This document shows positions 1 through 64,000 of a stretch of 64,000 nucleotides of DNA, one piece after another. Each line of letters starts with the position of its first letter. Positions within the stretch are counted from its first letter, which is position 1. The notes under the pieces are model-generated. The model ran no database searches. It saw nothing but the letters and a program-made list of their open reading frames with translations, and was not told the origin of the DNA. The position numbers and the translations under genes were made by a program. The DNA is from Myxococcales bacterium (GTDB taxonomy: Bacteria; Myxococcota; Bradymonadia; UBA7976; UBA1532): the NCBI GenBank assembly GCA_020633515.1, contig JACKDM010000017.1, positions 1 to 64,000 on the forward strand, written 5' to 3'.

Positions 1-2
1 TC

Positions 3-1880
3 GCCGCCGAGCACACCCTCGCCCTCGCCGGCATCGAGCGCGTCGACGCCGTCGCCGTCGAGCTCGACGCGCTCCTCGGCATGATCCCGCTCGCCACCGT
101 CGACCCCGAGATGAGCCCCGACACCGTGCGGGCCGAGGTCACCGCGACCCTCGGCTTCGACCCCCGCAGCGCGAGCGGCTGGACCGAGGCCGGCGTCGAC
201 CCCACCGCCGGCCTCGCGCTCGCCGTCGACGGCCGCCTCTTCGCCCCGAGCGGCGCCCCCTGGCCCGTCGCGCTCCTGCGCGTCACCGACCGCGGCAAGC
301 TCGTCGCCGCGCTCGGCAAGGCCGGCCTCGGGCTCACGCTCACCCTCCCCGAGACCGACGGCGTCGCTCGCGCCACCTGGAAGGGCGGCCAGGCGCTCGT
401 CGGCGACAAGGCCGGCTGGACCGCGATCCTGCTCGCGCCCGACGCGCTCGACGCCGCGCGCCCGGCGTTCGCGGCGTGGCTCTCTGCCCCGGGCGGCCTC
501 GCCGACGGCCCCGCCGGGGCCGCGCTGCGGCTCCCCGCCGGGCCGCGGGTCTTCATCGCCGGCTTCACCGCCCCGATCGTGACGCAGATCCCCGACCTGG
601 GCGAAGACGCCCCGCTCGCCGCCCACTTCGCCGCCCGCTTCCCCGCCGCCGCCGCCTCGCTCGGCGCCGACCTGCGCACCGGCCGCGTCCGCGTCCTCGC
701 CGACGAGGCCGCCGTCGCCGCGCTCCGCCAGATCTTCGTGCCCGAGGAGCCGAGCCCCGACTTCGACCGCTTCGTCGACCCCTCGATGGCGCTCACCCGC
801 CTCTCGCTCGACCTCGGCCGCCTCTTCGACGGCGCCCTCGCGCTCCTGCCCGGCAACCGCGGCGACCTCCGCGGCAAGGTCGTCATCGCGCAGAACGCGC
901 TCCCCGTCGCGCTCGGCGTCAGCCAGGCCGACCTCGCCGCCGCGTTCACCGGCCACCTCGCCTTCGCGACGCCCGCCACCGCGCTCCAGCAGGCCGAGCC
1001 GCCGCTGCTCGTCTTCGCCGCGATCGGCGACGCCGCGACCGCCGATCGGGTGCTGCCGGTGCTCATCGACAAGCTCGTCGCCCAGCAGGCCGGCGCGAAG
1101 CGCGCGCCGACGAAGTTCGGGGAGCACCCGGGCCACGTCGTCACCGTCGGGACGCAGCCGATGTTCTTCGTGCGCGCGGGGGACGTGCTCGTCGCCGGGC
1201 CCGACCGGGCGGCGATCGAGGCGGCGATCGCGCGCACCGCCAAGGGCGCGCCGGTCGCCGCCGGCACCTTCCTCGCGATGAGCATCCCGCTCGCGGCGAT
1301 GGGCTCGATCGCGCCGCGGCTCTCACCCGAGCAGAAGCCGCTCTTCGAGGCCGGCAGCCGCCTGTGGGCCGAGCGCGCCGGCGACCCGATGCACATGGCG
1401 CTGCGGATCGACGAGGCGGGGATCGTCTCCGACGGCCCGGCCACGGCGGCGACCTTCGGCGTGGCCGCCGCCGGAATCGCCGCCTCCTTCGACCGCTACC
1501 TCCGCCGCTCCAAGGAGTCGCTCGCCCGCGTCGCGCTGCGCCAGATCTACCAGGGCGCCATGATGCGCGCGATCGACGGTCCGCTCCCGCCCGCGGCGCC
1601 GCTCACCCCGCCCGACGATCCGTGCCAGAACGGCGGCACCGGCAGCTACACCGCGACCGCGACCACCTGGAACCACCCCACCTGGGTCGGGCTCGGCTTC
1701 GCGCCGGTCGGCACGCAGTACTACCGCTATGCCTACGAGCCCACCGACGACGGCTTCGTGGCGCGCGCGATCGGCGACCTCGACTGCGACGGCGTCGCGT
1801 CGACCTATGAGTTCCGGGCGCGCAAGGGAGAGGACGGCGGGTTCATCGGGACGCCGAGCGACGTCGACCCGCTGGAGTGA
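3..1880 (+). CDS. Unknown protein with pilin-like C-terminal segment (5' truncated)
   Basis: The reading frame is open from the first bases of the window, so the real start lies upstream; at least 625 residues are present. I do not recognise the main body, which is Ala/Leu-rich and has no clear enzyme motif. Two segments around the LALAVDGRLFAPSG and MALRIDEAGIVSDGPA stretches suggest a repeated beta-rich fold. The last 85 residues or so (TWNHPTWVGLGFAPVG, then YYRYAYE, then AIGDLDCDGVAS) resemble the C-terminal part of myxobacterial type IV pilin-like or secreted proteins, which commonly end with a W-x-x-LGF-P-x-G-x-YYRY stretch and a GDLDGDG motif. An exported or surface role is likely, but this is inference. 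It converges with the Fic-like gene, whose stop codon follows immediately. Confidence 0.6.
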   Translation, partial: AAEHTLALAGIERVDAVAVELDALLGMIPLATVDPEMSPDTVRAEVTATLGFDPRSASGWTEAGVDPTAGLALAVDGRLFAPSGAPWPVALLRVTDRGKLVAALGKAGLGLTLTLPETDGVARATWKGGQALVGDKAGWTAILLAPDALDAARPAFAAWLSAPGGLADGPAGAALRLPAGPRVFIAGFTAPIVTQIPDLGEDAPLAAHFAARFPAAAASLGADLRTGRVRVLADEAAVAALRQIFVPEEPSPDFDRFVDPSMALTRLSLDLGRLFDGALALLPGNRGDLRGKVVIAQNALPVALGVSQADLAAAFTGHLAFATPATALQQAEPPLLVFAAIGDAATADRVLPVLIDKLVAQQAGAKRAPTKFGEHPGHVVTVGTQPMFFVRAGDVLVAGPDRAAIEAAIARTAKGAPVAAGTFLAMSIPLAAMGSIAPRLSPEQKPLFEAGSRLWAERAGDPMHMALRIDEAGIVSDGPATAATFGVAAAGIAASFDRYLRRSKESLARVALRQIYQGAMMRAIDGPLPPAAPLTPPDDPCQNGGTGSYTATATTWNHPTWVGLGFAPVGTQYYRYAYEPTDDGFVARAIGDLDCDGVASTYEFRARKGEDGGFIGTPSDVDPLE

Positions 1881-2630
1881 TCAGGCCGCGCGGAGCAGCC
1901 CGCTGTGGCCGCCGGCGCGCTCGAGCAGCAGCGCGACCGCGTCCTGGAAGAGATCGGCGAGCTTCTCCGACTCGGGGTGCGCGAGCGCCTCGTAGTAGGC
2001 GTCGCGGTTGTCGGCCGAGATGATCGCCGGCGGGTAGCCGCGCGAGAGCAGCAGCAGGTTGGTGAACAGCCGCGTCGTCGTGCCCGGGTTGCGGCGGAAC
2101 GGGTAGACGTGCATGAGCTGGTGGTGGATGTCGGCCGCGAACCGCACCGGATCACACGCCTCGTCGCACTCGTCGCGGATCTGGTCGAAGACCTTGCGCA
2201 GCAGGTAGGGCACCTTGTCGGCGGGGCAGATCTTCTGGAAGTAGTCGCGATGCACCGGCGAGGTCCGCCGGTAGAGGCCGCCGCGATCCTTCGCCGCCGG
2301 GGTCAGCCGCCGGTGCAGCTCCTTGAGCGTCTCCGGGTTGACCGCCCCCGGGCCCTCGTGCGCCTGATGCCAGACGTACTCGATCGTGTCGCGGTACCGC
2401 CGGATCCGGCGCATCAGCGGGTGGAGGTACTTGTCGAGGCGCTCGTCGTCTTCGCGCAGGGCCTGCACGATCTCCGCGGGGCGGAAGAGGCGACCTTCGA
2501 GCATGTTGTCGTGGTGGATCCACGAGAGCATCAGGCGGGGAGAGAGGGTGGCGGGCTCTGGCAGGCGATGGGCGAACATCTCGGAGCGGTGGGTCTCGAG
2601 GGCTCGGATGAATTCGGTTCCGCGGGCCAT
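1881..2630 (-). CDS. Fic/DOC-family protein with degenerate active site
   Basis: This 249-residue protein has the Fic fold. Active Fic enzymes transfer AMP or another nucleotide phosphate to hydroxyl side chains using the motif HPFx(D/E)GNGR. Here the corresponding stretch reads YPFRRNPGTTTR, so the catalytic His, the acidic residue, the Asn and the first Arg are all replaced. The helix that follows (LFTNLLLLSRGYPP) is typical of the family, so the alignment is secure. An inhibitory-helix-like motif (DNMLEG, keeping the Glu-Gly of [S/T]xxxE[G/N]) lies near residue 40. The start is supported by GAGGAG upstream. It lies 96 bases downstream of ilvE on the same strand and may share its transcript. 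It is probably inactive for AMPylation or has a changed chemistry. Confidence 0.8.
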   Translation of the reverse strand: MARGTEFIRALETHRSEMFAHRLPEPATLSPRLMLSWIHHDNMLEGRLFRPAEIVQALREDDERLDKYLHPLMRRIRRYRDTIEYVWHQAHEGPGAVNPETLKELHRRLTPAAKDRGGLYRRTSPVHRDYFQKICPADKVPYLLRKVFDQIRDECDEACDPVRFAADIHHQLMHVYPFRRNPGTTTRLFTNLLLLSRGYPPAIISADNRDAYYEALAHPESEKLADLFQDAVALLLERAGGHSGLLRAA

Positions 2631-2726
2631 GGTGCTCTCCTCGCGCTGGTCTCGCGTCGTCGAGACGCGACCCCGAGAAGTCTTGCATGCATCATGCCGC
2701 GGGACGCCGCGCCCGCGCTCGAACCC

Positions 2727-3659
2727 TCAGGCGACGCCGCGATAGACGTGCCGCCACTCCGGGTGCGCCGGGAGGTCGCCCTTGACGATCCCGAAGAATT
2801 CCCGCGCGATGCGCCCGGTGATCTCCCCCGGCCGCCCGCTGCCGACCCGCCGATCGTCCACCTCGCGCACCGGCGTCACCTCGGCCGCCGTGCCCGAGAG
2901 GAAGATCTCGTCGGCCACATACAGCTCATCGCGGGTGAACAGCCGCTCCTCGACCACGACACCGAGGTCGCGGGCGATGGTGATCAGCGAGTCGCGGGTG
3001 ATGCCGCCGAGGATGCTCGCCCCGTACGGCGCCGTGATCACCCGCCCGTCCTTGACCATGAAGAGGTTCTCCCCGGTGCACTCCGAGACGTGCCCCGAGG
3101 TGTCGAGCATGATCGCCTCGTCGTAGCCCGCCTTCATCACCTCGCGCTTGGCTATGACAGAGTTGACATACTGCCCGCAAATCTTGCCCTTCACCATGAA
3201 GGCGTTGACGTGCATCCGGTTGAAGCTGCTGATCTTGCAGCGGATTCCCTTCTTGAGCCCCTCGTCGCCGAGGTAGGCGCCCCACTTCCAGGTGCCAATC
3301 GCCACATGCACCTTGTTGCTCAGCGCCCCGAGCCCCATCGCCTCGCTGCCGAGGAAGACGATCGGCCGCAGATAGGCCTCGTCGAAGTCGTTGGCCTTGA
3401 GCGTCTCGACGCACGCCTCGAGGATCTCGCCCCGGCTGAAGGGCATGTCGAGCCCGAGGATCTGCGCGCTCTCGAAGAGCCGGCGGACGTGCTCTTCGAG
3501 GCGGAAGACATGGCTCTCGCCGCTCTCCCGGCGATAGGCGCGGATGCCCTCGAAGACCCCGTAGCCATAGTGCAGGGTGTGGGTGAGGACATGGACCTTG
3601 GCGTCCTCGAACGGGACGAGCTTCCCGTCCATCCACAGCTTGCTCGCCTTGAGCGACAT
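2727..3659 (-). CDS. ilvE: Branched-chain amino acid aminotransferase
   Basis: PLP-dependent class IV aminotransferase (EC 2.6.1.42) that exchanges amino groups between Leu/Ile/Val and 2-oxoglutarate, the last step of branched-chain amino acid synthesis and the first of their breakdown. The 310-residue length matches the family. Visible signatures are LHYGYGVFEGIRAY near residue 35, the PLP-lysine region KGKICGQYVNS, and GHVSECTGENLF followed by GITRDSL. A longer reading frame extends to 3758, but the ATG at 3659 is preceded by GAGGAG at ideal spacing and gives the normal IlvE N-terminus (MSLKASKLWMDGK). It is divergent from glmU, with a promoter-like pair on its own strand upstream. Confidence 0.93.
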   Translation of the reverse strand: MSLKASKLWMDGKLVPFEDAKVHVLTHTLHYGYGVFEGIRAYRRESGESHVFRLEEHVRRLFESAQILGLDMPFSRGEILEACVETLKANDFDEAYLRPIVFLGSEAMGLGALSNKVHVAIGTWKWGAYLGDEGLKKGIRCKISSFNRMHVNAFMVKGKICGQYVNSVIAKREVMKAGYDEAIMLDTSGHVSECTGENLFMVKDGRVITAPYGASILGGITRDSLITIARDLGVVVEERLFTRDELYVADEIFLSGTAAEVTPVREVDDRRVGSGRPGEITGRIAREFFGIVKGDLPAHPEWRHVYRGVA

Positions 3660-3707
3660 GAGCTTCTCCTCAGGATCCTTTGCGTGCAAAACGGCGCCGA
3701 CACCCGC

Positions 3708-3737
3708 AGGGTAACCGAGCGTTACGGTCGCGGGCAA
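3708..3737 (-). promoter_or_regulatory. Candidate sigma70-type promoter of ilvE
   Basis: On the minus strand, TTGCCC (3737-3732) and TACCCT (3713-3708) are separated by 18 bases, about 50 bases upstream of the ilvE start codon. The -10 shape (TA...T) is the same as that upstream of rplU. It is a pattern match only. Confidence 0.4.
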
Positions 3738-3819
3738 CGTGCCGCGGGCGCCGGCCATCTCCCGATGGATGCCCCGGCCGCGCGCGGGGTCGCCACCCGG
3801 GGGAGCGGGCCCCGGGCCA

Positions 3820-3849
3820 TTGACAGCGATCCGGCGGATTGGCGATACC
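3820..3849 (+). promoter_or_regulatory. Candidate sigma70-type promoter of glmU-glmS
   Basis: A perfect TTGACA (3820-3825), an 18-base spacer and GATACC (3844-3849) lie 28 bases before the preferred glmU start. The position argues against an upstream TTG start at 3839, which would fall inside this promoter. Confidence 0.5.
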
Positions 3850-3877
3850 CGCCGGGAACACGACGACGGAGGCGACG

Positions 3878-5362
3878 GTGGCCGAGACGGGTCAGACGAT
3901 GACGGCGGCGGCGCCGCACGGCGAGCGGGCGAAGGCGGTCGTCGTCATGGCGGCCGGGCTCGGCACCCGGATGCGCTCGGCGACGGTCAAGGTGCTCCAC
4001 CCCGTCGCCGGCCGGCCCATGATCCACTACCCCGTCCAGAGCGCGCTCGCGCTCGGCGCCACCCGCGTCGTCGTCGTGCTCGGCCACCAGCGCGACCGCG
4101 TCGAAGCCTATCTGCGCGGCGCCTTCCCCGACGCCCCGATCGAGGTCGCCATCCAGGAGGAGCAGCGCGGCACCGCCCACGCCGTGCTCTGCGCCCGCGC
4201 CGCGCTCGAAGGCTTCGACGGCGACGTCTTCATCTTGTCGGGCGACGTGCCCACCCTCGCGACCCACGTCATCGAAGAGCTCGACCGCCACACCGCCGGC
4301 GCGACCGTCGGCGTGCTCGGCATGCGCCTCGACGACCCCGGCCACTACGGCCGCCTCGTGCGCAGCGACGACGGAAAATTGTTGCGGATCGTGGAGTTCC
4401 GCGACGCCGGCCCCGACATGCGCGCGATCGACGAGGTCAACGCCGGCGTCTACCGGGTCGACGCGCGCTTCCTCTTCGAGACCCTCGACCGCCTCGACGC
4501 CGACAACGCGCAGGGCGAGTACTACCTCACCGACATCGTCGCCGAGGCCGTCGGCCGCGGCGGCGCTTCGGCCTGGGTGCTCTCGGGCGCGGCGGCCGCC
4601 GAGGCGAACGGCGTCAACGACCGCGCCGACCTCGCCGCCGCCGAGCGCCGGATGCAGGCGGTGCTGCGCGCGCGGCTCATGTGGTCGGGCGTCACCCTCG
4701 TCGACCCGGACCGGGTCACCCTCGACGCCGGCGTCGAGGTCGGCCCCGACACCGTCATCGAGCCCGGCGTCATGCTGCTCGGCCGCACCCGGATCGGCGC
4801 CGGCTGCACCATCGAGATGGGCTGCCGCCTCGTCGACGCCGAGGTCGGCGACGGCGTCGTCATCCACGCCGGCTCCTACATCGAAGACGCCCGGATCGGC
4901 CCCGGCTGCCACGTCGGGCCCTACGCGCGGCTGCGCACCGGCACCGTGCTCGGCGAGCGCGCCAAGGTCGGCAACTTCGTCGAGACCAAGAAGGCCACCC
5001 TCGGCCCCGGCGCCAAGGCGAGCCACCTCAGCTACCTCGGCGACGCCACGATCGGCGCCGGCGCCAACATCGGCGCGGGCACGATCACCTGCAACTACGA
5101 CGGCGTCTCCAAGTTCGAAACCCGCATCGGCGCCGGCGCCTTCATCGGCTCCGACACCCAGCTCGTCGCGCCCGTCACCGTCGGCGACGGCGCCTTCGTC
5201 GGCGCGGGCAGCACGATCACGCAGGATGTTCCGGCCGACGCGCTCGCGTTGAGCCGCGGGCGGCAGGCGATCGTCGCCGGCTGGGCCGCCCGCCGCCGCG
5301 CGACGCTCGCCGCCGAGAAGGCGAGCAGCGCGGCGCCGGAAACCACGCAGGACAAGGACTGA
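3878..5362 (+). CDS. glmU: Bifunctional GlcNAc-1-P uridyltransferase / GlcN-1-P acetyltransferase
   Basis: Cytoplasmic enzyme making UDP-N-acetylglucosamine, the precursor of peptidoglycan and LPS. The N-terminal pyrophosphorylase half has AAGLGTRMRS and the KVLHPVAGRPM loop (family consensus PKVL, here VKVL), then QRGTAHAV. The C-terminal left-handed beta-helix half has KASHLSYLGD with the catalytic His, and GAGTITCNYDG. I chose the GTG at 3878 (494 residues) because GGAGG lies five bases upstream; a TTG at 3839 is in frame but sits between promoter elements. It is followed after three bases by glmS, so the two pathway enzymes are co-transcribed. Confidence 0.95.
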   Translation: MAETGQTMTAAAPHGERAKAVVVMAAGLGTRMRSATVKVLHPVAGRPMIHYPVQSALALGATRVVVVLGHQRDRVEAYLRGAFPDAPIEVAIQEEQRGTAHAVLCARAALEGFDGDVFILSGDVPTLATHVIEELDRHTAGATVGVLGMRLDDPGHYGRLVRSDDGKLLRIVEFRDAGPDMRAIDEVNAGVYRVDARFLFETLDRLDADNAQGEYYLTDIVAEAVGRGGASAWVLSGAAAAEANGVNDRADLAAAERRMQAVLRARLMWSGVTLVDPDRVTLDAGVEVGPDTVIEPGVMLLGRTRIGAGCTIEMGCRLVDAEVGDGVVIHAGSYIEDARIGPGCHVGPYARLRTGTVLGERAKVGNFVETKKATLGPGAKASHLSYLGDATIGAGANIGAGTITCNYDGVSKFETRIGAGAFIGSDTQLVAPVTVGDGAFVGAGSTITQDVPADALALSRGRQAIVAGWAARRRATLAAEKASSAAPETTQDKD

Positions 5363-5365
5363 ACC

Positions 5366-7191
<1,826 letters not shown>

Positions 7192-7195
<4 letters not shown>

Positions 7196-9477
7196 GCGCG
7201 CTTCCCCCCGACGCCCCCCTCGACCCGCTCGCCGGGCTCAACCCGATCCAGCGCGAGGCGGTCCGCCACGGCGAAGGCCCGCTCCTGCTCCTCGCCGGGG
7301 CCGGCAGCGGCAAGACCCGCGTCGTCACCCGCCGCATCGCGCGCCTGCTCGCCGAGGGCGAGCGCCCCGAGAGCATCCTCGCGCTCACCTTCACCAACCG
7401 CGCCGCCCGCGAGATGCGCGAGCGCGTCGCCGAGCTGCTCGGGCTCAGCGAGGCCCCGCCGCTCCAGATCTCCACCTTCCACGCGCTCGGCGCCCGCTTC
7501 CTCCGCCGCCACGCCGAGTGGTTCGGGCGCAGCCGCTCGTTCTCGATCTACGACGACGGCGACCAGCTCGACATGATCCGGCAGGCCGCGGCGCGCCAGC
7601 AGGTCGAGCTCAAGGCCGCCGACGCCAAGGTGCTGCGCCGCTTCTTCGACCAGGCCAAGAACGCCGGCGAGGGCGCGGCCGCCGTCTCGCTGCCGCTCGA
7701 GTGGGCGAAGAAGCTCGACGGCCCCCGCCTCGGCGCCGACTACGACGAGCTGTTGGAGCGCGCCGACGCCTTCGACTTCGGCGACCTCATCGTGCGCCCC
7801 GCCGACTTGTTGGCCCACGAGCGCGCCATCGCCGCCCGCTACCGCGCGCAGTGGCGCTGGATCCTCGTCGACGAGTTCCAGGACACCAACGCCGCGCAGT
7901 ACCGCTGGCTCAAGCTGCTCGCCCCGCCCGAGACGCCCGCGCCCGGCCCCAACCTCTTCGTCGTCGGCGACGACGACCAGTCGATCTATGGCTGGCGCGG
8001 CGCCGAGGTGGAGAACATCCTCCGCTTCCCCGACGAGTACCCCGGCGCGCAGGTCGTGCGCCTCGAACAGAACTACCGCAGCCACCAGCACATCCTCACC
8101 GCGGCCAACGAGGTCATCGCCAACAACCGCCGCCGGCTCGGCAAGGCGCTGTGGACCGAGCGCACCGACGGGATGCGGATCGAGCTGCACGAGGCGGCCG
8201 AGGGCCGGCGCGAGGGCGCCTGGATCGCCGGCCGGATCGCGCAGCTCTGCAGCGAGGACGGGATCGCGCCCGGCGAGATCGCGGTGCTGATGCGCGCCAA
8301 CCACCTCTCGCTCGACGTCGAAGAGGGCCTGCGGCTGCTCGCGATCCCGCACACGGTGGTGCGCGGGCGCTCCTTCTACGACCGCGCCGAGGTGGCGGAC
8401 GCGCTCGCCTACGTGCGGCTCCTCGTCAACCCACACGACGACGTCGCCTTCCGCCGCGCGGTCAACACCCCCTCGCGCGGCGTCGGCGACAAGAGCCTCG
8501 CCCGCCTCGCCGCCGTCGCCGACGCCCGCGACTGCTCGCTGTGGGAGGCCGCCGGCCCCGCGCTCGACGCCGGCGAGCTCCGCGGCCGCGCCGCGAGTGG
8601 GGTCGACGCGTTCGTCGCCGTCATCACCGCCCACCGCGAGCTCCTCGACGACGACGGCCGCGCCCTCGACCTCCGCGGCGCCGCCACTCGCGTCACCGAG
8701 GCGCTCGAAGCCGCCGGCTTCCTCACCGATCTGCGCGTCGCCGCCGCCGCCGGTGAGCAGGACCGCGACCGCTACGAGAACGTGCAGCGGCTCCTGCTCG
8801 CGCTCTCCACCTTCGAGGCCGAAGCGCCCGCGCCGACGCTCGCGGCGTGGCTCGAGACCGTCAAGCTCATCAGCGAGATCGACGTCGCCGACCCCCGCCT
8901 CGGCGCCGTCTCGCTCATGACCGTGCACGCCGCCAAGGGGCTCGAGTTCCCCGTCGTCTTCCTCATGGGGCTCGAAGAGGGCATCTTCCCGCACCACCGC
9001 TCGATCGAAGACGACACCATCGAGGAGGAGCGGCGGCTGTGCTACGTGGCGATCACCCGCGCCCGCCACCGCCTCGTGCTGACCTGGTCGCGCGAGCGAC
9101 GCAGCTTCGCCGACGTCAAGCGCAACCGCCCGAGCCGCTTCCTGCGCGAGCTGCCCGCCGACGCGCTCGAAGCCCGCTTCCAGCCCGAGCCCCCCCCGAT
9201 GCGCCGCCGCCCCGCGCCGGTGCGCCCGCAGAGCTTCGACCGCCACGCCGCCCGCGCCCGCGAGGAGTCGCTCTACAGCGACCCGATCCCGGCCGACGAC
9301 TTCGGCGGCGGCGGCATGGGCTGGCGCCGCGGCATGAAGGTGCTGCACGCCCAGCTCGGCGTCGGCGTCGTCGAGCAGGTCAAGGCCCACGGCTCCACCC
9401 CCCGGCTCGTCATCGACTTCCCCGACGTCGGCCGCCGCACCATCGCCACCGACTGGGTCTCGCCCTACGACGGCTGA
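7192..9477 (+). CDS. UvrD/PcrA-family 3'-5' DNA helicase
   Basis: Superfamily 1A DNA helicase of 761 residues, likely acting in repair and in removing blocks at forks or stalled polymerases. Motifs in order: Q-motif-like LNPIQREAV, Walker A AGAGSGKTR, DEXX-box VDEFQDTN, GDDDQSIYGWRGA, LEQNYRS, TVHAAKGLEF, and YVAITRARHRL. The C-terminal 55 residues (GMKVLHAQLGVGVVEQ) resemble the small PcrA/UvrD tail that contacts RNA polymerase. I place the start at GTG 7192, overlapping the glmS stop, because it gives a normal helicase N-terminus; an in-frame opening further upstream is inside glmS. PcrA, UvrD and Rep cannot be told apart with certainty from motifs alone. Confidence 0.92.
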
Positions 9478-9540
9478 AGCCCGCGCGACCCCCGACAGGC
9501 GACTTGGCCATCGACCCCGGCCTGTGGCACGCTGCGCGCG

Positions 9541-10833
9541 ATGACGGTGCGATGTCCCCAGTGCGGTGCGCGCAACGACGACGGCGCCCTCGGCCGGCCC
9601 TGCGTCTCGTGCGGCCGCACCCTGCCCGCCACCGCCGCCGGCCCCCGCGGCCAGAGCCTCCCGCCCCGCGGCGGCCGTGACCGCTACCCGCCCATCCAGG
9701 GCCTCGGCCTCGACGCCGACCCGCTCGACTTCGGCGCCCTCGGCCGCGCCCCCGACACCCTCGAAGACGGCCCCGGCGGCGGCCTCGGCGCCATGCCCAC
9801 CGGCGACGACGCCGATCCGCTCGACCTCGGCCGCCTCCTCGGCCGCGGCGAACCCGACGACCAATGGGGCGGCGGCGGCGGCTTCCGCTTCGGGCAGGAG
9901 CCCACCATCGAGCGCACCGAGCGCGGCCTCGGCTCGCTCGACGGCGGCTTCGCGGCCTTCGACGACGACGAAGAGGCCACCCGCGGCAACCTCATGGTGC
10001 AGATCCCGCCCGAGGCGCTCCGCGACAGCCTCGACCTGCCCCTCGCCGGCGGCCACCACGGCGAAGAAGACGAAGAGGAGTCCACCCGCGTCGTCGACCA
10101 GGGCTACGTCGAGCAGGCGATGAGCGAGGCCCCGCTCCTCCTCGCCGACGCGCCCCCCGTCGGCTGGCGGGTCCGCAACGAGCGCGGCGTCGTCTACGAG
10201 CTGATGACCGTCGACGCCGTCGTCGCCTGGCTCGAAGGCAAGCCCGACATCCGCGGCGTCCGCGTCGCCCGCGGCGACGGCGAGTTCCACGAGGTCGACG
10301 CCTTCCCCGAGCTCGCCGGCCGCCTCGGCGTCCGCGCGCCCGCCGAAGAGCTCCTCGCGCTCGACACCACCCGCGCCAGCGACCGCCACGGCGGCCGCAT
10401 CGGCGAGAACCGCGACCGCGGCCGCCCCGAGACCCGCGCCGCCGCCGCCGCCGCCCCCCGCGAACCGCAAGAGGAGCGCGTCGGCCTCGGCGTCGTCCTC
10501 GCCGCCATCGCCGCCGGCTTCCTCGCCGTCGCCGCGATCGTGCTCGTCGCCGTCGCCCTCGACTGGATGAGCCTCCCGCCCCCCATCGACGCCGAGGCGC
10601 CCGCCGCCGCCGCGCCCCCCTCCAAGCGCCTCGCGCAGGCCGTCGCCTCCTACGACGCCGGTCACTACGACGCCGCCACCAACCTCCTCCAAGCCCTCAC
10701 GCGCGAAGAAGACGACCCCCGCGTCTGGCGCTACCTCGCCCTCGCGCTGCATCAGAACAACCGCGAACCCGAAGCGCGACGCGCGCTCGCCGAGTACCGC
10801 CGCCGGATGCGCGGCGTGAACGGAGCCCGGTGA
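9541..10833 (+). CDS. Zinc-ribbon / GYF-like / TM / TPR protein
   Basis: 430 residues. A zinc ribbon begins at residue 5 (CPQC, then CVSC at 21-24), followed by a long acidic, Gly-rich linker. A GYF-like domain lies near residues 205-260 (VGWRVRNERGVVYEL to VDAFPEL). One membrane helix sits around residue 320 (VVLAAIAAGFLAVAAIVLVA). A short TPR-like tail follows (AVASYDAGHYDAATNLLQAL). The order implies a cytoplasmic N-terminus and a periplasmic TPR tail. The next gene has the same architecture and starts inside this stop codon, so the two are co-expressed paralogue-like partners. In Myxococcus, GltJ (AgmX) also joins an N-terminal zinc ribbon and GYF domain to a membrane helix, so a role in an Agl/Glt-type envelope complex is a reasonable inference. 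Confidence 0.7.
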   Translation: MTVRCPQCGARNDDGALGRPCVSCGRTLPATAAGPRGQSLPPRGGRDRYPPIQGLGLDADPLDFGALGRAPDTLEDGPGGGLGAMPTGDDADPLDLGRLLGRGEPDDQWGGGGGFRFGQEPTIERTERGLGSLDGGFAAFDDDEEATRGNLMVQIPPEALRDSLDLPLAGGHHGEEDEEESTRVVDQGYVEQAMSEAPLLLADAPPVGWRVRNERGVVYELMTVDAVVAWLEGKPDIRGVRVARGDGEFHEVDAFPELAGRLGVRAPAEELLALDTTRASDRHGGRIGENRDRGRPETRAAAAAAPREPQEERVGLGVVLAAIAAGFLAVAAIVLVAVALDWMSLPPPIDAEAPAAAAPPSKRLAQAVASYDAGHYDAATNLLQALTREEDDPRVWRYLALALHQNNREPEARRALAEYRRRMRGVNGAR

Positions 10834-13293
10834 ACGTCGAGTGCGAGAAGTGCGGCACCGCCTACGAGATCGACGACGCGCGCGTCTCCGAGGCGGCGAT
10901 CACCGTCAAGTGCACCCACTGCGGCCACATCTTCCGGGTCGAGCCCGACGACGGCCCGTTCTCCGACGGCCTCGGCACCCTCGACCCTCGCCCCGAGCGC
11001 CCCGTGCGCTGGCGTGTCCGCCGCCGTGACGGCACCCAGCTCTCGTTCGACGACATCGGCACCCTCCGCCACTGGATCCGCGACCGCAAGGTCAGCCGCG
11101 ACGACGAGGTCAGCAAGACCGGCGAGAGCTGGAAGCCCATCGGGCAGTTCATCGAGCTCGCCCACTACTTCGAGACCGGCAAGGGCTCCGAGCCCCCGGT
11201 CGCCGCCGACGCGCCGCCCCGGCCCCCCGCCAACCGCGAAGACCTCCTCGACGTCAGCGACGTCCGCCTGCAAGGGCTCGACGCCCAGAGCGACCTCTAC
11301 CAGCCGAGCAGCATGTTCGCGCCGCTCGAGATCGACCCCTCGCCGCCGCCCCGCGTCGCCCCCGACCGCCCCCTCGGCGGCCTCGACCTCTCCGTCGGCC
11401 CCCCGATCGCGCCCCCGATCCTCGACGACCTCGGCGCCCGCCCGGCAGGACGCCCCGCCTCGGGCCCCCCGCCCGTCGTCTCCGCGCCGCCCAACCGGAT
11501 CAGCGCCCGCCCCTCGCTGCACGGCCGCCCGCCGCCCGCGCCCCCGCGCCGCGCGCCCGCCGCCGCGCCGCCGCGCCGCCCGCAGCCGAGCGCCCCGCCG
11601 CCGCCCGCCGCCCCGCCGCCGCCGCGGCCGCCGAGCGCCCCGCTCGGCCCGCCGCCGCCCGGCATGCGCCGCCCGCCCAACACCGGCTCGCTGCGACCGC
11701 CCAACACCGGCTCGCTGCGCCCGCCCAACAACACCGGCTCGCTCCGCCCGCCGGCACCGGCTCCGTCCGCCCGCCGCCCGCCCGCGCCAGCTCCAGCCGC
11801 CTCCCCGCGCACCGCGACAGCGCGCCCGGACTGCCCGCCGCCGGCGCTGCCGCGCCGCCCCGCGCACCCGCGAGAGCGTCGTCGTCGACGGCGTCCGCCG
11901 CCCCGCGCCCCCCGGCCGCCCCGGACCGCGCCGCGACGGCCTCCCCCCGCACCGCGACAGCACCGGCGGCCTCGACATGGCCTTCGACGGCGAGGCCCCG
12001 CCCACCTACGCCGCGCAAGCGCAGAACGGCACCGGCCGCGGCTTCCTCATGGGCGTGCTGACCATGCTCGCCCTCGCCGGCGTCGGCTACTTCGTCTACG
12101 ACAACTTCGTCCGCCCCCGCGACCCGCTCCCCGTCGCGCCCGCGCCGCCGCTCGCCGGCGCGCCCGACGTCACCCGCGCCCTCGACCGCGCCGCCGCCGC
12201 CTGGACCCGCGACAGCGAGGTCGCGCTCGGCGAGGCGCTCGACGCCTACGAAGAAGCCCTCCGCCTCCTCGGCGCTCCGCCCGCCGATCCCGCGCTCGCC
12301 GCCCGCGCCCACGCCGGCGTCGCCCGCGTCGCGCTCGCCCGCGCCGAGTACGCCCGCGCCGACGGCGACACCGCCCGCGCCGACGCCGAGCTCGCCACCG
12401 CCGACCGCGCGCTCACCGACGCCCGCACCCTCGGCCAGGACGTGCCCGGCCTCCGCCTCGCGCTCGCCGAGCTGCACCGCCTCCGCGGCGAGGCCGAGCT
12501 CGCCGCCGCCTACCTCGAACAGGCCAAGGCCGAGCCCGGCGCCGCCGCCGAGGCCGCGCTCATCACCGCCGCGCTCCCGCTCTACGGCCCCGAGCCGGCG
12601 GCCGCCGCCGCCCGCCTCGACCTGCTCACCCCCGACGCCCGCGCGCTCCCGCGCGCCCCCTGGCTGCACGCGCTCGCGCTCAAGACCGCCGGCCGCGCCG
12701 CCGAGGCCCGCGGCGTCCTCGAAGCGCTCCTCGCCCGCAACCCCGAGAACGAGCCCGCCCGCCGCCTCCTCGCCGGTCTGCCCGGCGCGATCGACCCCGC
12801 CGCCGTCGACGCCGACGTCCCCGACGCCGCGCCGCCGCCCCCGCCCCCCGTCGAACGCCCCGCGCCCCCCAAGCCCGACCCCAAACCCGACCCCAAACCC
12901 GACCCCAAGGCCCGGCCCGACCCCGAACCGCGCGCCGAATCCTTCGACGACCTGATGGACCGCGGCAACCGCCTCCTCGAACAAGGCAAGGCCGCCCAGG
13001 CCCGCCGCGTCTTCGAAGACGCCGCCCGCCAGCGCCCGCAGAGCCCCGAGCCCCTCGCCAGCCTCGGCTGGTGCGAGCTCGACGCCGGCCGCCATTCGCA
13101 GGCCATCCGCCACTTCGAACGCTCGCTCGAGAAGAACCCCCGCTACGCCGACGGCATGTATGGCCTCGCGACCGCCTACGAGCGCGCCGGCATGCGCGAA
13201 CAGGCCAAGAACGCCTATCAGGCCTACCTCAACGTGCACCCCCGCGGCAGCAAGGCCGGCATCGTCACCCGCAAGCTCGAGTCGCTCCGCTGA
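10830..13293 (+). CDS. Zinc-ribbon / GYF-like / Pro-rich / TM / TPR protein, two apparent frameshifts
   Basis: The gene opens at GTG 10830, overlapping the previous stop. An MJ0042-type zinc ribbon (Cys 5, 8, 28 and 31) is followed by a GYF-like domain ([14 protein letters not shown] to [14 protein letters not shown]). A long Pro-rich linker with TGSLRPPN repeats comes next, then one TM helix ([20 protein letters not shown]) and TPR repeats to the C-terminus ([20 protein letters not shown]). The N-terminal part is in one frame and the TM/TPR part in another. The switch happens in two steps, near 11752 inside the tandem repeat and between about 11810 and 11880. No stop codon interrupts either frame, so one protein of about 821 residues is most likely, with sequencing indels the simplest explanation. 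Its layout resembles the N-terminal half of GltJ/AgmX. Confidence 0.65.
11670..11767 (+). repeat. Tandem 24-bp coding repeats (RPPNTGSL)
   Basis: Four copies of CGCCCGCCCAACACCGGC plus six bases run from 11670: 24, 24, 27 and 23 bases long. The third carries an extra AAC codon. The fourth is one base short, exactly where the gene loses its frame, so the last copy probably hides a missing base. Confidence 0.8.
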
Positions 13294-13357
13294 CCGCCCC
13301 GCCGGCATCTCCCCCACGCCGCACCCACCGTCGCCCCCAAGTCCCCCGGAGACGCCC

Positions 13358-14407
13358 GTGAAGCCCGCCGCCCCCCCCGTGATCGACTGGCGCGGCGACG
13401 CGCTCGCCCTCCTCGACCAGCGCCTGCTCCCCACCGAAGAGACCACCGTCGTCTGCACCGACTGGCCCGCCGTCGCCGACGCCATCAAGGCCATGGTCGT
13501 CCGCGGCGCCCCGGCCATCGGCATCACCGCCGCCTACGGCGTCGCGCTCGCCGCCCGCCACCGCCAACCCCGCCTCGACGCGCTCCGCGACGCCCTCGAC
13601 GGCCTCGCCGCCACCCGCCCCACCGCCGTCAACCTCTTCTGGGCGCTCCGCCGCATGCAGACCCGCCTCGAAGCCCTCGCCACCGCCCCCGTCGCCGACG
13701 CCCGCGCCGCGCTCGAAGCCGAAGCCATCGCCATCCACGACGAAGACCGCGCCATGTGCGCCGCCATCGGCCGCCACGGCGCCGCGCTCCTCCCCGAGCG
13801 CGCCCGCGTCCTCACCCACTGCAACACCGGCGCGCTCGCCACCGGCGGCGACGGCACCGCGCTCGCCGTCATCCGCCGCGCCTGGCGCGACGGCCGCCTC
13901 ACCCGCGTCTACGCCGACGAGACCCGCCCCTTCCTCCAAGGCGCCCGCCTCACCGCCTGGGAGCTCCACCGCGAAGGCATCCCCACCCATGTCATCACCG
14001 ATGGCATGGCCGCCTTCATGATGGCCCGCGCCGAGATCGACGCCGTCATCGTCGGCACCGACCGAATCGCCGCCAACGGCGACGTCGCCAACAAGATCGG
14101 CACCTACGGCCTCGCCGTCCTCGCCGCTGCCCACGGCCTCCCCTTCTACGTCGCCGGCCCCACCAGCACCCTCGACCTCGCCACCCCCGACGGATCCGCG
14201 ATCGCCATCGAGCGCCGCCCCGACCGCGAGGTCACCCACGTCGGCCCCACCCGCATCGTGCCCGAGGGCGTCGCCGTCGAAAACCCCGCCTTCGACATCA
14301 CCCCCGCCCGCCTCGTCACCGCGATCATCACCGAGCACGGCGTCATCCGCCCCCCCGATCCCGCCGCGCTCGCCGCCCACGTCGCCCGCGCCGATCACAA
14401 TCGTTGA
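13358..14407 (+). CDS. mtnA: S-methyl-5-thioribose-1-phosphate isomerase
   Basis: Converts 5-methylthioribose-1-phosphate to 5-methylthioribulose-1-phosphate in methionine salvage (EC 5.3.1.23). The 349-residue protein shows [29 protein letters not shown] (with the catalytic Cys), [17 protein letters not shown], and [18 protein letters not shown] with the catalytic Asp, then [10 protein letters not shown]. The GTG start at 13358 follows GGAGA at good spacing; the in-frame opening upstream lies inside the preceding gene. No other methionine-salvage gene is nearby. Its stop codon overlaps the -35 element of the next operon's candidate promoter. Confidence 0.93.
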
Positions 14408-14432
14408 CAAGCCCCCGAGATCCCCATACCCT
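14404..14432 (+). promoter_or_regulatory. Candidate sigma70-type promoter of rplU-rpmA-obgE
   Basis: TTGACA (14404-14409), 17 bases, TACCCT (14427-14432), about 95 bases before the rplU start. The -35 overlaps the mtnA stop codon. The perfect -35 and ideal spacing make it the best sigma70 match in the window. Confidence 0.6.
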
Positions 14433-14527
14433 TCGCCGCCCGTCGACTCGTGCGTGCGCAGCCGTGCCCCGAGCCGACGAGAGACTTGAAGCCCCCCGCG
14501 GGGGCCATCCCGGCGACGGAAGACTCC

Positions 14528-14839
14528 ATGTACGCGATCATCAAGACCGGCGGTAAGCAGTACCGCGTCAGCGAAGGGCAGACCCTGCGGGTGGAGAAGC
14601 TCGACGGCGAGAAGGGCGACAGCGTCCGCCTCGGCGACGTGCTCCTCCTCGGCGGCGAGGGCCAGACCCGAATCGGCACCCCCCTCCTCGAAGGCGCCGC
14701 CGTCGAGGCGCAGATCGTGCGCCAGGCCCGCGCCAAGAAGATCATCGTCTTCAAGAAGAAGCGGCGGAAGGGCTACCACAAGAAGCAGGGCCACCGTCAG
14801 TACTACACCGAGCTGAAGATCACCGGCATCAGCGCCTGA
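14528..14839 (+). CDS. rplU: 50S ribosomal protein L21
   Basis: 103 residues beginning [14 protein letters not shown], the L21 hallmark. The conserved basic C-terminal region [15 protein letters not shown], which binds 23S rRNA, is present. An in-frame opening extends upstream to 14450, but the ATG at 14528 gives the normal protein. First gene of the widely conserved rplU-rpmA-obgE unit. Confidence 0.97.
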
Positions 14840-14876
14840 TCCGGCCCACGCCCGCCACCCGAGGGAGCAAGCGAAG

Positions 14877-15170
14877 ATGGCACACAAGAAAGGCCAGGGC
14901 AGCACCCGCAACGGCCGCGACTCGAACCCCAAGTACCGCGGCGTCAAGCGCTTCGACGGGCAGTTCGTCCGCGCTGGCGGCATCATCGTCCGCCAGTGCG
15001 GCACCCGCATCCACCCCGGCGAGAACGTCGGCGTCGGCCGCGACTACACCCTGTTCGCGCTCGCCGACGGCTACGTCAAGTTCGAGCGCAAGGGCCGCGA
15101 CAAGAAGCGCGTCGCCGTCTACGCCGAGCCCTACGCCCGCGAGGTCCCGGCGGCCGAACAGGCGGTCTGA
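14877..15170 (+). CDS. rpmA: 50S ribosomal protein L27
   Basis: 97 residues beginning [19 protein letters not shown], the flexible L27 N-terminus that reaches the peptidyl-transferase centre. It begins directly with MAHKKG, so there is no cleavable extension of the kind seen in Firmicutes. GAGGGAG precedes the ATG. In the gap before obgE, CTCGCG (15181) and CGCGAG (15212) could form a hairpin, but no T-run follows, so I do not call a terminator. Confidence 0.97.
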
Positions 15171-15245
15171 GCCTGCACTGCTCGCGCCGCCGCCCTCCCC
15201 GGCGCCGCCGTCGCGAGTGAAGGCGCCCCGCCCGGAGACCTCCCG

Positions 15246-16274
15246 GTGAAGTTCATCGACGAAGCAGAGCTGACGGTCCGCTCCGGCAACGGCGGCGACG
15301 GCTGCGTCAGCTTCCGCCGCGAGAAGTACGTGCCCCGCGGCGGCCCCGACGGCGGCGACGGCGGCCGCGGGGGCGACGTCATCCTCTACGCCGACCCCAA
15401 CCTCGCCACGCTCCTCGACCTCCGCTACCGCCGCACCTACAGCGCCGACAACGGCCGCCCCGGCGGCGCCGCCAACATGACCGGCGCCGACGGCGCCGAC
15501 GTCCGCGTCCGCGTCCCCGTCGGCACCCAGGCCTTCGACGCCGAGACCGGCGAGCTCCTCGTCGACCTCATCGAGCCCGACGCCACCTACGTCATCGTCC
15601 GCGGCGGCAACGGCGGCCGCGGCAACGCCGCCTTCGCCACCCCCTCCCGCCGCACCCCCGACTTCGCCAAACCCGGCGGCCGCGGCGAAGAGCGCGCCAT
15701 CCGCCTCGAGCTCAAGCTCATCGCCGACGTCGGCCTCGTCGGCTTCCCCAACGCCGGCAAGTCCACCCTCATCAGCCGCATCAGCCGCGCCCGCCCCAAG
15801 ATCGCCGACTACCCCTTCACCACCCTCACCCCCAACCTCGGCGTCGTCGCCGTCGACGTCGCCCGCAGCTACGTCGTCGCCGACATGCCCGGCCTCATCG
15901 AAGGCGCCGCCGACGGCGCCGGGCTCGGCCACCGCTTCCTCCGCCACATCGAGCGCACCGCGCTCTTCGTCTTCCTCGTCACCCAGGACCTCGCCCCCGG
16001 CCGCGACCCCATCGCCGACTACCACGCGCTCCGCCACGAGCTCGGCCGCTACGACGAAGACCTCCTCACCCGCCCCACCCTCGTCGCGCTCTCGCAGTGC
16101 GACCGCCCCGAGGTCGCCGAACAGCTCGACGCCGTCCGCGCCGCCCTCGGCGAAGACGTCTCCGTCTTCCCCATCTCCGCCGTCACCGGCCAGGGCCTCG
16201 ACGCGCTCCACAAGGCCATCGCCGACGCCCTCACCGCCGCCGGCCGCTGGGGCGAAGCCCGCGACGACTGGTAG
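15246..16274 (+). CDS. obgE: Obg-family GTPase
   Basis: Essential ribosome-associated GTPase of 342 residues. The Gly-rich Obg domain begins MKFIDEAELTVRSGNGGDG and contains GGPDGGDGGRGGDV. The G domain has GFPNAGKSTLIS (G1), TTLTPNLGVV (G2), DMPGLIEGA (G3, with Met in place of the usual Thr of DTPG-like forms) and SQCDRPE at the G4 position, where NKxD is usual. GTG start with GGAGACC upstream. The normal C-terminal OCT domain is absent, as in many Gram-negative orthologues. Confidence 0.95.
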   Translation: MKFIDEAELTVRSGNGGDGCVSFRREKYVPRGGPDGGDGGRGGDVILYADPNLATLLDLRYRRTYSADNGRPGGAANMTGADGADVRVRVPVGTQAFDAETGELLVDLIEPDATYVIVRGGNGGRGNAAFATPSRRTPDFAKPGGRGEERAIRLELKLIADVGLVGFPNAGKSTLISRISRARPKIADYPFTTLTPNLGVVAVDVARSYVVADMPGLIEGAADGAGLGHRFLRHIERTALFVFLVTQDLAPGRDPIADYHALRHELGRYDEDLLTRPTLVALSQCDRPEVAEQLDAVRAALGEDVSVFPISAVTGQGLDALHKAIADALTAAGRWGEARDDW

Positions 16275-16326
16275 CCAACCCGCCGATCTACAACGGCTTT
16301 CGCCCACCTCCCCGCGGCGCCCCGAC

Positions 16327-16356
16327 TTGACACCGCGGCCCCCGCCGTGCTACCGC
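16327..16356 (+). promoter_or_regulatory. Candidate promoter of the TPR envelope genes
   Basis: TTGACA (16327-16332), 18 bases, TACCGC (16351-16356), 36 bases before the ATG at 16393. The -35 also looks like a possible TTG start, which I reject because of this position. Confidence 0.45.
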
Positions 16357-16392
16357 CACGCCCTGACCTTCTCACCTCGGACCGCCCCCTCC

Positions 16393-17004
16393 ATGCACCC
16401 GCGCCCGCGCAGCGCCATCGCCCTCAGCCTCCTCTGGGCCAGCCTCGCCGCCGCGGATCCCCCCGCCGATCCCGCCGCTCACCGCCGCCGCATCACCGAG
16501 ATCGAACAGCGCGTCGCCGCGCTCAAGGAAGAGGTCTTCCGCCACAAGAGCCGCCTCGCCGCGCTCGAAGAGACCGTGCTCCAAAGCGAGATCGCCGCCG
16601 CCAGCGCCCGCATCGTGCACCGCAACGAGATGGGATCGAGCTTCCGCCTCGAACACGTCAGCTACCGCCTCGACGGCGAGCTCATCTTCGAGCGCACCGA
16701 CGCCACCGGCGCGCTCGACGACGAGACCGAGATCGAGCTCTGGCGCGACGCGATCGTGCCCGGCGACCACACCCTCGCCGTCGTGATGGTCTACCGCGGC
16801 GACGGCTTCGGCGTCTTCAGCTACCTCCAGAGCTACGTCTTCACGCTCCGCTCCTCGCACACCTTCCATGTCGACGCCGGCGAGCAGATCACCGTCGAGA
16901 TCGTCGGCTACGAAGACGGCGGCGTCGCCACCGACCTCACCGAGCGACCGAAGGTGCGCTTCGACGACACCCTCCAGAGCCCGACGCGCCCCGGCGGCGG
17001 CTGA
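16393..17004 (+). CDS. Secreted coiled-coil plus beta-domain protein, unknown function
   Basis: 203 residues. A signal peptide (SAIALSLLWASLAAA) is followed by a short coiled coil (residues about 30-65, RRRITEIEQRVAALKEEVFR) and then a beta-rich domain (FRLEHVSYRLDGEL, GDHTLAVVMVYRGDG, VDAGEQITVEIVGYEDGG). I recall similar small proteins next to TPR and TolQ/TolR genes in Myxococcota, some carrying a misleading dihydrolipoamide acetyltransferase label, but I see no lipoyl or acyltransferase motif. It is followed after one base by the large TPR gene, so it probably works in the same periplasmic complex. Confidence 0.65.
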   Translation: MHPRPRSAIALSLLWASLAAADPPADPAAHRRRITEIEQRVAALKEEVFRHKSRLAALEETVLQSEIAAASARIVHRNEMGSSFRLEHVSYRLDGELIFERTDATGALDDETEIELWRDAIVPGDHTLAVVMVYRGDGFGVFSYLQSYVFTLRSSHTFHVDAGEQITVEIVGYEDGGVATDLTERPKVRFDDTLQSPTRPGGG

Positions 17005-17005
17005 C

Positions 17006-20000
17006 GTGACCCGCCTCGCCCGCCTCGCGCTCGGCCTCGCGCCGCTCCTCGCCCCCCCAGCCCTCGCCGCGCCCGCCGACCCCCCGCCCGCCGCCGCGCC
17101 CGCCGCCGACGGCACGGCACCCGCCGCCGATACGCCCACCGCACCCGCCACCGCCGCACCCGCCACCGCCGACACCGCCACCACCGACACCCCCACCGAC
17201 CCCACGCCCCCCGACCGCATCGACCTCGCCGCCTTCGCCGCCGCCGCCGACGCCTTCACCCGCGAAGCCGCCGACTACCAGAGCGACCTCACCCGCGTCC
17301 GCGACCACCGCGCCGCCGGCCGCCGCCAGACCATCGAACGCCGCCACGCCGCCGCGCTCGACCGCCTCGCCGACGAAGAGCGCCGCCGCCGCGACGCCGC
17401 CATCACCGAATTCGAAGCCTTCCTCGCCCGCTACCCAGAGGACGCCCGCTACACCCCCGACACCCTCTTCCGCCTCGCCGAGCTGCACTTCGAGCAGCAG
17501 ACCGACCGCTACCTCCGCGCCCTCGACGCCTACGACCGCAACCTCGCCGACCACGAAGCCGGCCGCCTCGCCGAAGCGCCCATCGAACCCGAGCGCGACT
17601 ACGGCCGCACCATCGAGCTCCTCGACCGCCTCGTCACCACCTGGCCCGACGCCCGCGGCATCGACGGCGCCCACTACCTCATGGGCTACTGCCTCGCCGA
17701 GACCGGCCGCGGCGACGCCGCGCTCGCCGCCTTCACCACCCTCGTCGAACGCTACCCCGACAGCCGCTTCGCCGCCGAGACCTGGACCCGCATCGGCGAG
17801 CACCACTTCGACGCCGGCGACCTCGACGCCGCCCTCGCCGCCTACGAGCGCGTCCTCGGCTACAAAGACAGCCCCTACTACGACAAGGCCCTCTACAAGC
17901 TCGCCTGGACCCACTACCGCCTCGACCGCTACCCCCAGGCCATCGACCGCTTCCGCGAGCTCATCGAGTTCAGCGACGACCAGGTCGCCCGCACCGGCAA
18001 AGGTGAGTCCGCGCTCCGCGACGAAGCCATCGAATACCTCGCCGCCTCCATCCAGGAAGAAGACTGGGACGGCGACGGCGAACCCGACCCCGACGCCGGC
18101 CTCCCCCGCGTCCTCGCCCACGTCACCGGCGAGCGCCCCTACGACGCCGAGCTGCTCCGCGCCATCGTCGACACCCTCCACGCCAACACCCGGTACGACG
18201 ACGCCATCGCCGTCGCCCGCCACCTCCTCGACCGCTTCCCCCTCGACCCCCAGAACCCCGCGGTCCACGCCCGCCTCATCGCCGCCCAGGAGCGCCTCCA
18301 GAAGACCGCCGACGCCTTCGCCGAGCGCGACCGCCTCGCCGCGCTCTACGGCCAGGGCACCCCCTGGCACCGCGCCAACCAGGACGACCCCGAAGCCCTC
18401 GCCGCCGCCGCCCGCCTCATGGAGCAGGCCATCCTCGAGGCCGCCACCTGGCACCACGCCCGCGCCCAGGCCCTCCGCCCCGACGGCGAAGCCGGCGACG
18501 CCGCCGCCGCCGACGAAGCCCGCCGCGAATACGCCCTCGCCGCCGTCGGCTACCAGAACTACCTCGCGCAGTACCCCGACGCCCAGAACGCCTATCAGAT
18601 CGGCTGGTTCGCCGCCGACGCCCTCTTCTACGCCGGCCGCTACGCCGACGCCGCCGCCGCCTACGCCGCCGTCCGCGACGACGACCGCGGCACCGAATAC
18701 ACCGAGCCCGCCGCCTTCTCCGCCATCCTCGCCCGCGAGCAGGAGGTCCGCCGCCTCATCGCCGACGGCCGCCTCGACCCCCGCCCCTCGCTCCTCGACG
18801 CCCCCCCCGCGCCCCCCGAAGCCCCCGCCGCCGGCGCCGAACCCGAGGACGACGGCGCGCTGCGCGTCATCCAACCCGAGCCCATCCCCCCGCCCGTCGC
18901 CGAGCTCATCGCCGCCCGCGAAGCCTGGCTCGACCGCGGCCTCACGAACGAAGCCGAACCCGAACGCGGCGCCGTCATCGCCTACAAAGCCGGCGAGACC
19001 TGGTTCGACTACCGCCACCACGACAACGCCCGCAAATGGTTCGCCTGGGTCCTCCAGCGCCACCCCGGCAGCGAGCTCGCCCGCCTCGCCGCCGCCAACA
19101 TCATCGACACCTTCCGCCAGACCAACGACTGGCAGAAGATGGCCGAATGGGCCGAGATCATCGCCGACGCCGGCCTCGGCCGTGACTTCGACGCCGAGAT
19201 CGACACCCTCAAGGTCGGCGCGCTCTTCAAGGCCGCCGAGCGCCTCTTCGCCGACGAGCGCTACGAAGAAGCCGCCGCCGAATACATCCGCCTCGTCGCC
19301 GAGAACCCCGACAACCGCTACGCCGACGCCGCGCTCAACAACGCCGCCGTCGCCTACGAGAAGACCCGCCGCTTCGAATCGGCCACCCGCACCTACGAGC
19401 GCATCTACCGCGACTACCCCCAGAGCGAGTACGCCGAAAAAGCCCTCTACCGCGTCGGCGTCAACGCCGAGCGCTTCTACGACTTCGACCGCGCCATCGC
19501 CACCCACCTCCAGCTCGTCGACGACTACCCCGACTCCGAGAGCCGCGCCGACGCCCTCTACCGCGCCGCGCTCCTCCTCGAACGGACCCGCCGCTACCGC
19601 GAAGCCGCCGCCGCCTACGAACGCTACGCCGCGCTCTTCCCCGACCGCGAAGACACCGCCGAGACCTTCTTCCGCGCCGCCCGCGTCTACCAGAAGCTCG
19701 ACGACACCCCCGGCCAGATCCGCATCTACGACACCTTCGTGCGCCGCTACGGCCAGGACCCCGCCCACAACGCCCGCGTCGTCGAAGGCCTCGCCGCCAT
19801 CGCCGCGATCCACGAAGCCGCCGGCCGCACCCGCGACGCCCGCGCCGCCTGGCAGCGGGTCATCGACGAGTTCGACCGCCGCGGCATGACCCCCGGCACC
19901 TACGAAGCGCAGCACCCCGCCCGCGCCCGCTTCGAACTCGTCGAGGACGACTTCGAACGCTACCGCGCGCTCCGCCTCGAAGGCGCGCTCCGCGCCCAGC

Positions 20001-20506
20001 GCGCGACGCTCACCGAGATGCAGAACCAGGTCAAGGCGCTCACCGCCGCCTACGCCGAGGTCCTGCCCTACAAGTCGTTCGAATGGACCCTCGCCACCCT
20101 CTACCGCCTCGGCCACATCTACCAGCTCCTCGCCGAGGCCCTCTACAACGCCCCCATGCCCGCCGGCCTCAGCGACGACGAGGTCGACGTCTACCGCACC
20201 CAGCTCGAAGACATCGCGCTCGTCATCGAAGACGAAGCGGTCAAACGCTACGAGCAGGCCTTCGAAAAAGCCCGCGAGCTCCGCGTCACCAACGCCTGGA
20301 CCCGCCGGATCCTCCAGTCGCTCAACAAGTACAAACCCGGCGACTACCCGCTCTTCAAAGAGGAGCGCCGCGTCGTCGCCGAGCGCCTCCTGACCCCGCC
20401 CCGCCTCCTCGCCGGCAGCGACCCGCCCGCCACCGCGCCCGCGCCCGGCACCCCGGCGACGCCGGGCCGATCGAGCGCGCCCGCCGAGCCGGGAGACGAG
20501 AAGTGA
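17006..20506 (+). CDS. Large periplasmic TPR protein
   Basis: 1,166 residues starting at GTG 17006, which gives a signal peptide (LARLALGLAPLLAPPALAA) then a Pro/Ala/Thr-rich spacer. The rest is TPR-like repeats from about residue 130 to 1,000, for example YTPDTLFRLAELHFEQQTDR, AHYLMGYCLAETGRGDAALA, YPDSRFAAETWTRIGEHHFD and YPQSEYAEKALYRVGVNAER. The C-terminal region (about 1,000-1,130) is helical without clear repeats. Large TPR proteins of this kind (GltI/AgmK, GltE/AglT) are scaffolds in the Myxococcus Glt and Nfs complexes. The equivalence is by architecture and neighbourhood only. The stop overlaps the next start (GTGA). Confidence 0.75.
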   Translation: MTRLARLALGLAPLLAPPALAAPADPPPAAAPAADGTAPAADTPTAPATAAPATADTATTDTPTDPTPPDRIDLAAFAAAADAFTREAADYQSDLTRVRDHRAAGRRQTIERRHAAALDRLADEERRRRDAAITEFEAFLARYPEDARYTPDTLFRLAELHFEQQTDRYLRALDAYDRNLADHEAGRLAEAPIEPERDYGRTIELLDRLVTTWPDARGIDGAHYLMGYCLAETGRGDAALAAFTTLVERYPDSRFAAETWTRIGEHHFDAGDLDAALAAYERVLGYKDSPYYDKALYKLAWTHYRLDRYPQAIDRFRELIEFSDDQVARTGKGESALRDEAIEYLAASIQEEDWDGDGEPDPDAGLPRVLAHVTGERPYDAELLRAIVDTLHANTRYDDAIAVARHLLDRFPLDPQNPAVHARLIAAQERLQKTADAFAERDRLAALYGQGTPWHRANQDDPEALAAAARLMEQAILEAATWHHARAQALRPDGEAGDAAAADEARREYALAAVGYQNYLAQYPDAQNAYQIGWFAADALFYAGRYADAAAAYAAVRDDDRGTEYTEPAAFSAILAREQEVRRLIADGRLDPRPSLLDAPPAPPEAPAAGAEPEDDGALRVIQPEPIPPPVAELIAAREAWLDRGLTNEAEPERGAVIAYKAGETWFDYRHHDNARKWFAWVLQRHPGSELARLAAANIIDTFRQTNDWQKMAEWAEIIADAGLGRDFDAEIDTLKVGALFKAAERLFADERYEEAAAEYIRLVAENPDNRYADAALNNAAVAYEKTRRFESATRTYERIYRDYPQSEYAEKALYRVGVNAERFYDFDRAIATHLQLVDDYPDSESRADALYRAALLLERTRRYREAAAAYERYAALFPDREDTAETFFRAARVYQKLDDTPGQIRIYDTFVRRYGQDPAHNARVVEGLAAIAAIHEAAGRTRDARAAWQRVIDEFDRRGMTPGTYEAQHPARARFELVEDDFERYRALRLEGALRAQRATLTEMQNQVKALTAAYAEVLPYKSFEWTLATLYRLGHIYQLLAEALYNAPMPAGLSDDEVDVYRTQLEDIALVIEDEAVKRYEQAFEKARELRVTNAWTRRILQSLNKYKPGDYPLFKEERRVVAERLLTPPRLLAGSDPPATAPAPGTPATPGRSSAPAEPGDEK

Positions 20507-21850
20507 GCACCGCCCGCCGCGAGCGCCCCGCGCGCGCCGATCGAGCCACCCCCGCCCGCCCCGCCCCCGGCGCCGCGCTGTGCCGCGCTCCTCACCCTGC
20601 TCGCGCGCGCCGCCTGCGCGCGCCCCACCTCACCGCCCGCGCCCCGCCGCCGCCCCGCCCCCACCCCCGCCGCCGCCCCCCCTGCCCGCCCCCGCGCCCC
20701 CCGCCGCCGCTCGATCTCATCGCCGACGCCGCCGCGCCGCCGCCGCCCGCCGCGGCCTCACCACCGCCGAGGCCCGCTACCGCGACGCCCTCGCCCGCCC
20801 CGCCCGACCCCGACGTCCTCTACGACCTCGGCGTCCTCGCCGAATGGCAAGGCCGCCCCGACGACGCCCGCGCCCGCTACCGCGACGCCCTCACCCGCGA
20901 CCCCACCCTCGGCCCCGCCGTCGTCGCGCTCGGCCGCCTCCTCATCCGCGCAGGCGACCCCCAGGGCGCGCTCCGCCTCGCCCGCGACCAGCTCGACCCG
21001 CGCCCCCGACGCCCCCGCGCTCCGCAACGCCCTCGGCCGCCTCCGCCTCGACGCCGGCCTCGAGCTCGACGCCAGTCGAAGCCGACGCCAAGGCCGTGCT
21101 CCGCGACGACGAGAAGAACGTCGACGCCATGATCAACCTCGCCGCCGCCTACCACCACGACGGCCGCCACGAGCTCGCCATCGCCATCCTCGACAACGCC
21201 CGCGCGCTCCGCCCCGACGACCCCGAGATCCTCGCCCGCAAGGCCCTCGCCCACCGCGCCCTCGGCGAAGACCAACGCGCCCGCTTCGCGCTCGAAGAGG
21301 CCACCGCGCTCCCCGGCGGCGCCACCGCCGAGGTCCACAACAACCTCGGCCTCATCTACCACGCCGCCGGCGACTACCCCGGCGCCGAAGCCCAGTTCCG
21401 CCGCGCCCTCGCCCGCTGGCCCGGCATGCTCGCCGCCACCATCAACCTCGCCAACGCCCTCAAAGGCCAGCAACGCTTCGCCGAAGCCGACGCCGCGCTC
21501 CAGCAAGCCCTCGCCCGCGCCCCCCGCGACCCCGACGTCCTCTACAACCTCGGCATCCTCTACCTCGACGGCCAGCTCCCCGACCTCGCCCCCGCCGACC
21601 GCCTCGGCCGCGCGCTTGCGTTTTTCGAACGCTACCAGCAGACTGCCACCCATCGCGCCGCCGACGATCCGGCCGCCGAGTACATCGAAGAGGCGCGCAA
21701 GCGCATCGAGGTCGAGCGCAAGCGGGCCGAGCAGCAGCGCACCGCCCCCAAGCGCCGCCGCCGCCCGATCCGCCGCCTCCGGCCCCCGCCGCCGCCGGAT
21801 CACCGCCGGCCCGCCGCCGCACCCGAGCCGCCGACGAAGACGAAAAGTGA
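20503..21850 (+). pseudogene. TPR lipoprotein-like gene broken by several frameshifts
   Basis: The probable start (GTG 20503) overlaps the previous stop and the probable end (TGA 21848-21850) overlaps the next start, so the gene boundaries look intact. The coding signal in between jumps frames at least six times: a lipobox-like LLARAAC near 20600, AEARYRDALA near 20765, DPDVLYDLGVLAEWQG near 20810, ALRNALGRLRLDAGLELDA near 21020, then a long clean TPR stretch 21075-21760 (VDAMINLAAAYHHDGRHELA, VHNNLGLIYHAAGDY, DVLYNLGILYLDG), and a last frame ending ADEDEK. Restored, it would be an about 450-residue TPR lipoprotein, comparable with GltE/AglT. Sequencing indels in GC homopolymers are more likely than decay, because the repeats themselves are well kept. 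Confidence 0.6.
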
Positions 21851-22202
21851 CCCGCACGCCTCGCCATCGCCACGCTCCTCCTCGCCGCGCCCGCCGCCGC
21901 CCAGCCCGCGCCCGCGCCGCTGCTGCCACCCCGACCGCCGCCGCCCCGCCGCCGCCGCGCCTGCGCCCGCCGCCGCCCGCCGCGCCCGCCGCGCGACCGC
22001 CGCCGCGACCGCCCCCGCCCGCCTCGGACGCCGCGATCCGCGCGTCATCGAGATCGACGACGTCGTCGTACAGGGCGAGGTCCAGCGACCCGAAGCCTTC
22101 TACGTGCTCCAGCGCAGCGAGCTCGACTTCAAGGGCCAGGAGCCCCGCCGCAGCTTCATCCCGCTCATCATCCAGAGCGTCGAAGAGGAGCCGTTCCGAT
22201 GA
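21847..22202 (+). pseudogene. Small exported protein, apparent frameshifts
   Basis: Opens at GTG 21847, overlapping the previous stop. A signal-peptide-like run (LAIATLLLAAPAAAQP) appears in a second frame from 21860, then a Pro-rich linker. The conserved-looking C-terminal part is in a third frame from about 22032 (DPRVIEIDDVVVQGEVQRP, AFYVLQRSELDF, SFIPLIIQSVEEEPF). Restored length is about 118 residues. I cannot name the family. Its position just before the TolQ-like gene, and the EVQRPEAFYVLQR style of its end, suggest a periplasmic accessory protein of the same machine. Confidence 0.5.
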
Positions 22203-22256
22203 CATCCCGGATCGCGGCCGGCGCAGTGCAAAATCCTTCCCCGGCCCACAAAAGAG

Positions 22257-22286
22257 TGGACCGTCGTTTTGAGGCAGTGATATAGA
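22257..22286 (+). promoter_or_regulatory. Candidate promoter of the TolQ/TolR genes
   Basis: TGGACC (22257-22262), 18 bases, TATAGA (22281-22286), about 150 bases upstream of the TolQ-like ATG. The 236-base gap is the least GC-rich stretch of this block, consistent with a separate promoter. Each box matches four of six positions. Confidence 0.4.
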
Positions 22287-22337
22287 CTTCGGGCTGATCA
22301 ACCGGGGTTCAGGTCCGGAAACCGCAGACATGTCGCG

Positions 22338-22354
22338 GGGTTGCAAAACAACCC
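22338..22354 (+). other. Small hairpin in the TolQ leader
   Basis: GGGTTG (22338-22343) and CAACCC (22349-22354) pair perfectly around the five-base loop CAAAA, about 85 bases before the start codon. There is no T-run, so it is more likely a leader structure than a terminator. Confidence 0.3.
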
Positions 22355-22438
22355 GAGGCTGGCCAAGAGGGTCAGGCGCGAGCGAGAGACTGCAGCGCAC
22401 AGCGCATCAGCTCTTCACCCCACAGGAGGAAACGACGA

Positions 22439-23092
22439 ATGGGTGGTGTTGCGAAGTTCTACTCTGATGGTGGTGCCTGGATGCACCCCATCCTCTTCAT
22501 GAGCGTCATCGGCCTCGGGGTGATGATCGAGCGCTTCATCTTCTTGTACTTCAAGTACAACATCAACGCTCAGGCGTTCATGGCGCAGATCCAGAAGCTC
22601 GTGATGGCCAACAACATCGACCGCGCCATCAAGCTCTGCAACGCCGCGCCGTCGGCCGCGCTCCCCAAGGTCATCAAGGCCGGTCTCACCCGCGCCAACA
22701 AGGGCCCCGAGGAGATCCAGAACGCGGTCGAGGAGGCCACCCTCGAGGTGGTGCCGATCGTGACCAAGCGGACCACCGTGCTCCAGCAGATCGCCAACAT
22801 CGCGACCCTGCTCGGTCTGCTCGGGACCATCCTCGGTCTGATCGAGGCGTTCGACGCGCTCGCCAAGCCCGACATCCCGCCCGACCAGCGGCAGGCGCTG
22901 CTCGCCAACGGTATCGCGATCGCGATGAACACCACCGCGTTCGGCCTCATCGTGGCGATCCCCTGCCTCGCCGCCCAGGTGTTCCTCACCTCGGTCACCA
23001 AGAAGATCATCGACGAGATCGACCAGTACTCGGTCAAGCTCGAGAACCTTCTCATCTCGCGGCTCCACGGTGGGGCCGGCGAGAACCGCTGA
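22439..23092 (+). CDS. MotA/TolQ/ExbB-type proton channel subunit
   Basis: 217 residues with three membrane helices. The first is near residues 15-40 (ILFMSVIGLGVMIERFIFLY). The second and third lie in the conserved TolQ/ExbB core (LQQIANIATLLGLLGTILGL and ANGIAIAMNTTAFGLIVAIP). It would form the stator channel with the two TolR-like products downstream and turn proton flow into motion. A strong AGGAGG lies before the ATG. One TolQ followed by two TolR homologues is the layout of aglR-aglQ-aglS, the Myxococcus gliding and sporulation motor; a Tol-Pal or ExbBD role is less likely because no tolB, pal or TonB receptor gene is near. Confidence 0.88.
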   Translation: MGGVAKFYSDGGAWMHPILFMSVIGLGVMIERFIFLYFKYNINAQAFMAQIQKLVMANNIDRAIKLCNAAPSAALPKVIKAGLTRANKGPEEIQNAVEEATLEVVPIVTKRTTVLQQIANIATLLGLLGTILGLIEAFDALAKPDIPPDQRQALLANGIAIAMNTTAFGLIVAIPCLAAQVFLTSVTKKIIDEIDQYSVKLENLLISRLHGGAGENR

Positions 23093-23178
23093 GCGACCTC
23101 ACTGTCAGGCCCTCGGCGCGGCGGTGAGCCCCACCGCCGCGCGCTGACGAGAGACCCTCAGCCGGAGTGAAGTGAGCC

Positions 23179-23784
23179 ATGGCGCGCAGCAAGAAGAAGA
23201 TGAAGGTCGACGAGAAGATCGAAGACCTCAACCTGGTCCCGATCATGAACCTCGTCGTGTGCCTCATCCCGATGGTGCTCGTGGGGATGTCGCTGGTGAA
23301 GATCGGCGTCATCAACGTGAACGCGCCCCGCTTCGGGATGGGTCAGGCGGAGCCCTCCGATGACGAGGACAAGCCCCTCGGGCTGACCATCGCCATCGCC
23401 GAGGACGGCTTCCGGTTGACCGCGACCGGCGCCGACATCAACGCCGAGCTCGGCGAGACCCCCACCGCGCCGGCCGCCGCGGACGCGCCCCCTCAGCCGG
23501 GCGTGTTCATCCCCAAGAGCGGCGAGGTGTACAACTACTCCGAGTTGTACAACAAGCTCGTCAAGATCAAGGAAGGTCACCCCGACGAGACCATCGTCAA
23601 CATGACCGCCGACGCGAAGATCCCGTTCAAGTACGTCATCGCCGTGATGGACACCATGCGCTTCGAGCTCGAGCAGAAGTCGTACTCGGACGCCAAGGAC
23701 TTCACGGCGGCCAGCATCATGATGGACCGCGGTCAGCAGAAGCTGCTGTGGCCCGACGTCGTCTTCGCGGTCGCGCGGCAGTAA
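23179..23784 (+). CDS. TolR/ExbD-family protein lacking the membrane Asp
   Basis: 201 residues with one N-terminal membrane helix (residues about 17-40) and a periplasmic domain. The family motif N-x-V-P-L-L-D-V-L-L is clearly recognisable as NLVPIMNLVV, but the proton-carrying Asp is Asn here (residue 24). The C-terminal part (IPFKYVIAVMDTMRFELEQK) matches the TolR periplasmic fold. It lies between the TolQ-like gene and a second TolR homologue that keeps its Asp. The loss suggests it is a structural rather than a proton-conducting subunit. Confidence 0.85.
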   Translation: MARSKKKMKVDEKIEDLNLVPIMNLVVCLIPMVLVGMSLVKIGVINVNAPRFGMGQAEPSDDEDKPLGLTIAIAEDGFRLTATGADINAELGETPTAPAAADAPPQPGVFIPKSGEVYNYSELYNKLVKIKEGHPDETIVNMTADAKIPFKYVIAVMDTMRFELEQKSYSDAKDFTAASIMMDRGQQKLLWPDVVFAVARQ

Positions 23785-23797
23785 GGGGGCGGGAGCG

Positions 23798-24376
23798 ATG
23801 CAGCACAAGTCTCGCGAAGAGATCATCTCCGAGTGGGTGGCCGAGCAGGCCGCGGCGCAGCGCGAGGGGCGCAAGTCACATCGTCAGATCGAGAGCGAGG
23901 CGACCGTCACCATCAACTCGTTGATGGACGCCATGACGATCATCCTCGTCTTCCTCCTGATGAACTACTCGATCGACCCCCTGCGGGTCGACGCGGGTGA
24001 GGACCTCAAGCTCCCGCCGTCGACGACCGAGATCAACCCCGACCCGAGCGCGACGGTCACCGTCACGGCGAAGGGCATCGTGGTCAACGACAAGATGGTC
24101 GTCGACATCGCCAACGGCGAGGTCGACAAGGTCAAGAAGGGCGGCGACGAGAACTCGCTTCAGATCCACCCGCTCTTCGAGGCCCTCAACGAAGAGGCGA
24201 CGCGGCAGAAGGAGATGGCCCGGCTCACCGGCGCCCGCTTCGACGGCCTGCTGACCGTCATCGCGCACCAGGAGACGCCCTACCGCTTGATCACCGAGGT
24301 GCTCTTCACCGCGGGTCAGGCCGAATTCTCGCGGTACAAGTTCGCGGTGCTCAAGGGCGGCCAGCGCGGCATCTGA
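23798..24376 (+). CDS. TolR/ExbD-family protein with conserved membrane Asp
   Basis: 192 residues. After a charged, helical N-terminal 35 residues, longer than usual, the membrane segment INSLMDAMTIILVFLLMN carries the expected Asp (residue 44). The periplasmic domain follows (ATVTVTAKGIVVNDKMVVDI) and ends LITEVLFTAGQAEFSRYKFA. It begins 13 bases after the first TolR-like gene. Together with the TolQ-like product it should form the working proton channel. A good hairpin terminator follows. Confidence 0.87.
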   Translation: MQHKSREEIISEWVAEQAAAQREGRKSHRQIESEATVTINSLMDAMTIILVFLLMNYSIDPLRVDAGEDLKLPPSTTEINPDPSATVTVTAKGIVVNDKMVVDIANGEVDKVKKGGDENSLQIHPLFEALNEEATRQKEMARLTGARFDGLLTVIAHQETPYRLITEVLFTAGQAEFSRYKFAVLKGGQRGI

Positions 24377-24403
24377 CCGTTCCTCTGCGGTGTGAAGATC
24401 GAT

Positions 24404-24440
24404 GACGCCCCGTCGGAAGCCCCGGCGGGGCGTCGTTGTT
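24404..24440 (+). terminator. Rho-independent terminator after the TolQ/TolR genes
   Basis: GACGCCCCG (24404-24412) pairs perfectly with CGGGGCGTC (24426-24434) across a 13-base loop, followed by the T-rich GTTGTTTC. It separates the motor genes from the FHA/AgmX-PglI gene, which could be reached by read-through or its own promoter. Confidence 0.65.
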
Positions 24441-24527
24441 TCTGGCGATCGATCGAGCCCGGTCGGCACATGGCATCGCCGCCCGGCGCGCCCGGGCGAG
24501 CGCCTGCGGGCGGCGAAAGGACGCTGA

Positions 24528-25901
24528 ATGGCCCACGGCGGTGACCGCAAGATCCTGCGCTGCGGGGTCGTCCAGAACGGTCAGCTCATCGAGGAGCGGC
24601 TGCTGCGCAAGCGCGCCGCGGTGAGCCTCGGGCAGTCGCCGCGCAACACCTTCGTCGTGACGGCGCCCGGAGTGCCGCGTGCGCTCGTGCTCTTCGAGGT
24701 GCACGGCGGCGTCTACCACCTCGCCTTCCGCCCCGGCCTCAACGGCAAGCTCGCCGTCGACGGGAGCGTGCTCGACTTCCGCGCGCTGCGCGAGCAGAAG
24801 CTCGCCCGCAAGCTCGGCGACCGCTACCTCGTGCCGCTCGACGCGCAGAGCCGCGGCAAGGTCGTCGTCGGCGACGTCACCGTGCTCTTCCAGTTCGTCG
24901 CCCCGCCGCCGCGCCCCGCGCCCGCCACGATGCCGCGCGCCTTCCGCGGCGGCTGGCTCCGCCTCTTCGACTGGCCCTTCGTCGTCGCGCTCCTCGCGAG
25001 CTTCGTGGTGCAGGTCTTCCCGATCACCTGGATCGTCAGCCAGGACTACCCCGAGCCGCCGCGCGGGCTCGACGCGCTCCCCGACCGCTTCGTGACGATG
25101 CTGATCGACGAGAAGCCGCCGGTCGAGGAGGAGAAGCCGGAGGAGAAGCGCGAGGAGAAGGACAAGAACCCCGAGCCCAAGCCCGAGCCGAAGCCCAAGG
25201 AGAAGCCCGAGCCCGCGCCGGTCGAGCGCACGCCCGAGCAGGTCGCCGAGCAGAAGGCGGTCGAGATGCGCCGCATGCAGAAGGCGGTGCGGCAGAAGAC
25301 GATCCTCAGCGTGATCGGCACCGAGGGCGGCGACGGGCCGGCGTCGTTCATCAACACGCTGCGCGACGGCGCGACCGACGTCGCGATCGCGGAGGCGTTC
25401 GACGGGACCTCGGGGATCGAGTTCGCCGGCGCGCCGACGACCGAGCGCGCGGTCGCGGGCGGCGAGATCGGCGACGTCGCCGGGATCGACGCCGGCGCGC
25501 TGCGCACCTCGACCGAGCGCCGCGCGGTCACCACCGGGCAGAAGGCGCCCGAGGTCGCGGTGCGCGGCTCGGTGGTCGCAAAAGACGTCGAGGAGTCGTT
25601 CGGCACCGGCACCCTCGACCAGCGCGAGATCAAGGGCGTCGTCAACCGCCGCATGGGCGCGATCAACGGCTGCTATGAGAAGCAGCTCAAGCGCAACCCG
25701 AAGCTCGCCGGCAAGGTGGGGGTGCAGTTCACCATCCTCGAGAGCGGGCGGGTCGGCGAGGTGCGGATCGTCGAGGACACGATCGGCGACGGCGAGGTCG
25801 CGCGCTGCATCACCGCCCGGATGCGCGGCTGGCGCTTCCCGCCGCCGGCCGGGGGCGCGGTGACGGTGCGGTTCCCGTTCATCTTCGAGCCGGCGGGGTG
25901 A
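24528..25901 (+). CDS. FHA-like / TM / AgmX-PglI C-terminal domain protein (GltG-like)
   Basis: 457 residues. The N-terminal 125 residues look like an FHA beta-sandwich (AAVSLGQSPRNTFVV, then LNGKLAVDGSVLDF), though the usual Ser-x-x-His is not evident, so phosphothreonine binding is doubtful. One membrane helix at about 150-172 (FVVALLASFVVQVFPITWIV) is followed by a Pro/Glu/Lys-rich spacer. The last 95 residues form the AgmX/PglI-type domain with its two conserved Cys (AINGCYEKQLKRNPKLAGKV and VARCITARMRGWRFPPP). GltG (PglI) of Myxococcus has the same order: FHA, TM, TonB-like end. It probably spans the periplasm and couples the TolQ/TolR motor to the outer membrane. Confidence 0.8.
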   Translation: MAHGGDRKILRCGVVQNGQLIEERLLRKRAAVSLGQSPRNTFVVTAPGVPRALVLFEVHGGVYHLAFRPGLNGKLAVDGSVLDFRALREQKLARKLGDRYLVPLDAQSRGKVVVGDVTVLFQFVAPPPRPAPATMPRAFRGGWLRLFDWPFVVALLASFVVQVFPITWIVSQDYPEPPRGLDALPDRFVTMLIDEKPPVEEEKPEEKREEKDKNPEPKPEPKPKEKPEPAPVERTPEQVAEQKAVEMRRMQKAVRQKTILSVIGTEGGDGPASFINTLRDGATDVAIAEAFDGTSGIEFAGAPTTERAVAGGEIGDVAGIDAGALRTSTERRAVTTGQKAPEVAVRGSVVAKDVEESFGTGTLDQREIKGVVNRRMGAINGCYEKQLKRNPKLAGKVGVQFTILESGRVGEVRIVEDTIGDGEVARCITARMRGWRFPPPAGGAVTVRFPFIFEPAG

Positions 25902-25905
25902 GCTT

Positions 25906-25935
25906 TTGACCCGGTGGCACCGCGCCTGCTACAGC
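25906..25935 (+). promoter_or_regulatory. Candidate promoter before the secreted protein gene
   Basis: TTGACC (25906-25911), 18 bases, TACAGC (25930-25935). It overlaps a possible TTG start at 25906. The real ATG at 25951 would then have a short leader with GGGAGG at 25938. Confidence 0.35.
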
Positions 25936-25950
25936 AGGGAGGATCGTGAG

Positions 25951-26592
25951 ATGGCTGGAGCGCGCGTGATCCGGCGAGGAGCGGCGGTGGTGTCGGCTCG
26001 CTCCGGTGACCGGCGCCGTGGGATGCCGACGATGCTTCGACTCGTGCCGCTCGCCGCCGCGCTCGCGCTCTTTGCGGTGCTCGCGCCGTCGGACGCGGCG
26101 CTCGCACAGCAGCCGAGCCCCTACCCGCGCGCCGCGGCGCTCGATCCGGCGACGCAGCGCACCGCCGCCGGCCGCGCGGTCGCGGCGATGAAGGCCACCC
26201 TCGACGCCGCCCGCGCCCGCTTCGAATCGGCCCGCGAGGCCGAAGACCTCGTGCAGCTCAACTGCGTCGGCGAGAAGCTCGCCGCGCTTAAGGGGCTGCT
26301 GCGTACCGCCGAGGAGTCGGCCGGCGCGCTCGCCGAGGCGATCGAGCAGGGCGAGCGGCTCCTCGCCGATCACGCGTTCACCCGGGTCAGTGTCGCCGCC
26401 GAGCGCGTCGCCGAGCTGCGCCTCGAGGTCGAGAGCTGCGTCGGGGCGACGAGCCGCTACGCCGGCGAGACGAGCATCGACCTCGACGTGGCGCCGGGCG
26501 TGCGTGCAGACGACCCCTCGCAGAGCGACGCGCCGCCGGTCTTCACCGCGATCAACACCGAGCGGCCGCCGGCCGTCAGCGGCAGCCGGTAG
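25951..26592 (+). CDS. Secreted helical protein, unknown function
   Basis: 213 residues from ATG 25951 (GGGAGG seven bases upstream). A signal peptide (MLRLVPLAAALALFAVLAP, ending ALAQ) begins about 24 residues in, so a start at 26023 is also possible. The mature part is alpha-helical with two Cys (LNCVGEKLAAL and VESCVGATS) that could form a disulphide, and a disordered C-terminus. I do not recognise the family. Its position between the GltG-like gene and the outer-membrane pair suggests an envelope role. Confidence 0.55.
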   Translation: MAGARVIRRGAAVVSARSGDRRRGMPTMLRLVPLAAALALFAVLAPSDAALAQQPSPYPRAAALDPATQRTAAGRAVAAMKATLDAARARFESAREAEDLVQLNCVGEKLAALKGLLRTAEESAGALAEAIEQGERLLADHAFTRVSVAAERVAELRLEVESCVGATSRYAGETSIDLDVAPGVRADDPSQSDAPPVFTAINTERPPAVSGSR

Positions 26593-26639
26593 CCTCGCGG
26601 CCGGCGACCTCCCTCCCTGCCACGGCCGTCGAGGACTGC

Positions 26640-28217
26640 GTGCCCGAGCTCTCCCCTTCACCCGCGACGCCCCGGAGGCGCCCCGCGCGCCGGCCCGGCG
26701 GGGGAGGGGACGGCGCGGTGTCGTCGGGTCGGTCGGGCGGCGGCGGGCGAGGCTCCTCGGCAGAAGGTCGCGAGATCGCGGGGTCGCCGCGGGTGACGCT
26801 CGCTTCGCGCGGTCGGGGTGAGACGGCGCGAACCCACCGCGCGGGCGGGTCGCGCCCGGTGATCTCGGCGGCGCTCATCTGCGCCGCGCTCGCCGCGCTC
26901 GCCTACGCCGCGCCGGCGGCGGCGCGCGAGGGGCCGGGGCTGCGCAGCGCGCGGTGGGTCTTCCACCCCCGGCTCGAAGTCGGCGGCGCCTACGACTCCA
27001 ACTTCTTCCGCGACGCGCCCGACGAGGACGCCGCGCCGCTCGATCCGGTGTGGCACCTCGACTTCGAGGCGGCGGCGCGGCTCCGCAACCGCGACCCGCG
27101 CCGGCTCGGCGTCGACCTCGACCTCACCGCCGGCTGGCGGCAGCTCTTCGACGTGGCGGACGAGCCCGGCGAGGCGGAGCACGCCGATCGGCAGCTCGAC
27201 GCGCGCAGCGGCTTCGACGCGATCCGCGGCCGACTCACGCTCGCGATCGCGCCGCGCGCCGCGTTCTCGGTCGGGCTCGAAGCGACCGGGCGCTACACCG
27301 ACGAGCCGGCGGCCGATCGCCTGTTCGACGAGGCGTTCCAGCGGCTCGAGATCGAGGCGGGGCCCGACCTGCGCTTCCGTCCGGGGGACTCGCCGGCGAG
27401 CCGGGCGCTCGAGATGACCCTCGGCTATCGCTTCGCGGCGCTGCGTTACCTCGACCTCGCGCCGGCGCTCGGGACGGCGCGCGGGCAGAAGGACACCCAC
27501 AAGCTCCAGCTCGCGACGCGGTGGAACTTCTTCCCCAAGACCGCGGCGCTGCTCGACGTGCGGCTCTGGGTGGTCAACTACCCCGAGGTGAGCGACCGGC
27601 TCGGGGCCTCGCAGGCGTCCTCGCCCGACAAGGATCTGACGCCGCTGCGGGTCGAGGCGGGGCTGCGCGGGCTGCTGACGCGGCGGCTGTCGGCGACGGT
27701 GAAGGGCGGGCTCAGCCACAGCTTCAACGCGAGCGGCGAGAGCTACCAGGGCTTCATCGGGCGGCTCGAGCTCGACTACCGGCTCGAGCCGCGGCTGACG
27801 GTGCGGCTCGGTTATGCGCGGGAGCTCGACGACGACGCGTTCGCCAGCTACTACGTGCTCGACCGCTTCTTCGCGGCGGCGACGGTGAACCTGCCGGCGC
27901 GGCTCTCGCTGTCGGCGCGGCTCGGCTACGACCGCCTCGACTACAGCAGCGCGTCACAGCCGCGCTTCGTCGATGGCGAGCGGGTCGAGCCGGTGCTGCG
28001 TGGCGAGGCGGCGCTCGCGTGGGCGTTCGCCGAGCCGCTCTCGCTCGTCGCGAAGTGGTCGCTCGAAGACAACCGCTCCGACTTCTGCTACCGCCTCGAC
28101 CTCAGCGGCGAGCCGTGCGCGACCGCGCCGCTCAACCCGGAGTCCGGGCGGCCGCAGATCGAGCGGGCGGGCTTCACCCGCCATTTGTTGTCGCTGACGG
28201 TGCGGGCGTCGTATTGA
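26640..28217 (+). CDS. Outer-membrane beta-barrel, Wzp-like partner of OPX
   Basis: 525 residues as written from GTG 26640 (GAGG upstream). The first 70 residues are low-complexity, so a later GTG at 26793 is possible. A signal sequence (ISAALICAALAALAYAAPAAA) precedes alternating amphipathic beta strands, typical of an outer-membrane barrel (FHPRLEVGGAYDSNFFRD, LSLSARLGYDRLDYSS), and it ends with an aromatic-rich strand (LLSLTVRASY). It is eight bases from a short Wza-like lipoprotein. In Myxococcus, short OPX proteins are paired with 18-strand Wzp barrels that supply the missing outer-membrane pore; this pair fits that model. A Glt-complex barrel (GltA/B/H) is the alternative. Confidence 0.68.
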   Translation: MPELSPSPATPRRRPARRPGGGGDGAVSSGRSGGGGRGSSAEGREIAGSPRVTLASRGRGETARTHRAGGSRPVISAALICAALAALAYAAPAAAREGPGLRSARWVFHPRLEVGGAYDSNFFRDAPDEDAAPLDPVWHLDFEAAARLRNRDPRRLGVDLDLTAGWRQLFDVADEPGEAEHADRQLDARSGFDAIRGRLTLAIAPRAAFSVGLEATGRYTDEPAADRLFDEAFQRLEIEAGPDLRFRPGDSPASRALEMTLGYRFAALRYLDLAPALGTARGQKDTHKLQLATRWNFFPKTAALLDVRLWVVNYPEVSDRLGASQASSPDKDLTPLRVEAGLRGLLTRRLSATVKGGLSHSFNASGESYQGFIGRLELDYRLEPRLTVRLGYARELDDDAFASYYVLDRFFAAATVNLPARLSLSARLGYDRLDYSSASQPRFVDGERVEPVLRGEAALAWAFAEPLSLVAKWSLEDNRSDFCYRLDLSGEPCATAPLNPESGRPQIERAGFTRHLLSLTVRASY

Positions 28218-28224
28218 TCGGCCC

Positions 28225-28818
28225 GTGACCCGCCTCCTCCCCGCGCTCCTGCTCGTGACGCTCGCTTCGTGCGGCCCGCCGCCGTCACCGGCGCTGCCGC
28301 CGATGCCCGACCTGCGGGCGCTGACCTCGGGCGGCGCGCTCGGGGCGGGCGACGTCATCGAGGTGCGGGTCTACCAGGAGAAGGAGCTCTCGGGCCTCTA
28401 CCGCCTCGGGCCGGACGGGCGCTTCGACTTCCCGCTCGTCGGCGAGGTCGTCGCCGAGGGGCTCACCCCGGGGCAGCTCACCGATCTGCTCGCGCAGCGG
28501 CTCCGCGACGGCTACCTGCGCGATCCGCAGGTGAGCGTCTTCGTCAAAGAGGCGAACTCGAAGAAGATCTTCGTGCTCGGCGAGGTGGCGCGGCCGGGGA
28601 CCTTCCCCTACCAGGACCAGATGAGCGTCGTGCAGGCGATCACGCTCGCCGGCGGGCTCAAGGGGCTCGCGGCGGGCAACCGGGTGGTGCTGACGCGGGT
28701 GGTCGAGGGGGTCGAGCAGAAGTACGTCGTGCCCTTCGACGACATCAGCAACGGGCGGGCGCCCAACGTGCCGTTGCAGCCGGGCGACATCCTCTACGTG
28801 CCGGAGTCGTGGCTCTAA
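28225..28818 (+). CDS. Short polysaccharide export (OPX, Wza-like) lipoprotein
   Basis: 197 residues. A lipoprotein signal (LLPALLLVTLASC) is followed by the Poly_export domain (GAGDVIEVRVYQEKELSG, FPLVGEVVAEGLTPGQL) and one SLBB domain (IFVLGEVARPGTFPYQDQ, LTLAGG-like ITLAGGLKGL), ending PGDILYVPES. It lacks the extra domains and the C-terminal amphipathic helix with which Wza crosses the outer membrane, so it should need a separate barrel, likely the gene just upstream. No glycosyltransferase, Wzc or Wzx/Wzy gene is in the window, so the exported polymer is made elsewhere or is not the standard kind. Confidence 0.88.
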   Translation: MTRLLPALLLVTLASCGPPPSPALPPMPDLRALTSGGALGAGDVIEVRVYQEKELSGLYRLGPDGRFDFPLVGEVVAEGLTPGQLTDLLAQRLRDGYLRDPQVSVFVKEANSKKIFVLGEVARPGTFPYQDQMSVVQAITLAGGLKGLAAGNRVVLTRVVEGVEQKYVVPFDDISNGRAPNVPLQPGDILYVPESWL

Positions 28819-28819
28819 G

Positions 28820-30397
28820 TTACCGCACGCCCTGATGATTCCGGTCGGGCATCGCGACGCGGCGACGGGTGAGCACGACCCGCTCCGGCTCGCTCCGGCC
28901 CGCGCGGCGCACCCACAGCTCGACCTCGGTGCCGACCTCGCCGCGGATCGCCTGCGCGACGTTGGAGAGCCCGAGCTTGCGCGCGTCCTTGCCGTCGACC
29001 ATCACCACCACGTCGCCCTCGCGCAGCCCGTCGGCGGCCGGGCCGCCCTCGACGATCTGGCGGATCATGATCCCGCCGCGCGCCGGGCCGAGCACGGCGC
29101 CGATCCCGGTCAATTCGGTGGTGGGGATGGTGTCGCGCTGCTGCGAGGTGAGCGCGAAGTCGCGCACGATCTGCTCGCCGGGGCCGCCTTCGACGCCGCC
29201 GATGAGGACGGGGCGGTAGCCGGGCGCGCTGACCTGGATGCTGGTGCGCACGCCGGGGAGCGCGCGCAGGGTGTAGCGGCCGTCCTCGTCGGTGAAGGCG
29301 CCGACGGTCTCGGCGAGCGCGCCCGAGCGCCACTCGGCGGGGATGATCTGCGCGCCTTCGACGGGCTGGCCGGTGCCGGCGTCGGTGACGCGGCCGCTGA
29401 GGGTGGCGGAGCGGTCGAGCACGATGCGCAGGCCGCGCACGACCTCGCCGGTCTTGACCTCGACGCCGGTGATCTCGCCGGGCTGGTAGCCCTCGGCGGC
29501 GGCCCAGACGCGGGTGTTGCCGGGCGCGAGCGGGCCGAGGCTGAAGGCGCCGGTGCCGCTTTCGAAGGACTGCGCGGGCGGGCCGCCAGCGGGGCGCACG
29601 AGCGGGGTGGCGGTGACCGAGAAGCGGGGGACCGGGCGGCCGTCGCGGTCGACGACGTTGCCCTCGATGTAGCCGCCGCCGGGCAGCTCGACGGTGAGCT
29701 CGCCGGGCTCGGTGACTTCGACCTCGGCCTGTCCGTGCTGGCCGTGGAACACCCACAGCGTGAACGGGCCGTCGCCCTCGGGCCAGTCGAGCGCGAAGCG
29801 GCCGCTGCCGTCGGCGTGGGTCGAGCCGAGCCAGCGCCGCTCGCCGCTCGGCCGCAGCGCGACCCAGGCGCCGGGGGCGGGGCGGCGCTCGGCGAGCACG
29901 ACGCCGAAGATGCCGTGGGCCGGTTCGAGCACGACGTCCCAGCGCACGCGGGGCGCGGCGGGGAGCGCGGGGTCTTCGAAGACCTGCGGCTCGTAGCCGC
30001 GGGCGCCGACCTCGAAGCGGGCGATGTCGGGCTCGACGCGCTCGAGGCGGAAGGCGCCGCTCGCGTCGGTGTCGCCGGTGCGATCGGGGCGGCGGGCGTG
30101 GAAGCGGACGCGCACGGTGGCGCCGATGATGGGCTGGCCGGCGGGATCGGTGACGGCGCCGTAGACGGTGCGCGGCGCGTCGGCGGGCCACTCGACGTCG
30201 TCGTCGGCGGCTGGATCGGGCTCGGCGGCGGCGCCGGGCGGGGGCTCGGGCTCGGGCGGCGCGGGGCGGACGAGCTGCACCGAGGGCGGGGCCTTGGGGG
30301 CGGGGTCGGCGAAGAGGGCGTAGCCGAGGACGGCGACGAGGCCGAGCAGCAGGGCGGCGGCGAGGGCGAGCGGGGCGCGCTTCATGGGCGGCAGCAT
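28820..30397 (-). CDS. Membrane-anchored carboxypeptidase-regulatory-like repeat protein with PDZ domain
   Basis: 525 residues. An N-terminal uncleaved helix (LALAAALLLGLVAVLGYALF) and a Pro-rich linker are followed by several CarboxypepD_reg-like beta-sandwich repeats (VYGAVTDPAGQPIIGATVRV, IEGNVVDRDGRPVPRFSV, LSGRVTDAGTGQPVEGAQII). A C-terminal PDZ domain ends the protein (GGIMIRQIVEGGPAADGLRE, GDVVVMVDGKDARKLGL). There is no protease active site, so it is likely a periplasmic binding or scaffold protein. Its stop directly abuts that of the OPX gene. The ATG at 30385 is an equally plausible start; neither has a good ribosome-binding site. Confidence 0.72.
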   Translation of the reverse strand: MLPPMKRAPLALAAALLLGLVAVLGYALFADPAPKAPPSVQLVRPAPPEPEPPPGAAAEPDPAADDDVEWPADAPRTVYGAVTDPAGQPIIGATVRVRFHARRPDRTGDTDASGAFRLERVEPDIARFEVGARGYEPQVFEDPALPAAPRVRWDVVLEPAHGIFGVVLAERRPAPGAWVALRPSGERRWLGSTHADGSGRFALDWPEGDGPFTLWVFHGQHGQAEVEVTEPGELTVELPGGGYIEGNVVDRDGRPVPRFSVTATPLVRPAGGPPAQSFESGTGAFSLGPLAPGNTRVWAAAEGYQPGEITGVEVKTGEVVRGLRIVLDRSATLSGRVTDAGTGQPVEGAQIIPAEWRSGALAETVGAFTDEDGRYTLRALPGVRTSIQVSAPGYRPVLIGGVEGGPGEQIVRDFALTSQQRDTIPTTELTGIGAVLGPARGGIMIRQIVEGGPAADGLREGDVVVMVDGKDARKLGLSNVAQAIRGEVGTEVELWVRRAGRSEPERVVLTRRRVAMPDRNHQGVR

Positions 30398-30593
30398 AAC
30401 GCAGGGCGGTGGTGCGCGGACACGGCGAGCGTGTCGGGGGCGGTGCTTCGGGGGGCGGGCGGCGCGGCGGTCAGGGCGCGGCGGGAGCGGTCGGGGCGGC
30501 CGGGTCGGCGGCGGGTGCGGCTCCGCGGCGGGCAGGGCGCGGCGTCGGCGGCGGCGGGCGTGCCGTCGGCGGTGGTCGGGTTAGCGGCGGCGG

Positions 30594-30920
30594 TCAGGCG
30601 TCGGCGGCGGCGTCGGGGTTCGCCGGGTCGGCGGCGGCGGCGCGTGGCCGCGGGGCAGCGGCGGCGGCGGCGCGGACCCGCGCCGGGCGCGTCACCCGCG
30701 GTTGCGGCGGCCGGCCGGCGGCGGGGTTGGCGCCGGCCGGGTTCGCGGCCGGGTTGGCGCCGGCCGCCTCGTCCCCGTCCCCGCGAGCGGCGACCTCGGG
30801 CGGCAACCCCCGCGTGTAGGTGCGCTCGTAGCTCGGCGTCTGCTGCATGTACATGTACCAGCCGGCGAGCGCGACGATCAGGGTCGCGCCCAGCCCGGCG
30901 ACGATGTGGATGGGCTTCAT
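30594..30920 (-). CDS. Small single-pass membrane protein, unknown function
   Basis: 108 residues with one N-terminal membrane helix (IHIVAGLGATLIVALAGWYMY) and a long Ala/Pro/Arg-rich disordered tail with AAGANPAANPAGANPAA repeats. I chose the ATG at 30920 (a G-run upstream); a GTG at 30929 is possible. It lies upstream of the PDZ protein on the same strand, separated by about 195 G-rich bases in which I see no gene. Function unknown. Confidence 0.5.
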   Translation of the reverse strand: MKPIHIVAGLGATLIVALAGWYMYMQQTPSYERTYTRGLPPEVAARGDGDEAAGANPAANPAGANPAAGRPPQPRVTRPARVRAAAAAAPRPRAAAADPANPDAAADA

Positions 30921-30984
30921 GCGTGCCACCCCCCGGTGTAGTGTCGAGAGCCAGCGCCCCTACCGTGCGCCGGATGGCACCCAT

Positions 30985-32319
30985 TTGAACCCCTCCCGCC
31001 CCCGACGTCCAGCCTGCCGCGCGCGCCGTTCGTGGTCGGCGTCCGCGGCGCTCACCCTGATCGCGCTCGCCGGGCTCGTCGGCTGCGACGACGACGGCGG
31101 CGCGAGGCCGGTCGACGCGGCGACGCTCGATGCGGCGCTGCCCGATGCCGGGCCCGACGCGAACGCCGACGCCGAGCTCGACGCAGCCCTCGACGCCGAG
31201 CTCGACGCAGCCCTCGACGCCGAAGTCGACGCCGCGCCCGACGCCGCGCCCGACGCGACCGCCGACGCCGCGCCCGACGCCGACGCCGCGCCCGACCTCG
31301 GCCCGCGCGGGCTCATCCACCTCGCGCTCGGCGCCCACCCGCCCGGCGCGGTGATCGCCTTCGACCTCCCCCCCGACCTCGACGCCGTGCTCATCCAGGC
31401 CCGCGGCGCGCCCGATGGGATCTACGGCTTCCAGGTCATCGACACCCCCGAAGGCCCCGCCATCGGCCCCGGCGCCTCCCGGGTCACGCTCAACCCCGAG
31501 GTCGCGGTCGCGCTCATCCCCAACAGCGACCGCCAGCCCGCGCCCGCGCCCGGCCCGTGGCGCCTCGTCGTCGGCAGCGCCGGCGCCGACGCGCGCCCGG
31601 TCGAGGTCGAGCTCTACGGCGTGCGCGGCCGCGGCGCACGGCTCCGGGTCAACGTGCTCGTGCCGCCCGCCACCGGCCGCGGACCGGACGATCCGGCGGT
31701 GGTCGCGCTGATGCGCGCGCTCGAAGAGCAGCTCGCGGCGGCGTTCGGCGTCGAGGCGATCGCGACCGCGCACCCGCTCGGCGAGGACGCGCCCGCCGAG
31801 CTCGCCGTCGACGGCGCCGCGCTCGACTTCGCCGCGCTCGGCGCCCTCGCCCGCGCCGCGCCGCCCCGCGACCCCGGCCTCGACCTCTACCTCGTCGACC
31901 GCATCACCGACGGCTTCGACACCGTCACCGCCTTCGCCGGCGGCCTGCCCGCGCCGTTTGCGTCGCCCGACACCGCGCCCGCCGTCGCCGCGGTCCCGAT
32001 CGGGCTCATCGACGACTTCCCCGCCGCGGTCGCCGATCGCGCGGTGCACGAGCTCGGCCACGCGCTCGGCCTCTTCCACACCACCGAGCCGTTCGGCGAC
32101 CGCAGCGATCCCATCGCCGACACCGCCGAGTGCCCGCTCGCCTGCGACGCCGACGGCGACGGCGTCCTCTTCGCGCGCGAGTGCGGCGCACAGGATCGCG
32201 GCGAGGCGCCGTGCCGGGGCGCGGCCGACAACCTGATGTTCTGGACCCTCGGCGGCCGGCGCACGGTCACCGCCGGGCAGCGGCGTGTCGTGGGATGGCA
32301 TCCTGTCATCGAAGAGTGA
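30985..32319 (+). CDS. Secreted metzincin-type zinc metalloprotease lipoprotein
   Basis: 444 residues if the TTG at 30985 is the start; it gives a normal lipoprotein signal ending LAGLVGC, though the ribosome-binding site is weak. A stalk of Asp/Ala repeats follows (LDAALDAELDAALDAEVDAA). The catalytic region has HELGHALGLFH, the long HExxHxxGxxH zinc motif of metzincins, and ADNLMFW, which fits the Met-turn. Between the two is a Cys/Asp-rich insert (CPLACDADGDG, RECGAQD). It is probably anchored in the envelope and acts on extracellular protein or peptide; the substrate is unknown. Confidence 0.75.
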   Translation: MNPSRPRRPACRARRSWSASAALTLIALAGLVGCDDDGGARPVDAATLDAALPDAGPDANADAELDAALDAELDAALDAEVDAAPDAAPDATADAAPDADAAPDLGPRGLIHLALGAHPPGAVIAFDLPPDLDAVLIQARGAPDGIYGFQVIDTPEGPAIGPGASRVTLNPEVAVALIPNSDRQPAPAPGPWRLVVGSAGADARPVEVELYGVRGRGARLRVNVLVPPATGRGPDDPAVVALMRALEEQLAAAFGVEAIATAHPLGEDAPAELAVDGAALDFAALGALARAAPPRDPGLDLYLVDRITDGFDTVTAFAGGLPAPFASPDTAPAVAAVPIGLIDDFPAAVADRAVHELGHALGLFHTTEPFGDRSDPIADTAECPLACDADGDGVLFARECGAQDRGEAPCRGAADNLMFWTLGGRRTVTAGQRRVVGWHPVIEE

Positions 32320-32418
32320 GGTCGGCTGACTCGCCCGAAAAAGCCCGGCCCGCGACGGTGCAAGACCGGGATGGGTCATTGACCCCGGCGCGCCGATATG
32401 AGACCCGGAGGGCCTGAC

Positions 32419-33213
32419 ATGAGCCACCCCGAATCGCCCGACGACGACCGCATCGACGCGCTCCTCCGCGCGGCGACGCGGCGTGCGCCCGCCCCCGAGC
32501 TCGACCCCGACGATCCCACGGCCCCCGAGACCATCGACGACGGCGCGCTGCGCGCCTGGCGCACCGGCGCGCTCGACGACGAGGGCATCGCGGCGGTCGA
32601 CGCGGCGCTCGCGGAGAGCCCGGCCGACCGTGCGCTCGCTCGCGAGGTCGCCCGCGGCGCCGCGCCCGATGCCTCGCTGTATGCCTGGGCCGAGGCGCAG
32701 ATCCCGAGCGCGCGCGCGGGGCCGACGCGGCGGTATGCGGCGCTTGCGCTCGCGGCGACGGTGTTGATCAGCGCCGGGGTGGCGCTGTGGTGGCGGGGCG
32801 GGCGGCCGGCGCCGCCGGCGTACGTGGCCTCGGCGCTGCTCGGCGGCGCGCAGACGGTGCGGGGGGAAGAGGCGGCGACCGCGCGGCCGGCCTTCGGCCC
32901 GAACGGGCGGTTGATCGTGCGGCTGCGCCCGGTCGAGGCGACCGAGCCGCCGCCGGTGCGGGCGTTCGTCGCGCGGCCCGGAGAGCCGCTGCGCGCGATC
33001 CCGGCCGCGGTGACCCCGGCGCCGGGCGGGGCGATGCAGGTCGAGGTGGCGGCGGGCGTGCTCGGTGGACAATATGGCGACTGGGAGCTGTTTCTCGCGC
33101 TCGGCGAGCCCGATGCCCCCGCCGAGGGCCGGCCCTTCGCCGAGGCCCGCGAGGACGGCGCGCGGTGGTTTGCGTTCGCCTGGCGCTACGTCGCCGACGA
33201 GGTGCCGCCCTGA
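32419..33213 (+). CDS. Anti-sigma-factor-like single-pass membrane protein
   Basis: 264 residues with GGAGG seven bases before the ATG. The N-terminal 100 residues are acidic, helical and cytoplasmic (IDDGALRAWRTGALDDEGIA, VDAALAESPADRALA), like the zinc-less anti-sigma domains of Myxococcota. A membrane helix at about 105-125 (YAALALAATVLISAGVALWW) and a periplasmic beta-rich domain follow. The ECF sigma gene overlaps its 3' end, supporting the assignment. No HxxxCxxC zinc motif is present. Confidence 0.6.
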   Translation: MSHPESPDDDRIDALLRAATRRAPAPELDPDDPTAPETIDDGALRAWRTGALDDEGIAAVDAALAESPADRALAREVARGAAPDASLYAWAEAQIPSARAGPTRRYAALALAATVLISAGVALWWRGGRPAPPAYVASALLGGAQTVRGEEAATARPAFGPNGRLIVRLRPVEATEPPPVRAFVARPGEPLRAIPAAVTPAPGGAMQVEVAAGVLGGQYGDWELFLALGEPDAPAEGRPFAEAREDGARWFAFAWRYVADEVPP

Positions 33214-33863
33214 TCGCGCTGCTCGCTCACGTCTTCACGCTCGTCTTCGCCTTCGCCTTCGGCTCGGCCGCCGACGAGGCGCTGGTCCGGCAGGCGCTCG
33301 GCGGCCACCGGGGCGCGCTGCGGCTGCTGGTGCGGCGGCTCGTGCCGGTGATCCGGGCGCGGGTGGCGGCCTATCTCGGGCGGCGCGGCGGGCGGCTCGG
33401 CGCGCGCGACGTCGACGACGTCACGCAGGACATCTGGCTCAAGCTGCTCGAAGGCGACGGGCACCTGCTGCGCGCCTACGACGCCGAGCGGGGCAAGAGC
33501 CTCGAGGGCTACGTCGGCCTCGTCTGCCGCCGCGAGCTGTGGCGGCGGGCGCGGGCGCTCGGGACCGAGCGGCGGGGCGGCGGGCAGGACGACGCGCCCC
33601 TCGAAGCGGCCGCGGCGGCGGCGCACGGCGACCCCGACCCCGAGGCGCAGCTCGTCGGGCGCGACCTGCTCGATGGCTTGCAAGGCCACCTGCGCGCCAG
33701 CCTGCCCGAGCGCGGCCGGCTGGTGCTCGCGCTCGTCTACGAGGACCAGACCAGCCCGCAGGAGGCCGCCGAGGTGATGGGGGTCAACACCCAGGTCGTC
33801 TACAACTGGATGCACAAGATCCGGGCGCTCACCCGCGAGTTCCTCGATGGCGGGGCCGGCTGA
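33165..33863 (+). CDS. ECF-type RNA polymerase sigma factor
   Basis: 232 residues if GTG 33165 is used (GAGGA nine bases upstream), overlapping the anti-sigma-like gene by 49 bases; no ATG or GTG nearer to the conserved part gives a full sigma2 region. Region 2 is DEALVRQALGGHRGALRLLV to DVDDVTQDIWLKLLEGDG; region 4 is LVLALVYEDQTSPQEAAEVM to VVYNWMHKIRALTREFL. The N-terminal stretch LIALLAHVFTLVFAFAFG is unusually hydrophobic for a sigma factor and may mean the true start is different. It is likely regulated by the neighbouring membrane protein. Confidence 0.75.
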   Translation: MVCVRLALRRRRGAALIALLAHVFTLVFAFAFGSAADEALVRQALGGHRGALRLLVRRLVPVIRARVAAYLGRRGGRLGARDVDDVTQDIWLKLLEGDGHLLRAYDAERGKSLEGYVGLVCRRELWRRARALGTERRGGGQDDAPLEAAAAAAHGDPDPEAQLVGRDLLDGLQGHLRASLPERGRLVLALVYEDQTSPQEAAEVMGVNTQVVYNWMHKIRALTREFLDGGAG

Positions 33864-33884
33864 TTCCGTCTACGCAACGGCGAC

Positions 33885-36071
33885 TTACAGCGGACGCCCC
33901 GCGCTCACGATCTCCAGCGCCTGCTCGATCGCCGGGTGCCGCGGCAGGTGGAAGCGCCCGCGCAGGAGCGTGTCGATCGCGCCGCTCGTCTCACCGCGCT
34001 TCTGGTGGACCCGAGCGAGGTCGATCCAGCCGTTGGGGTTCTTCGGGTCGAGCTCGCTGTAGCGCGTCAGATCGACCTCGGCCGCGGCGAGATCACCCGC
34101 CGCGAGCCGCATCCGGCCGCGGATCCAGTACGGCAGCGGGAACTTCGGGTCGAGCTTCATCGCCTCTTCGAAGCGGGTGAGCGCGCCCGCCTTGTCGCCC
34201 TGCCGCAGCGCGAGCGTGCCCTGGTTGAACGGCGCCATCGCGTCGGCCCCGTCGCGCCGCTTCGCCTCGGCGAACCACCGCGCCGCCGCCTCGAGGTCGC
34301 CGCGCTGGATCGCGTTGTGCCCGCGGTTGTTGGCGGTGACCGCGGCCTCGGGCGCGAGCGCCTCGGCGGTCGCGTAGGCGGCCTCGGCGTCGTCGAAGCG
34401 GCCGGCGCGCTGCAAGAGGTTGGCGAGGTTGCCCCACGCCTTGCGGTTCTTCGGCTGCTTCGTCACCGCGTCGCGCAGCGCGGCCTCGGCGGCGGCGACC
34501 TCGCCGAGCGCTTCGAGGACCTCGGATTGTTCGAGCCGGTAGAGCACCGCCTTCGGGTCGCGCTCCTCGACCTCGGCGTAGGCCGCGCGCGCGCCGACGA
34601 GGTCGCCGAGGCCGGCGCGGACGTGGCCGAGCTCCTCCCAGGCGTCGGCGCGCTCGGGGCGGGCGGCGAGCGCGGCGGTGAGCTTCTTCTCGGCGATCGG
34701 GAGGTGCTCGGGCTTGCCGTGGAACCGCCAGATCCGGGCGTGGGCCATGCCGAGGCGCACCGCGGCGTCGCGGGGGTCGTCGCCCTCGCGGGTCTCGGCG
34801 AGCGCGTCGACGAGCTCGGTGGTGTGCGGGCGGGCGGGGGTCTCCTCGGGGCGCGGGTTCTTGCGGATGAAGTGGTCGGTGAAGGTGACGTGCGGGATGT
34901 CGCTCGTGCCGCCCTTGCGCATGTGGCACTCGGCGCAGGCGGCGTCGGGCGACATCCCGTGGGCCGAGCCGCAGTCCTGCGGCTGGTGGCAGCCGAGGCA
35001 GGCCGCGCGCTGGCTGCGGGCGTCGCTGGTGTGATGCGGGTCGTGGCACTTGGTGCAGCTCAGCGCGCCGCCGGACGCGGTGAAGCACTTGCTCAGCGAG
35101 AGGCGGTGGCCGTGGCTGGCGATGCCGAAGTCGGGGCCGCCGTCCTGCGCATACACGAAGATCGAGAGGTGGTCTTCGAGCGGGGTGCGCGGGTCGTAGG
35201 TGTCCCAGCGGCGGCCGGTGAGGATGACGCGATCCTCGCCGGTGAGGTGGCACTGCTGGCAGACGCGGAGCTGGCGCACCGGGGAGAGGCGGGCAGGATT
35301 GAGGATGCTCGGATCGGGCTGCCCGGCCGGCGGCGCGGTGCCGGCGAGGCGGGCGGCGACGTGCGCGGTGCCGTCGCCGTGGCAGCGACCGCAGGTGATG
35401 CCCTCGGCGAGCGGGGTCGCGTAGCCGGCGAGGGTCTCGTCGACCGCCGGGGTGAGGTCGTTGTGGCAGAAGAGGCAGATCGGCTTGACCGGGCGGTCGA
35501 AGCGGAAGTGCTTGGGGCCCTCGTAGCCGGGCGACATGTCCCAGATGCGGCGGCGGCTGTACCAGGTCAGCGGCAGCTCGACGACCTCGCCCTCGACGAC
35601 GCCGAGGTAGCTGCGGGTGTGGTTGCCCGAGCCGACGACCCACTGCACCTCGAGCGCGCGGCGGTAGTCGGTGCCGGGCATCGTCTCCTCCTGCCACCAG
35701 CGGCCGTCGGCGTCGACGTAGGCGCGGTAGCGCAGCCCCGAGTGGGGGTGGGTGACGGTGGCCTTCTCGGGGGTGAAGTCCTCGATCGGGGGCCGCGCGG
35801 TGGGGCGGTAGAGGCTGCGCCCCATGCCGGTCTCGAGGAAGCCGTAGGTCTGGTCGGGGTGACAGTCGGCGCAGACCTCGGGGCCGGGTGGCGGCTTCGT
35901 CGGCGCGGCGGCGGCGACCGGCGCGGCGTCGACGGCGGCGTCGACGACGGCCCGCGCCGCGTCGGGCCGTCCCGCGTCGGCCGCGGGCTTCTCCGAGCGG
36001 CACCCCGCGAGCGCGGCGAGCGCGACGAGCGCCCACGCCGCCACCCAGAGCTTCGACCCCGATCCAGACAT
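33885..36071 (-). CDS. Seven-haem c-type cytochrome / TPR lipoprotein
   Basis: 728 residues. I chose the ATG at 36071 (GAGGAGGA upstream), which gives a lipoprotein signal ending LAALAGC. After a short Asp/Ala linker there are seven CxxCH haem motifs: CADCH, CLFCH, CGRCH, CQQCH, CTKCH, CLGCH and CAECH, between residues 67 and about 400. The C-terminal 300 residues are TPR repeats (AWEELGHVRAGLGDLVGARA, AWGNLANLLQRAGRFDDAEA). The layout resembles cytochrome c-554-like multihaem/TPR proteins known from Planctomycetes and Acidobacteria, whose electron partners are unknown. It should sit in the periplasm or on the outer surface. No c-type maturation genes are nearby. Confidence 0.82.
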   Translation of the reverse strand: MSGSGSKLWVAAWALVALAALAGCRSEKPAADAGRPDAARAVVDAAVDAAPVAAAAPTKPPPGPEVCADCHPDQTYGFLETGMGRSLYRPTARPPIEDFTPEKATVTHPHSGLRYRAYVDADGRWWQEETMPGTDYRRALEVQWVVGSGNHTRSYLGVVEGEVVELPLTWYSRRRIWDMSPGYEGPKHFRFDRPVKPICLFCHNDLTPAVDETLAGYATPLAEGITCGRCHGDGTAHVAARLAGTAPPAGQPDPSILNPARLSPVRQLRVCQQCHLTGEDRVILTGRRWDTYDPRTPLEDHLSIFVYAQDGGPDFGIASHGHRLSLSKCFTASGGALSCTKCHDPHHTSDARSQRAACLGCHQPQDCGSAHGMSPDAACAECHMRKGGTSDIPHVTFTDHFIRKNPRPEETPARPHTTELVDALAETREGDDPRDAAVRLGMAHARIWRFHGKPEHLPIAEKKLTAALAARPERADAWEELGHVRAGLGDLVGARAAYAEVEERDPKAVLYRLEQSEVLEALGEVAAAEAALRDAVTKQPKNRKAWGNLANLLQRAGRFDDAEAAYATAEALAPEAAVTANNRGHNAIQRGDLEAAARWFAEAKRRDGADAMAPFNQGTLALRQGDKAGALTRFEEAMKLDPKFPLPYWIRGRMRLAAGDLAAAEVDLTRYSELDPKNPNGWIDLARVHQKRGETSGAIDTLLRGRFHLPRHPAIEQALEIVSAGRPL

Positions 36072-36225
36072 GCGCGTCCTCCTCGCCGCGGCGCGCGCGG
36101 CGACCGCATCATACCCCGCGCCGCCCGGGTGGCGCACCTCGGCGCAGCCTGCCCCGCCCCCTGGTGCCGATCGAGCGCTCGCGCTACTCTGGCGCCGTTT
36201 CCCGACGCCACCGCGGAGAGCCCCG

Positions 36226-36606
36226 ATGCACCCCTACGACCGCCTGCGCGACCGCCTCGCGGGCTTCGTCGCCGCCCGCGACTGGCAGCAGTTCCACAGC
36301 CCCAAGAACCTCGCCGCCTGCCTCTCCGTCGAGGCCGGCGAGCTGCTCGAGCTCTACATGTGGACCCGCGAAGGCGACGGCCCCCACCCGCCCGGCGCCG
36401 GCCCGCCCGACCCGCAGCGCGTCGAGGACGAGGCCGCCGACGTCCTCATCAGCCTCCTCAACCTCGCCGCCGCGCTCGACCTCGACCTGCCCGCCGCCGC
36501 GATGCGCAAGCTCGACCGCCTCGAAGACAAGTACCCCGTCGCCCACGCCCGCGGGAACGCGCTCCGCGGCGAGGTGCACGCCGCGCGCATCCGTCGGCCG
36601 GACTAG
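36226..36606 (+). CDS. MazG-like nucleotide pyrophosphohydrolase
   Basis: 126 residues, all-alpha NTP-PPase of the MazG/dCTPase type. The EExxE...ExxD pattern is seen as LSVEAGELLELYMW and VEDEAADVLISLLNLA, which bind magnesium. It likely hydrolyses a (d)NTP to the monophosphate, cleaning the nucleotide pool. The ATG follows GGAGAG at normal spacing. Confidence 0.85.
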   Translation: MHPYDRLRDRLAGFVAARDWQQFHSPKNLAACLSVEAGELLELYMWTREGDGPHPPGAGPPDPQRVEDEAADVLISLLNLAAALDLDLPAAAMRKLDRLEDKYPVAHARGNALRGEVHAARIRRPD

Positions 36607-36670
36607 AAGTTTCGCCCCCGGCCCCCGTCGGCCCGCCCGACCCGCAGACGACCCTCTGGAGGAACCCGCG

Positions 36671-37471
36671 ATGGCCATCCGCAACGTGCTCGCCCTGCTC
36701 CTCGTCTCGACCGTCGGCGCCGGCTGCCCGCTCGTGCAAGAAGGCGACTCCGGCCCCGACATCCCCTTCGTGCCCACCGCCGAGCTGCGCCAGGTCGCGC
36801 TCACCGAGAAGCCGAGCTACGAGATCCTCGGCGCCCACTTCTGCCACGACTTCGCCGGCGGCAACCCGCTCCTCGGCGCCGGCTGCACCGGCTTCTTCGG
36901 CCGCGCCCCCGCCCGCGAGGCGCTCCGCTTCGGCTTCACCACCACCTTCTCGCTCCAGAACGACAACAGCTTCCCCGTGCCGCTCCTCGAGATGCTGCTC
37001 GCGCTCGACGTCTTCGAAGGCACCGGCCAGTCGGCGCTCGGCGCGGTCTGCGTCTCGTTCTGCGAGGACCCCGCCGCCGGCTGCGAGCAGCCCGTCGACC
37101 CCTGCGTCGCCGACAACAACATCGACGGCCTCGACGACTTCGTGCCCGACATCGACGACCTCATCGGCCTCGCCGTCGGCGCGATCAACGGCGACGACCC
37201 CGACCTCGACCCGCTCGGCAACCTCGGGCTGCGCTACATCCCCGCCAACGGCGAGACCGAGACCGCGGTGCGCTTCGAGCTCGACATCGACGCCATGCTC
37301 GGCCTCATCGGCGAGCTCGTCGACCAGTCGAGCGACGAGATCCTCGCCGGCGCCTCGCCCTCGTTCGACATCCCGTTCAAGGCCGAGGGCTCGCTCTTCT
37401 TCCAGCTCCCCGTGCTCGGCCGCAACGCGATCGACTACGGGCCCTTCGACGGCGCCTGGTCGCTCGACTGA
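36671..37471 (+). CDS. Lipoprotein with LEA14/WHy-like features
   Basis: 266 residues. The signal NVLALLLVSTVGAGC suggests lipidation. The core contains FGFTTTFSLQNDNSFPVPLL and a later RFELDIDAMLGLIG strand, reminiscent of the LEA type-2/WHy beta-sandwich, whose signature is a strand followed by N-x-N-x-F-P-x-P. Two Cys clusters (CVSFCEDPAAGC and VDPCVADNN) could form disulphides. GGAGGAA precedes the ATG. A desiccation or stress role is only suggested by the fold. The MATE exporter gene follows after 12 bases. Confidence 0.55.
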   Translation: MAIRNVLALLLVSTVGAGCPLVQEGDSGPDIPFVPTAELRQVALTEKPSYEILGAHFCHDFAGGNPLLGAGCTGFFGRAPAREALRFGFTTTFSLQNDNSFPVPLLEMLLALDVFEGTGQSALGAVCVSFCEDPAAGCEQPVDPCVADNNIDGLDDFVPDIDDLIGLAVGAINGDDPDLDPLGNLGLRYIPANGETETAVRFELDIDAMLGLIGELVDQSSDEILAGASPSFDIPFKAEGSLFFQLPVLGRNAIDYGPFDGAWSLD

Positions 37472-37483
37472 GACTGCGCCGCG

Positions 37484-38881
37484 TTGCCCACCCCCGCCCA
37501 CGGCTCGCTGACCACCGGCAACCCGATCCGCCCGCTGTTGCGGCTCGCGGCGCCGTTCCTCGCCGGCAACCTGCTCAACCTCGTCGTGCTGCTCGTCGAC
37601 CGGCTCTGGGTCGGCGAGGTCGGCACCACCGCGCTCGCCGCGCTCGGGGTCGCGCACGTCGCGCTGATGGTGATGGGCACGGCGACGATGGGCATGGGCA
37701 TCGGTACGCTGGCCGGCGTCGCGCGCCACGTCGGCCGCGGCGACGGCGCGCTCGCGGGGCGCTACTACGGGCGGGGCATGCTGCTCGCGGTCGGCTTCGG
37801 GGTCGCGTTCGCCGCGCTCGCGTTCGTGCTGCCGGCGGCGCTGATGCGGTTCATGGGCGCCGACGCCGCGCTCGCCGCGCCGGCCGCCGACTACCTGCGG
37901 GTGAGCATGTGGGGGCTGCTCTTCCAGGCGCCGATGTTCGTGCAGAACTTCGCGCTGCAAGGCGCCGGCGAGGGGCGCGCGGCGCTGCTCGTCTCGACGG
38001 TCGCGCCGGTCGTCAACGCCGTGCTCGACCCGCTCTTCATCTTCGGGCTCGGCCTCGGCGTCGAGGGCGCGGCGTGGGCGAGCAACGTCGCCTATGCCAT
38101 GGGCCTCGCGACCGGCGCCTGGCTCATCGCCCGCGCCGGGCTGCGGCTCACCGTCACCCGCGCCAGCTTCACCCGCGGCGCCGGCAGCACCCGCGCGATC
38201 CTCCGCGTCGGCCTGCCCGGCACCCTCGAACAGCTCGTGCGCACGCTCGCCGCCTTCTCGCTCGTCAAGGTCCTCACCCCGTTCGGCGAGACGGTGCTCT
38301 CCGCCTACACCGCCGCGATGGTGCTCGCCATGGCGCTCGTCTTCCCCGGCCTCGCCATCGGACAGGCCGCCGCGAGCCTCATGGGCCAGAACCTCGGCGT
38401 CGGCGAGCCCCGCCGCGCCTGGCACACCGCCTGGCTCGCCGTGCTGCTCTACGGCGTGATGATCTCGGCCGCCGGCGTGCTCATCTACGTCTTCGCCGCC
38501 CCGCTCATCGCCGCGTTCGACGACAACCCGATCGTCGTCGCCGAGGGCGCCACGCTCTTGCGGGTGCAGGTCTTCTGCTACCCCGCGCTCGCCGTCGCGC
38601 TCGTGCTCAGCAAGGCGTTCGGCGGCGCCGGCAACACCCGGCCCGCGATGGTCAGCGCCATCATCGGCCACCTCGTCTGGCAGATCCCGGCCGCGTGGTA
38701 CTTCGGGCAGCGCTACGGCCCGATCGGCGCCTACTGGGCGATGGCGTCGGCCTACGTGGTGCACGGCGCCCTTCAAGCGGTGCTCTTCGTGACGCGCTTC
38801 CGCCCCGGCGGCCGGCTCGCGCAGGCGACGGTCGCGAACCACGCGGCCGAGGTCGCGACCCCGCTCGATCTTCAGGGTTGA
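37484..38881 (+). CDS. MATE-family multidrug exporter
   Basis: 465 residues with about 12 membrane helices in two similar halves (from residue 15 LLRLAAPFLAGNLLNLVVLL, and from about 220 ILRVGLPGTLEQLVRTLAAF). It probably exports cationic compounds in exchange for Na+ or H+. The only start that keeps the first helix is TTG 37484. It converges with the FAD oxidoreductase, overlapping by ten bases. Confidence 0.87.
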   Translation: MPTPAHGSLTTGNPIRPLLRLAAPFLAGNLLNLVVLLVDRLWVGEVGTTALAALGVAHVALMVMGTATMGMGIGTLAGVARHVGRGDGALAGRYYGRGMLLAVGFGVAFAALAFVLPAALMRFMGADAALAAPAADYLRVSMWGLLFQAPMFVQNFALQGAGEGRAALLVSTVAPVVNAVLDPLFIFGLGLGVEGAAWASNVAYAMGLATGAWLIARAGLRLTVTRASFTRGAGSTRAILRVGLPGTLEQLVRTLAAFSLVKVLTPFGETVLSAYTAAMVLAMALVFPGLAIGQAAASLMGQNLGVGEPRRAWHTAWLAVLLYGVMISAAGVLIYVFAAPLIAAFDDNPIVVAEGATLLRVQVFCYPALAVALVLSKAFGGAGNTRPAMVSAIIGHLVWQIPAAWYFGQRYGPIGAYWAMASAYVVHGALQAVLFVTRFRPGGRLAQATVANHAAEVATPLDLQG

Positions 38882-40401
38882 CGTTCGAGCGCGACGCCGG
38901 CCGCGTTCCAGCCGCACATGCCGTGCACGCCCGCGCCCGGGTGGGCGTAGCTCGACGCGAGGTAGACCCCGCGCACCGGCGTCGTGTAGCGGAAGTACGG
39001 GAACACCGGCCGCAGCACGAGCTGATTGCGCCAGTGGTTCGACCCGCCGCCGAGGTCGCCGCCGACGAGGTTGGGGTCGAACGCCTCCAGATCGGGCGGG
39101 CTCACCGCGCGGCGGGCCAGGATCAGCGACCGGAACCCCGGCGCGTGCGCCTCGATCCGCGCCTCGACCCGATCGGCGAAGCGCTCGCGCGCCGCCGACC
39201 AGCCGCCCTCGACCCGCGGCGGGACGCGGCTGTAGGCCCACAGCGTGTGCTGCCCCGCCGGCGCGCGGCTCGGATCGGCGAGGCTCTGCTGGCCGACGAC
39301 GAGGAACGGCGCCGCCGGGAGCGCGCCGCCGCGGACCTCGGCGGTGAAGCGGCGCAGGTCGTCGACGCTGTCGGCGACGTGCACGACCGCCGCGCGGCGG
39401 GCGTCGGCGCTCGACCAGGGGACCGGGCCGGCGAGCGCCCAGTCGAGCTTGAAGGTGCCCCACCCCCAGCGAAACCGCCGCATCGCGCGCCGGATCCGGG
39501 CGGGCACGGCGTCTTCGGGCAACAGCCGCAGCAAGAGCGCCGGCGCGCCGGTGTCGGCGAGGATGCGCCGGCTCTCGATCACCTCGCCGTCGGCGAGCAC
39601 CACCGCGCGCGCCGCGCCGCCGTCGACCACGATCCGCTCGACCGCCGCGCTGAGCCGCACCGCGCCGCCCTTGGCCTCGAGCCGGCGGGCGAGCGCGGCG
39701 GTGATCGCGCCGGCGCCGCCGACCGGGACCGCGTTGCCGCCGGTGGCCGCGGTCGCGGCGAGCATGTAGCCGAGCGCGGCGCCGAAGGGGTCGTCGGGGC
39801 CGAGGTCGACGTGGAGCGCGAGGTCGCAGAAGAGGCGGCGGGCGGGCTCGGCGGTGAAGAGGCGGCGGCCGAGGCCGGCGGTGGTGCCGAGCGCGATGCG
39901 GGCGAGGCGCAGCAGTCCGAGCGGGCCGAGCGCGAGCTTGGCGCCGAGGCCGGGGAGGGGACCGAGCAGCGCGCGCATCAGCCGCGGCTCGCGGTCGCGG
40001 TGCCAGCGCAAGAGGTCGCGCCAGCGCTCGCCGTCGCGGCCGCCGAGGCTCGCCGCGGTCGCGTCGTCGTCGCGGTGGATGCTCGCGGCCGCGCCGCCGG
40101 GCGCCGGGTGGCAGCTCTCGATCGGCGCGTGCGCCCAGCCGAGCCCGTGCGCGGCGAGGTCGAGCGCGGCGAACGCGGGGCTCGCCTGGTTGAAGGGGAA
40201 GAAGCCGGCGCCGACGTCGTGCAAGAACCCGGCGCGGGTGCCGGCCGCGGCGCCGTCCTCGGTCGCGCAGGCGCCGCCGAGGCGGGTGGGGTGCTGCTCG
40301 CAGACGAGGACGCGGAGCCCGGCGTCGGCGAGGCGGTTGGCGGCGACGAGGCCGTTGGGGCCGGCGCCGATCACGAGCGCGTCCGGGTTTGCCGCGCTCA
40401 T
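38872..40401 (-). CDS. Phytoene-dehydrogenase-like FAD oxidoreductase
   Basis: 509 residues, CrtI/COG1233-type flavoprotein. The N-terminal Rossmann motif is DALVIGAGPNGLVAANRLAD, then CEQHPTRLGGACAT. The second FAD-contacting region is PVGGAGAITAALARRLEAKG. The C-terminal FAD motif is GVYLASSYAHPGAGVHGMCG. It probably acts on a polyprenyl, carotenoid or other hydrophobic substrate, but with no isoprenoid genes near, the substrate is unknown. The start at ATG 40401 begins just before the Rossmann fold. A GC hairpin (CCGCCC, loop TTC, GGGCGG) sits in the 116-base gap before it. Confidence 0.82.
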   Translation of the reverse strand: MSAANPDALVIGAGPNGLVAANRLADAGLRVLVCEQHPTRLGGACATEDGAAAGTRAGFLHDVGAGFFPFNQASPAFAALDLAAHGLGWAHAPIESCHPAPGGAAASIHRDDDATAASLGGRDGERWRDLLRWHRDREPRLMRALLGPLPGLGAKLALGPLGLLRLARIALGTTAGLGRRLFTAEPARRLFCDLALHVDLGPDDPFGAALGYMLAATAATGGNAVPVGGAGAITAALARRLEAKGGAVRLSAAVERIVVDGGAARAVVLADGEVIESRRILADTGAPALLLRLLPEDAVPARIRRAMRRFRWGWGTFKLDWALAGPVPWSSADARRAAVVHVADSVDDLRRFTAEVRGGALPAAPFLVVGQQSLADPSRAPAGQHTLWAYSRVPPRVEGGWSAARERFADRVEARIEAHAPGFRSLILARRAVSPPDLEAFDPNLVGGDLGGGSNHWRNQLVLRPVFPYFRYTTPVRGVYLASSYAHPGAGVHGMCGWNAAGVALERQP

Positions 40402-40517
40402 CCGGCCGCCCTTCGGGCGGGATCTCCGCCGCCTCGTCGAGCGCTGCGCGCCGGGAGAGGGCCGCTCGGCCGTTGCGTCGAGCAGCGCGCGCGACGGCTG
40501 GCCGGGCGCCGGCCGGC

Positions 40518-40730
40518 TCAGGTGTGGTCCTGCTTCCACTCGTCGAGCCACACCATCTGGATCGCCTCGAGGACCTTCTCGCCGCACCGCTCGGGGTCGT
40601 CGTCGAACTCCTCGATCTCGAGCACCCACCGCATCAGATCGGTGAAGCGCACCGAGAGCGGGTCCTTGTCGGGGAAGCGGTCGTAGAGGATCTCGCCGAT
40701 CGCGTGCACATCCTTCCACTTGAGTGACAC
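40518..40730 (-). CDS. iscX: Fe-S assembly protein IscX
   Basis: 70 residues with the IscX signature MSLKWKDVHAIGEILYD, VRFTDLMRWV, EFDDDPE and VWLDEWKQD. IscX binds IscS and iron and modulates cluster assembly. It lies 17 bases after hscA as the last gene of the isc operon. Ferredoxin (fdx), which usually sits between hscA and iscX, is missing. Confidence 0.95.
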   Translation of the reverse strand: MSLKWKDVHAIGEILYDRFPDKDPLSVRFTDLMRWVLEIEEFDDDPERCGEKVLEAIQMVWLDEWKQDHT

Positions 40731-40747
40731 GGGCAGCCCTCCTCGGC

Positions 40748-42619
40748 TCAGTCGTGGGCGCCGCCGCCGACCGGGGCGTCGGCGAGCTCGGCTTCGAGTT
40801 GCTCGACCTCGACGTCGCGCAGCCCCTGCTTGAGCGCGCGCTCCATGCGGCGCTGCGCGAAGCCGGCGCTGATCTTGTCGAGGGTCTCGGTGAGGTCCTG
40901 GATCTTGCGGTGGTCGTCGCCGGCCATCGCGGCGTCGAGTTCGGCGACGACCTCGCCGATCGCGGCGGCCTCGTCGGCGGCGAGCAGGTCGGCGTCGGCG
41001 GCCATCGCCTTCTTGAGCGGCATCAGCACCCGCTCGGCCTCGACGCGGGCCTGCCGGAGGAAGCGCGCCATGACGTCATCCTCGGCGTGGTCGAGCGAGG
41101 CTTGCAGCATCGTCTCGACCTCGGCGTCGGTCAGCCCGTGGCTCGGCTCGACGGCGATGCTCTGCTCGACGCCGGTCGAGGTCTCGCGCGCCGAGACGCG
41201 GAGGATGCCGTCGGCGTCGACCTGGAAGGTGACCCGCACCCGCGAAGCACCCGCCGGCCGGGGCGGGATGCCGGTCAGCCGGAAGCGCGCGAGGCTGCGG
41301 CAGTCTTCGACCAGCTCGCGCTCGCCCTGCACGACGTGGATGTCCATCCCGGTCTGGCCGTCCTGGAAGGTCGTGAACTCCTGCGCGCGGCTGGCCGGGA
41401 TCTGGCTGTTGCGGGGGATGATCTTCTCGGCGAGGCCGCCCATCGTCTCGAGGCCGAGCGAGAGCGGGGTGACGTCGAGCAACAGCACGTCGCCGTGGTC
41501 GAGCAGGCGCAGCTCGGAGTCGACGCTGAGCAGGTCGGCCTGACTGGCGGCGCCGAGCGCGACGACCTGGTCGGGGTCGATGTCGCCGAGCGGCTTCTGA
41601 CCGAACAACTCCGCGACATAACGCTGCACGAACGGCGAGCGGGTGCTGCCGCCGACGAGGACGACGCCGTCGAGCTCGTCGGCGCGGAGCCCGGCGTCGT
41701 GCAGCGCGCGCTGGCAGGGCGCGGCGACGCGGTCGAGCACCGGGCGCACGAGCGTGGTGTACTGGTCGCGGCTGAGCGGGCGGCGGAAGACCTCGCCGCC
41801 GGGCAGCGGGATCTCGGCCTGCACCTCGAAGCGCTCGGTGAGCGCGATCTTGGCGGCCTCGGCGGCGGCGACCGCGCGGCGGCGGAGCGAGGCGTCGAGG
41901 GTCGCGGGGTCGACGCCGGCCTCGGCGAGCAGCGCGAGCGCGACCTCGCGGTCGAAGTCGTCGCCGCCGAGGCGGGTGTCGCCGCCGGTCGCGAGGACCT
42001 CGAAGACGCCCTCGACGAGGTGCAGCACGCTGATGTCGAAGGTGCCGCCGCCGAGGTCGAAGACCGCGAAGCGGCCCTCGCGGCGCTTGTCGAGCCCGTA
42101 GGCGAGCGCGGCGGCGGTGGGCTCGTTGAGGAGGCGCATCACGTCGAGCCCGGCGAGGAGCCCGGCCTGCCGGGTCGCCTGCCGCTGGGTGTCGTCGAAG
42201 TAGGCGGGCACGGTGATGACCGCGCGGGTGACGTCGGCCCCGAGCGCGGCGCGGGCGCGCTCGCGCAGCGCGCGCAGGATCTCGGCCGAGACCTCGACGG
42301 GGGTGTGCTTGCCGCCGCCGGCCTCGACGCGCAGCACCGGGCCGTCTTGCACGAGCGCGTAGGTCGACAGCCCCTCGGCGTCGGCCTCGGCCTTGGTGCG
42401 GCCCATCAGGCGCTTGACCGAGAGCAGCGTGTCGCGGGGGCGCTCGGCGGCGGCGGCGCGGGCGTCGTGGCCGACCTCGACCCGGCCGTCGTCGTGGTAG
42501 GCGACCGCCGAGGGCAACAGCACCCGCCCCTCGGCGTCGGGCAGCGCGCGCGGGCGGCCGTCTTCGACCACCGCGACGAGGCTGTTGGTGGTTCCGAGGT
42601 CGATGCCGATGGCCTTCAT
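40748..42619 (-). CDS. hscA: Hsp70-type Fe-S chaperone HscA
   Basis: 623 residues, a specialised Hsp70 that with HscB helps pass the nascent cluster from IscU to target proteins. ATPase motifs: [41 protein letters not shown] and [13 protein letters not shown]. The substrate-binding domain includes [16 protein letters not shown] and IPLxGxG-like [11 protein letters not shown]. It lies next to hscB and iscU, whose LPPVK loop is the known HscA docking site. Confidence 0.95.
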
Positions 42620-42650
42620 GACGGTCTCCTGGCTGCCGGGCGTGCGCGAC

Positions 42651-43256
42651 TTACTCGACGGCGTGCAGCTCTCGCAAGATGTTCTTGAGGTAGCGGAGCT
42701 GCGCGGCGAGCTGCGCGAGGCGGTCGAGATCGGCCGTCGTGCGCTCGCCCGGATCGTCGAGGCCCTGCCCGAGCGCGAGCAGCTTCTCTTCGTAGCGGCC
42801 GGCGATGTCGCGCTCGATGCGGCCGCGCTCGACGTGGGCGTCCTTGCCCGCGAGCTCGCCGATCGCCTCGCGCAGCTCGAAGACCTCCATCAAGAAGGCG
42901 GGGTCGAGGCGCAGCGTGCCCTCCTCGGCGGCGATGTCGCGGCCGTGCAGCGAGAGCAGGTAGTCGGCGCGGTCGACCGGGTCGCGCAGGATCCGCACCG
43001 CGTCGTTGAGCGCGGTCGCGTGCCGCAGCGAATGCGCGCGCGCCGCCTCGCCCCGGCTGACGAAGCGGTCGGGGTGCAGCTTGCGCTGCAAGGCGCGGTG
43101 GGCGGCGGTGACCTGCTCGGGGTCCTGCTCGAAGCGGCGCTCGAGGCCGAGGCGCGCGAAGTGGTCGACGGTGGGATCGGGCGGCTGCAAGGCCCCGCAC
43201 GCCGGGCAGAACAGCTCCCCGGCGGCGAGCTCGCCGCCGCAGTCAGCGCAGCTCAT
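42651..43256 (-). CDS. hscB: J-domain co-chaperone HscB with N-terminal zinc finger
   Basis: 201 residues. The J domain has the essential HPD motif (KLHPDRF) at about residue 55, followed by the ISC-specific C-terminal three-helix bundle ([14 protein letters not shown]). Before the J domain there is a CADC...CPAC finger (residues 3-21), found in mitochondrial HSC20 and some bacteria but not in E. coli HscB. I chose ATG 43256, because the upstream opening adds only basic low-complexity residues. Confidence 0.92.
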
Positions 43257-43269
43257 GAGACGCCTTCGG

Positions 43270-43593
43270 TCAGACCGAGAAGCTCTCGCCACACCCGCAG
43301 GTGCGGCGGGCGTTGGGGTTTTGGAACTTGAAGCCCGCCCCGGCGAGGCTGTCGACGTAGTCGATCTCGGTCCCCATCAGGTAGAGGTAGCTCTTGGGGT
43401 CGACGAAGAGGGTGACCCCGTGGCTGTCGACCTCGCGGTCGCCCTTGTTGGCGCTCTCGGCGAACTCGAGGAAGTACGTGAACCCCGAGCAGCCGCCGCC
43501 GCGCACGCCGACGCGGAGCCCCTCGGTCGGCGAGGGGCGCTTCTGGATCAGCTCGCGGACCTTCTCGGCCGCCGATTCGGTGAGCTGGAGCAT
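43270..43593 (-). CDS. iscA: A-type Fe-S carrier protein IscA
   Basis: 107 residues of the HesB/IscA family. The three cluster ligands are visible: GGGCSGFTY, and the C-terminal RRTCGCGESFSV. GGGAGG lies seven bases before the ATG. It sits between iscU and hscB, the normal isc order. Confidence 0.95.
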   Translation of the reverse strand: MLQLTESAAEKVRELIQKRPSPTEGLRVGVRGGGCSGFTYFLEFAESANKGDREVDSHGVTLFVDPKSYLYLMGTEIDYVDSLAGAGFKFQNPNARRTCGCGESFSV

Positions 43594-43613
43594 GGACGAG
43601 CCTCCCGCGCCCT

Positions 43614-44000
43614 TCAGGCGCGCGTCTTCTTCTGCTTGTAGTCTTCGATCGCGGCCCGGATCGCGTCCTCGGCGAGCACCGAGCAGTGGATCTTGACCGG
43701 GGGCAGCGCGAGGTGGTTGGCGATGTCGCGGTTCTTGATGGTCAGCGCCTCGTCGATGGTGCGCCCCTTGACCCACTCGGTCACGAGGCTGCTCGACGCG
43801 ATCGCCGAGCCGCAGCCATAGGTCTTGAAGCGGGCGTCTTCGATGACCCCGTCATCCGAGACCCGGATCTGCAGCCGCATCACGTCGCCGCAGGCGGGCG
43901 CGCCGACGAGGCCGGTGCCGACGTTGTCGTCGCTCTTGTCGAGCGTGCCGACGTTGCGCGGGTTCTCGTAGTGGTCGATGACCTTGTCGCTGTAGGCCAT
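43614..44000 (-). CDS. iscU: Fe-S cluster scaffold IscU
   Basis: 128 residues. The scaffold Cys are in [19 protein letters not shown] and [10 protein letters not shown], and the HscA-binding loop LPPVK precedes the last. The N-terminus ([18 protein letters not shown]) is standard. IscS is immediately upstream. Confidence 0.97.
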
Positions 44001-44022
44001 GGTCGGGTCTCCTTTCTGGCGC

Positions 44023-45237
44023 TCAGTGCGCGGTCCACTCGATCGACTTCAGGTCGATGCCGTCCTGGTGCATCTCCCAGAGCGGCGAGAGCTCGCGCAG
44101 GCGGGCCACCGACCGGATGACCAGGTCGGCGACGTAGTCGATCTCTTCTTCGGTGTTGAAGCGGCCGATCCCGAACCGGATCGACGAGTGCGCGTTCTCG
44201 TCGTCGATGCCGAGCGCGCGCAGCACGTAGCTCGGCTCGAGGCTCGCCGAGGTGCACGCCGAGCCCGACGACACCGCGACGTCGCGCAGCGCCATGAGCA
44301 GGCTCTCGCCCTCGACGAAGGTGAAGCTGACGTTGAGGCTGCCCGGCATCCGGGTCGCGAGGCTGCCGTTGACCATCACCTCGGGGATGCTCGCCTGCAG
44401 CTTGCCGAGGAGCCGGTCGCGCAGCGCGCGGGTGCGCTCGATCTCGGCCGGCATCTCCAGCCGCGCGATCTCGGCGGCGGCGCCGAGGCCGACGATCTGG
44501 TGCACCGGGAGCGTGCCCGAGCGCATCCCGCGCTCGTGGCCGCCGCCGTGCATCAGCGGCGCGATCCGCACCCGCGGGCTCTTGCGGCGCACGTAGAGCG
44601 CGCCGATGCCCTTGGGGCCATACATCTTGTGACCGCTGATCGAGAGCAGGTCGATGCCCATCGCGTCGACGTCGATCGGCACCTTGCCCGCCGTCTGGGC
44701 GGCGTCGGTGTGGAAGAGCACGCCCTTCTTCTTGCAGATGCGGCCGATCTCGGCGACCGGGTTGAGGGTGCCGATCTCGTTGTTGCCGTGCATCACGCTG
44801 ACGATCACGGTGTCGTCGCGGATCGCCTTCTCGACGTCGGCCGGGTCGACGACGCCGTCGGCGGCGACCGGCAGCCAGGTGACCTCGGCGCCCTGGCGCT
44901 CGAGGTGGCGCACGGTGTCGATGATGGCCTTGTGCTCGATGGGGCTGGTGACGATGTGGCGCCCCTTGCTCGCGTAGAACTCGATGGCGCCCTTGATCGC
45001 CATGTTGTCCGACTCGGTCGCGCCGCTCGTGAAGATGATCTCCTTGGCCGAGGCCCCGATCAGGGCGCCGACCTGCTCGCGGGCCTTCTCGACGGCCTCT
45101 TCGGCGACCCAGCCGAAGGCGTGGTTGCGGCTCGCGGCGTTGCCGAAGTGCTCGACGAGGTAGGGCATCATCGCCTCGGCCACCCGGCGGTCGCAGGGGG
45201 TCGTGGCGTGGTTGTCCATGTAGATCGGCAGCTTCAT
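44023..45237 (-). CDS. iscS: Cysteine desulfurase IscS
   Basis: 404 residues, PLP enzyme that takes sulfur from cysteine as a persulfide for IscU and tRNA thiolation. Signatures: [22 protein letters not shown], the PLP Lys in [12 protein letters not shown], and the active-site Cys loop [17 protein letters not shown] 45237 is preceded by GAGGAG; the longer opening is not needed. It follows the MerR-type regulator by 17 bases. Confidence 0.97.
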
Positions 45238-45254
45238 GGTCTCCTCGGTGACGG

Positions 45255-45752
45255 CTAGCGGGCCGTCAATCCCGTGATCAGGGTCAGCGCCTCGTCGGCG
45301 GCCTCGTCGGTGCGGGCGCAGCCGCCGCACGCGTGGTGCGGCTGCGCGGCGACCCCGCAGGTGCGGCAGCCTTCGAGGAACGCGAGGCTGTCGGCGAGCT
45401 CGCGCTCGAGGCGCTGCAGCTCGCCGAGGCGCTCGCGCACATCGGCGAGGCGGGCGCGGTAGGCGTCCTTGATGCGGCTCATCGCCACCGCCGGGATCGC
45501 CTCGGTCGTCCAGTCGCGCACCAGCTCGCGGACCTCGGCGAGCGAGAAGCCGAGGCGCTGGAGCCGATCGATGTACTCGATGCGATCGAGGTTGCCCTCG
45601 TCGTACAGCCGGAACCCGCCTTTGCTGCGCTTCGCCGGCACGAGCAGGTCGAGCTCCTCGTAGTGGTGCAGCGCGCGCACGGTCTTGTCGGTGCGGCGCG
45701 CGAGCTCTCCGATGCGCATCAGCTCGTGTTCTCGGCGGTCGTCGTCGGCCAC
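45255..45752 (-). CDS. MerR-family regulator with C-terminal Cys cluster (isc operon)
   Basis: 165 residues. The N-terminal MerR DNA-binding domain is clear ([20 protein letters not shown], then [26 protein letters not shown]), followed by the dimerisation helix. The C-terminal part has four Cys as C-x2-C-x9-C-x2-C (CRTCG...CGGC). The spacing differs from SoxR (C-x2-C-x-C-x5-C), so binding of an Fe-S cluster or zinc is possible but unproven. It is the first gene of the isc operon, in the place of IscR (Rrf2 family) in other bacteria. GTG 45752 has GAGGAG upstream; an ATG 33 bases downstream is the alternative. Confidence 0.85.
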
Positions 45753-45782
45753 GCGGGGCTCCTCGGGGCGTCGAGCGGCGAG

Positions 45783-45811
45783 ACCCTACGCGTCCGGGCG
45801 GTCGCTGTCAA
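45783..45811 (-). promoter_or_regulatory. Candidate promoter of the isc operon
   Basis: On the minus strand, a perfect TTGACA (45811-45806), 17 bases, TAGGGT (45788-45783), about 30 bases before the regulator's start. MerR proteins usually act on 19-20-base spacers; this one is 17, so the regulator may act as a repressor or from a site upstream. Confidence 0.5.
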
Positions 45812-45884
45812 GGACTCGCACTCTTACGTGAGGGTGAGATTCGCGACGGCAGAAAGGGTTTCGGCGGCGGGGCAGGGTGATTTG

Positions 45885-45906
45885 AATCTCACGCCGACGT
45901 GAGATT
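45885..45906. promoter_or_regulatory. Perfect inverted repeat upstream of the isc promoter
   Basis: AATCTCACG (45885-45893) and CGTGAGATT (45898-45906) are exact reverse complements around CCGA. The right-arm octamer GTGAGATT occurs again at 45834-45841, preceded by ACGTGAGG. This fits a regulator site about 75 bases upstream of the isc -35. It also overlaps the stop codon of the secreted protein gene and could instead act as a weak terminator for it. Confidence 0.5.
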
Positions 45907-46552
45907 ACTGCGCCGGGACGAGGCGCACGTAGTCGCGGATCCGCTGCCCGTCGGGGGTGACGACGGTGATGCCGAACATGCCGTGCTGGTCGTCGGCGAG
46001 CGCGAGCGCCTCTTCGAAGCCCTCGGGGCCGGTGGCGGGGTGGTGGCCGAGCTCGACGACCTGGCTGTCGGGCGGGACGCCGAGCGCGGCGACGAGCGCG
46101 GGCGAGAGCAGCTCCTCGACGGTGATGCGGGCCGGCATCCGCCCCGAGCGGGGGAGGTTGCCGTAGTAGCGGCGCAGCGTCTCCTTGACCGCGGCGGGCG
46201 TGGCCTCGGGCATGGGCATGTCGGGGCGGCGGCCGTGGCGGCCGGGCTCGACGGGGCGGTACTCGCCGACGGGGAGCGCGCGGGCGGGGGCGCGGAGGTC
46301 GGGCGCCGAGAGGCGGGGGCGGCCGGCGGGCTCGGGGGTGGCGGGCGCGGTCGCGACGACGGCGGGCGCGCCCGGCGCGCCAGCGGTGTTCGGGTCGGCG
46401 GCGCTCGGGTCGGCGCCGTTCGGCTCGGCGCTCGGGGTGGCGCCCTGGACAGTGGGCGGGGCGATCGGCGCGCGGGGCGGCGCGCTCGGCAGCAGCGCCC
46501 ACACGACGAGCCCGGCGGTCAGCGCGAGCAGCAGCGGCAACAACAGCTTCAT
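45905..46552 (-). CDS. Exported or membrane-anchored protein, unknown function
   Basis: 215 residues. An N-terminal helix (LLLPLLLALTAGLVVWALLP) is followed by a Pro/Ala-rich linker (about 25-95). A C-terminal domain of about 110 residues follows (AVKETLRRYYGNLPRSGRMP, FEEALALADDQHGMFGITVV). I do not recognise the domain. It is oriented like the isc operon and lies just upstream, but the palindrome and promoter between them suggest separate transcription. Confidence 0.55.
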   Translation of the reverse strand: MKLLLPLLLALTAGLVVWALLPSAPPRAPIAPPTVQGATPSAEPNGADPSAADPNTAGAPGAPAVVATAPATPEPAGRPRLSAPDLRAPARALPVGEYRPVEPGRHGRRPDMPMPEATPAAVKETLRRYYGNLPRSGRMPARITVEELLSPALVAALGVPPDSQVVELGHHPATGPEGFEEALALADDQHGMFGITVVTPDGQRIRDYVRLVPAQ

Positions 46553-46712
46553 CGGCGCCTCGACGGGACGAGCCCCGGTCGCGGGGCATCGACAGGCAGT
46601 GTAGCCGAATCGGGCGCTGACGCGCGCCGCCGTCTCCACAAAAGCAGTGCAGTCGATCGCGGGCGGTATGGTAGGTTGCCGGACCGCGCGCGGTGAACGC
46701 GGGGAGCCTTCG

Positions 46713-47819
46713 ATGCAGATCTCGTCAATAGAAGGTGAGCGACCCGCGCCGGTCGGTCTGCCGGGCGCGGAGCGGGTGGTTCGTGACTCGGCGCCGACGC
46801 TGCCGATCGCGCCGGTGAGCGCGGTGGAGCCGATCGGCGCGACGGTGCCCGAGCTGCGGGCGTTGCCGGGCGCGGCGGCGCCGCAGCCGGTCGGGGCGCC
46901 GCCGCACATCGACCGGCGGCGGCGGGCGCTGTTGACGGTGCTGTCGTCGACCTACCTCTTCGCCTTCGCCGGGATCGCGATCTGGGGCGCCTCGTGGCCC
47001 GCGGTCGTCGGCTTCGTGCTGCTCTCCTACCTCGGCATGATCCTGCACGAGCTCGTGCTGCACCGCTTCCTCGCGCACAAGGCGTTCCGCACGAGCCGGT
47101 GGTTCCGCTTCGTGCTGACCCTCGGCGCGATGATGTGGCCGGCGCGCGGCCCGATCTGGTGGGCGGCGACCCACCGTCACCACCATCGGCACGCCGACAC
47201 CGAGGAGGACGTTCACAGCCCGCGGCACGGGCGGCTGCACGCGACGGTGGGCTGGCTGTTCGCGCCGCGCGCGCTCGCGATGGGCGACGCCGAGGTGCAC
47301 GATCTGACGCGGGACCCGGAGATGCGGGCGCTCCAGCGCGTCTTCAAGCTGCCGTTCCTGTGCTCGATCGGGCTCGGCTTCCTCGCCGGCCGGGCGGTCG
47401 AGGCGCTGTGGCCGGCGAGCGGCATGACCGCGATGCAGGGGCTGGTGTGGTGGGGGCTTTTGCGCGCGCTCTACCCGGTGCTCATGATGGGGGTCGTCAA
47501 CAACTTCGGCCACCGCGCGCCCTATGGCCGGCGCCGCTTCGCGACCGGCGACGACACCCGCAACCTCGACGCGCTCGCGTGGCTCACCGCCGGCGCCTCG
47601 CTGCACAACAACCACCACCACTACCCGCACGGCGCCCGCGCCGGGTTCTTCCCCGGCGAGCCCGATCCGACGTACTGGACGATCCGCCTCCTCCAGAAGC
47701 TCGGGCTGGTGTGGAGCGTGCGCGACGTGCCCGCGGCGAAGCTCGAAGAGGACCGCGTCGACCTCGGCGCCGCCGACCACCGCGCCGAGGCGGTCGCGCC
47801 GGTCGCCGACGCCGCCTGA
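46713..47819 (+). CDS. Fatty acid (acyl-CoA) desaturase
   Basis: 368 residues, membrane-bound di-iron desaturase. Three His boxes are present: HRFLAH, HRHHHRH and HNNHHHYPH, plus NNFGHR. Four membrane helices surround them. It introduces a double bond, probably delta-9, into acyl chains for membrane fluidity. The N-terminal 65 residues are a Pro-rich extension without match. The ATG at 46713 has GGGGAG upstream; an earlier in-frame ATG is less likely. Confidence 0.9.
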   Translation: MQISSIEGERPAPVGLPGAERVVRDSAPTLPIAPVSAVEPIGATVPELRALPGAAAPQPVGAPPHIDRRRRALLTVLSSTYLFAFAGIAIWGASWPAVVGFVLLSYLGMILHELVLHRFLAHKAFRTSRWFRFVLTLGAMMWPARGPIWWAATHRHHHRHADTEEDVHSPRHGRLHATVGWLFAPRALAMGDAEVHDLTRDPEMRALQRVFKLPFLCSIGLGFLAGRAVEALWPASGMTAMQGLVWWGLLRALYPVLMMGVVNNFGHRAPYGRRRFATGDDTRNLDALAWLTAGASLHNNHHHYPHGARAGFFPGEPDPTYWTIRLLQKLGLVWSVRDVPAAKLEEDRVDLGAADHRAEAVAPVADAA

Positions 47820-47826
47820 GCGCCGA

Positions 47827-50800
47827 TCAGCCCGCCGGGACCTCGGCGTCCGGGTCGACCTCGACCGGCTTGATCCACATCCGCAGCCGCCAGATCAGCA
47901 CGAAGACCGCCGGCACGAGGAAGACGGTGAGCACCGTCGAGAGCGCGAGCCCGCCGAGCACCACCGCGCCGACGCCGCGGTAGAGCTCGCTGCCCGAGCC
48001 GGGGAAGAGCACGAGCGGCGTCAGCCCGGCGAGCGAGGTCAACACGCTCATCGCGATCGGCCGGATCCGGCGCCGCACCGCGTCGGCGGTCGCCTCGGCG
48101 AGCTCGAGCCCGGCCCGCATCCGCACGATCGCGCCGTCGACGACGAGGATCGCGTTGTTGACCACGACCCCGATCAAGATGATGAACCCCATCGCGGTCA
48201 TCATGTCGAGCGGCTGGGCGCCGAGGGTCGCGTCGACGATGCGCAAGAGGAATATGCCGCCCGCGCCGGCGAGCGGCACGCTGACGAGGATCGCAAACGG
48301 CGCGAGGAAGTCCTCGAAGAGCGCGGCGAGCAGCAGGAAGCTGATCAACACCGCAAACAGCAGCGCGTAGCCGAGGCGGCCTTGCGCGTCTTCGAGGTCG
48401 CCGGCGCTGCCCGCGTAGGCGACGCGCATGTCCTCGGGCGCCTGCGCCATCATGCCGGGCACCACCTCCTCGCGCACGATCCGCACCGCGTCTTCGAGCG
48501 GGATCGAGTCGGGCGGCGAGACCTGCAACGTCAGCGAGCGCCGCCGCTCGATGTGCTGGATCACCGTCGGTCCGAGCGTCTCTTCGATCTTGGCGACCTG
48601 CCCGAGCGGCACGACCTGCCCGCCCGGCGTCGGCACCGGCGCCGAGGCGAGCGCGCCGACGTCGCTGGTGTCGAGCCCGCGCGCCCGGACGACCACGTCG
48701 AGCTTCGGCTCGCCGTCGGGGCCGAGCTCGCCGATGATCGCGCCGTCGACATAGGCCGCCACGAGCTGCCCGATGTCGGCGCCGTTGAGCCCGAGCCGCG
48801 TCGCCTGCGCTCGATCGGGCGTCACCCGGAACTCGGGCGCGCCGAAGTCGAGCCCCGGGATCGGCCGGATCTGCGCGCCGGGCAGCGCCTGCGACAACGC
48901 GCCCATCAGCTTCTGACCGAACTGCACCGTCCCGATCTGATCGGCGCTCATCAGGTCGATCTCGATCGAGCGCCCGCCGCCGAGCCGCTGCCCGAAGAGG
49001 CTCGCCTGGCTCGCGAACGCAAACACGCCCGGGATCTGCCCCTGCGCCTCGCGCACCATGCGCTCGACCTCCTTCATGCGGGACTGCTCGCGGCCGACGG
49101 CGCCCATGAACGCCTGCGACGCGGTCCCGACGAAGAAGCTGCGCTCGAGCACGGGCTTTCCGTCCTTCTCCTGCTGGATGTGCGGCACGAGCGCGCCCTG
49201 CACCGTCTCGCCCATCGCGTGCAGCTCCTCGACCCCGTAGCCGGGCGGGGGCACGATCACGCCGAAGACGATGTCGCGGTTGCCGGTCGGCAGGTACTCC
49301 ATCGACGGCACGAGCATCACGCCGGCGACGCCGGTGCCGCCGAGGCCGACCGCGGCGACGAGGAACGCGCGCCAGGGCTTCGCCACGATCCAGCGCACGA
49401 CGCCGGTGATGCGCCCGCGGAGGCCGGTCTGGCCGGCGGTCTCTTCGTCTTCGGTGACCTGCTTGGCGCCCTTGAGCATGAACGCCGAGTAGCTCGGGAT
49501 CACGAGCACCGAGACGATCAACGAGACGAAGACCGCCGTCGAGATCGCGACCGCGACGTCGCGCAGCAGCTCACCGACCTCGTCCTGCCAGGAGATGATC
49601 GGCAGGAAGACCGCCGCCGTCGTCAGCGTCGACGCCAGGATCGCGCCCCACACCTCGCGGGTGCCTTCGAGCGCCGCCTTCTTGACCGGGACCTTCTGCC
49701 GCCAGGTGTCGATCGCCTCGAGGACCACGATCGAGTTGTCGACCACCATGCCGACCGCGAACGCCATGCCGGCGAGCGAGACGATGTTGATCGTGCGCCC
49801 CATCGCCGACATGCCGAGCGCGGTCCCGATCACCGAGACCGGGATCGCGATCGAGACGACGAGCGAGGCGCGGATCGAGCGCAGGAAGATCAGCAGCACG
49901 ATCACCGCGAGCGCCGCGCCGATCAGCAGGTTCTCCTGCACGAGCTCGAGCGCCGCCTCGATGTAGCCGGTCTGGTCGCTGACGACGTTGATGAGCAGCC
50001 CCTCGGCGTCGAGGAAGGCCTTCTGCACCTCGTCGTTGACGTCGTAGATCTCGCGGGTGACCTCGAGCACGTTGAAGCCCGCCTCGCGGTAGAGCAGGAG
50101 CGCCATCGACGGCTTGCCGTTGGCGAAGCCGACCGCCTCCCGCTCGCGCAGCCCCGCCTCGACCTTCGCCACGTCACCGAGCAGCACCGGCGTCCCGTCG
50201 TCGCTGGTGCGCAGCACGATGCGCTCGAGCCGCGACGGCACGTTGGGCGCCACGTCGGTGCGCACCACGAACTCGAGCTTGCCGATCGTCAGATCACCCG
50301 CCGAGATGTCGGTCAGCTCCGCGCGCACCGCGGCGACGAGCCGGCTCACCGTCACCCCGCGCGCGGCGAGCGCGACCGGGTCGAACTCGACGTGCACCTC
50401 GCTGTCGCGCCCCGCGATCAGCCGGATCCCCGAGACGCCGCGCACCCGCTCCAGCCGCGGCACGACGTTGTCCTCGACGTAGGTGCGAAACTCCTCGACC
50501 GGCCGCCCCGGCGGGTCGGAGGTGATGATGAGCACCGCGAGCGGCGGCCCCGACGAGTTCGAGGTCGAGATCACCGGCTGCCGCGCCGCCTCGGGGTAGT
50601 CGGGGACCTGGCTGAGCAGGTTCGACGCGCGCACGAGCGCCTCTTCGAGATCGGCGCCGACCCCGAGCTCGAGCGTGACGACCGCCTGCCCCGGCCGGGC
50701 CTCCGACGTCATCTTCAACAGCCCGGGCAACGACTTGAGCGCCTCTTCCTGCTCCTCGACGATCTCGGTCTCGAGCTCGAGCGGGGTCGCGCCCGGCCAC

Positions 50801-50955
50801 AGCGTCGTGACCGTGATCGTCGGCACCGTCACGTCGGGGGTGAGCTGGATCGGCAGCTCGAGCACCGAGAGCACGCCGAAGAAGACGACGAGGATGACCC
50901 CGACGGTGACCGTGACCGGCCGCCGGATGGCCCACGCGATGACGCCGTCGCCCAC
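47827..50955 (-). CDS. RND-family efflux permease (inner membrane pump)
   Basis: 1,042 residues, AcrB/HAE1-type proton-driven trimeric pump with two six-helix groups. Helix 4 carries the proton-relay motif as MAFAVGMVVDNSIVVLE (Asp-Asn where AcrB has Asp-Asp). The N-terminus is AWAIRRPVTVTVGVILVVFF. GTG start. It forms a complete tripartite system with the next two genes upstream: outer-membrane factor, adaptor, pump. The substrate cannot be told from the sequence. Confidence 0.93.
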   Translation of the reverse strand: MGDGVIAWAIRRPVTVTVGVILVVFFGVLSVLELPIQLTPDVTVPTITVTTLWPGATPLELETEIVEEQEEALKSLPGLLKMTSEARPGQAVVTLELGVGADLEEALVRASNLLSQVPDYPEAARQPVISTSNSSGPPLAVLIITSDPPGRPVEEFRTYVEDNVVPRLERVRGVSGIRLIAGRDSEVHVEFDPVALAARGVTVSRLVAAVRAELTDISAGDLTIGKLEFVVRTDVAPNVPSRLERIVLRTSDDGTPVLLGDVAKVEAGLREREAVGFANGKPSMALLLYREAGFNVLEVTREIYDVNDEVQKAFLDAEGLLINVVSDQTGYIEAALELVQENLLIGAALAVIVLLIFLRSIRASLVVSIAIPVSVIGTALGMSAMGRTINIVSLAGMAFAVGMVVDNSIVVLEAIDTWRQKVPVKKAALEGTREVWGAILASTLTTAAVFLPIISWQDEVGELLRDVAVAISTAVFVSLIVSVLVIPSYSAFMLKGAKQVTEDEETAGQTGLRGRITGVVRWIVAKPWRAFLVAAVGLGGTGVAGVMLVPSMEYLPTGNRDIVFGVIVPPPGYGVEELHAMGETVQGALVPHIQQEKDGKPVLERSFFVGTASQAFMGAVGREQSRMKEVERMVREAQGQIPGVFAFASQASLFGQRLGGGRSIEIDLMSADQIGTVQFGQKLMGALSQALPGAQIRPIPGLDFGAPEFRVTPDRAQATRLGLNGADIGQLVAAYVDGAIIGELGPDGEPKLDVVVRARGLDTSDVGALASAPVPTPGGQVVPLGQVAKIEETLGPTVIQHIERRRSLTLQVSPPDSIPLEDAVRIVREEVVPGMMAQAPEDMRVAYAGSAGDLEDAQGRLGYALLFAVLISFLLLAALFEDFLAPFAILVSVPLAGAGGIFLLRIVDATLGAQPLDMMTAMGFIILIGVVVNNAILVVDGAIVRMRAGLELAEATADAVRRRIRPIAMSVLTSLAGLTPLVLFPGSGSELYRGVGAVVLGGLALSTVLTVFLVPAVFVLIWRLRMWIKPVEVDPDAEVPAG

Positions 50956-50958
50956 CGG

Positions 50959-52035
50959 CTACTCCATGATCGCGATCGGCTGGCCGGGGCGGATGCGCTC
51001 GTTGCCGCGCACGAGCACCCGATCGTCGACCGCGAGACCCTCGCCGCGGATGATCGCCTCGTCGTTCGACGTCGCCTCGACGACGACCTCGACCGGCGCC
51101 GCCTTGCCGTCGACCGCCTTGACCACCCGCACCCCGCCCGGCCCGCGCACGAGCGCGTCGCGGCTGACGAGCAGCCCCTCGCCGGTCGCGTAGGCGAACG
51201 TCACGTCGACCGGCATGCCCGGCAACAGCCGCTCGTCGGCCGCGTCGGGCTCGATCCGCACCCGCACCGTGCGCGTCGTCTCGTCGAGCGCCGGCACCAC
51301 CCCCTTGACCGTCGCCGCGATCGGCGGCGTGCCCGCGAGCTTCACCGCGGTCCCCGGCCGGAGGTAGCGCGCGATCGCCACGTCGACGTCGACCTCGACC
51401 TGCAGCGCGCCGCTCGACACCAGCCCGACCATCGCCTGCCCCGGGTTGACCCACATGCCCGGCTCGACCTCGCGCCGCTGCACCGTGCCCGCGAACGGCG
51501 CCTCGACGGTGTGCCGCGCGAGCTCCGCCTGCAACCGCTCGACCTCGGCCCGCGCCGCTCGCACCCGCGCGCCCTGCACCTCGGCCGCGCTCGCGAAGCG
51601 CTCCCGCTCGGCCTCGGTGATCACCGGCGCGGCGAGCTTCGCGGTGCGCTCGAGCTCGCGCCGCGACAGCGACGCCTCGGCCTCGGCCTGCTTCTGCGCC
51701 GCCCGCGCCGCCGCCAGCCGCGGCTCGATCAGATCGCGGTCGAGGCGCACGAGCACCGCGCCCGCCTCGACCACGTCACCCGGCCGCACCGTCACCGCCG
51801 CGACCGTGCCCGCCACCGCCGCCGCCAGCGTCGTCGTCGACAGCGGCGTCACGTAGCCGAGGAAGGTGCGCTTCGCCGTCAGCGCGCCGCGCCGCACCGG
51901 CGCGACCTTGACCTTCGCCGGCGGCGGCTCGGGCTTCGCCGTCTCCTTGCTCGCCGACGACTCACCGCAGCCGACGAGCCCCGGCGCCGCGAGCGCCGCG
52001 ATCAGCAGGAGCCTGCTTGCAACGGAGTACCTCAC
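50959..52035 (-). CDS. RND efflux periplasmic adaptor lipoprotein
   Basis: 358 residues. Lipoprotein signal LLLIAALAAPGLVGC, then the lipoyl-like barrel-sandwich (TLAAAVAGTVAAVTVRPGDV, ELARHTVEAPFAGTVQRREV) with an intervening coiled-coil hairpin. Beta-barrel and membrane-proximal domains follow (VRIEPDAADERLLPGMPVDV). It bridges the RND pump and the TolC-like channel. Three bases separate it from the pump gene, and its start overlaps the stop of the channel gene. Confidence 0.92.
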   Translation of the reverse strand: MRYSVASRLLLIAALAAPGLVGCGESSASKETAKPEPPPAKVKVAPVRRGALTAKRTFLGYVTPLSTTTLAAAVAGTVAAVTVRPGDVVEAGAVLVRLDRDLIEPRLAAARAAQKQAEAEASLSRRELERTAKLAAPVITEAERERFASAAEVQGARVRAARAEVERLQAELARHTVEAPFAGTVQRREVEPGMWVNPGQAMVGLVSSGALQVEVDVDVAIARYLRPGTAVKLAGTPPIAATVKGVVPALDETTRTVRVRIEPDAADERLLPGMPVDVTFAYATGEGLLVSRDALVRGPGGVRVVKAVDGKAAPVEVVVEATSNDEAIIRGEGLAVDDRVLVRGNERIRPGQPIAIME

Positions 52036-53435
52036 CGTCGCTCCTCATCTCGACCGGGGGGCGCCGCCGGCGTCAGTCCGCCGCCGAGCGCCCGGTACAA
52101 GGCGACGTGCTGCACGAGCAGCTCACGCCGCGCCGACAGCACCGCCCGATCCGCCGCCTGCGCGCTGCGGATCGCGGTGACCACCGGCAGATAATCGGAG
52201 AGCCCGCCGGTGTAGCGGGCCTCGGCCTCCTCGACCAGCGTGTGCGCGACCGCGCGCTCCGCTTCCAGCGCCTCGACCCGCGCGAAGCCGCGATCGATCC
52301 GGGCCAGCGCGTCCTCGACCTCGCTCATCGCGGTCAACAGCGTCTGCCCCAGATCGGCGATCGCCGCGCGCACCTCGGCCCGCCGCCGCTCGACCGCCGC
52401 CGCGCGCCGGCCGCCGTCGAAGATCGGCCCCGCGAGGCTCGCCACCAGCGAATACAGCCACTGCTCGACCAGCGCGCTCGGCGTCGGCCCGCCGGTCCCG
52501 ATCGCGGCCGAGAGCGCGAACGTCGGGAACCGCTCCGCCAGCGCCGCCGCCACCCGCGCGTCGGCCGCCGCCGCCCGAAACTGCACCGCCGCCACGTCCG
52601 GCCGCCGCCGCAGCACCTCGCCCGGCACGCCCGTCGCCGGCAGCGGCGGCGGCGTCGGCAGCGCCTCGCCCGCCTCGACCGCCAGGCTCGCCGGCGCCGC
52701 GCCCGCCAGCACCGCCAGCCGATGCCGGCTCACCGCGATCTGCGCCTCGACCGGCGGCACCAGCGAGCGCGTCGCCGCCAGCGCCTGCCGCTGCTGACTC
52801 ACCGCCACCGCCGTCGCGATCCCCGCCGTGTAGCGCTGCTCCAGCCGATCGAGCAGCTCGGCGTTGTGCTCGATGTGCTCGGTCAAGAGCGCGAGCAGCG
52901 CTTGCTGCTCGACGAGCGTGAACCACGCCTCGGCGACGTTGGCCGCGACCGTCATCCCGAGCGCCTGCGCGTCGAGCCGCGTCGCCTCGGCCTCCCACTC
53001 GGCCGCCTCGGTCAGCGACGCGACCCGACCCCAGAGGTCGAGCTCGTAGCGGGCGGCGAGCTGCGATGTGTAGAGGTTGAACGCGCGCGCGTCCCCCAAG
53101 ACCACGCTCCGCTGGCGGGACGCGCTCACCGAGGCGTCGACCGAGGGCCACCAGCCCGCGTCGGCCTCGCCGATCGCCGCCCGGGCCGCGTCGACCCGGG
53201 CGAGCGCCTCGCGCAGCGTGAGGTTGTCGGCCTCGACCCGGGCCATCAGCGCGTCGAGCCGCGCGTCGCCGAACGCCGTCCACCAGCGCGCGACCGCGGC
53301 GTCACCGCCCGGTGACGACCACGCCGAGGGCAGCGTCACCGGGCTCTCGATCTCTTCGGGGGCGCGGACCTGGTGCACCTGGCACCCCGCGCTCGCGACG
53401 GCGCCCAAGAGCGCCGTCATGACCAGAATCCGCAA
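52032..53435 (-). CDS. Outer-membrane efflux channel (TolC/NodT family)
   Basis: 467 residues of the NodT/OprM lipoprotein type. The signal ends VASAGC. OEP repeats are visible in both halves (LDALMARVEADNLTLREALA, RVDAARAAIGEAD, RPDVAAVQFRAAAADARVAA, YTGGLSDYLPVVTAIRSAQA). TTG 53435 is chosen because GAGGAG precedes it and the later ATG would leave too short a signal. It is the first gene of the efflux operon. Confidence 0.92.
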   Translation of the reverse strand: MRILVMTALLGAVASAGCQVHQVRAPEEIESPVTLPSAWSSPGGDAAVARWWTAFGDARLDALMARVEADNLTLREALARVDAARAAIGEADAGWWPSVDASVSASRQRSVVLGDARAFNLYTSQLAARYELDLWGRVASLTEAAEWEAEATRLDAQALGMTVAANVAEAWFTLVEQQALLALLTEHIEHNAELLDRLEQRYTAGIATAVAVSQQRQALAATRSLVPPVEAQIAVSRHRLAVLAGAAPASLAVEAGEALPTPPPLPATGVPGEVLRRRPDVAAVQFRAAAADARVAAALAERFPTFALSAAIGTGGPTPSALVEQWLYSLVASLAGPIFDGGRRAAAVERRRAEVRAAIADLGQTLLTAMSEVEDALARIDRGFARVEALEAERAVAHTLVEEAEARYTGGLSDYLPVVTAIRSAQAADRAVLSARRELLVQHVALYRALGGGLTPAAPPGRDEERR

Positions 53436-53528
53436 CGGGCGGGCTCCTCGAAGGGTGGCCAGGGAACGGAGCGGTCGCCGCGGGCGCGTCAGCCGGCGGC
53501 GGCGGAGCGAACCGGGCGGTCGCCGGGT

Positions 53529-54428
53529 TTATTTCGCAGTCTGAAGATGTGCCGCGAGGAACGCGCGCGCCTTCTGCCACGCGTCGGCCGCGTCCTCGGC
53601 GTCGTAGGCGCCGCTCGACGGGTTGGCGAAGGCGTGCTGCGCGTCGTAGCGCGCGATCGTCGCCGTCTTGCCCGCCGCCTTCAGCGCTTCTTCGAACGCA
53701 TCGACCTGCCCCGCCGGGATGTGGCTGTCGTTCGTCGCGAAGATCCCGAGCAGCGGCGCATCGAGCCCCGCGAGCGCCGCCGGATCGGTCTCGACGCGCC
53801 CGTAGTACATCACCACCGCGTCGAGCCCCTCGATCATCAACCCGCTCTGCAGCGACCACGCCCCGCCGAAGCACCACCCGATCGTGCCCCGCTTCGTCGC
53901 CCGGACCCGCCCGTCGTCCGCGAGCCACGCCGCCGCCGCCGAGAGCGTCGCGCCCGCCTTCGCCGCGTCGACCTGCTGCATCAGCTTCATCGCCTCGTCG
54001 GGCGTCTTCGCCGTCTGCCCGCCATACAGATCGACCGCGAGCGCCGCGTAGCCCTCGGCCGCGAGCCGATCGGCGTAGTGCTTGATGTGCTCGTTGAGCC
54101 CCCACCACTCGTGGATCACCAGCACCGCCGGCATCGGCGCGCTCACCCCCGCCGGCAGGCTCAGGTAGTGCTGCCCATCACCGATCGTGACCATCTCGCC
54201 CTTCGGCGCCGGGGCCGCCTCACCGGTCAGCGTGTGCAAGGCCTTGAACTCCGCTTCGCTCAACCCGTTGGTGTGCATCGGGTTCTCCGCGGCCGCGGGC
54301 GGCGCGGGGCTCGCCGGCGGCGCCGGGGGGGCGGGCGGCGCGTCGGGCTTCGGATCGGCCGCCTTGTCGGAGCAGGCGGCGGCGAGCAGAGCGAGGGTCG
54401 CGGCGGCGATCGTGCGCATCAGCGGCAT
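53529..54428 (-). CDS. Dienelactone hydrolase-family lipoprotein
   Basis: 299 residues. Lipobox LALLAAAC, a Pro/Ala-rich linker, then an alpha/beta hydrolase of the DLH type: HEWWGLNEHIKHYADRLA, the nucleophile Cys in GWCFGGAWS, Asp in FATNDSHIPAG, and His in YDAQHAFAN. It likely hydrolyses a small ester or lactone in the periplasm. It is 93 bases upstream-side of the efflux operon on the same strand and may be transcribed separately. Confidence 0.85.
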   Translation of the reverse strand: MPLMRTIAAATLALLAAACSDKAADPKPDAPPAPPAPPASPAPPAAAENPMHTNGLSEAEFKALHTLTGEAAPAPKGEMVTIGDGQHYLSLPAGVSAPMPAVLVIHEWWGLNEHIKHYADRLAAEGYAALAVDLYGGQTAKTPDEAMKLMQQVDAAKAGATLSAAAAWLADDGRVRATKRGTIGWCFGGAWSLQSGLMIEGLDAVVMYYGRVETDPAALAGLDAPLLGIFATNDSHIPAGQVDAFEEALKAAGKTATIARYDAQHAFANPSSGAYDAEDAADAWQKARAFLAAHLQTAK

Positions 54429-54499
54429 CGTGGAGATCCCTTCCGGCTGTCGGCTGCACAGAGAGAGACACCGACCCCCGCCCGGGTCGCGCCCCGCGA

Positions 54500-56512
54500 T
54501 CAAGCCACCGGCGCCCAGGCGTCGACCTCGGCCACCCACGACGCCACCCGCGCGTCGCTCGGCATCCGCCAGTCCCCCCGCGGCGACAGCGCGACCGTGC
54601 CCACCTTCGGCCCGTCGGCGGTGCACGAGCGCTTGAACTGGCTCCAGAAGAAGCGCTGCACGAACACCCGGCACCACCGCCGCAGCGTCTCGGCCTCGTA
54701 CTGCGCCCCGAAGGCGGCCTGCGCCAGCGTCAGCATCCGCCCCGGGCGCGTCCCCCGCCGCGCGAAGTGGAACAGGAAGAAGTCGTGCAGCTCGTAGGGC
54801 CCGATCTTCTCCTCGGTGAGCTGCGCGATCCGCCCCTCGGCGTCCGCCGGCAACAGCTCCGGCGAGATCGGCGTCTCCAGCACCGCGAACAACGTCTCCC
54901 GCAGCGCCGCCGTCTCCTCGCTCCACAGCGCCGCCCGCTCGTTCGCCACCCACCGGATCACGAACTGGATCAAGGTCTTGGGCACGCCCGCGTTCACGTC
55001 GTACATCGAGATGTGATCGCCCGAGTAGGTCGACCAGCCGAGCGCCTTCTCCGACAGATCCCCCGTGCCCACCAGGATCCCGCCCGCGTGGTTGGCGATG
55101 CTCATCAGGATGAGCGTGCGCAGCCGCGCCTGCACGTTCTCCACCGTCACGTCGGCGAGCTTCGCGTCGCGCCGCAGCCGATCGACCAGCTCGTCGACCG
55201 TCTCGACGCCATCCGCCGCCGGGTGCCCCATCTGCGCGAGCACCAGCCGGCTCGCGTCAGCGACCCCGATCTCGCGGAACTGCGCCCCGAGCGCGTCGGC
55301 GAGCTTCTCGGCGCTGCTCCGCGTCGTCGCCGTCGTGCCGAGCCCCGGCATCGTCACGCACAGCAGATCACTCGCCGGCTGCCCGCACAGCTCCAGCGCC
55401 TGCTTGGCGACCAGCGCCGCGTGCGTCGAGTCGATCCCGCCCGAGACCCCGAGCACCAGCTTCGGCCGCCCGATCGACTGCATCCGCGTCGCGAGCCCGT
55501 TCGACTGGATCTCGAAGACCTCCCAGCACCGCCGCGCCAGCGTCGCCGGATCGCCCGGCAGGAACGGGTGCCGCTCGACCGCCCGCCGCAGCGGCCACGA
55601 GGGCGGCGCCGCGGCGAACGCGATCCGCCGGAACGGTCGCGGGTGCTGCCGCGCCACGTCGCCGAAGCTCGTCGTCTGCATGCGCTCGCGCACCAGCCAA
55701 TCGAGGTCGACGTCGCTCATCACGAGCTGGTCCTCGCGCGCGAAGCGCCTCGACTCGGCCAGCAAATGCCCGTTCTCGCAGATGAACGCGTCGGCGTCGA
55801 ACGCCAGATCGGTCGACGACTCGCCCGGCCCCGCCGCGACATAGAGGTAGGCGCACTTGCCGCGATCCGACGCCGAGTTCGCGAGCAGCCGCCGCAGCTC
55901 CGCCTTGCCCACCGTGAAGTTCGACGCCGAGAGGTTGGCGCAGACCGTCGCGCCCGCGCCGACCTGCAACGCCGACGGCGGCACCTGCACCCAGTAGTCC
56001 TCGCAGATCTCGACCCCCACCACGAGGTCGCGCCCGCCGTCGAAGAGCAGATCGGTCCCGAAGGGCACCACGGCGTCACCGATCCGGCACGTCGCCCCCG
56101 CCGGCACCTCGACCCCCGGCCGGAACCAGCGCGCCTCCTCGAACTCGCGGTAGTTCGGCAGGTACGCCTTCGGCACCACCCCGAGCACTTGTCCGCCCTG
56201 CACCGCGACCGCGACGTTGTACAGCCCCGCCCCGACGCGCAGCGGCATGCCCACCAGCGCGAGCGGCCCGAGTGAGGCGCTCGCCGCGACCAGCGCCGCG
56301 AGCGAGGCGAGGCAGGCGTCCTGCAAGTGCCGATCGTGGAAGAGGTCGCGCACCGTGTAGCCGCAGAGCCCCAGCTCGGGGAAGACCACCAGCCCCGCCC
56401 CGGCCGCGTCGGCCGCCTCCCACAGCGCCAGCGTGTGCGCCCGATTGAACTCGAAGTCGGCGACCCGGCAGAGGGGCACCGCGACACCAACCCGTGCGAA
56501 TCCATCCAGCAT
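54500..56512 (-). CDS. nadE: Glutamine-dependent NAD+ synthetase
   Basis: 670 residues, EC 6.3.5.1, which makes NAD from deamido-NAD with glutamine as nitrogen donor. The N-terminal nitrilase-type glutaminase has Glu in FPELGLCGY, Lys in the PKAYLPNYREF stretch, and Cys in VEICEDYW. The C-terminal synthetase has the P-loop LGVSGGIDSTHAALVAK and LVGTGDLSEKALGWSTY. I chose ATG 56512; an upstream GTG adds 14 residues without match. Confidence 0.93.
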   Translation of the reverse strand: MLDGFARVGVAVPLCRVADFEFNRAHTLALWEAADAAGAGLVVFPELGLCGYTVRDLFHDRHLQDACLASLAALVAASASLGPLALVGMPLRVGAGLYNVAVAVQGGQVLGVVPKAYLPNYREFEEARWFRPGVEVPAGATCRIGDAVVPFGTDLLFDGGRDLVVGVEICEDYWVQVPPSALQVGAGATVCANLSASNFTVGKAELRRLLANSASDRGKCAYLYVAAGPGESSTDLAFDADAFICENGHLLAESRRFAREDQLVMSDVDLDWLVRERMQTTSFGDVARQHPRPFRRIAFAAAPPSWPLRRAVERHPFLPGDPATLARRCWEVFEIQSNGLATRMQSIGRPKLVLGVSGGIDSTHAALVAKQALELCGQPASDLLCVTMPGLGTTATTRSSAEKLADALGAQFREIGVADASRLVLAQMGHPAADGVETVDELVDRLRRDAKLADVTVENVQARLRTLILMSIANHAGGILVGTGDLSEKALGWSTYSGDHISMYDVNAGVPKTLIQFVIRWVANERAALWSEETAALRETLFAVLETPISPELLPADAEGRIAQLTEEKIGPYELHDFFLFHFARRGTRPGRMLTLAQAAFGAQYEAETLRRWCRVFVQRFFWSQFKRSCTADGPKVGTVALSPRGDWRMPSDARVASWVAEVDAWAPVA

Positions 56513-56636
56513 GGCCGCGAGCTTGCCGGATCGCGGCCCCGATGACCAGCCCACGCCCGCCCCGCCCCCCGCGCCGCGCCTTGTCGCGACGCCGTCGCGT
56601 CACCGCCGCGACCCGCCCGCGCGCCCGGTAACACCG

Positions 56637-56670
56637 GTCATTGTATCTGCTACCCCGAGGTAACAATGAC
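56637..56670. promoter_or_regulatory. Inverted repeat upstream of the cbb3 promoter (possible enhancer site)
   Basis: GTCATTGT (56637-56644) and ACAATGAC (56663-56670) are exact reverse complements, 18 bases apart. They lie 58-91 bases upstream of the sigma-54 -24 element, the usual place for an enhancer-binding protein site. The repeat stands out in a very GC-rich background. The binding protein is unknown. Confidence 0.5.
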
Positions 56671-56727
56671 AGCGGGCGAACGCCGCCTCCCGCGCCGAGA
56701 ACCGCATCCCACCGCCATCTCCATTGC

Positions 56728-56744
56728 TTGGCACGACGCTTGGA
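56728..56744 (+). promoter_or_regulatory. Sigma-54 (-24/-12) promoter of the cbb3 oxidase operon
   Basis: TTGGCACGACGCTTGGA matches the sigma-54 consensus YTGGCACGRNNNTTGCW at every defined position except the C of TTGC. Transcription would start near 56756, about 50 bases before ccoS. The rest of the 294-base gap to nadE holds no gene. Confidence 0.6.
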
Positions 56745-56806
56745 GAGCCCGCGCCCGACACCGCGCCCGGACATTTGTACCGGGCCTCGCCCGTGAGAAC
56801 ACCGCG

Positions 56807-56971
56807 ATGGATGCCCTCTACCTCTTGTTGCCCCTCGCGCTCGGCTTCGTCGCCGTCGCCGTCCTGCTCTTCGGCTGGGCGGTCCGCGACGGGCAGTTCG
56901 ACGACCTCGACACCCCGGCCCGGCGCGCGCTGCTCGACGACGCCGACGAAGTGCGGAAGGTGGAACAATGA
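56807..56971 (+). CDS. ccoS: cbb3 oxidase assembly protein CcoS
   Basis: 54 residues: one membrane helix ([20 protein letters not shown]) followed by the family signature [17 protein letters not shown]. CcoS is needed to insert haem and copper into the catalytic subunit. It is the first gene of the operon here, whereas it is often last. Its stop overlaps the ccoNO start (ATGA). Confidence 0.92.
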
Positions 56972-59148
56972 GCGCCCACAACCCACCCGTCGATGACGGC
57001 ACGCTCGACAAAGCCATCCCGATGAACGACGGCGACGAGACCTTCGCCTACGATGACGCCATCGTCCGCAAGTTCGTCGTCGCGACCGTCACCTGGGGCA
57101 TCGTCGGCATGCTCGCCGGCCTCCTCGCGGCGTTGCAGCTCGTCAGCCACAAGCTCAACCTCGACCTGCCCTACATCACCTTCGGCCGCCTGCGCCCCAT
57201 CCACACCAACGCGGTCATCTTCGCCTTCGTCGGCAACGCCATCTTCGCCGGCTCCTACTACTCGGCGCAGCGCCTCCTCAAGACACGACTGCTCAATGAC
57301 ACCCTCTCCGCGATCCACTTCTGGGGCTGGCAGCTCATCATCGTCGGCGCCGCGGTGACCTTCGGGCTCGGGATCACGGTCAGCAAGGAGTACGCCGAGC
57401 TCGAGTGGCCGCTCGACCTCGCCGTCGCCGTGATCTGGATCGTCTATGCCATCAACTTCCTCGGCATGCTCAAGACCCGCCGCGAGAAGCACCTCTACGT
57501 CGCGATCTGGTTCTACATCGCCTCGATCATCGCCGTCGCGGTGCTGCACGTCGTCAACTCGCTCGCCATCCCGGTCTCTCTCTTCAAGAGCTACCCGGTC
57601 TTCGCCGGCGTGCAGGATGCCTTGGTTCAGTGGTGGTACGGACACAACGCCGTCGCCTTCTTCCTGACGACGCCGTTCCTCGGTCTCATGTACTACTACC
57701 TGCCCAAGGCCGCCGGGCGCCCGGTCTACAGCTACCGGCTCTCGATCATCCACTTCTGGTCGCTGATCTTCATCTACATGTGGGCCGGCCCCCACCACCT
57801 GCTCTACACCGCGCTCCCCGAGTGGGCGCAGACGCTCGGCACCACCTTCTCGATCATGCTCATCGCGCCCTCGTGGGGTGGCATGATCAACGGCCTGCTG
57901 ACCCTGCGCGGCGCCTGGGACAAGCTGCGCACCGATCCGGTGCTCAAGTTCATGGTCGCGGCGGTGACCTTCTATGGCATGGCGACCTTCGAGGGACCCA
58001 TGCTCTCGCTCAAGACGGTCAACTCGCTCTCGCACTACACCAACTGGACGGTCGCCCACGTGCACGCCGGCGCGCTCGGCTGGAACGGCTTCCTCACCTT
58101 CGGCATGCTGTACTGGCTCGTGCCGCGGCTGTGGAAGGCCAAGGGTCTCCACAGCGTCAAGCTCGCCAACGCGCACTTCTGGCTCGGCCTCGTCGGCATC
58201 GGCTGCTACGTGCTCTCGATGTGGGCCGCCGGCGTCGCCGAGGGCCTGATGTGGAAGGAGTTCGACGCCGACGGCCGCCTCGTCTATGGCACCTGGTCCG
58301 ACACGCTCCCGACGCTCGTGCCGATGTATGTCATCCGCGCGGTCGGTGGCTTCCTCTACATCGTCGGTGTCTTCATCGGCGCCTACAACCTCTACCAGAC
58401 CGCCAAGGCCGGCGCCGCCGCCGACCAGACCGTGCGCGCCCCCAAGCTCGCCCCCGGCGGTGACACCGGCGGCTGGCATCGCATCCTCGAAGGCAAGCCG
58501 GTGCGCTTCACCGTGCTCACCACCCTCGCCGTCATCGCCGGCGGCGCCTTCGAGATCATCCCGAGCCTGATGATCGAGTCGAACGTGCCGACCATCGCCG
58601 CGGTGCGGCCCTACACCCCGCTCGAGCTCGAAGGCCGCGACCTCTATGTCTCCGAGGGTTGCTACAACTGCCACAGCCAGATGGTGCGTCCCTTCCGCGA
58701 AGAGACCGTGCGTTACGGCGAATACAGCAAGGCCGGCGAGTTCGTCTACGACCGCCCCTTCCAGTTCGGCTCGCGCCGCATCGGCCCCGACCTGCACCGG
58801 GTCGGCGGCAAGTACCCCGACGGCTGGCACTACAACCACATGCTCGACCCGCGCTCGACCTCGCCGGGCTCGGTCATGCCATCGTACCCCTGGCTCTTCG
58901 AAGACAGCCTCGACCTGAGCCTCACCGCCGCCAAGCTGCGCACCTATCAGGTCTTCAAGGCGCCGTACACCGACGCCGAGGTCGAGGGCGCCGCCGACGC
59001 CGCCCGCGCGCAGGCCGCGAAGATCGCCGACGGCCTCGTCGCGCAGGGGCTCCCCGACATCCGCGACAAGCAGATCGTGGCGCTGATCGCGTACTTGCAG
59101 CGCCTCGGCACCGACATCAAGACCCCGACCGTGGGGAGCGTGCCATGA
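56968..59148 (+). CDS. ccoNO: cbb3 cytochrome c oxidase subunits I and II, fused (CcoN-CcoO)
   Basis: 726 residues. Residues about 1-490 are CcoN: 12 membrane helices with the haem His in [10 protein letters not shown], the copper-site His in [13 protein letters not shown], the cross-linked Tyr region [15 protein letters not shown], and [12 protein letters not shown]. Residues about 515-726 are CcoO: one membrane helix, then [13 protein letters not shown] (haem c at 565-569) and the axial Met in [10 protein letters not shown]. It reduces oxygen to water and pumps protons, with high oxygen affinity. The fusion is in-frame without a stop; such CcoNO fusions are known mainly from Bacteroidetes and some deltaproteobacterial lineages. 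Confidence 0.93.
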
Positions 59149-59342
59149 ACGGCTTCGTGCTCTCGCAGACCGACCTGCTCGTCCTGCCGCTGATCGCGGT
59201 GGTGATGTTCTTCACCCTGTTCGTCGCCGCGCTCGCCTGGGTCATGCGCCCCGGCGCCCGCGAAGCCTACGCCGCCCGCAGCCGGCTCGCGCTCGATGAT
59301 GGCATCGAGGTCGCCCCGGCCGCGAAGGGAGACGTCCGATGA
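59145..59342 (+). CDS. ccoQ: cbb3 oxidase subunit CcoQ-like
   Basis: 65 residues with one membrane helix ([20 protein letters not shown]) and a short cytoplasmic tail ([18 protein letters not shown]). The position between ccoNO and ccoP and the size match CcoQ, which stabilises the complex. It overlaps both neighbours by four bases (ATGA). Confidence 0.8.
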
Positions 59343-59893
59343 GTCGTGACACCAACGAGCTGACCGACCACGACTACGATGGCATCACCGAGTACGACAA
59401 CCCGCTCCCGCGCTGGTGGCTGATGTTGTTCTACGGTGGCATCGTCTTCGCCGCCGTCTACATCCCCTGGTATCACTTCGGCCCCGGCCCGCTCATGGTC
59501 GAGGAGTACGAGGCGCAGATGGCGGCCGCCGCGGCGGCGATGCCGCAGAAGAAGGGACCCGACGCCGCCGCGCTCGCGACCGCGCAGAAGGACCCCGCCC
59601 GCCTCGCCGCCGGCAAGGAGACGTTCGCCAGGCTCTGCGTCGCCTGCCACACCGCCGACGGCGGCGGGCTCGTGGGACCCAACCTCACCGATGACTACTG
59701 GATCCACGGCGGCTCGATGGCCGACGTCGTCCATGTCATCACCGAGGGCGTGCCCGAGAAGGGCATGATCTCGTGGAAGACCCAGCTTCGGGACGACGAG
59801 ATCGTCAGCGTGGCGGCCTATGTCAAGTCGCTGCGGGGCACCACGCCGGCCAATCCCAAGGCTCCCGAAGGGGAGAAGTACGAGGGAGACTGA
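59339..59893 (+). CDS. ccoP: cbb3 oxidase subunit III CcoP, single-haem form
   Basis: 184 residues. The N-terminal CcoP motif ITEYDNPLPRWWLMLFYG leads into one membrane helix. Only one haem c motif is present (LCVACHTADGGG, Cys at about 100), with the Met ligand in KGMISWKTQL. Most proteobacterial CcoP proteins are about 300 residues with two haems; this is the short mono-haem type. It passes electrons from soluble cytochrome c to CcoO. Confidence 0.92.
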   Translation: MSRDTNELTDHDYDGITEYDNPLPRWWLMLFYGGIVFAAVYIPWYHFGPGPLMVEEYEAQMAAAAAAMPQKKGPDAAALATAQKDPARLAAGKETFARLCVACHTADGGGLVGPNLTDDYWIHGGSMADVVHVITEGVPEKGMISWKTQLRDDEIVSVAAYVKSLRGTTPANPKAPEGEKYEGD

Positions 59894-59896
59894 GCC

Positions 59897-61456
59897 ATGC
59901 CGCTCGCCGACAACGACACGGTCACCACCATCGGCGACGGCGGCCGCCGGGTGTGGCTCTACCCGCTGCGGGTGTGGGGCCGGCACGTCACCGCCCGCAC
60001 CGTCTTCGGGTGGGCGCTCTTCGTGGTGCTGCTCATCGGGCCGTGGATCGAGGTCGGCGGGCACCCGGCGATGCGCTTCGACATCCCCGAGCGTCGCTTC
60101 TACCTGTGGGGGCTGACGCTCTTCGCGACCGACGCCAACTACCTGCTCTTCCTCTTTGGCACCTTCATCTTCTCGGTCTTCTTCTTCACCGCGCTGCTCG
60201 GCCGCGTCTGGTGCGGCTGGGCCTGCCCGCAGACGGTCTTCCTCGAAGGCATCATCCGCCCGATCGAGCAGCTCATCGAGGGGCCGCCGAGCCAGCGCAA
60301 GGCGCTCGACCGGGCGCCGTGGACGGCGAGCAAGCTCGGCAAGAAGGCGCTCAAGCTCACCGCGTTCCTCGTCGTCGCCGGCGCGATCGCGACCACCGTC
60401 GTCGCCTACTTCATCGGCGCCGACGGCGTGCTCGAGGCGCAGGCCGATCCCTTCAGCCACCCGGTCGCGACCGCGTTCTTCGTCGCGTCCACCGGGCTGT
60501 TGATGTTCGACTTCGCGTGGTTCCGCGAGCAGACCTGCGTCGTCGCCTGCCCCTACGGGCGCTTCCAGTCGGTGCTGATGGACCCCGACTCGCTGACGAT
60601 CGCCTACGACGCCGGCCGCGGCGAGCCCCGCGGCAAACCGGGCAGGGATGCGGCAGGGAGCAGGTCGGCGATTCGGTCGCGGTCTCGTGCCTCCGAGCCG
60701 GCTTACGTCCTCACCGACATCCTCGACGCACCGCCGGGTGCGCCTTCGTCGTCGGCTGCGGGCGCGCTCGGCCCGGAGGCACGATCCCACGACCTCGGTC
60801 GCTCGACCCGCTCCCTGCCGCATCCCGTCGGCGTCGGTGACTGCGTCGACTGCCACAAGTGCGTCGTCGTCTGCCCGACCGGGATCGACATCCGCAAGGG
60901 CGTGCAGATGGAGTGCATCAACTGCATGGCCTGCATCGACGCCTGCGACTCGGTGATGGACAAGCTCGGCCGCCCGCGCGGGCTGGTGCGCTTCACCTCG
61001 GAGAAGGCGCTCGCGACCGGCGAGGTGCGGCTGGTGCGGCCGCGGGTGGTGGCGTATGGCGCGGTGCTCATCGCGATCGCGATCGGGCTCGTCACCGCGC
61101 TGAGCCTGCGCGAGCCGGTCGAGCTCGCGATCACCCGCCCGCCCGGCGAGCCGTTCGTGGTGCGGCCCGACGGGCGCCTGCAGAACATGGTGCGGCTGCG
61201 GATTTCGAACAAGCTCGACGACGCGCACACCTGGCACGTCGCCGCGGCCGATCCGGGCGAGGGCGAGGTGATCACGCCGGTGAGCGCGCTGCGGGTCGAG
61301 GGCAACAGCGTGCAGGCGTTCCCGGTGCTGCTCGTGCGGCCCGACCCCGGCGCGCAGGCGACCCCGTTCCGGCTGCGGGTCACCGGCGAGGGTGGCTTCA
61401 GCCAGACCGTCGAGGCCGTCTTCCTCGCGCCGCCGCCGGCGCCCGCGGAGGGATGA
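59897..61456 (+). CDS. ccoG: cbb3 oxidase accessory protein CcoG with in-frame insertion
   Basis: 519 residues, a membrane ferredoxin-like protein (FixG/RdxA) that reduces copper for oxidase assembly. Helices flank VWCGWACPQTVFLEG and TCVVACPYGRFQSVL. Two 4Fe-4S motifs follow: CVDCHKCVVVCP (316-327) and CINCMACIDACD (340-351). A C-terminal Ig-like domain ends the protein. Between RGEPRGK (241-247) and the first cluster motif, where relatives have about ten residues, there are about 65 Ser/Arg/Ala-rich residues encoded by a palindromic DNA element. The reading frame is kept, so the protein may still work. Confidence 0.92.
   Translation: MPLADNDTVTTIGDGGRRVWLYPLRVWGRHVTARTVFGWALFVVLLIGPWIEVGGHPAMRFDIPERRFYLWGLTLFATDANYLLFLFGTFIFSVFFFTALLGRVWCGWACPQTVFLEGIIRPIEQLIEGPPSQRKALDRAPWTASKLGKKALKLTAFLVVAGAIATTVVAYFIGADGVLEAQADPFSHPVATAFFVASTGLLMFDFAWFREQTCVVACPYGRFQSVLMDPDSLTIAYDAGRGEPRGKPGRDAAGSRSAIRSRSRASEPAYVLTDILDAPPGAPSSSAAGALGPEARSHDLGRSTRSLPHPVGVGDCVDCHKCVVVCPTGIDIRKGVQMECINCMACIDACDSVMDKLGRPRGLVRFTSEKALATGEVRLVRPRVVAYGAVLIAIAIGLVTALSLREPVELAITRPPGEPFVVRPDGRLQNMVRLRISNKLDDAHTWHVAAADPGEGEVITPVSALRVEGNSVQAFPVLLVRPDPGAQATPFRLRVTGEGGFSQTVEAVFLAPPPAPAEG
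60645..60826. mobile_element. Palindromic element inserted in frame within ccoG
   Basis: 182 bp bounded by a perfect 17-bp inverted repeat: GGGATGCGGCAGGGAGC (60645-60661) and its reverse complement GCTCCCTGCCGCATCCC (60810-60826). The match continues imperfectly for about 58 bases per arm, including TCGTGCCTCCG on the left and its complement CGGAGGCACGA on the right. The whole element could fold into one long hairpin. No transposase is encoded and no clear target duplication is visible. It resembles MITEs, or the palindromic elements found inside Rickettsia genes. Confidence 0.75.
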
Positions 61457-61457
61457 C

Positions 61458-61939
61458 ATGAGCCAGCCGATGCCATCGAAGCCATCACGATCCCTCTGGC
61501 CGTATGCCATCATCGCATCGCTCGTCTTCGTCGCGGCGGTGCAGATCGCGTTCGTCTTCGTCGCGAGCAGGAACGCCCCGGTGCTCGAGAGCGAGACGGC
61601 CTACGCCGACGCGCTCGAATACGACGCGGTGATGGCCGCGCGGCGGGCGTCGGCGGCGCTCGGCTGGCGGGTGGTCGTCGAAGCCGGCGGCGACGCGGTC
61701 ACCTACCGCGTCCGCGACGCCGCCGGCGCGCCGGTCCCCGGATTGCGCGGCGCGCTCTCGCTACGCGCGCGCCGACACCCGCGCCGCCGACGCCGAGCGG
61801 CCGCTGACCGAGGTCGAGCCCGGCCTCTACCGCGCCGAGCGCCCGCCCGGCCGCGACCGGGGTCTTCCGGCTGAGCGCCCGCCTCGACGGCGGCGCGCGC
61901 GCCCTGGGTCGACACCCGCGGGTGGTGGTGCTGCCATGA
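61458..61939 (+). pseudogene. ccoH: CcoH/FixH-like gene with two apparent frameshifts
   Basis: ATG 61458 begins a FixH-like protein: one membrane helix (YAIIASLVFVAAVQIAFVFV), then ESETAYADALEYD and the beta-rich periplasmic domain. The coding signal changes frame near 61755 (continuing YARADTRAADAE, LTEVEPGLYRAER) and again near 61845 (VFRLSARLDGGARALG, RVVVLP, stop at 61937). Restored it would be about 160 residues, the normal size. Sequencing indels are the simplest cause. The stop overlaps the next start. Confidence 0.7.
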
Positions 61940-62665
61940 GCTTCCCTCACCACTGTCCTCGGCGCGACGCTCGTCGCGAGCCTGCTCGGCAGCCTGCACT
62001 GCGCCGCGATGTGCGGCGGCTTCGCGGCGCTCTGCGGCGGCGGCGCGCGGGGCGGGCGGCGCGGCTGGGTCGCGAGCGCGGCCTACAACGGCGGCCGCCT
62101 CGTCGCCTACGTCACGCTCGGCGCGCTCGCCGGGTTCCTCGCCGGACGCTTCGACGCGGTCGCCGCCGCGCTGCTCGGGATCCAGCGCGCGGCGGCGTGG
62201 GTGCTCCTGGCGGTGCTGGTGCTGATGCTGCTGCGCGAGCTCGGGATCGGGCGGCGCGCGCTCACCGTCGGGATCGACGACCCGCGCCGGCCGGGGCCGA
62301 TCGCGCGGTTGCGCAGCCGCATCGCCGGTTTGGTCAACCGCCCCGGCGCCGGTCCCGCGCTCGCGGTCGGGCTCTTGTCGGCGGCGTTGCCCTGCGGCTG
62401 GCTGTGGAGCTTCGTCGCGGTCGCCGGCACCACCGGCGAGGCGGCGAGCGGGGCGGCGGTGATGGCGGTCTTCTGGGTCGGGACCGTGCCCGCGCTCGCC
62501 GCGGTCGGCGGGCTCGCGCGGCTGCTCGGCGACCGGGCGCGGCGCTACGGGCGGCGGCTGACCGCGGTCGCGCTGCTGCTCGCCGCCGGCGTCGCGCTCG
62601 CCGGCAAGGTCCCGCCGCCCGCCGCGACCGACGCGCCCCCGCCGCCCGTCCACCGCTGTCACTGA
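61936..62665 (+). CDS. Sulfite exporter TauE/SafE-type membrane protein, frameshift near start
   Basis: About 240 residues with six membrane helices. The normal start ATG 61936 overlaps the ccoH stop, but it is out of frame with the rest. One extra base in the CCC run near 61943-61945 would restore MSF then LTTVLGATLVASLLGSLHCA. The conserved SLHCAAMCGGFAAL and LLSAALPCGWLW motifs, with Cys pairs, are typical of the SafE-like proteins found in many cbb3 clusters, which may handle copper. The downstream frame is clean to the stop. Confidence 0.75.
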
Positions 62666-62672
62666 GGCCCCG

Positions 62673-64000
62673 ATGCCCGCCACCCTCACCGCCGAGCGCG
62701 TCGCCTGCGCCCACTGCGGCCTGCCCGTGCCCGGCGGCGACCCCACCCTCGACGCGCCGCAGTTCTGCTGCCCCGGCTGCCGCGCGGTCTACGGGCTGAT
62801 GCGGCAGGCCGGGCTCGGCGAGTTCTACGCGGTGCGCGAACGGCTCGGAGAAGCGGGATCGGGGCAGGCGGCCGCGGGCGAGGGCGGCGAGTACGCGCGC
62901 TACGACGACCCCGCGTTCGCCGACCGCTTCGTGCGCCGCGACGGCGAGTGTCGCGAGGTCGAGCTGCACGTCGACGGGGTGCACTGCACCGCCTGCGTGT
63001 GGCTCATGGAGCGCCTGCCGCGCGCGATCCCCGGCGTCGAGGCGGCGCGGCTCGACTTCGGCAAGCAGCGGCTCTGGCTGCGCTGGCGGGACGGCGCGCA
63101 GACGCTGTCTTCGATCGCCGGCTTCCTGCACCGGCTCGGCTACGCGACGCGGCCGCGGGGCGCCGAGGCGCAGGCGGCGCGGCGGCGGGCCGATCGGGTC
63201 GAGCTCGTGCGCATGGGCGCGATGCTCGCGATCGCCGGCAACGTGATGATGCTCGCGTTCGCGCTCTATGCCGGCGAGGCCTCGGGGATCGAGCCCCGCT
63301 TCGCGCGCTTCTTCGAGTGGCTCGCGCTCGCGCTCGCGATCCCGGCGGTGACCTGGGGCGCGTGGCCGTTCTACCGGGGCGCGATCGCGGGGCTGCGGCT
63401 CGGCAGCGCCCACATCGACCTGCCGATCTCGCTCGGGATCGCGGCGAGCTTCGCGGCGAGCGTGGTCAACACCGTGCGCGGCGAGGGCGCGGTCTACTTC
63501 GACACGGTCACCGCGCTCGTCGCGCTGCTGCTGGTCGGGCGCTTCGTGCAGCACCGGGGGCAGCGGGCGGCGATGAACCGCGGCGAGCTGCTCTCGGCGC
63601 TGACGCCGGCGGTGGTGCGGCGGTGGACCGGCGAGGCGTGGGCGCGGGTCGAGGCGGGGGCGCTCGGCGACGGCGACCGGCTGCGGGTCGAGGCGGGCGA
63701 GACGCTGCCCGCCGACGGGGTCGTGCGCGGCGGCGCGGGGCACGTCGACCAGCGGCTCTTGACCGGCGAGGCGCAGCCGCTCGCGGTCGGGCCCGGCGAC
63801 CGGGTCTTCGCCGGCACCGTCTGCGCGGCGGGCGCGATCGAGCTCGTCGCCGACGGGGTGGGGGAGAGGAGCCGCCTCGGCGCGCTCGTGGAGCTGCTCG
63901 ACCGCGCCGACGCCGGGCGGGCGCCGATCGCGCGGCTCGCCGACCGGCTCAGCGGGTGGTTCGTCGCCGTCGTGCTCGCGCTCGCCGCGATCGGCGGGGT
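62673..64000 (+). CDS. ccoI: Copper-transporting P1B-type ATPase CcoI (3' truncated by window end)
   Basis: The first 442 residues are in the window. The N-terminus has a CAHCG...CCPGC metal-binding region (FixI-type) and an HMA domain with VHCTACVWLMERLP. Membrane helices start at about 180. The actuator loop is QRLLTGEAQPLAVGPGD, with the TGE phosphatase motif. The phosphorylation and ATP-binding domains lie beyond the window. CcoI supplies copper to the cbb3 active site, consistent with the operon. Confidence 0.93.
   Translation, partial: MPATLTAERVACAHCGLPVPGGDPTLDAPQFCCPGCRAVYGLMRQAGLGEFYAVRERLGEAGSGQAAAGEGGEYARYDDPAFADRFVRRDGECREVELHVDGVHCTACVWLMERLPRAIPGVEAARLDFGKQRLWLRWRDGAQTLSSIAGFLHRLGYATRPRGAEAQAARRRADRVELVRMGAMLAIAGNVMMLAFALYAGEASGIEPRFARFFEWLALALAIPAVTWGAWPFYRGAIAGLRLGSAHIDLPISLGIAASFAASVVNTVRGEGAVYFDTVTALVALLLVGRFVQHRGQRAAMNRGELLSALTPAVVRRWTGEAWARVEAGALGDGDRLRVEAGETLPADGVVRGGAGHVDQRLLTGEAQPLAVGPGDRVFAGTVCAAGAIELVADGVGERSRLGALVELLDRADAGRAPIARLADRLSGWFVAVVLALAAIGG

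Follow-up and report, generated by a model that had tools for sequence, protein, structure and literature searches.

We describe here a gene cluster, conserved across Myxococcota, at positions 16393 to 28818 of a 64,000-nucleotide stretch of DNA (the window) from Myxococcales bacterium GCA_020633515.1 (contig JACKDM010000017.1, positions 1-64,000, forward strand). Numbered by window position (Table 1), it encodes Sec1, GltD-, GltE- and GltF/CglF-like proteins, TolQ, two TolR, a GltG-like protein, Sec2, a barrel, and an OPX protein. The secreted coiled-coil protein of the preliminary description is Sec1, which matches no Pfam or NCBIfam family over cut-off; Sec2 matches nothing in NCBIfam or Pfam. 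Rfam models gave no hit to the window at the gathering score.

Table 1. Genes of the cluster and its upstream neighbors, by window position
Feature	Position	Strand	Evidence or remark
Zinc-ribbon/TM/TPR protein 1, candidate member	9541..10833	+	Weak Zn_Ribbon_1 match
Zinc-ribbon/TM/TPR protein 2, frame-broken, candidate member	10830..13293	+	PF13717, TIGR02098
mtnA, rplU, rpmA, obgE, housekeeping neighbors not counted in the machine	13358..16274	+	Profile matches
Sec1, secreted, N-terminus coiled-coil-like	16393..17004	+	First cluster gene, after obgE
GltD-like TPR protein, 1,166 aa	17006..20506	+	TPR_6 and YfiO matches; relatives' profile
GltE-like TPR gene, frame-broken, ends unsure	20506..21860	+	Frame analysis; NF033758
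GltF/CglF-like small secreted protein, frame-broken, start unsure	21860..22202	+	NF033764; frame analysis
TolQ/AglR-like motor subunit	22439..23092	+	PF01618; TolQ trees
TolR1 (AglQ position), Asn24	23179..23784	+	PF02472; residue tables
TolR2 (AglS position), Asp44 kept	23798..24376	+	PF02472; residue tables
GltG-like FHA fold-TM-linker-TonB-like protein	24528..25901	+	NF033768; AlphaFold2; Foldseek
Sec2, secreted protein	26023..26592	+	ORF analysis; recurrence in relatives
Outer-membrane beta-barrel, WzpB/EpsX-like, 18 strands	26859..28217	+	AlphaFold2; PDB matches
Short OPX protein, 197 aa, Poly_export and SLBB only	28225..28818	+	Pfam/NCBIfam profiles

Gene content

The one TolQ and two TolR homologs reported earlier were recovered by profile searches (MotA_ExbB/TolQ family PF01618, 92 bits; ExbD/TolR family PF02472, 42 and 41 bits), as were the 1,166-residue TPR protein (Pfam TPR_6 and YfiO) and the AgmX/PglI C-terminal domain of the GltG-like protein (NF033768, 111 bits; cut-off, 40). 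The FHA-like domain proposed for the latter was found by fold, with none given by Pfam: the top PDB match to its AlphaFold2 model in Foldseek is an FHA domain, as are most of the 50 listed. The protein has the FHA-TM-TonB-like order of the core-complex GltG, with an FHA fold at about residues 8-125, a helix at 149-171 (TM), a linker, and a TonB-like AgmX/PglI C-terminus. It scores 162 bits against the GltG model NF033760, under the cut-off of 650, and 56 of 450 bits against the GltJ model.

In a C-D-E-F-G cluster of Archangium, the gene in the GltD position scores 448 bits with the GltD-like profile. The TPR gene at 20.5-21.9 kb, described earlier as broken, indeed contains a frame change; its longest piece scores 40.7 bits against the GltE model NF033758 (cut-off, 225), with other TPR families scoring higher, and an intact Archangium copy has NF033758 as its best match (91.9 bits). 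It is followed, at about 21.86-22.2 kb, by a small frame-broken GltF/CglF-like gene (NF033764, 18.4 bits; cut-off, 90) absent from the preliminary description. The second zinc-ribbon gene is broken as well, near 11.9 kb. Because the frame changes of all three genes fall in GC-rich tracts and the first two genes are intact in locus L116, where the GltE-like gene is a single frame, assembly or sequencing error is likelier than a pseudogene, and for the GltE-like gene we set the latter aside as less likely.

In the window GltD follows Sec1 directly, with no GltC-like gene in between; the two closest genomes, G009 and G010, gave only weak TPR matches to GltC (at most 44 bits), and a zinc-ribbon/TPR gene as a displaced GltC is unsupported. 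No GltA, B, H, I, J, or K was recognized among the scanned cluster proteins. The "complete, compact relative" suggested earlier thus holds as an Agl/Glt-type core with its own motor and not as a complete set.

Zinc ribbons were proposed for both upstream proteins: that of the second is over cut-off (PF13717, 51 bits; TIGR02098, 38 bits) and that of the first is below it (Zn_Ribbon_1, E=0.007). For the GYF domains also proposed, Pfam gave nothing at E<=0.05 in these two proteins. Kinship of the two genes with GltJ was rejected: the sole match to GltJ is the second protein's ribbon, at 19 bits. The second gene lies upstream of mtnA in both closest genomes (in L116, and in L117 up to the end of that locus), the other searched loci ending before this place; the first has no match in eight loci, all of which end before its expected place.

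The outer-membrane barrel and the OPX protein of the preliminary description were both confirmed, the former by an 18-strand AlphaFold2 model (pLDDT 84.4) and the latter by PF02563 and SLBB matches. For the barrel, a start at about 26859 is preferred over 26640; its PDB matches, which include AlgE, have TM-scores of about 0.3-0.55, and it scores 35.6 bits against the EpsL profile (cut-off, 275). The OPX gene follows after 7 bp. Its product has a lipobox-like LASC (by eye) and, at 197 aa with Poly_export and SLBB only, falls within the short OPX class (<=280 aa). The two proteins are the sole recognizable outer-membrane elements of the cluster.

Conservation of the cluster

Relatives were found with the GltG family of the window, and the best 80 of 314 were compared as loci, a sample that for this reason favors the subfamily of the window. 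The recurrent Myxococcota order is Sec1-(GltC)-GltD-GltE-GltF-[TolQ-TolR-TolR]-GltG-Sec2-barrel-OPX, and its recurrence in dozens of loci argues against a chance arrangement. Among these 80 loci, GltD-like and GltE-like genes are each present in 46 of the 47 that extend 9.5 kb or more upstream of GltG, the GltF/CglF-like gene in 65, Sec2 in 66, and Sec1 in 40, many of the loci counted for Sec1 ending early; GltC-like matches above 150 bits number 51, and the housekeeping profiles matched less often (obgE 13, rpmA 11, rplU 7).

The proposal that motor and glycan export are encoded together was borne out as a conserved linkage: where at least 5.5 kb follows GltG, the barrel is present in 57 of 59 loci and OPX in 52 (same best 80 of 314). 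L071 and L078 have neither, and L017, L018, L020, L024, and L058 have the barrel without a nearby OPX. In three further Archangium clusters of the GltG type, each about 20 kb long, neither OPX nor barrel was matched at E<=0.01. One branch (SH-aLRT 100) separates three Archangium GltG paralogs from the GltG of the OPX-bearing loci, in a tree in which these paralogs join on long branches.

Matches to the window's OPX number only 1 to 3 per genome in 13 whole genomes. Within 3.5 kb downstream of OPX, 14 of 51 loci carry a Wzc-like gene; the other 37 have none within the stretch examined (up to 8 kb, in some much less). Wzy_C, glycosyltransferase, or UDP-sugar dehydrogenase families occur downstream in a few loci, one representative of each downstream family, the Wzc-like one included, having been scanned. 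A Wzz family is found in 11 of the 13 genomes, over cut-off in 9, with none seen in the window.

Motor subunits

The preliminary description had named firm grouping of its TolQ/TolR with ExbBD or Tol-Pal, together with no conserved GltG-like or TPR neighborhood in relatives, as evidence against it. Instead, TolQ falls in an Agl-type clade of 53 rows (support 100/99), apart from the comparison rows, namely 7 retrieved by the curated TolQ model, of which 4 exceed its cut-off, and 16 further TolQ/ExbB-like proteins; the tree contained none known to exceed an ExbB cut-off. The GltG/TPR neighborhood is conserved too. The seven curated-model rows do not form one group, and three (L208, L210, and L211) are fragments; two long-branch rows, L058 (an in-cluster motor) and L110, were excluded. 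An earlier tree had an outgroup in which five of six rows were scanned and none was over a TolQ/ExbB cut-off (best, 70-89 bits of 221). A Tol-Pal or ExbBD-like origin was rejected on the clade. It is very improbable that the cluster is a general envelope-maintenance motor like Tol-Pal whose adjacency to the export pair is historical: TolQ/TolR and TPR (YbgF/BamD-like) families are common to both, but the window TolQ lies apart from those comparison rows, a separate TolQ over the curated cut-off occurs in four of eight genomes searched, TolR is doubled, and neither TolB nor Pal was recognized in the cluster.

In-cluster TolQ and four orphan TolQ of Archangium and relatives form one clade, with support of 91/92 in the earlier tree and 100/99 in the repeat, the latter obtained without the in-cluster row L058. 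Of seven genomes examined whose clusters lack a motor, six carry a same-clade TolQ elsewhere. In G011, the genome of locus L007, none of the TolQ placed in the tree is of this clade, so the transducer may work without one or borrow another.

In the window, TolR1 has Asn24 at the expected position of the proton-carrying Asp, and TolR2 retains Asp44. The cultured Lujinxingia vulgaris (L076) is likewise of the Asn/Asp type. TolQ-TolR-TolR triplets were collected from 205 loci (17 overlapping ones set aside), giving 149 TolQ matches, 137 with two TolR, of which 125 were unique. Further motors came from 27 loci and 60 regions, the best-listed matches of 182 matching genomes among 282, with some listed rows omitted, including places where stop codons occurred or the match was split. 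The membrane Asp is missing from the first TolR in 101 of 116 sampled motors of this type, from the second in 3, and from both in none, proportions that are not population frequencies because the motors were taken from best-listed matches. A second alignment disagreed on the key residue in three TolR1 rows and one TolR2 row; the tabulated residues, checked by eye, were used.

Loss of the Asp affects one TolR or the other in this sample and never both, a pattern that suggests a TolR1-TolR2 heterodimer having a single proton site. According to the cited part of PMC3858216, conductance is abolished by D28N in AglQ; with a native Asn at this place, a motor with a single proton site per axle seems possible. 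One site per axle is not what a symmetric two-site rotary cycle would predict.

Relation to known systems

The cluster encodes a core complex of the Agl/Glt type together with its own motor. By phylogeny it is not the gliding set proper, because both the motor and GltG belong to a subfamily of their own: TolQ and GltG lie outside the AglR-like and GltG-proper groups, the AglR group being labeled by AglQ-like length (160-165 aa; AglQ, 162) and not by a M. xanthus sequence, and one subfamily-placement tree being a quick search without bootstrap. That the locus is the gliding machine of an uncultured myxobacterium is accordingly a reading we hold very improbable. Homology to AglRQS and GltC-G, including the NF033760 match, speaks for it, as do shared core families. 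Against it, matches to the gliding Glt profiles fall short of the equivalog cut-offs (GltG 162 of 650, CglF 18 of 90, GltE 41 of 225 bits), no GltI, J, K, H, A, or B was recognized in the cluster, and, in the cited parts of PMC3169522, M. xanthus G4 and M2 mutants have no appreciable motility defect. The AglQ-like copies examined retain the Asp replaced in TolR1.

The subfamily is probably that of two uncharacterized M. xanthus clusters, G4 and M2 (MXAN_3003-3005), described as paralogs of Glt and AglRQS in the cited part of Luciano et al. 2011 (PMC3169522), which lists MXAN_1922 as the GltD homolog of G4 with function unknown. MXAN_1915/1916 are WzaB/WzpB of biosurfactant-polysaccharide (BPS) export, according to the portions of the literature cited. 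The Archangium run of eight genes (GltD, E, F, G, cNMP-binding protein, Sec2, barrel, and OPX) fits M. xanthus numbering from 1922 down to 1915, and from gene numbers and Archangium synteny we infer that the cluster may match G4 (MXAN_1922) plus MXAN_1915/1916, with M2 as the displaced motor; no M. xanthus name occurs among the 120 matches listed, of 1246, to the Archangium OPX. By this numbering the GltG homolog of G4 would be MXAN_1919; MXAN_3003 of M2 is reported to bind neither GltG nor NfsG. The GltC/D/E/F/G-type set and same-clade orphan TolQRR in Archangium and relatives agree with this. The window differs in having its motor inside the cluster, a TolR1 without Asp, no GltC, and no cNMP-binding gene between GltG and Sec2. 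In the cited part of PMC3169522, a polar mutation in MXAN_1922 did not appreciably affect motility, nor did M2 mutations, and the cited part of PMC7310880 reports a motility (swarm) defect in BPS-negative cells; the MXAN_1922 result counts against a G4-BPS link because one operon might have implied a similar swarm defect.

A short OPX without a membrane-spanning C-terminus beside an 18-strand barrel resembles the composite OPX/beta-barrel translocons EpsY/EpsX, ExoA/ExoB, and WzaB/WzpB as presented in the cited parts of PMC9601211 and PMC9603273. Unlike these, the pair is joined to a motor, with no synthesis genes recognized adjacent.

The Agl-Nfs spore-coat machine, in the cited parts of PMC3858216, is likewise a core complex acting with polysaccharide, with one TolQ and two TolR. 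However, Nfs borrows AglRQS, its exo export genes lie at a separate locus, and it has NfsA, B, and H, whereas this cluster encodes its own TolQRR, so that it is not an nfsA-H set without a motor, and no NfsA/B/H-like protein was recognized in it. Such a surface transporter, in which export is independent of the motor and the machine carries exported polymer, linked to export only through common cargo, is an unlikely but appreciable alternative here. The core components are homologous and, in the same source, Agl-Nfs moves Exo after export, from sites not coincident with Nfs; transport there is separable from export, which counts against export coupling. The alternative is weakened by the lack of a recognized Glt/Nfs outer-membrane module (A, B, H) in the cluster, although one may lie elsewhere in the genome, and by the sole recognized barrel being of export type and following GltG in 57 of 59 loci.

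Proposed function

We favor, as the probable reading, a proton-driven, envelope-spanning Agl/Glt-type machine acting on polysaccharide leaving the cell, the counterpart of G4 plus WzaB/WzpB in which the operon has kept the M2 motor. It draws on computed gene content, linkage conservation, subfamily placement, folds, and Asp pattern; the heterodimer, topology, force path, export coupling, and G4/M2/BPS equivalence are the parts we infer. The proton gradient would power a TolQ wheel that surrounds a TolR1-TolR2 axle, which in the window has the proton-binding Asp only on TolR2. The motor would drive GltG, whose FHA fold is predicted to be cytoplasmic and whose TonB-like tail would reach into the periplasm. 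GltD-, GltE-, and GltF-like proteins would relay force to the barrel and short OPX, which may form a composite export channel, and the motor would most likely move, gate, or tension the channel or the polymer inside. No polysaccharide synthesis genes were recognized beside OPX in the window, which counts against this reading, as do the 37 of 51 loci that show no Wzc-like gene within the stretch examined, the seven of 59 loci that lack OPX nearby (two of them the barrel too), and genome G011 with no same-clade TolQ among those placed in the tree. More tentatively, and with rather less confidence than in the broader reading, the motor may be an obligate TolR1-TolR2 heterodimer, mostly with one Asp per axle, that drives the OPX/barrel channel via GltG, with G4 and M2 as the BPS transducer and motor.

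The one-or-other loss of Asp in this sample provides natural evidence on whether AglQ and AglS form a heterodimer or homodimers, unknown according to the cited part of PMC9389320. The favored reading would tie MXAN_1915, an "orphan-like" OPX gene, to a motor. Participation of the motor in export would mean that export of the Wzx/Wzy type includes a proton-motive step located at the outer membrane, which the cited portions of the literature do not mention. The paralogous clusters G4 and M2, given no function in the cited part of the 2011 description (PMC3169522), would thereby gain a testable one.

The cluster (16393-28818) is a one-direction run of + strand genes downstream of mtnA-rplU-rpmA-obgE, in a window of high-GC DNA (68-77% in 4-kb steps) from an uncultured Myxococcota-like bacterium. 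The gene directly after the OPX gene has the opposite orientation.

Coordinates of the cluster genes and of other features in the window
Feature	Position	Strand	Match or content
Sec1 (secreted, without family)	16393-17004	+	
GltD-like TPR protein, 1,166 aa	17006-20506	+	
GltE-like TPR gene, frame-broken	about 20506-21860	+	
Small secreted protein (GltF/CglF-like), frame-broken	ends 22202	+	
TolQ	22439-23092	+	MotA_ExbB match
TolR1 (AglQ position)	23179-23784	+	ExbD match
TolR2 (AglS position)	23798-24376	+	ExbD match
GltG-like protein	24528-25901	+	AgmX/PglI C-terminal domain over cut-off
Sec2 (secreted, without family)	26023-26592	+	
Outer-membrane barrel	26859-28217	+	AlphaFold2
Short OPX protein	28225-28818	+	Poly_export and SLBB matches
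Gene convergent with the cluster	28820-30397	-	Three carboxypeptidase-regulatory-like stretches, C-terminal PDZ domain
isc-type iron-sulfur cluster operon (by eye)	40518-45752	-	By eye: MerR/IscR-like regulator, cysteine desulfurase, scaffold, IscA, HscB, HscA-like
cbb3-type cytochrome oxidase and maturation genes (by eye)	56666-64000	+	

The nearest family of the GltG-like protein is GltG, yet its score lies far under that equivalog cut-off. The first domain of its model has an FHA fold (Foldseek), beyond which a long helix, read as transmembrane, is predicted to precede a TonB-like end. The barrel model has 18 strands (mean pLDDT, 84); in the PDB it resembles porins and receptors, including AlgE, with modest TM-scores. 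The sole NCBIfam match of the small protein is a weak one to CglF/GltF. Frame changes in the GltE-like, GltF-like, and second zinc-ribbon genes all fall inside GC-rich tracts and are likely assembly errors; the GltE-like and GltF-like frames are intact in locus L116, whose genome is among the two nearest, and in Archangium, where the GltE-like TPR gene is unbroken, its best family is GltE.

Relatives were sought with 33 aligned GltG-like proteins, and the best 80 of 314 loci, many of which end early at contig ends, were searched with profiles made from the window proteins. Matches were obtained for the GltE-like protein in 69 loci, the barrel in 68, Sec2 in 66, the small protein in 65, the GltD-like protein in 64, OPX in 58, Sec1 in 40, and TolQ in 35. 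Where loci had enough room downstream of GltG, the barrel was present in 57/59 and OPX in 52/59; with enough room upstream, the GltD-like and GltE-like proteins were each present in 46/47, the small protein in 40/47, and TolQ in 23/47. The preliminary description proposed an Agl/Glt (Nfs)-like motor locus joined to a polysaccharide export pair, and this synteny supports it in part, the neighborhood of the GltG-like and TPR genes being tied to the pair. The barrel was present with no OPX found nearby in L017, L018, L020, L024, and L058, and neither was found in L071 and L078. An additional TPR gene upstream of GltD in Archangium, with GltC as best family, has 51 matches of >150 bits across the 80 loci; a GltC-like gene is absent from the window, and the two nearest genomes give weak TPR matches only.

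The window OPX has 1-3 matches per genome in 13 whole genomes, and no barrel or OPX match was found in about 20 kb around each of three other GltG-type genes in one Archangium genome; the barrel/OPX link therefore looks subfamily-specific. In the GltG tree, a branch with an SH-aLRT of 100 separates the OPX-linked proteins from GltG proper and from two more paralogues in Archangium. A member of a Wzc-like family, the representative of which carries Wzz, GNVR, and AAA_31 domains, occurs 3′ of OPX in 14/51 loci. Each of the Wzy_C, glycosyltransferase, and UDP-sugar dehydrogenase families is seen there in two to four loci. In the other 37/51, the examined stretch, a short one in some loci, has no Wzc-like gene. 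In genome G013 a Wzz match lies 2.6 kb past OPX, outside its locus L028. No Wzc-like or such polysaccharide genes were recognized near OPX in the window. Inserts of several kilobases with a large protein separate GltG from Sec2 in L015, L016, L028, L033, and L035 (the one scanned is FG-GAP/beta-propeller), and 9/13 loci with GltG-Sec2 inserts have a small protein there (the one scanned is cNMP-binding).

In a 60-row TolQ tree, a single clade (91/92) unites the in-cluster copies with two other rows and four orphans, which come from Archangium, one Myxococcales MAG, and two Myxococcaceae MAGs. A second set from the same genomes groups elsewhere (5 rows, 100/100), and the in-cluster TolQ of L058 is a long branch outside the clade. 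A 76-row tree, omitting L058 and L110, had two comparison sets: 7 rows picked up with the curated TolQ model, 4 of which pass its cut-off, and 16 further rows that are TolQ/ExbB-like. Here the cluster clade (40 rows, 100/99) is nested within an Agl-type clade (53 rows, 100/99), upholding the proposed Agl kinship. A Tol-Pal-like envelope motor, against which this tree counts, is very improbable. The first TolR has 160-165 aa in the second set versus 177-182 aa in the orphan set; because the former is near AglQ (162 aa; PMC3169522, Table 1), we infer that the second set is AglRQS (M1) and the orphan set M2. A cluster-clade TolQ was found elsewhere in 6/7 examined genomes without an in-cluster motor (G001, G002, G005, G006, G007, and G008) and not in the seventh, G011. 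Divergent TolQ gene pairs 0.6-0.9 kb apart occur in G005:C250, G263:C130, G019:C2, and G187:C1; in G005, two TolR genes accompany each TolQ (L092, L095), making two motors back to back.

At the aligned proton-binding Asp site, the window has Asn24 in TolR1 and Asp44 in TolR2. Of the 125 unique TolQ-TolR-TolR triplets, the TolQ score assigns 116 to the cluster motor type: 101 have lost the TolR1 Asp and kept that of TolR2 (Asn, 84; Ser, 11; Ala, 3; Gly, 3), 3 show the reverse (Gly, 2; Ala, 1), 12 have both, and none has lost both. The remaining 9/125 (M1-like and others) have Asp in both. A quick tree made with the two Asp columns removed needs three changes in TolR1 and one in TolR2. Few loss events underlie many rows, so 0/116 does not equal 116 independent tests. 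The TolR2 losses are nested in a clade with TolR1 Asp retained, and the TolR1 Asp appears to have been regained in the clade of L041, L061, L064, and L069, which sits within a group lacking it and where the TolR1 membrane helix is TolR2-like, as if copied from the neighboring gene. The simplest reading is that TolR1 pairs with TolR2 and that one Asp is enough per putative pair. In MotB, Asn at this site mimics protonated Asp (PMC9389320), and AglQ D28N abolished conductance in M. xanthus (PMC3858216); PMC9389320 describes as unknown whether AglQ and AglS occur as heterodimers or as homodimers.

In M. xanthus, Luciano et al. (PMC3169522) describe paralogous clusters G3 (nfs), G4 (gltD homologue MXAN_1922), and G5 (MXAN_1327) and motor M2 (MXAN_3003-3005), reporting no known function for G4, G5, and M2 and no appreciable motility defect in mutants. 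The biosurfactant polysaccharide (BPS) export pair is described as WzaB (MXAN_1915) and its barrel WzpB (MXAN_1916). Archangium locus L023 has the order GltD, GltE, GltF, GltG, cNMP-binding protein, Sec2, barrel, and OPX, as many genes (eight), by numbering, as run from MXAN_1922 down to 1915. Among the matches listed from the open-licence literature, MXAN_1922 occurs in Luciano et al. alone, the available text of which carries no MXAN_191x tag; the same literature, searched by gene tags and by motor plus polysaccharide, yielded no paper joining G4 with WzaB/WzpB in the text available.

The main rival, an Nfs-like transporter moving already exported polymer, is possible though unlikely. The MXAN_1922 mutant, described without phenotype (motility being the trait reported), counts against this rival and against an export channel alike. 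We favor a motor-coupled export channel as the function of the cluster, because the recognized barrel is of the exporter type and no Glt/Nfs outer-membrane module was recognized among the cluster proteins.
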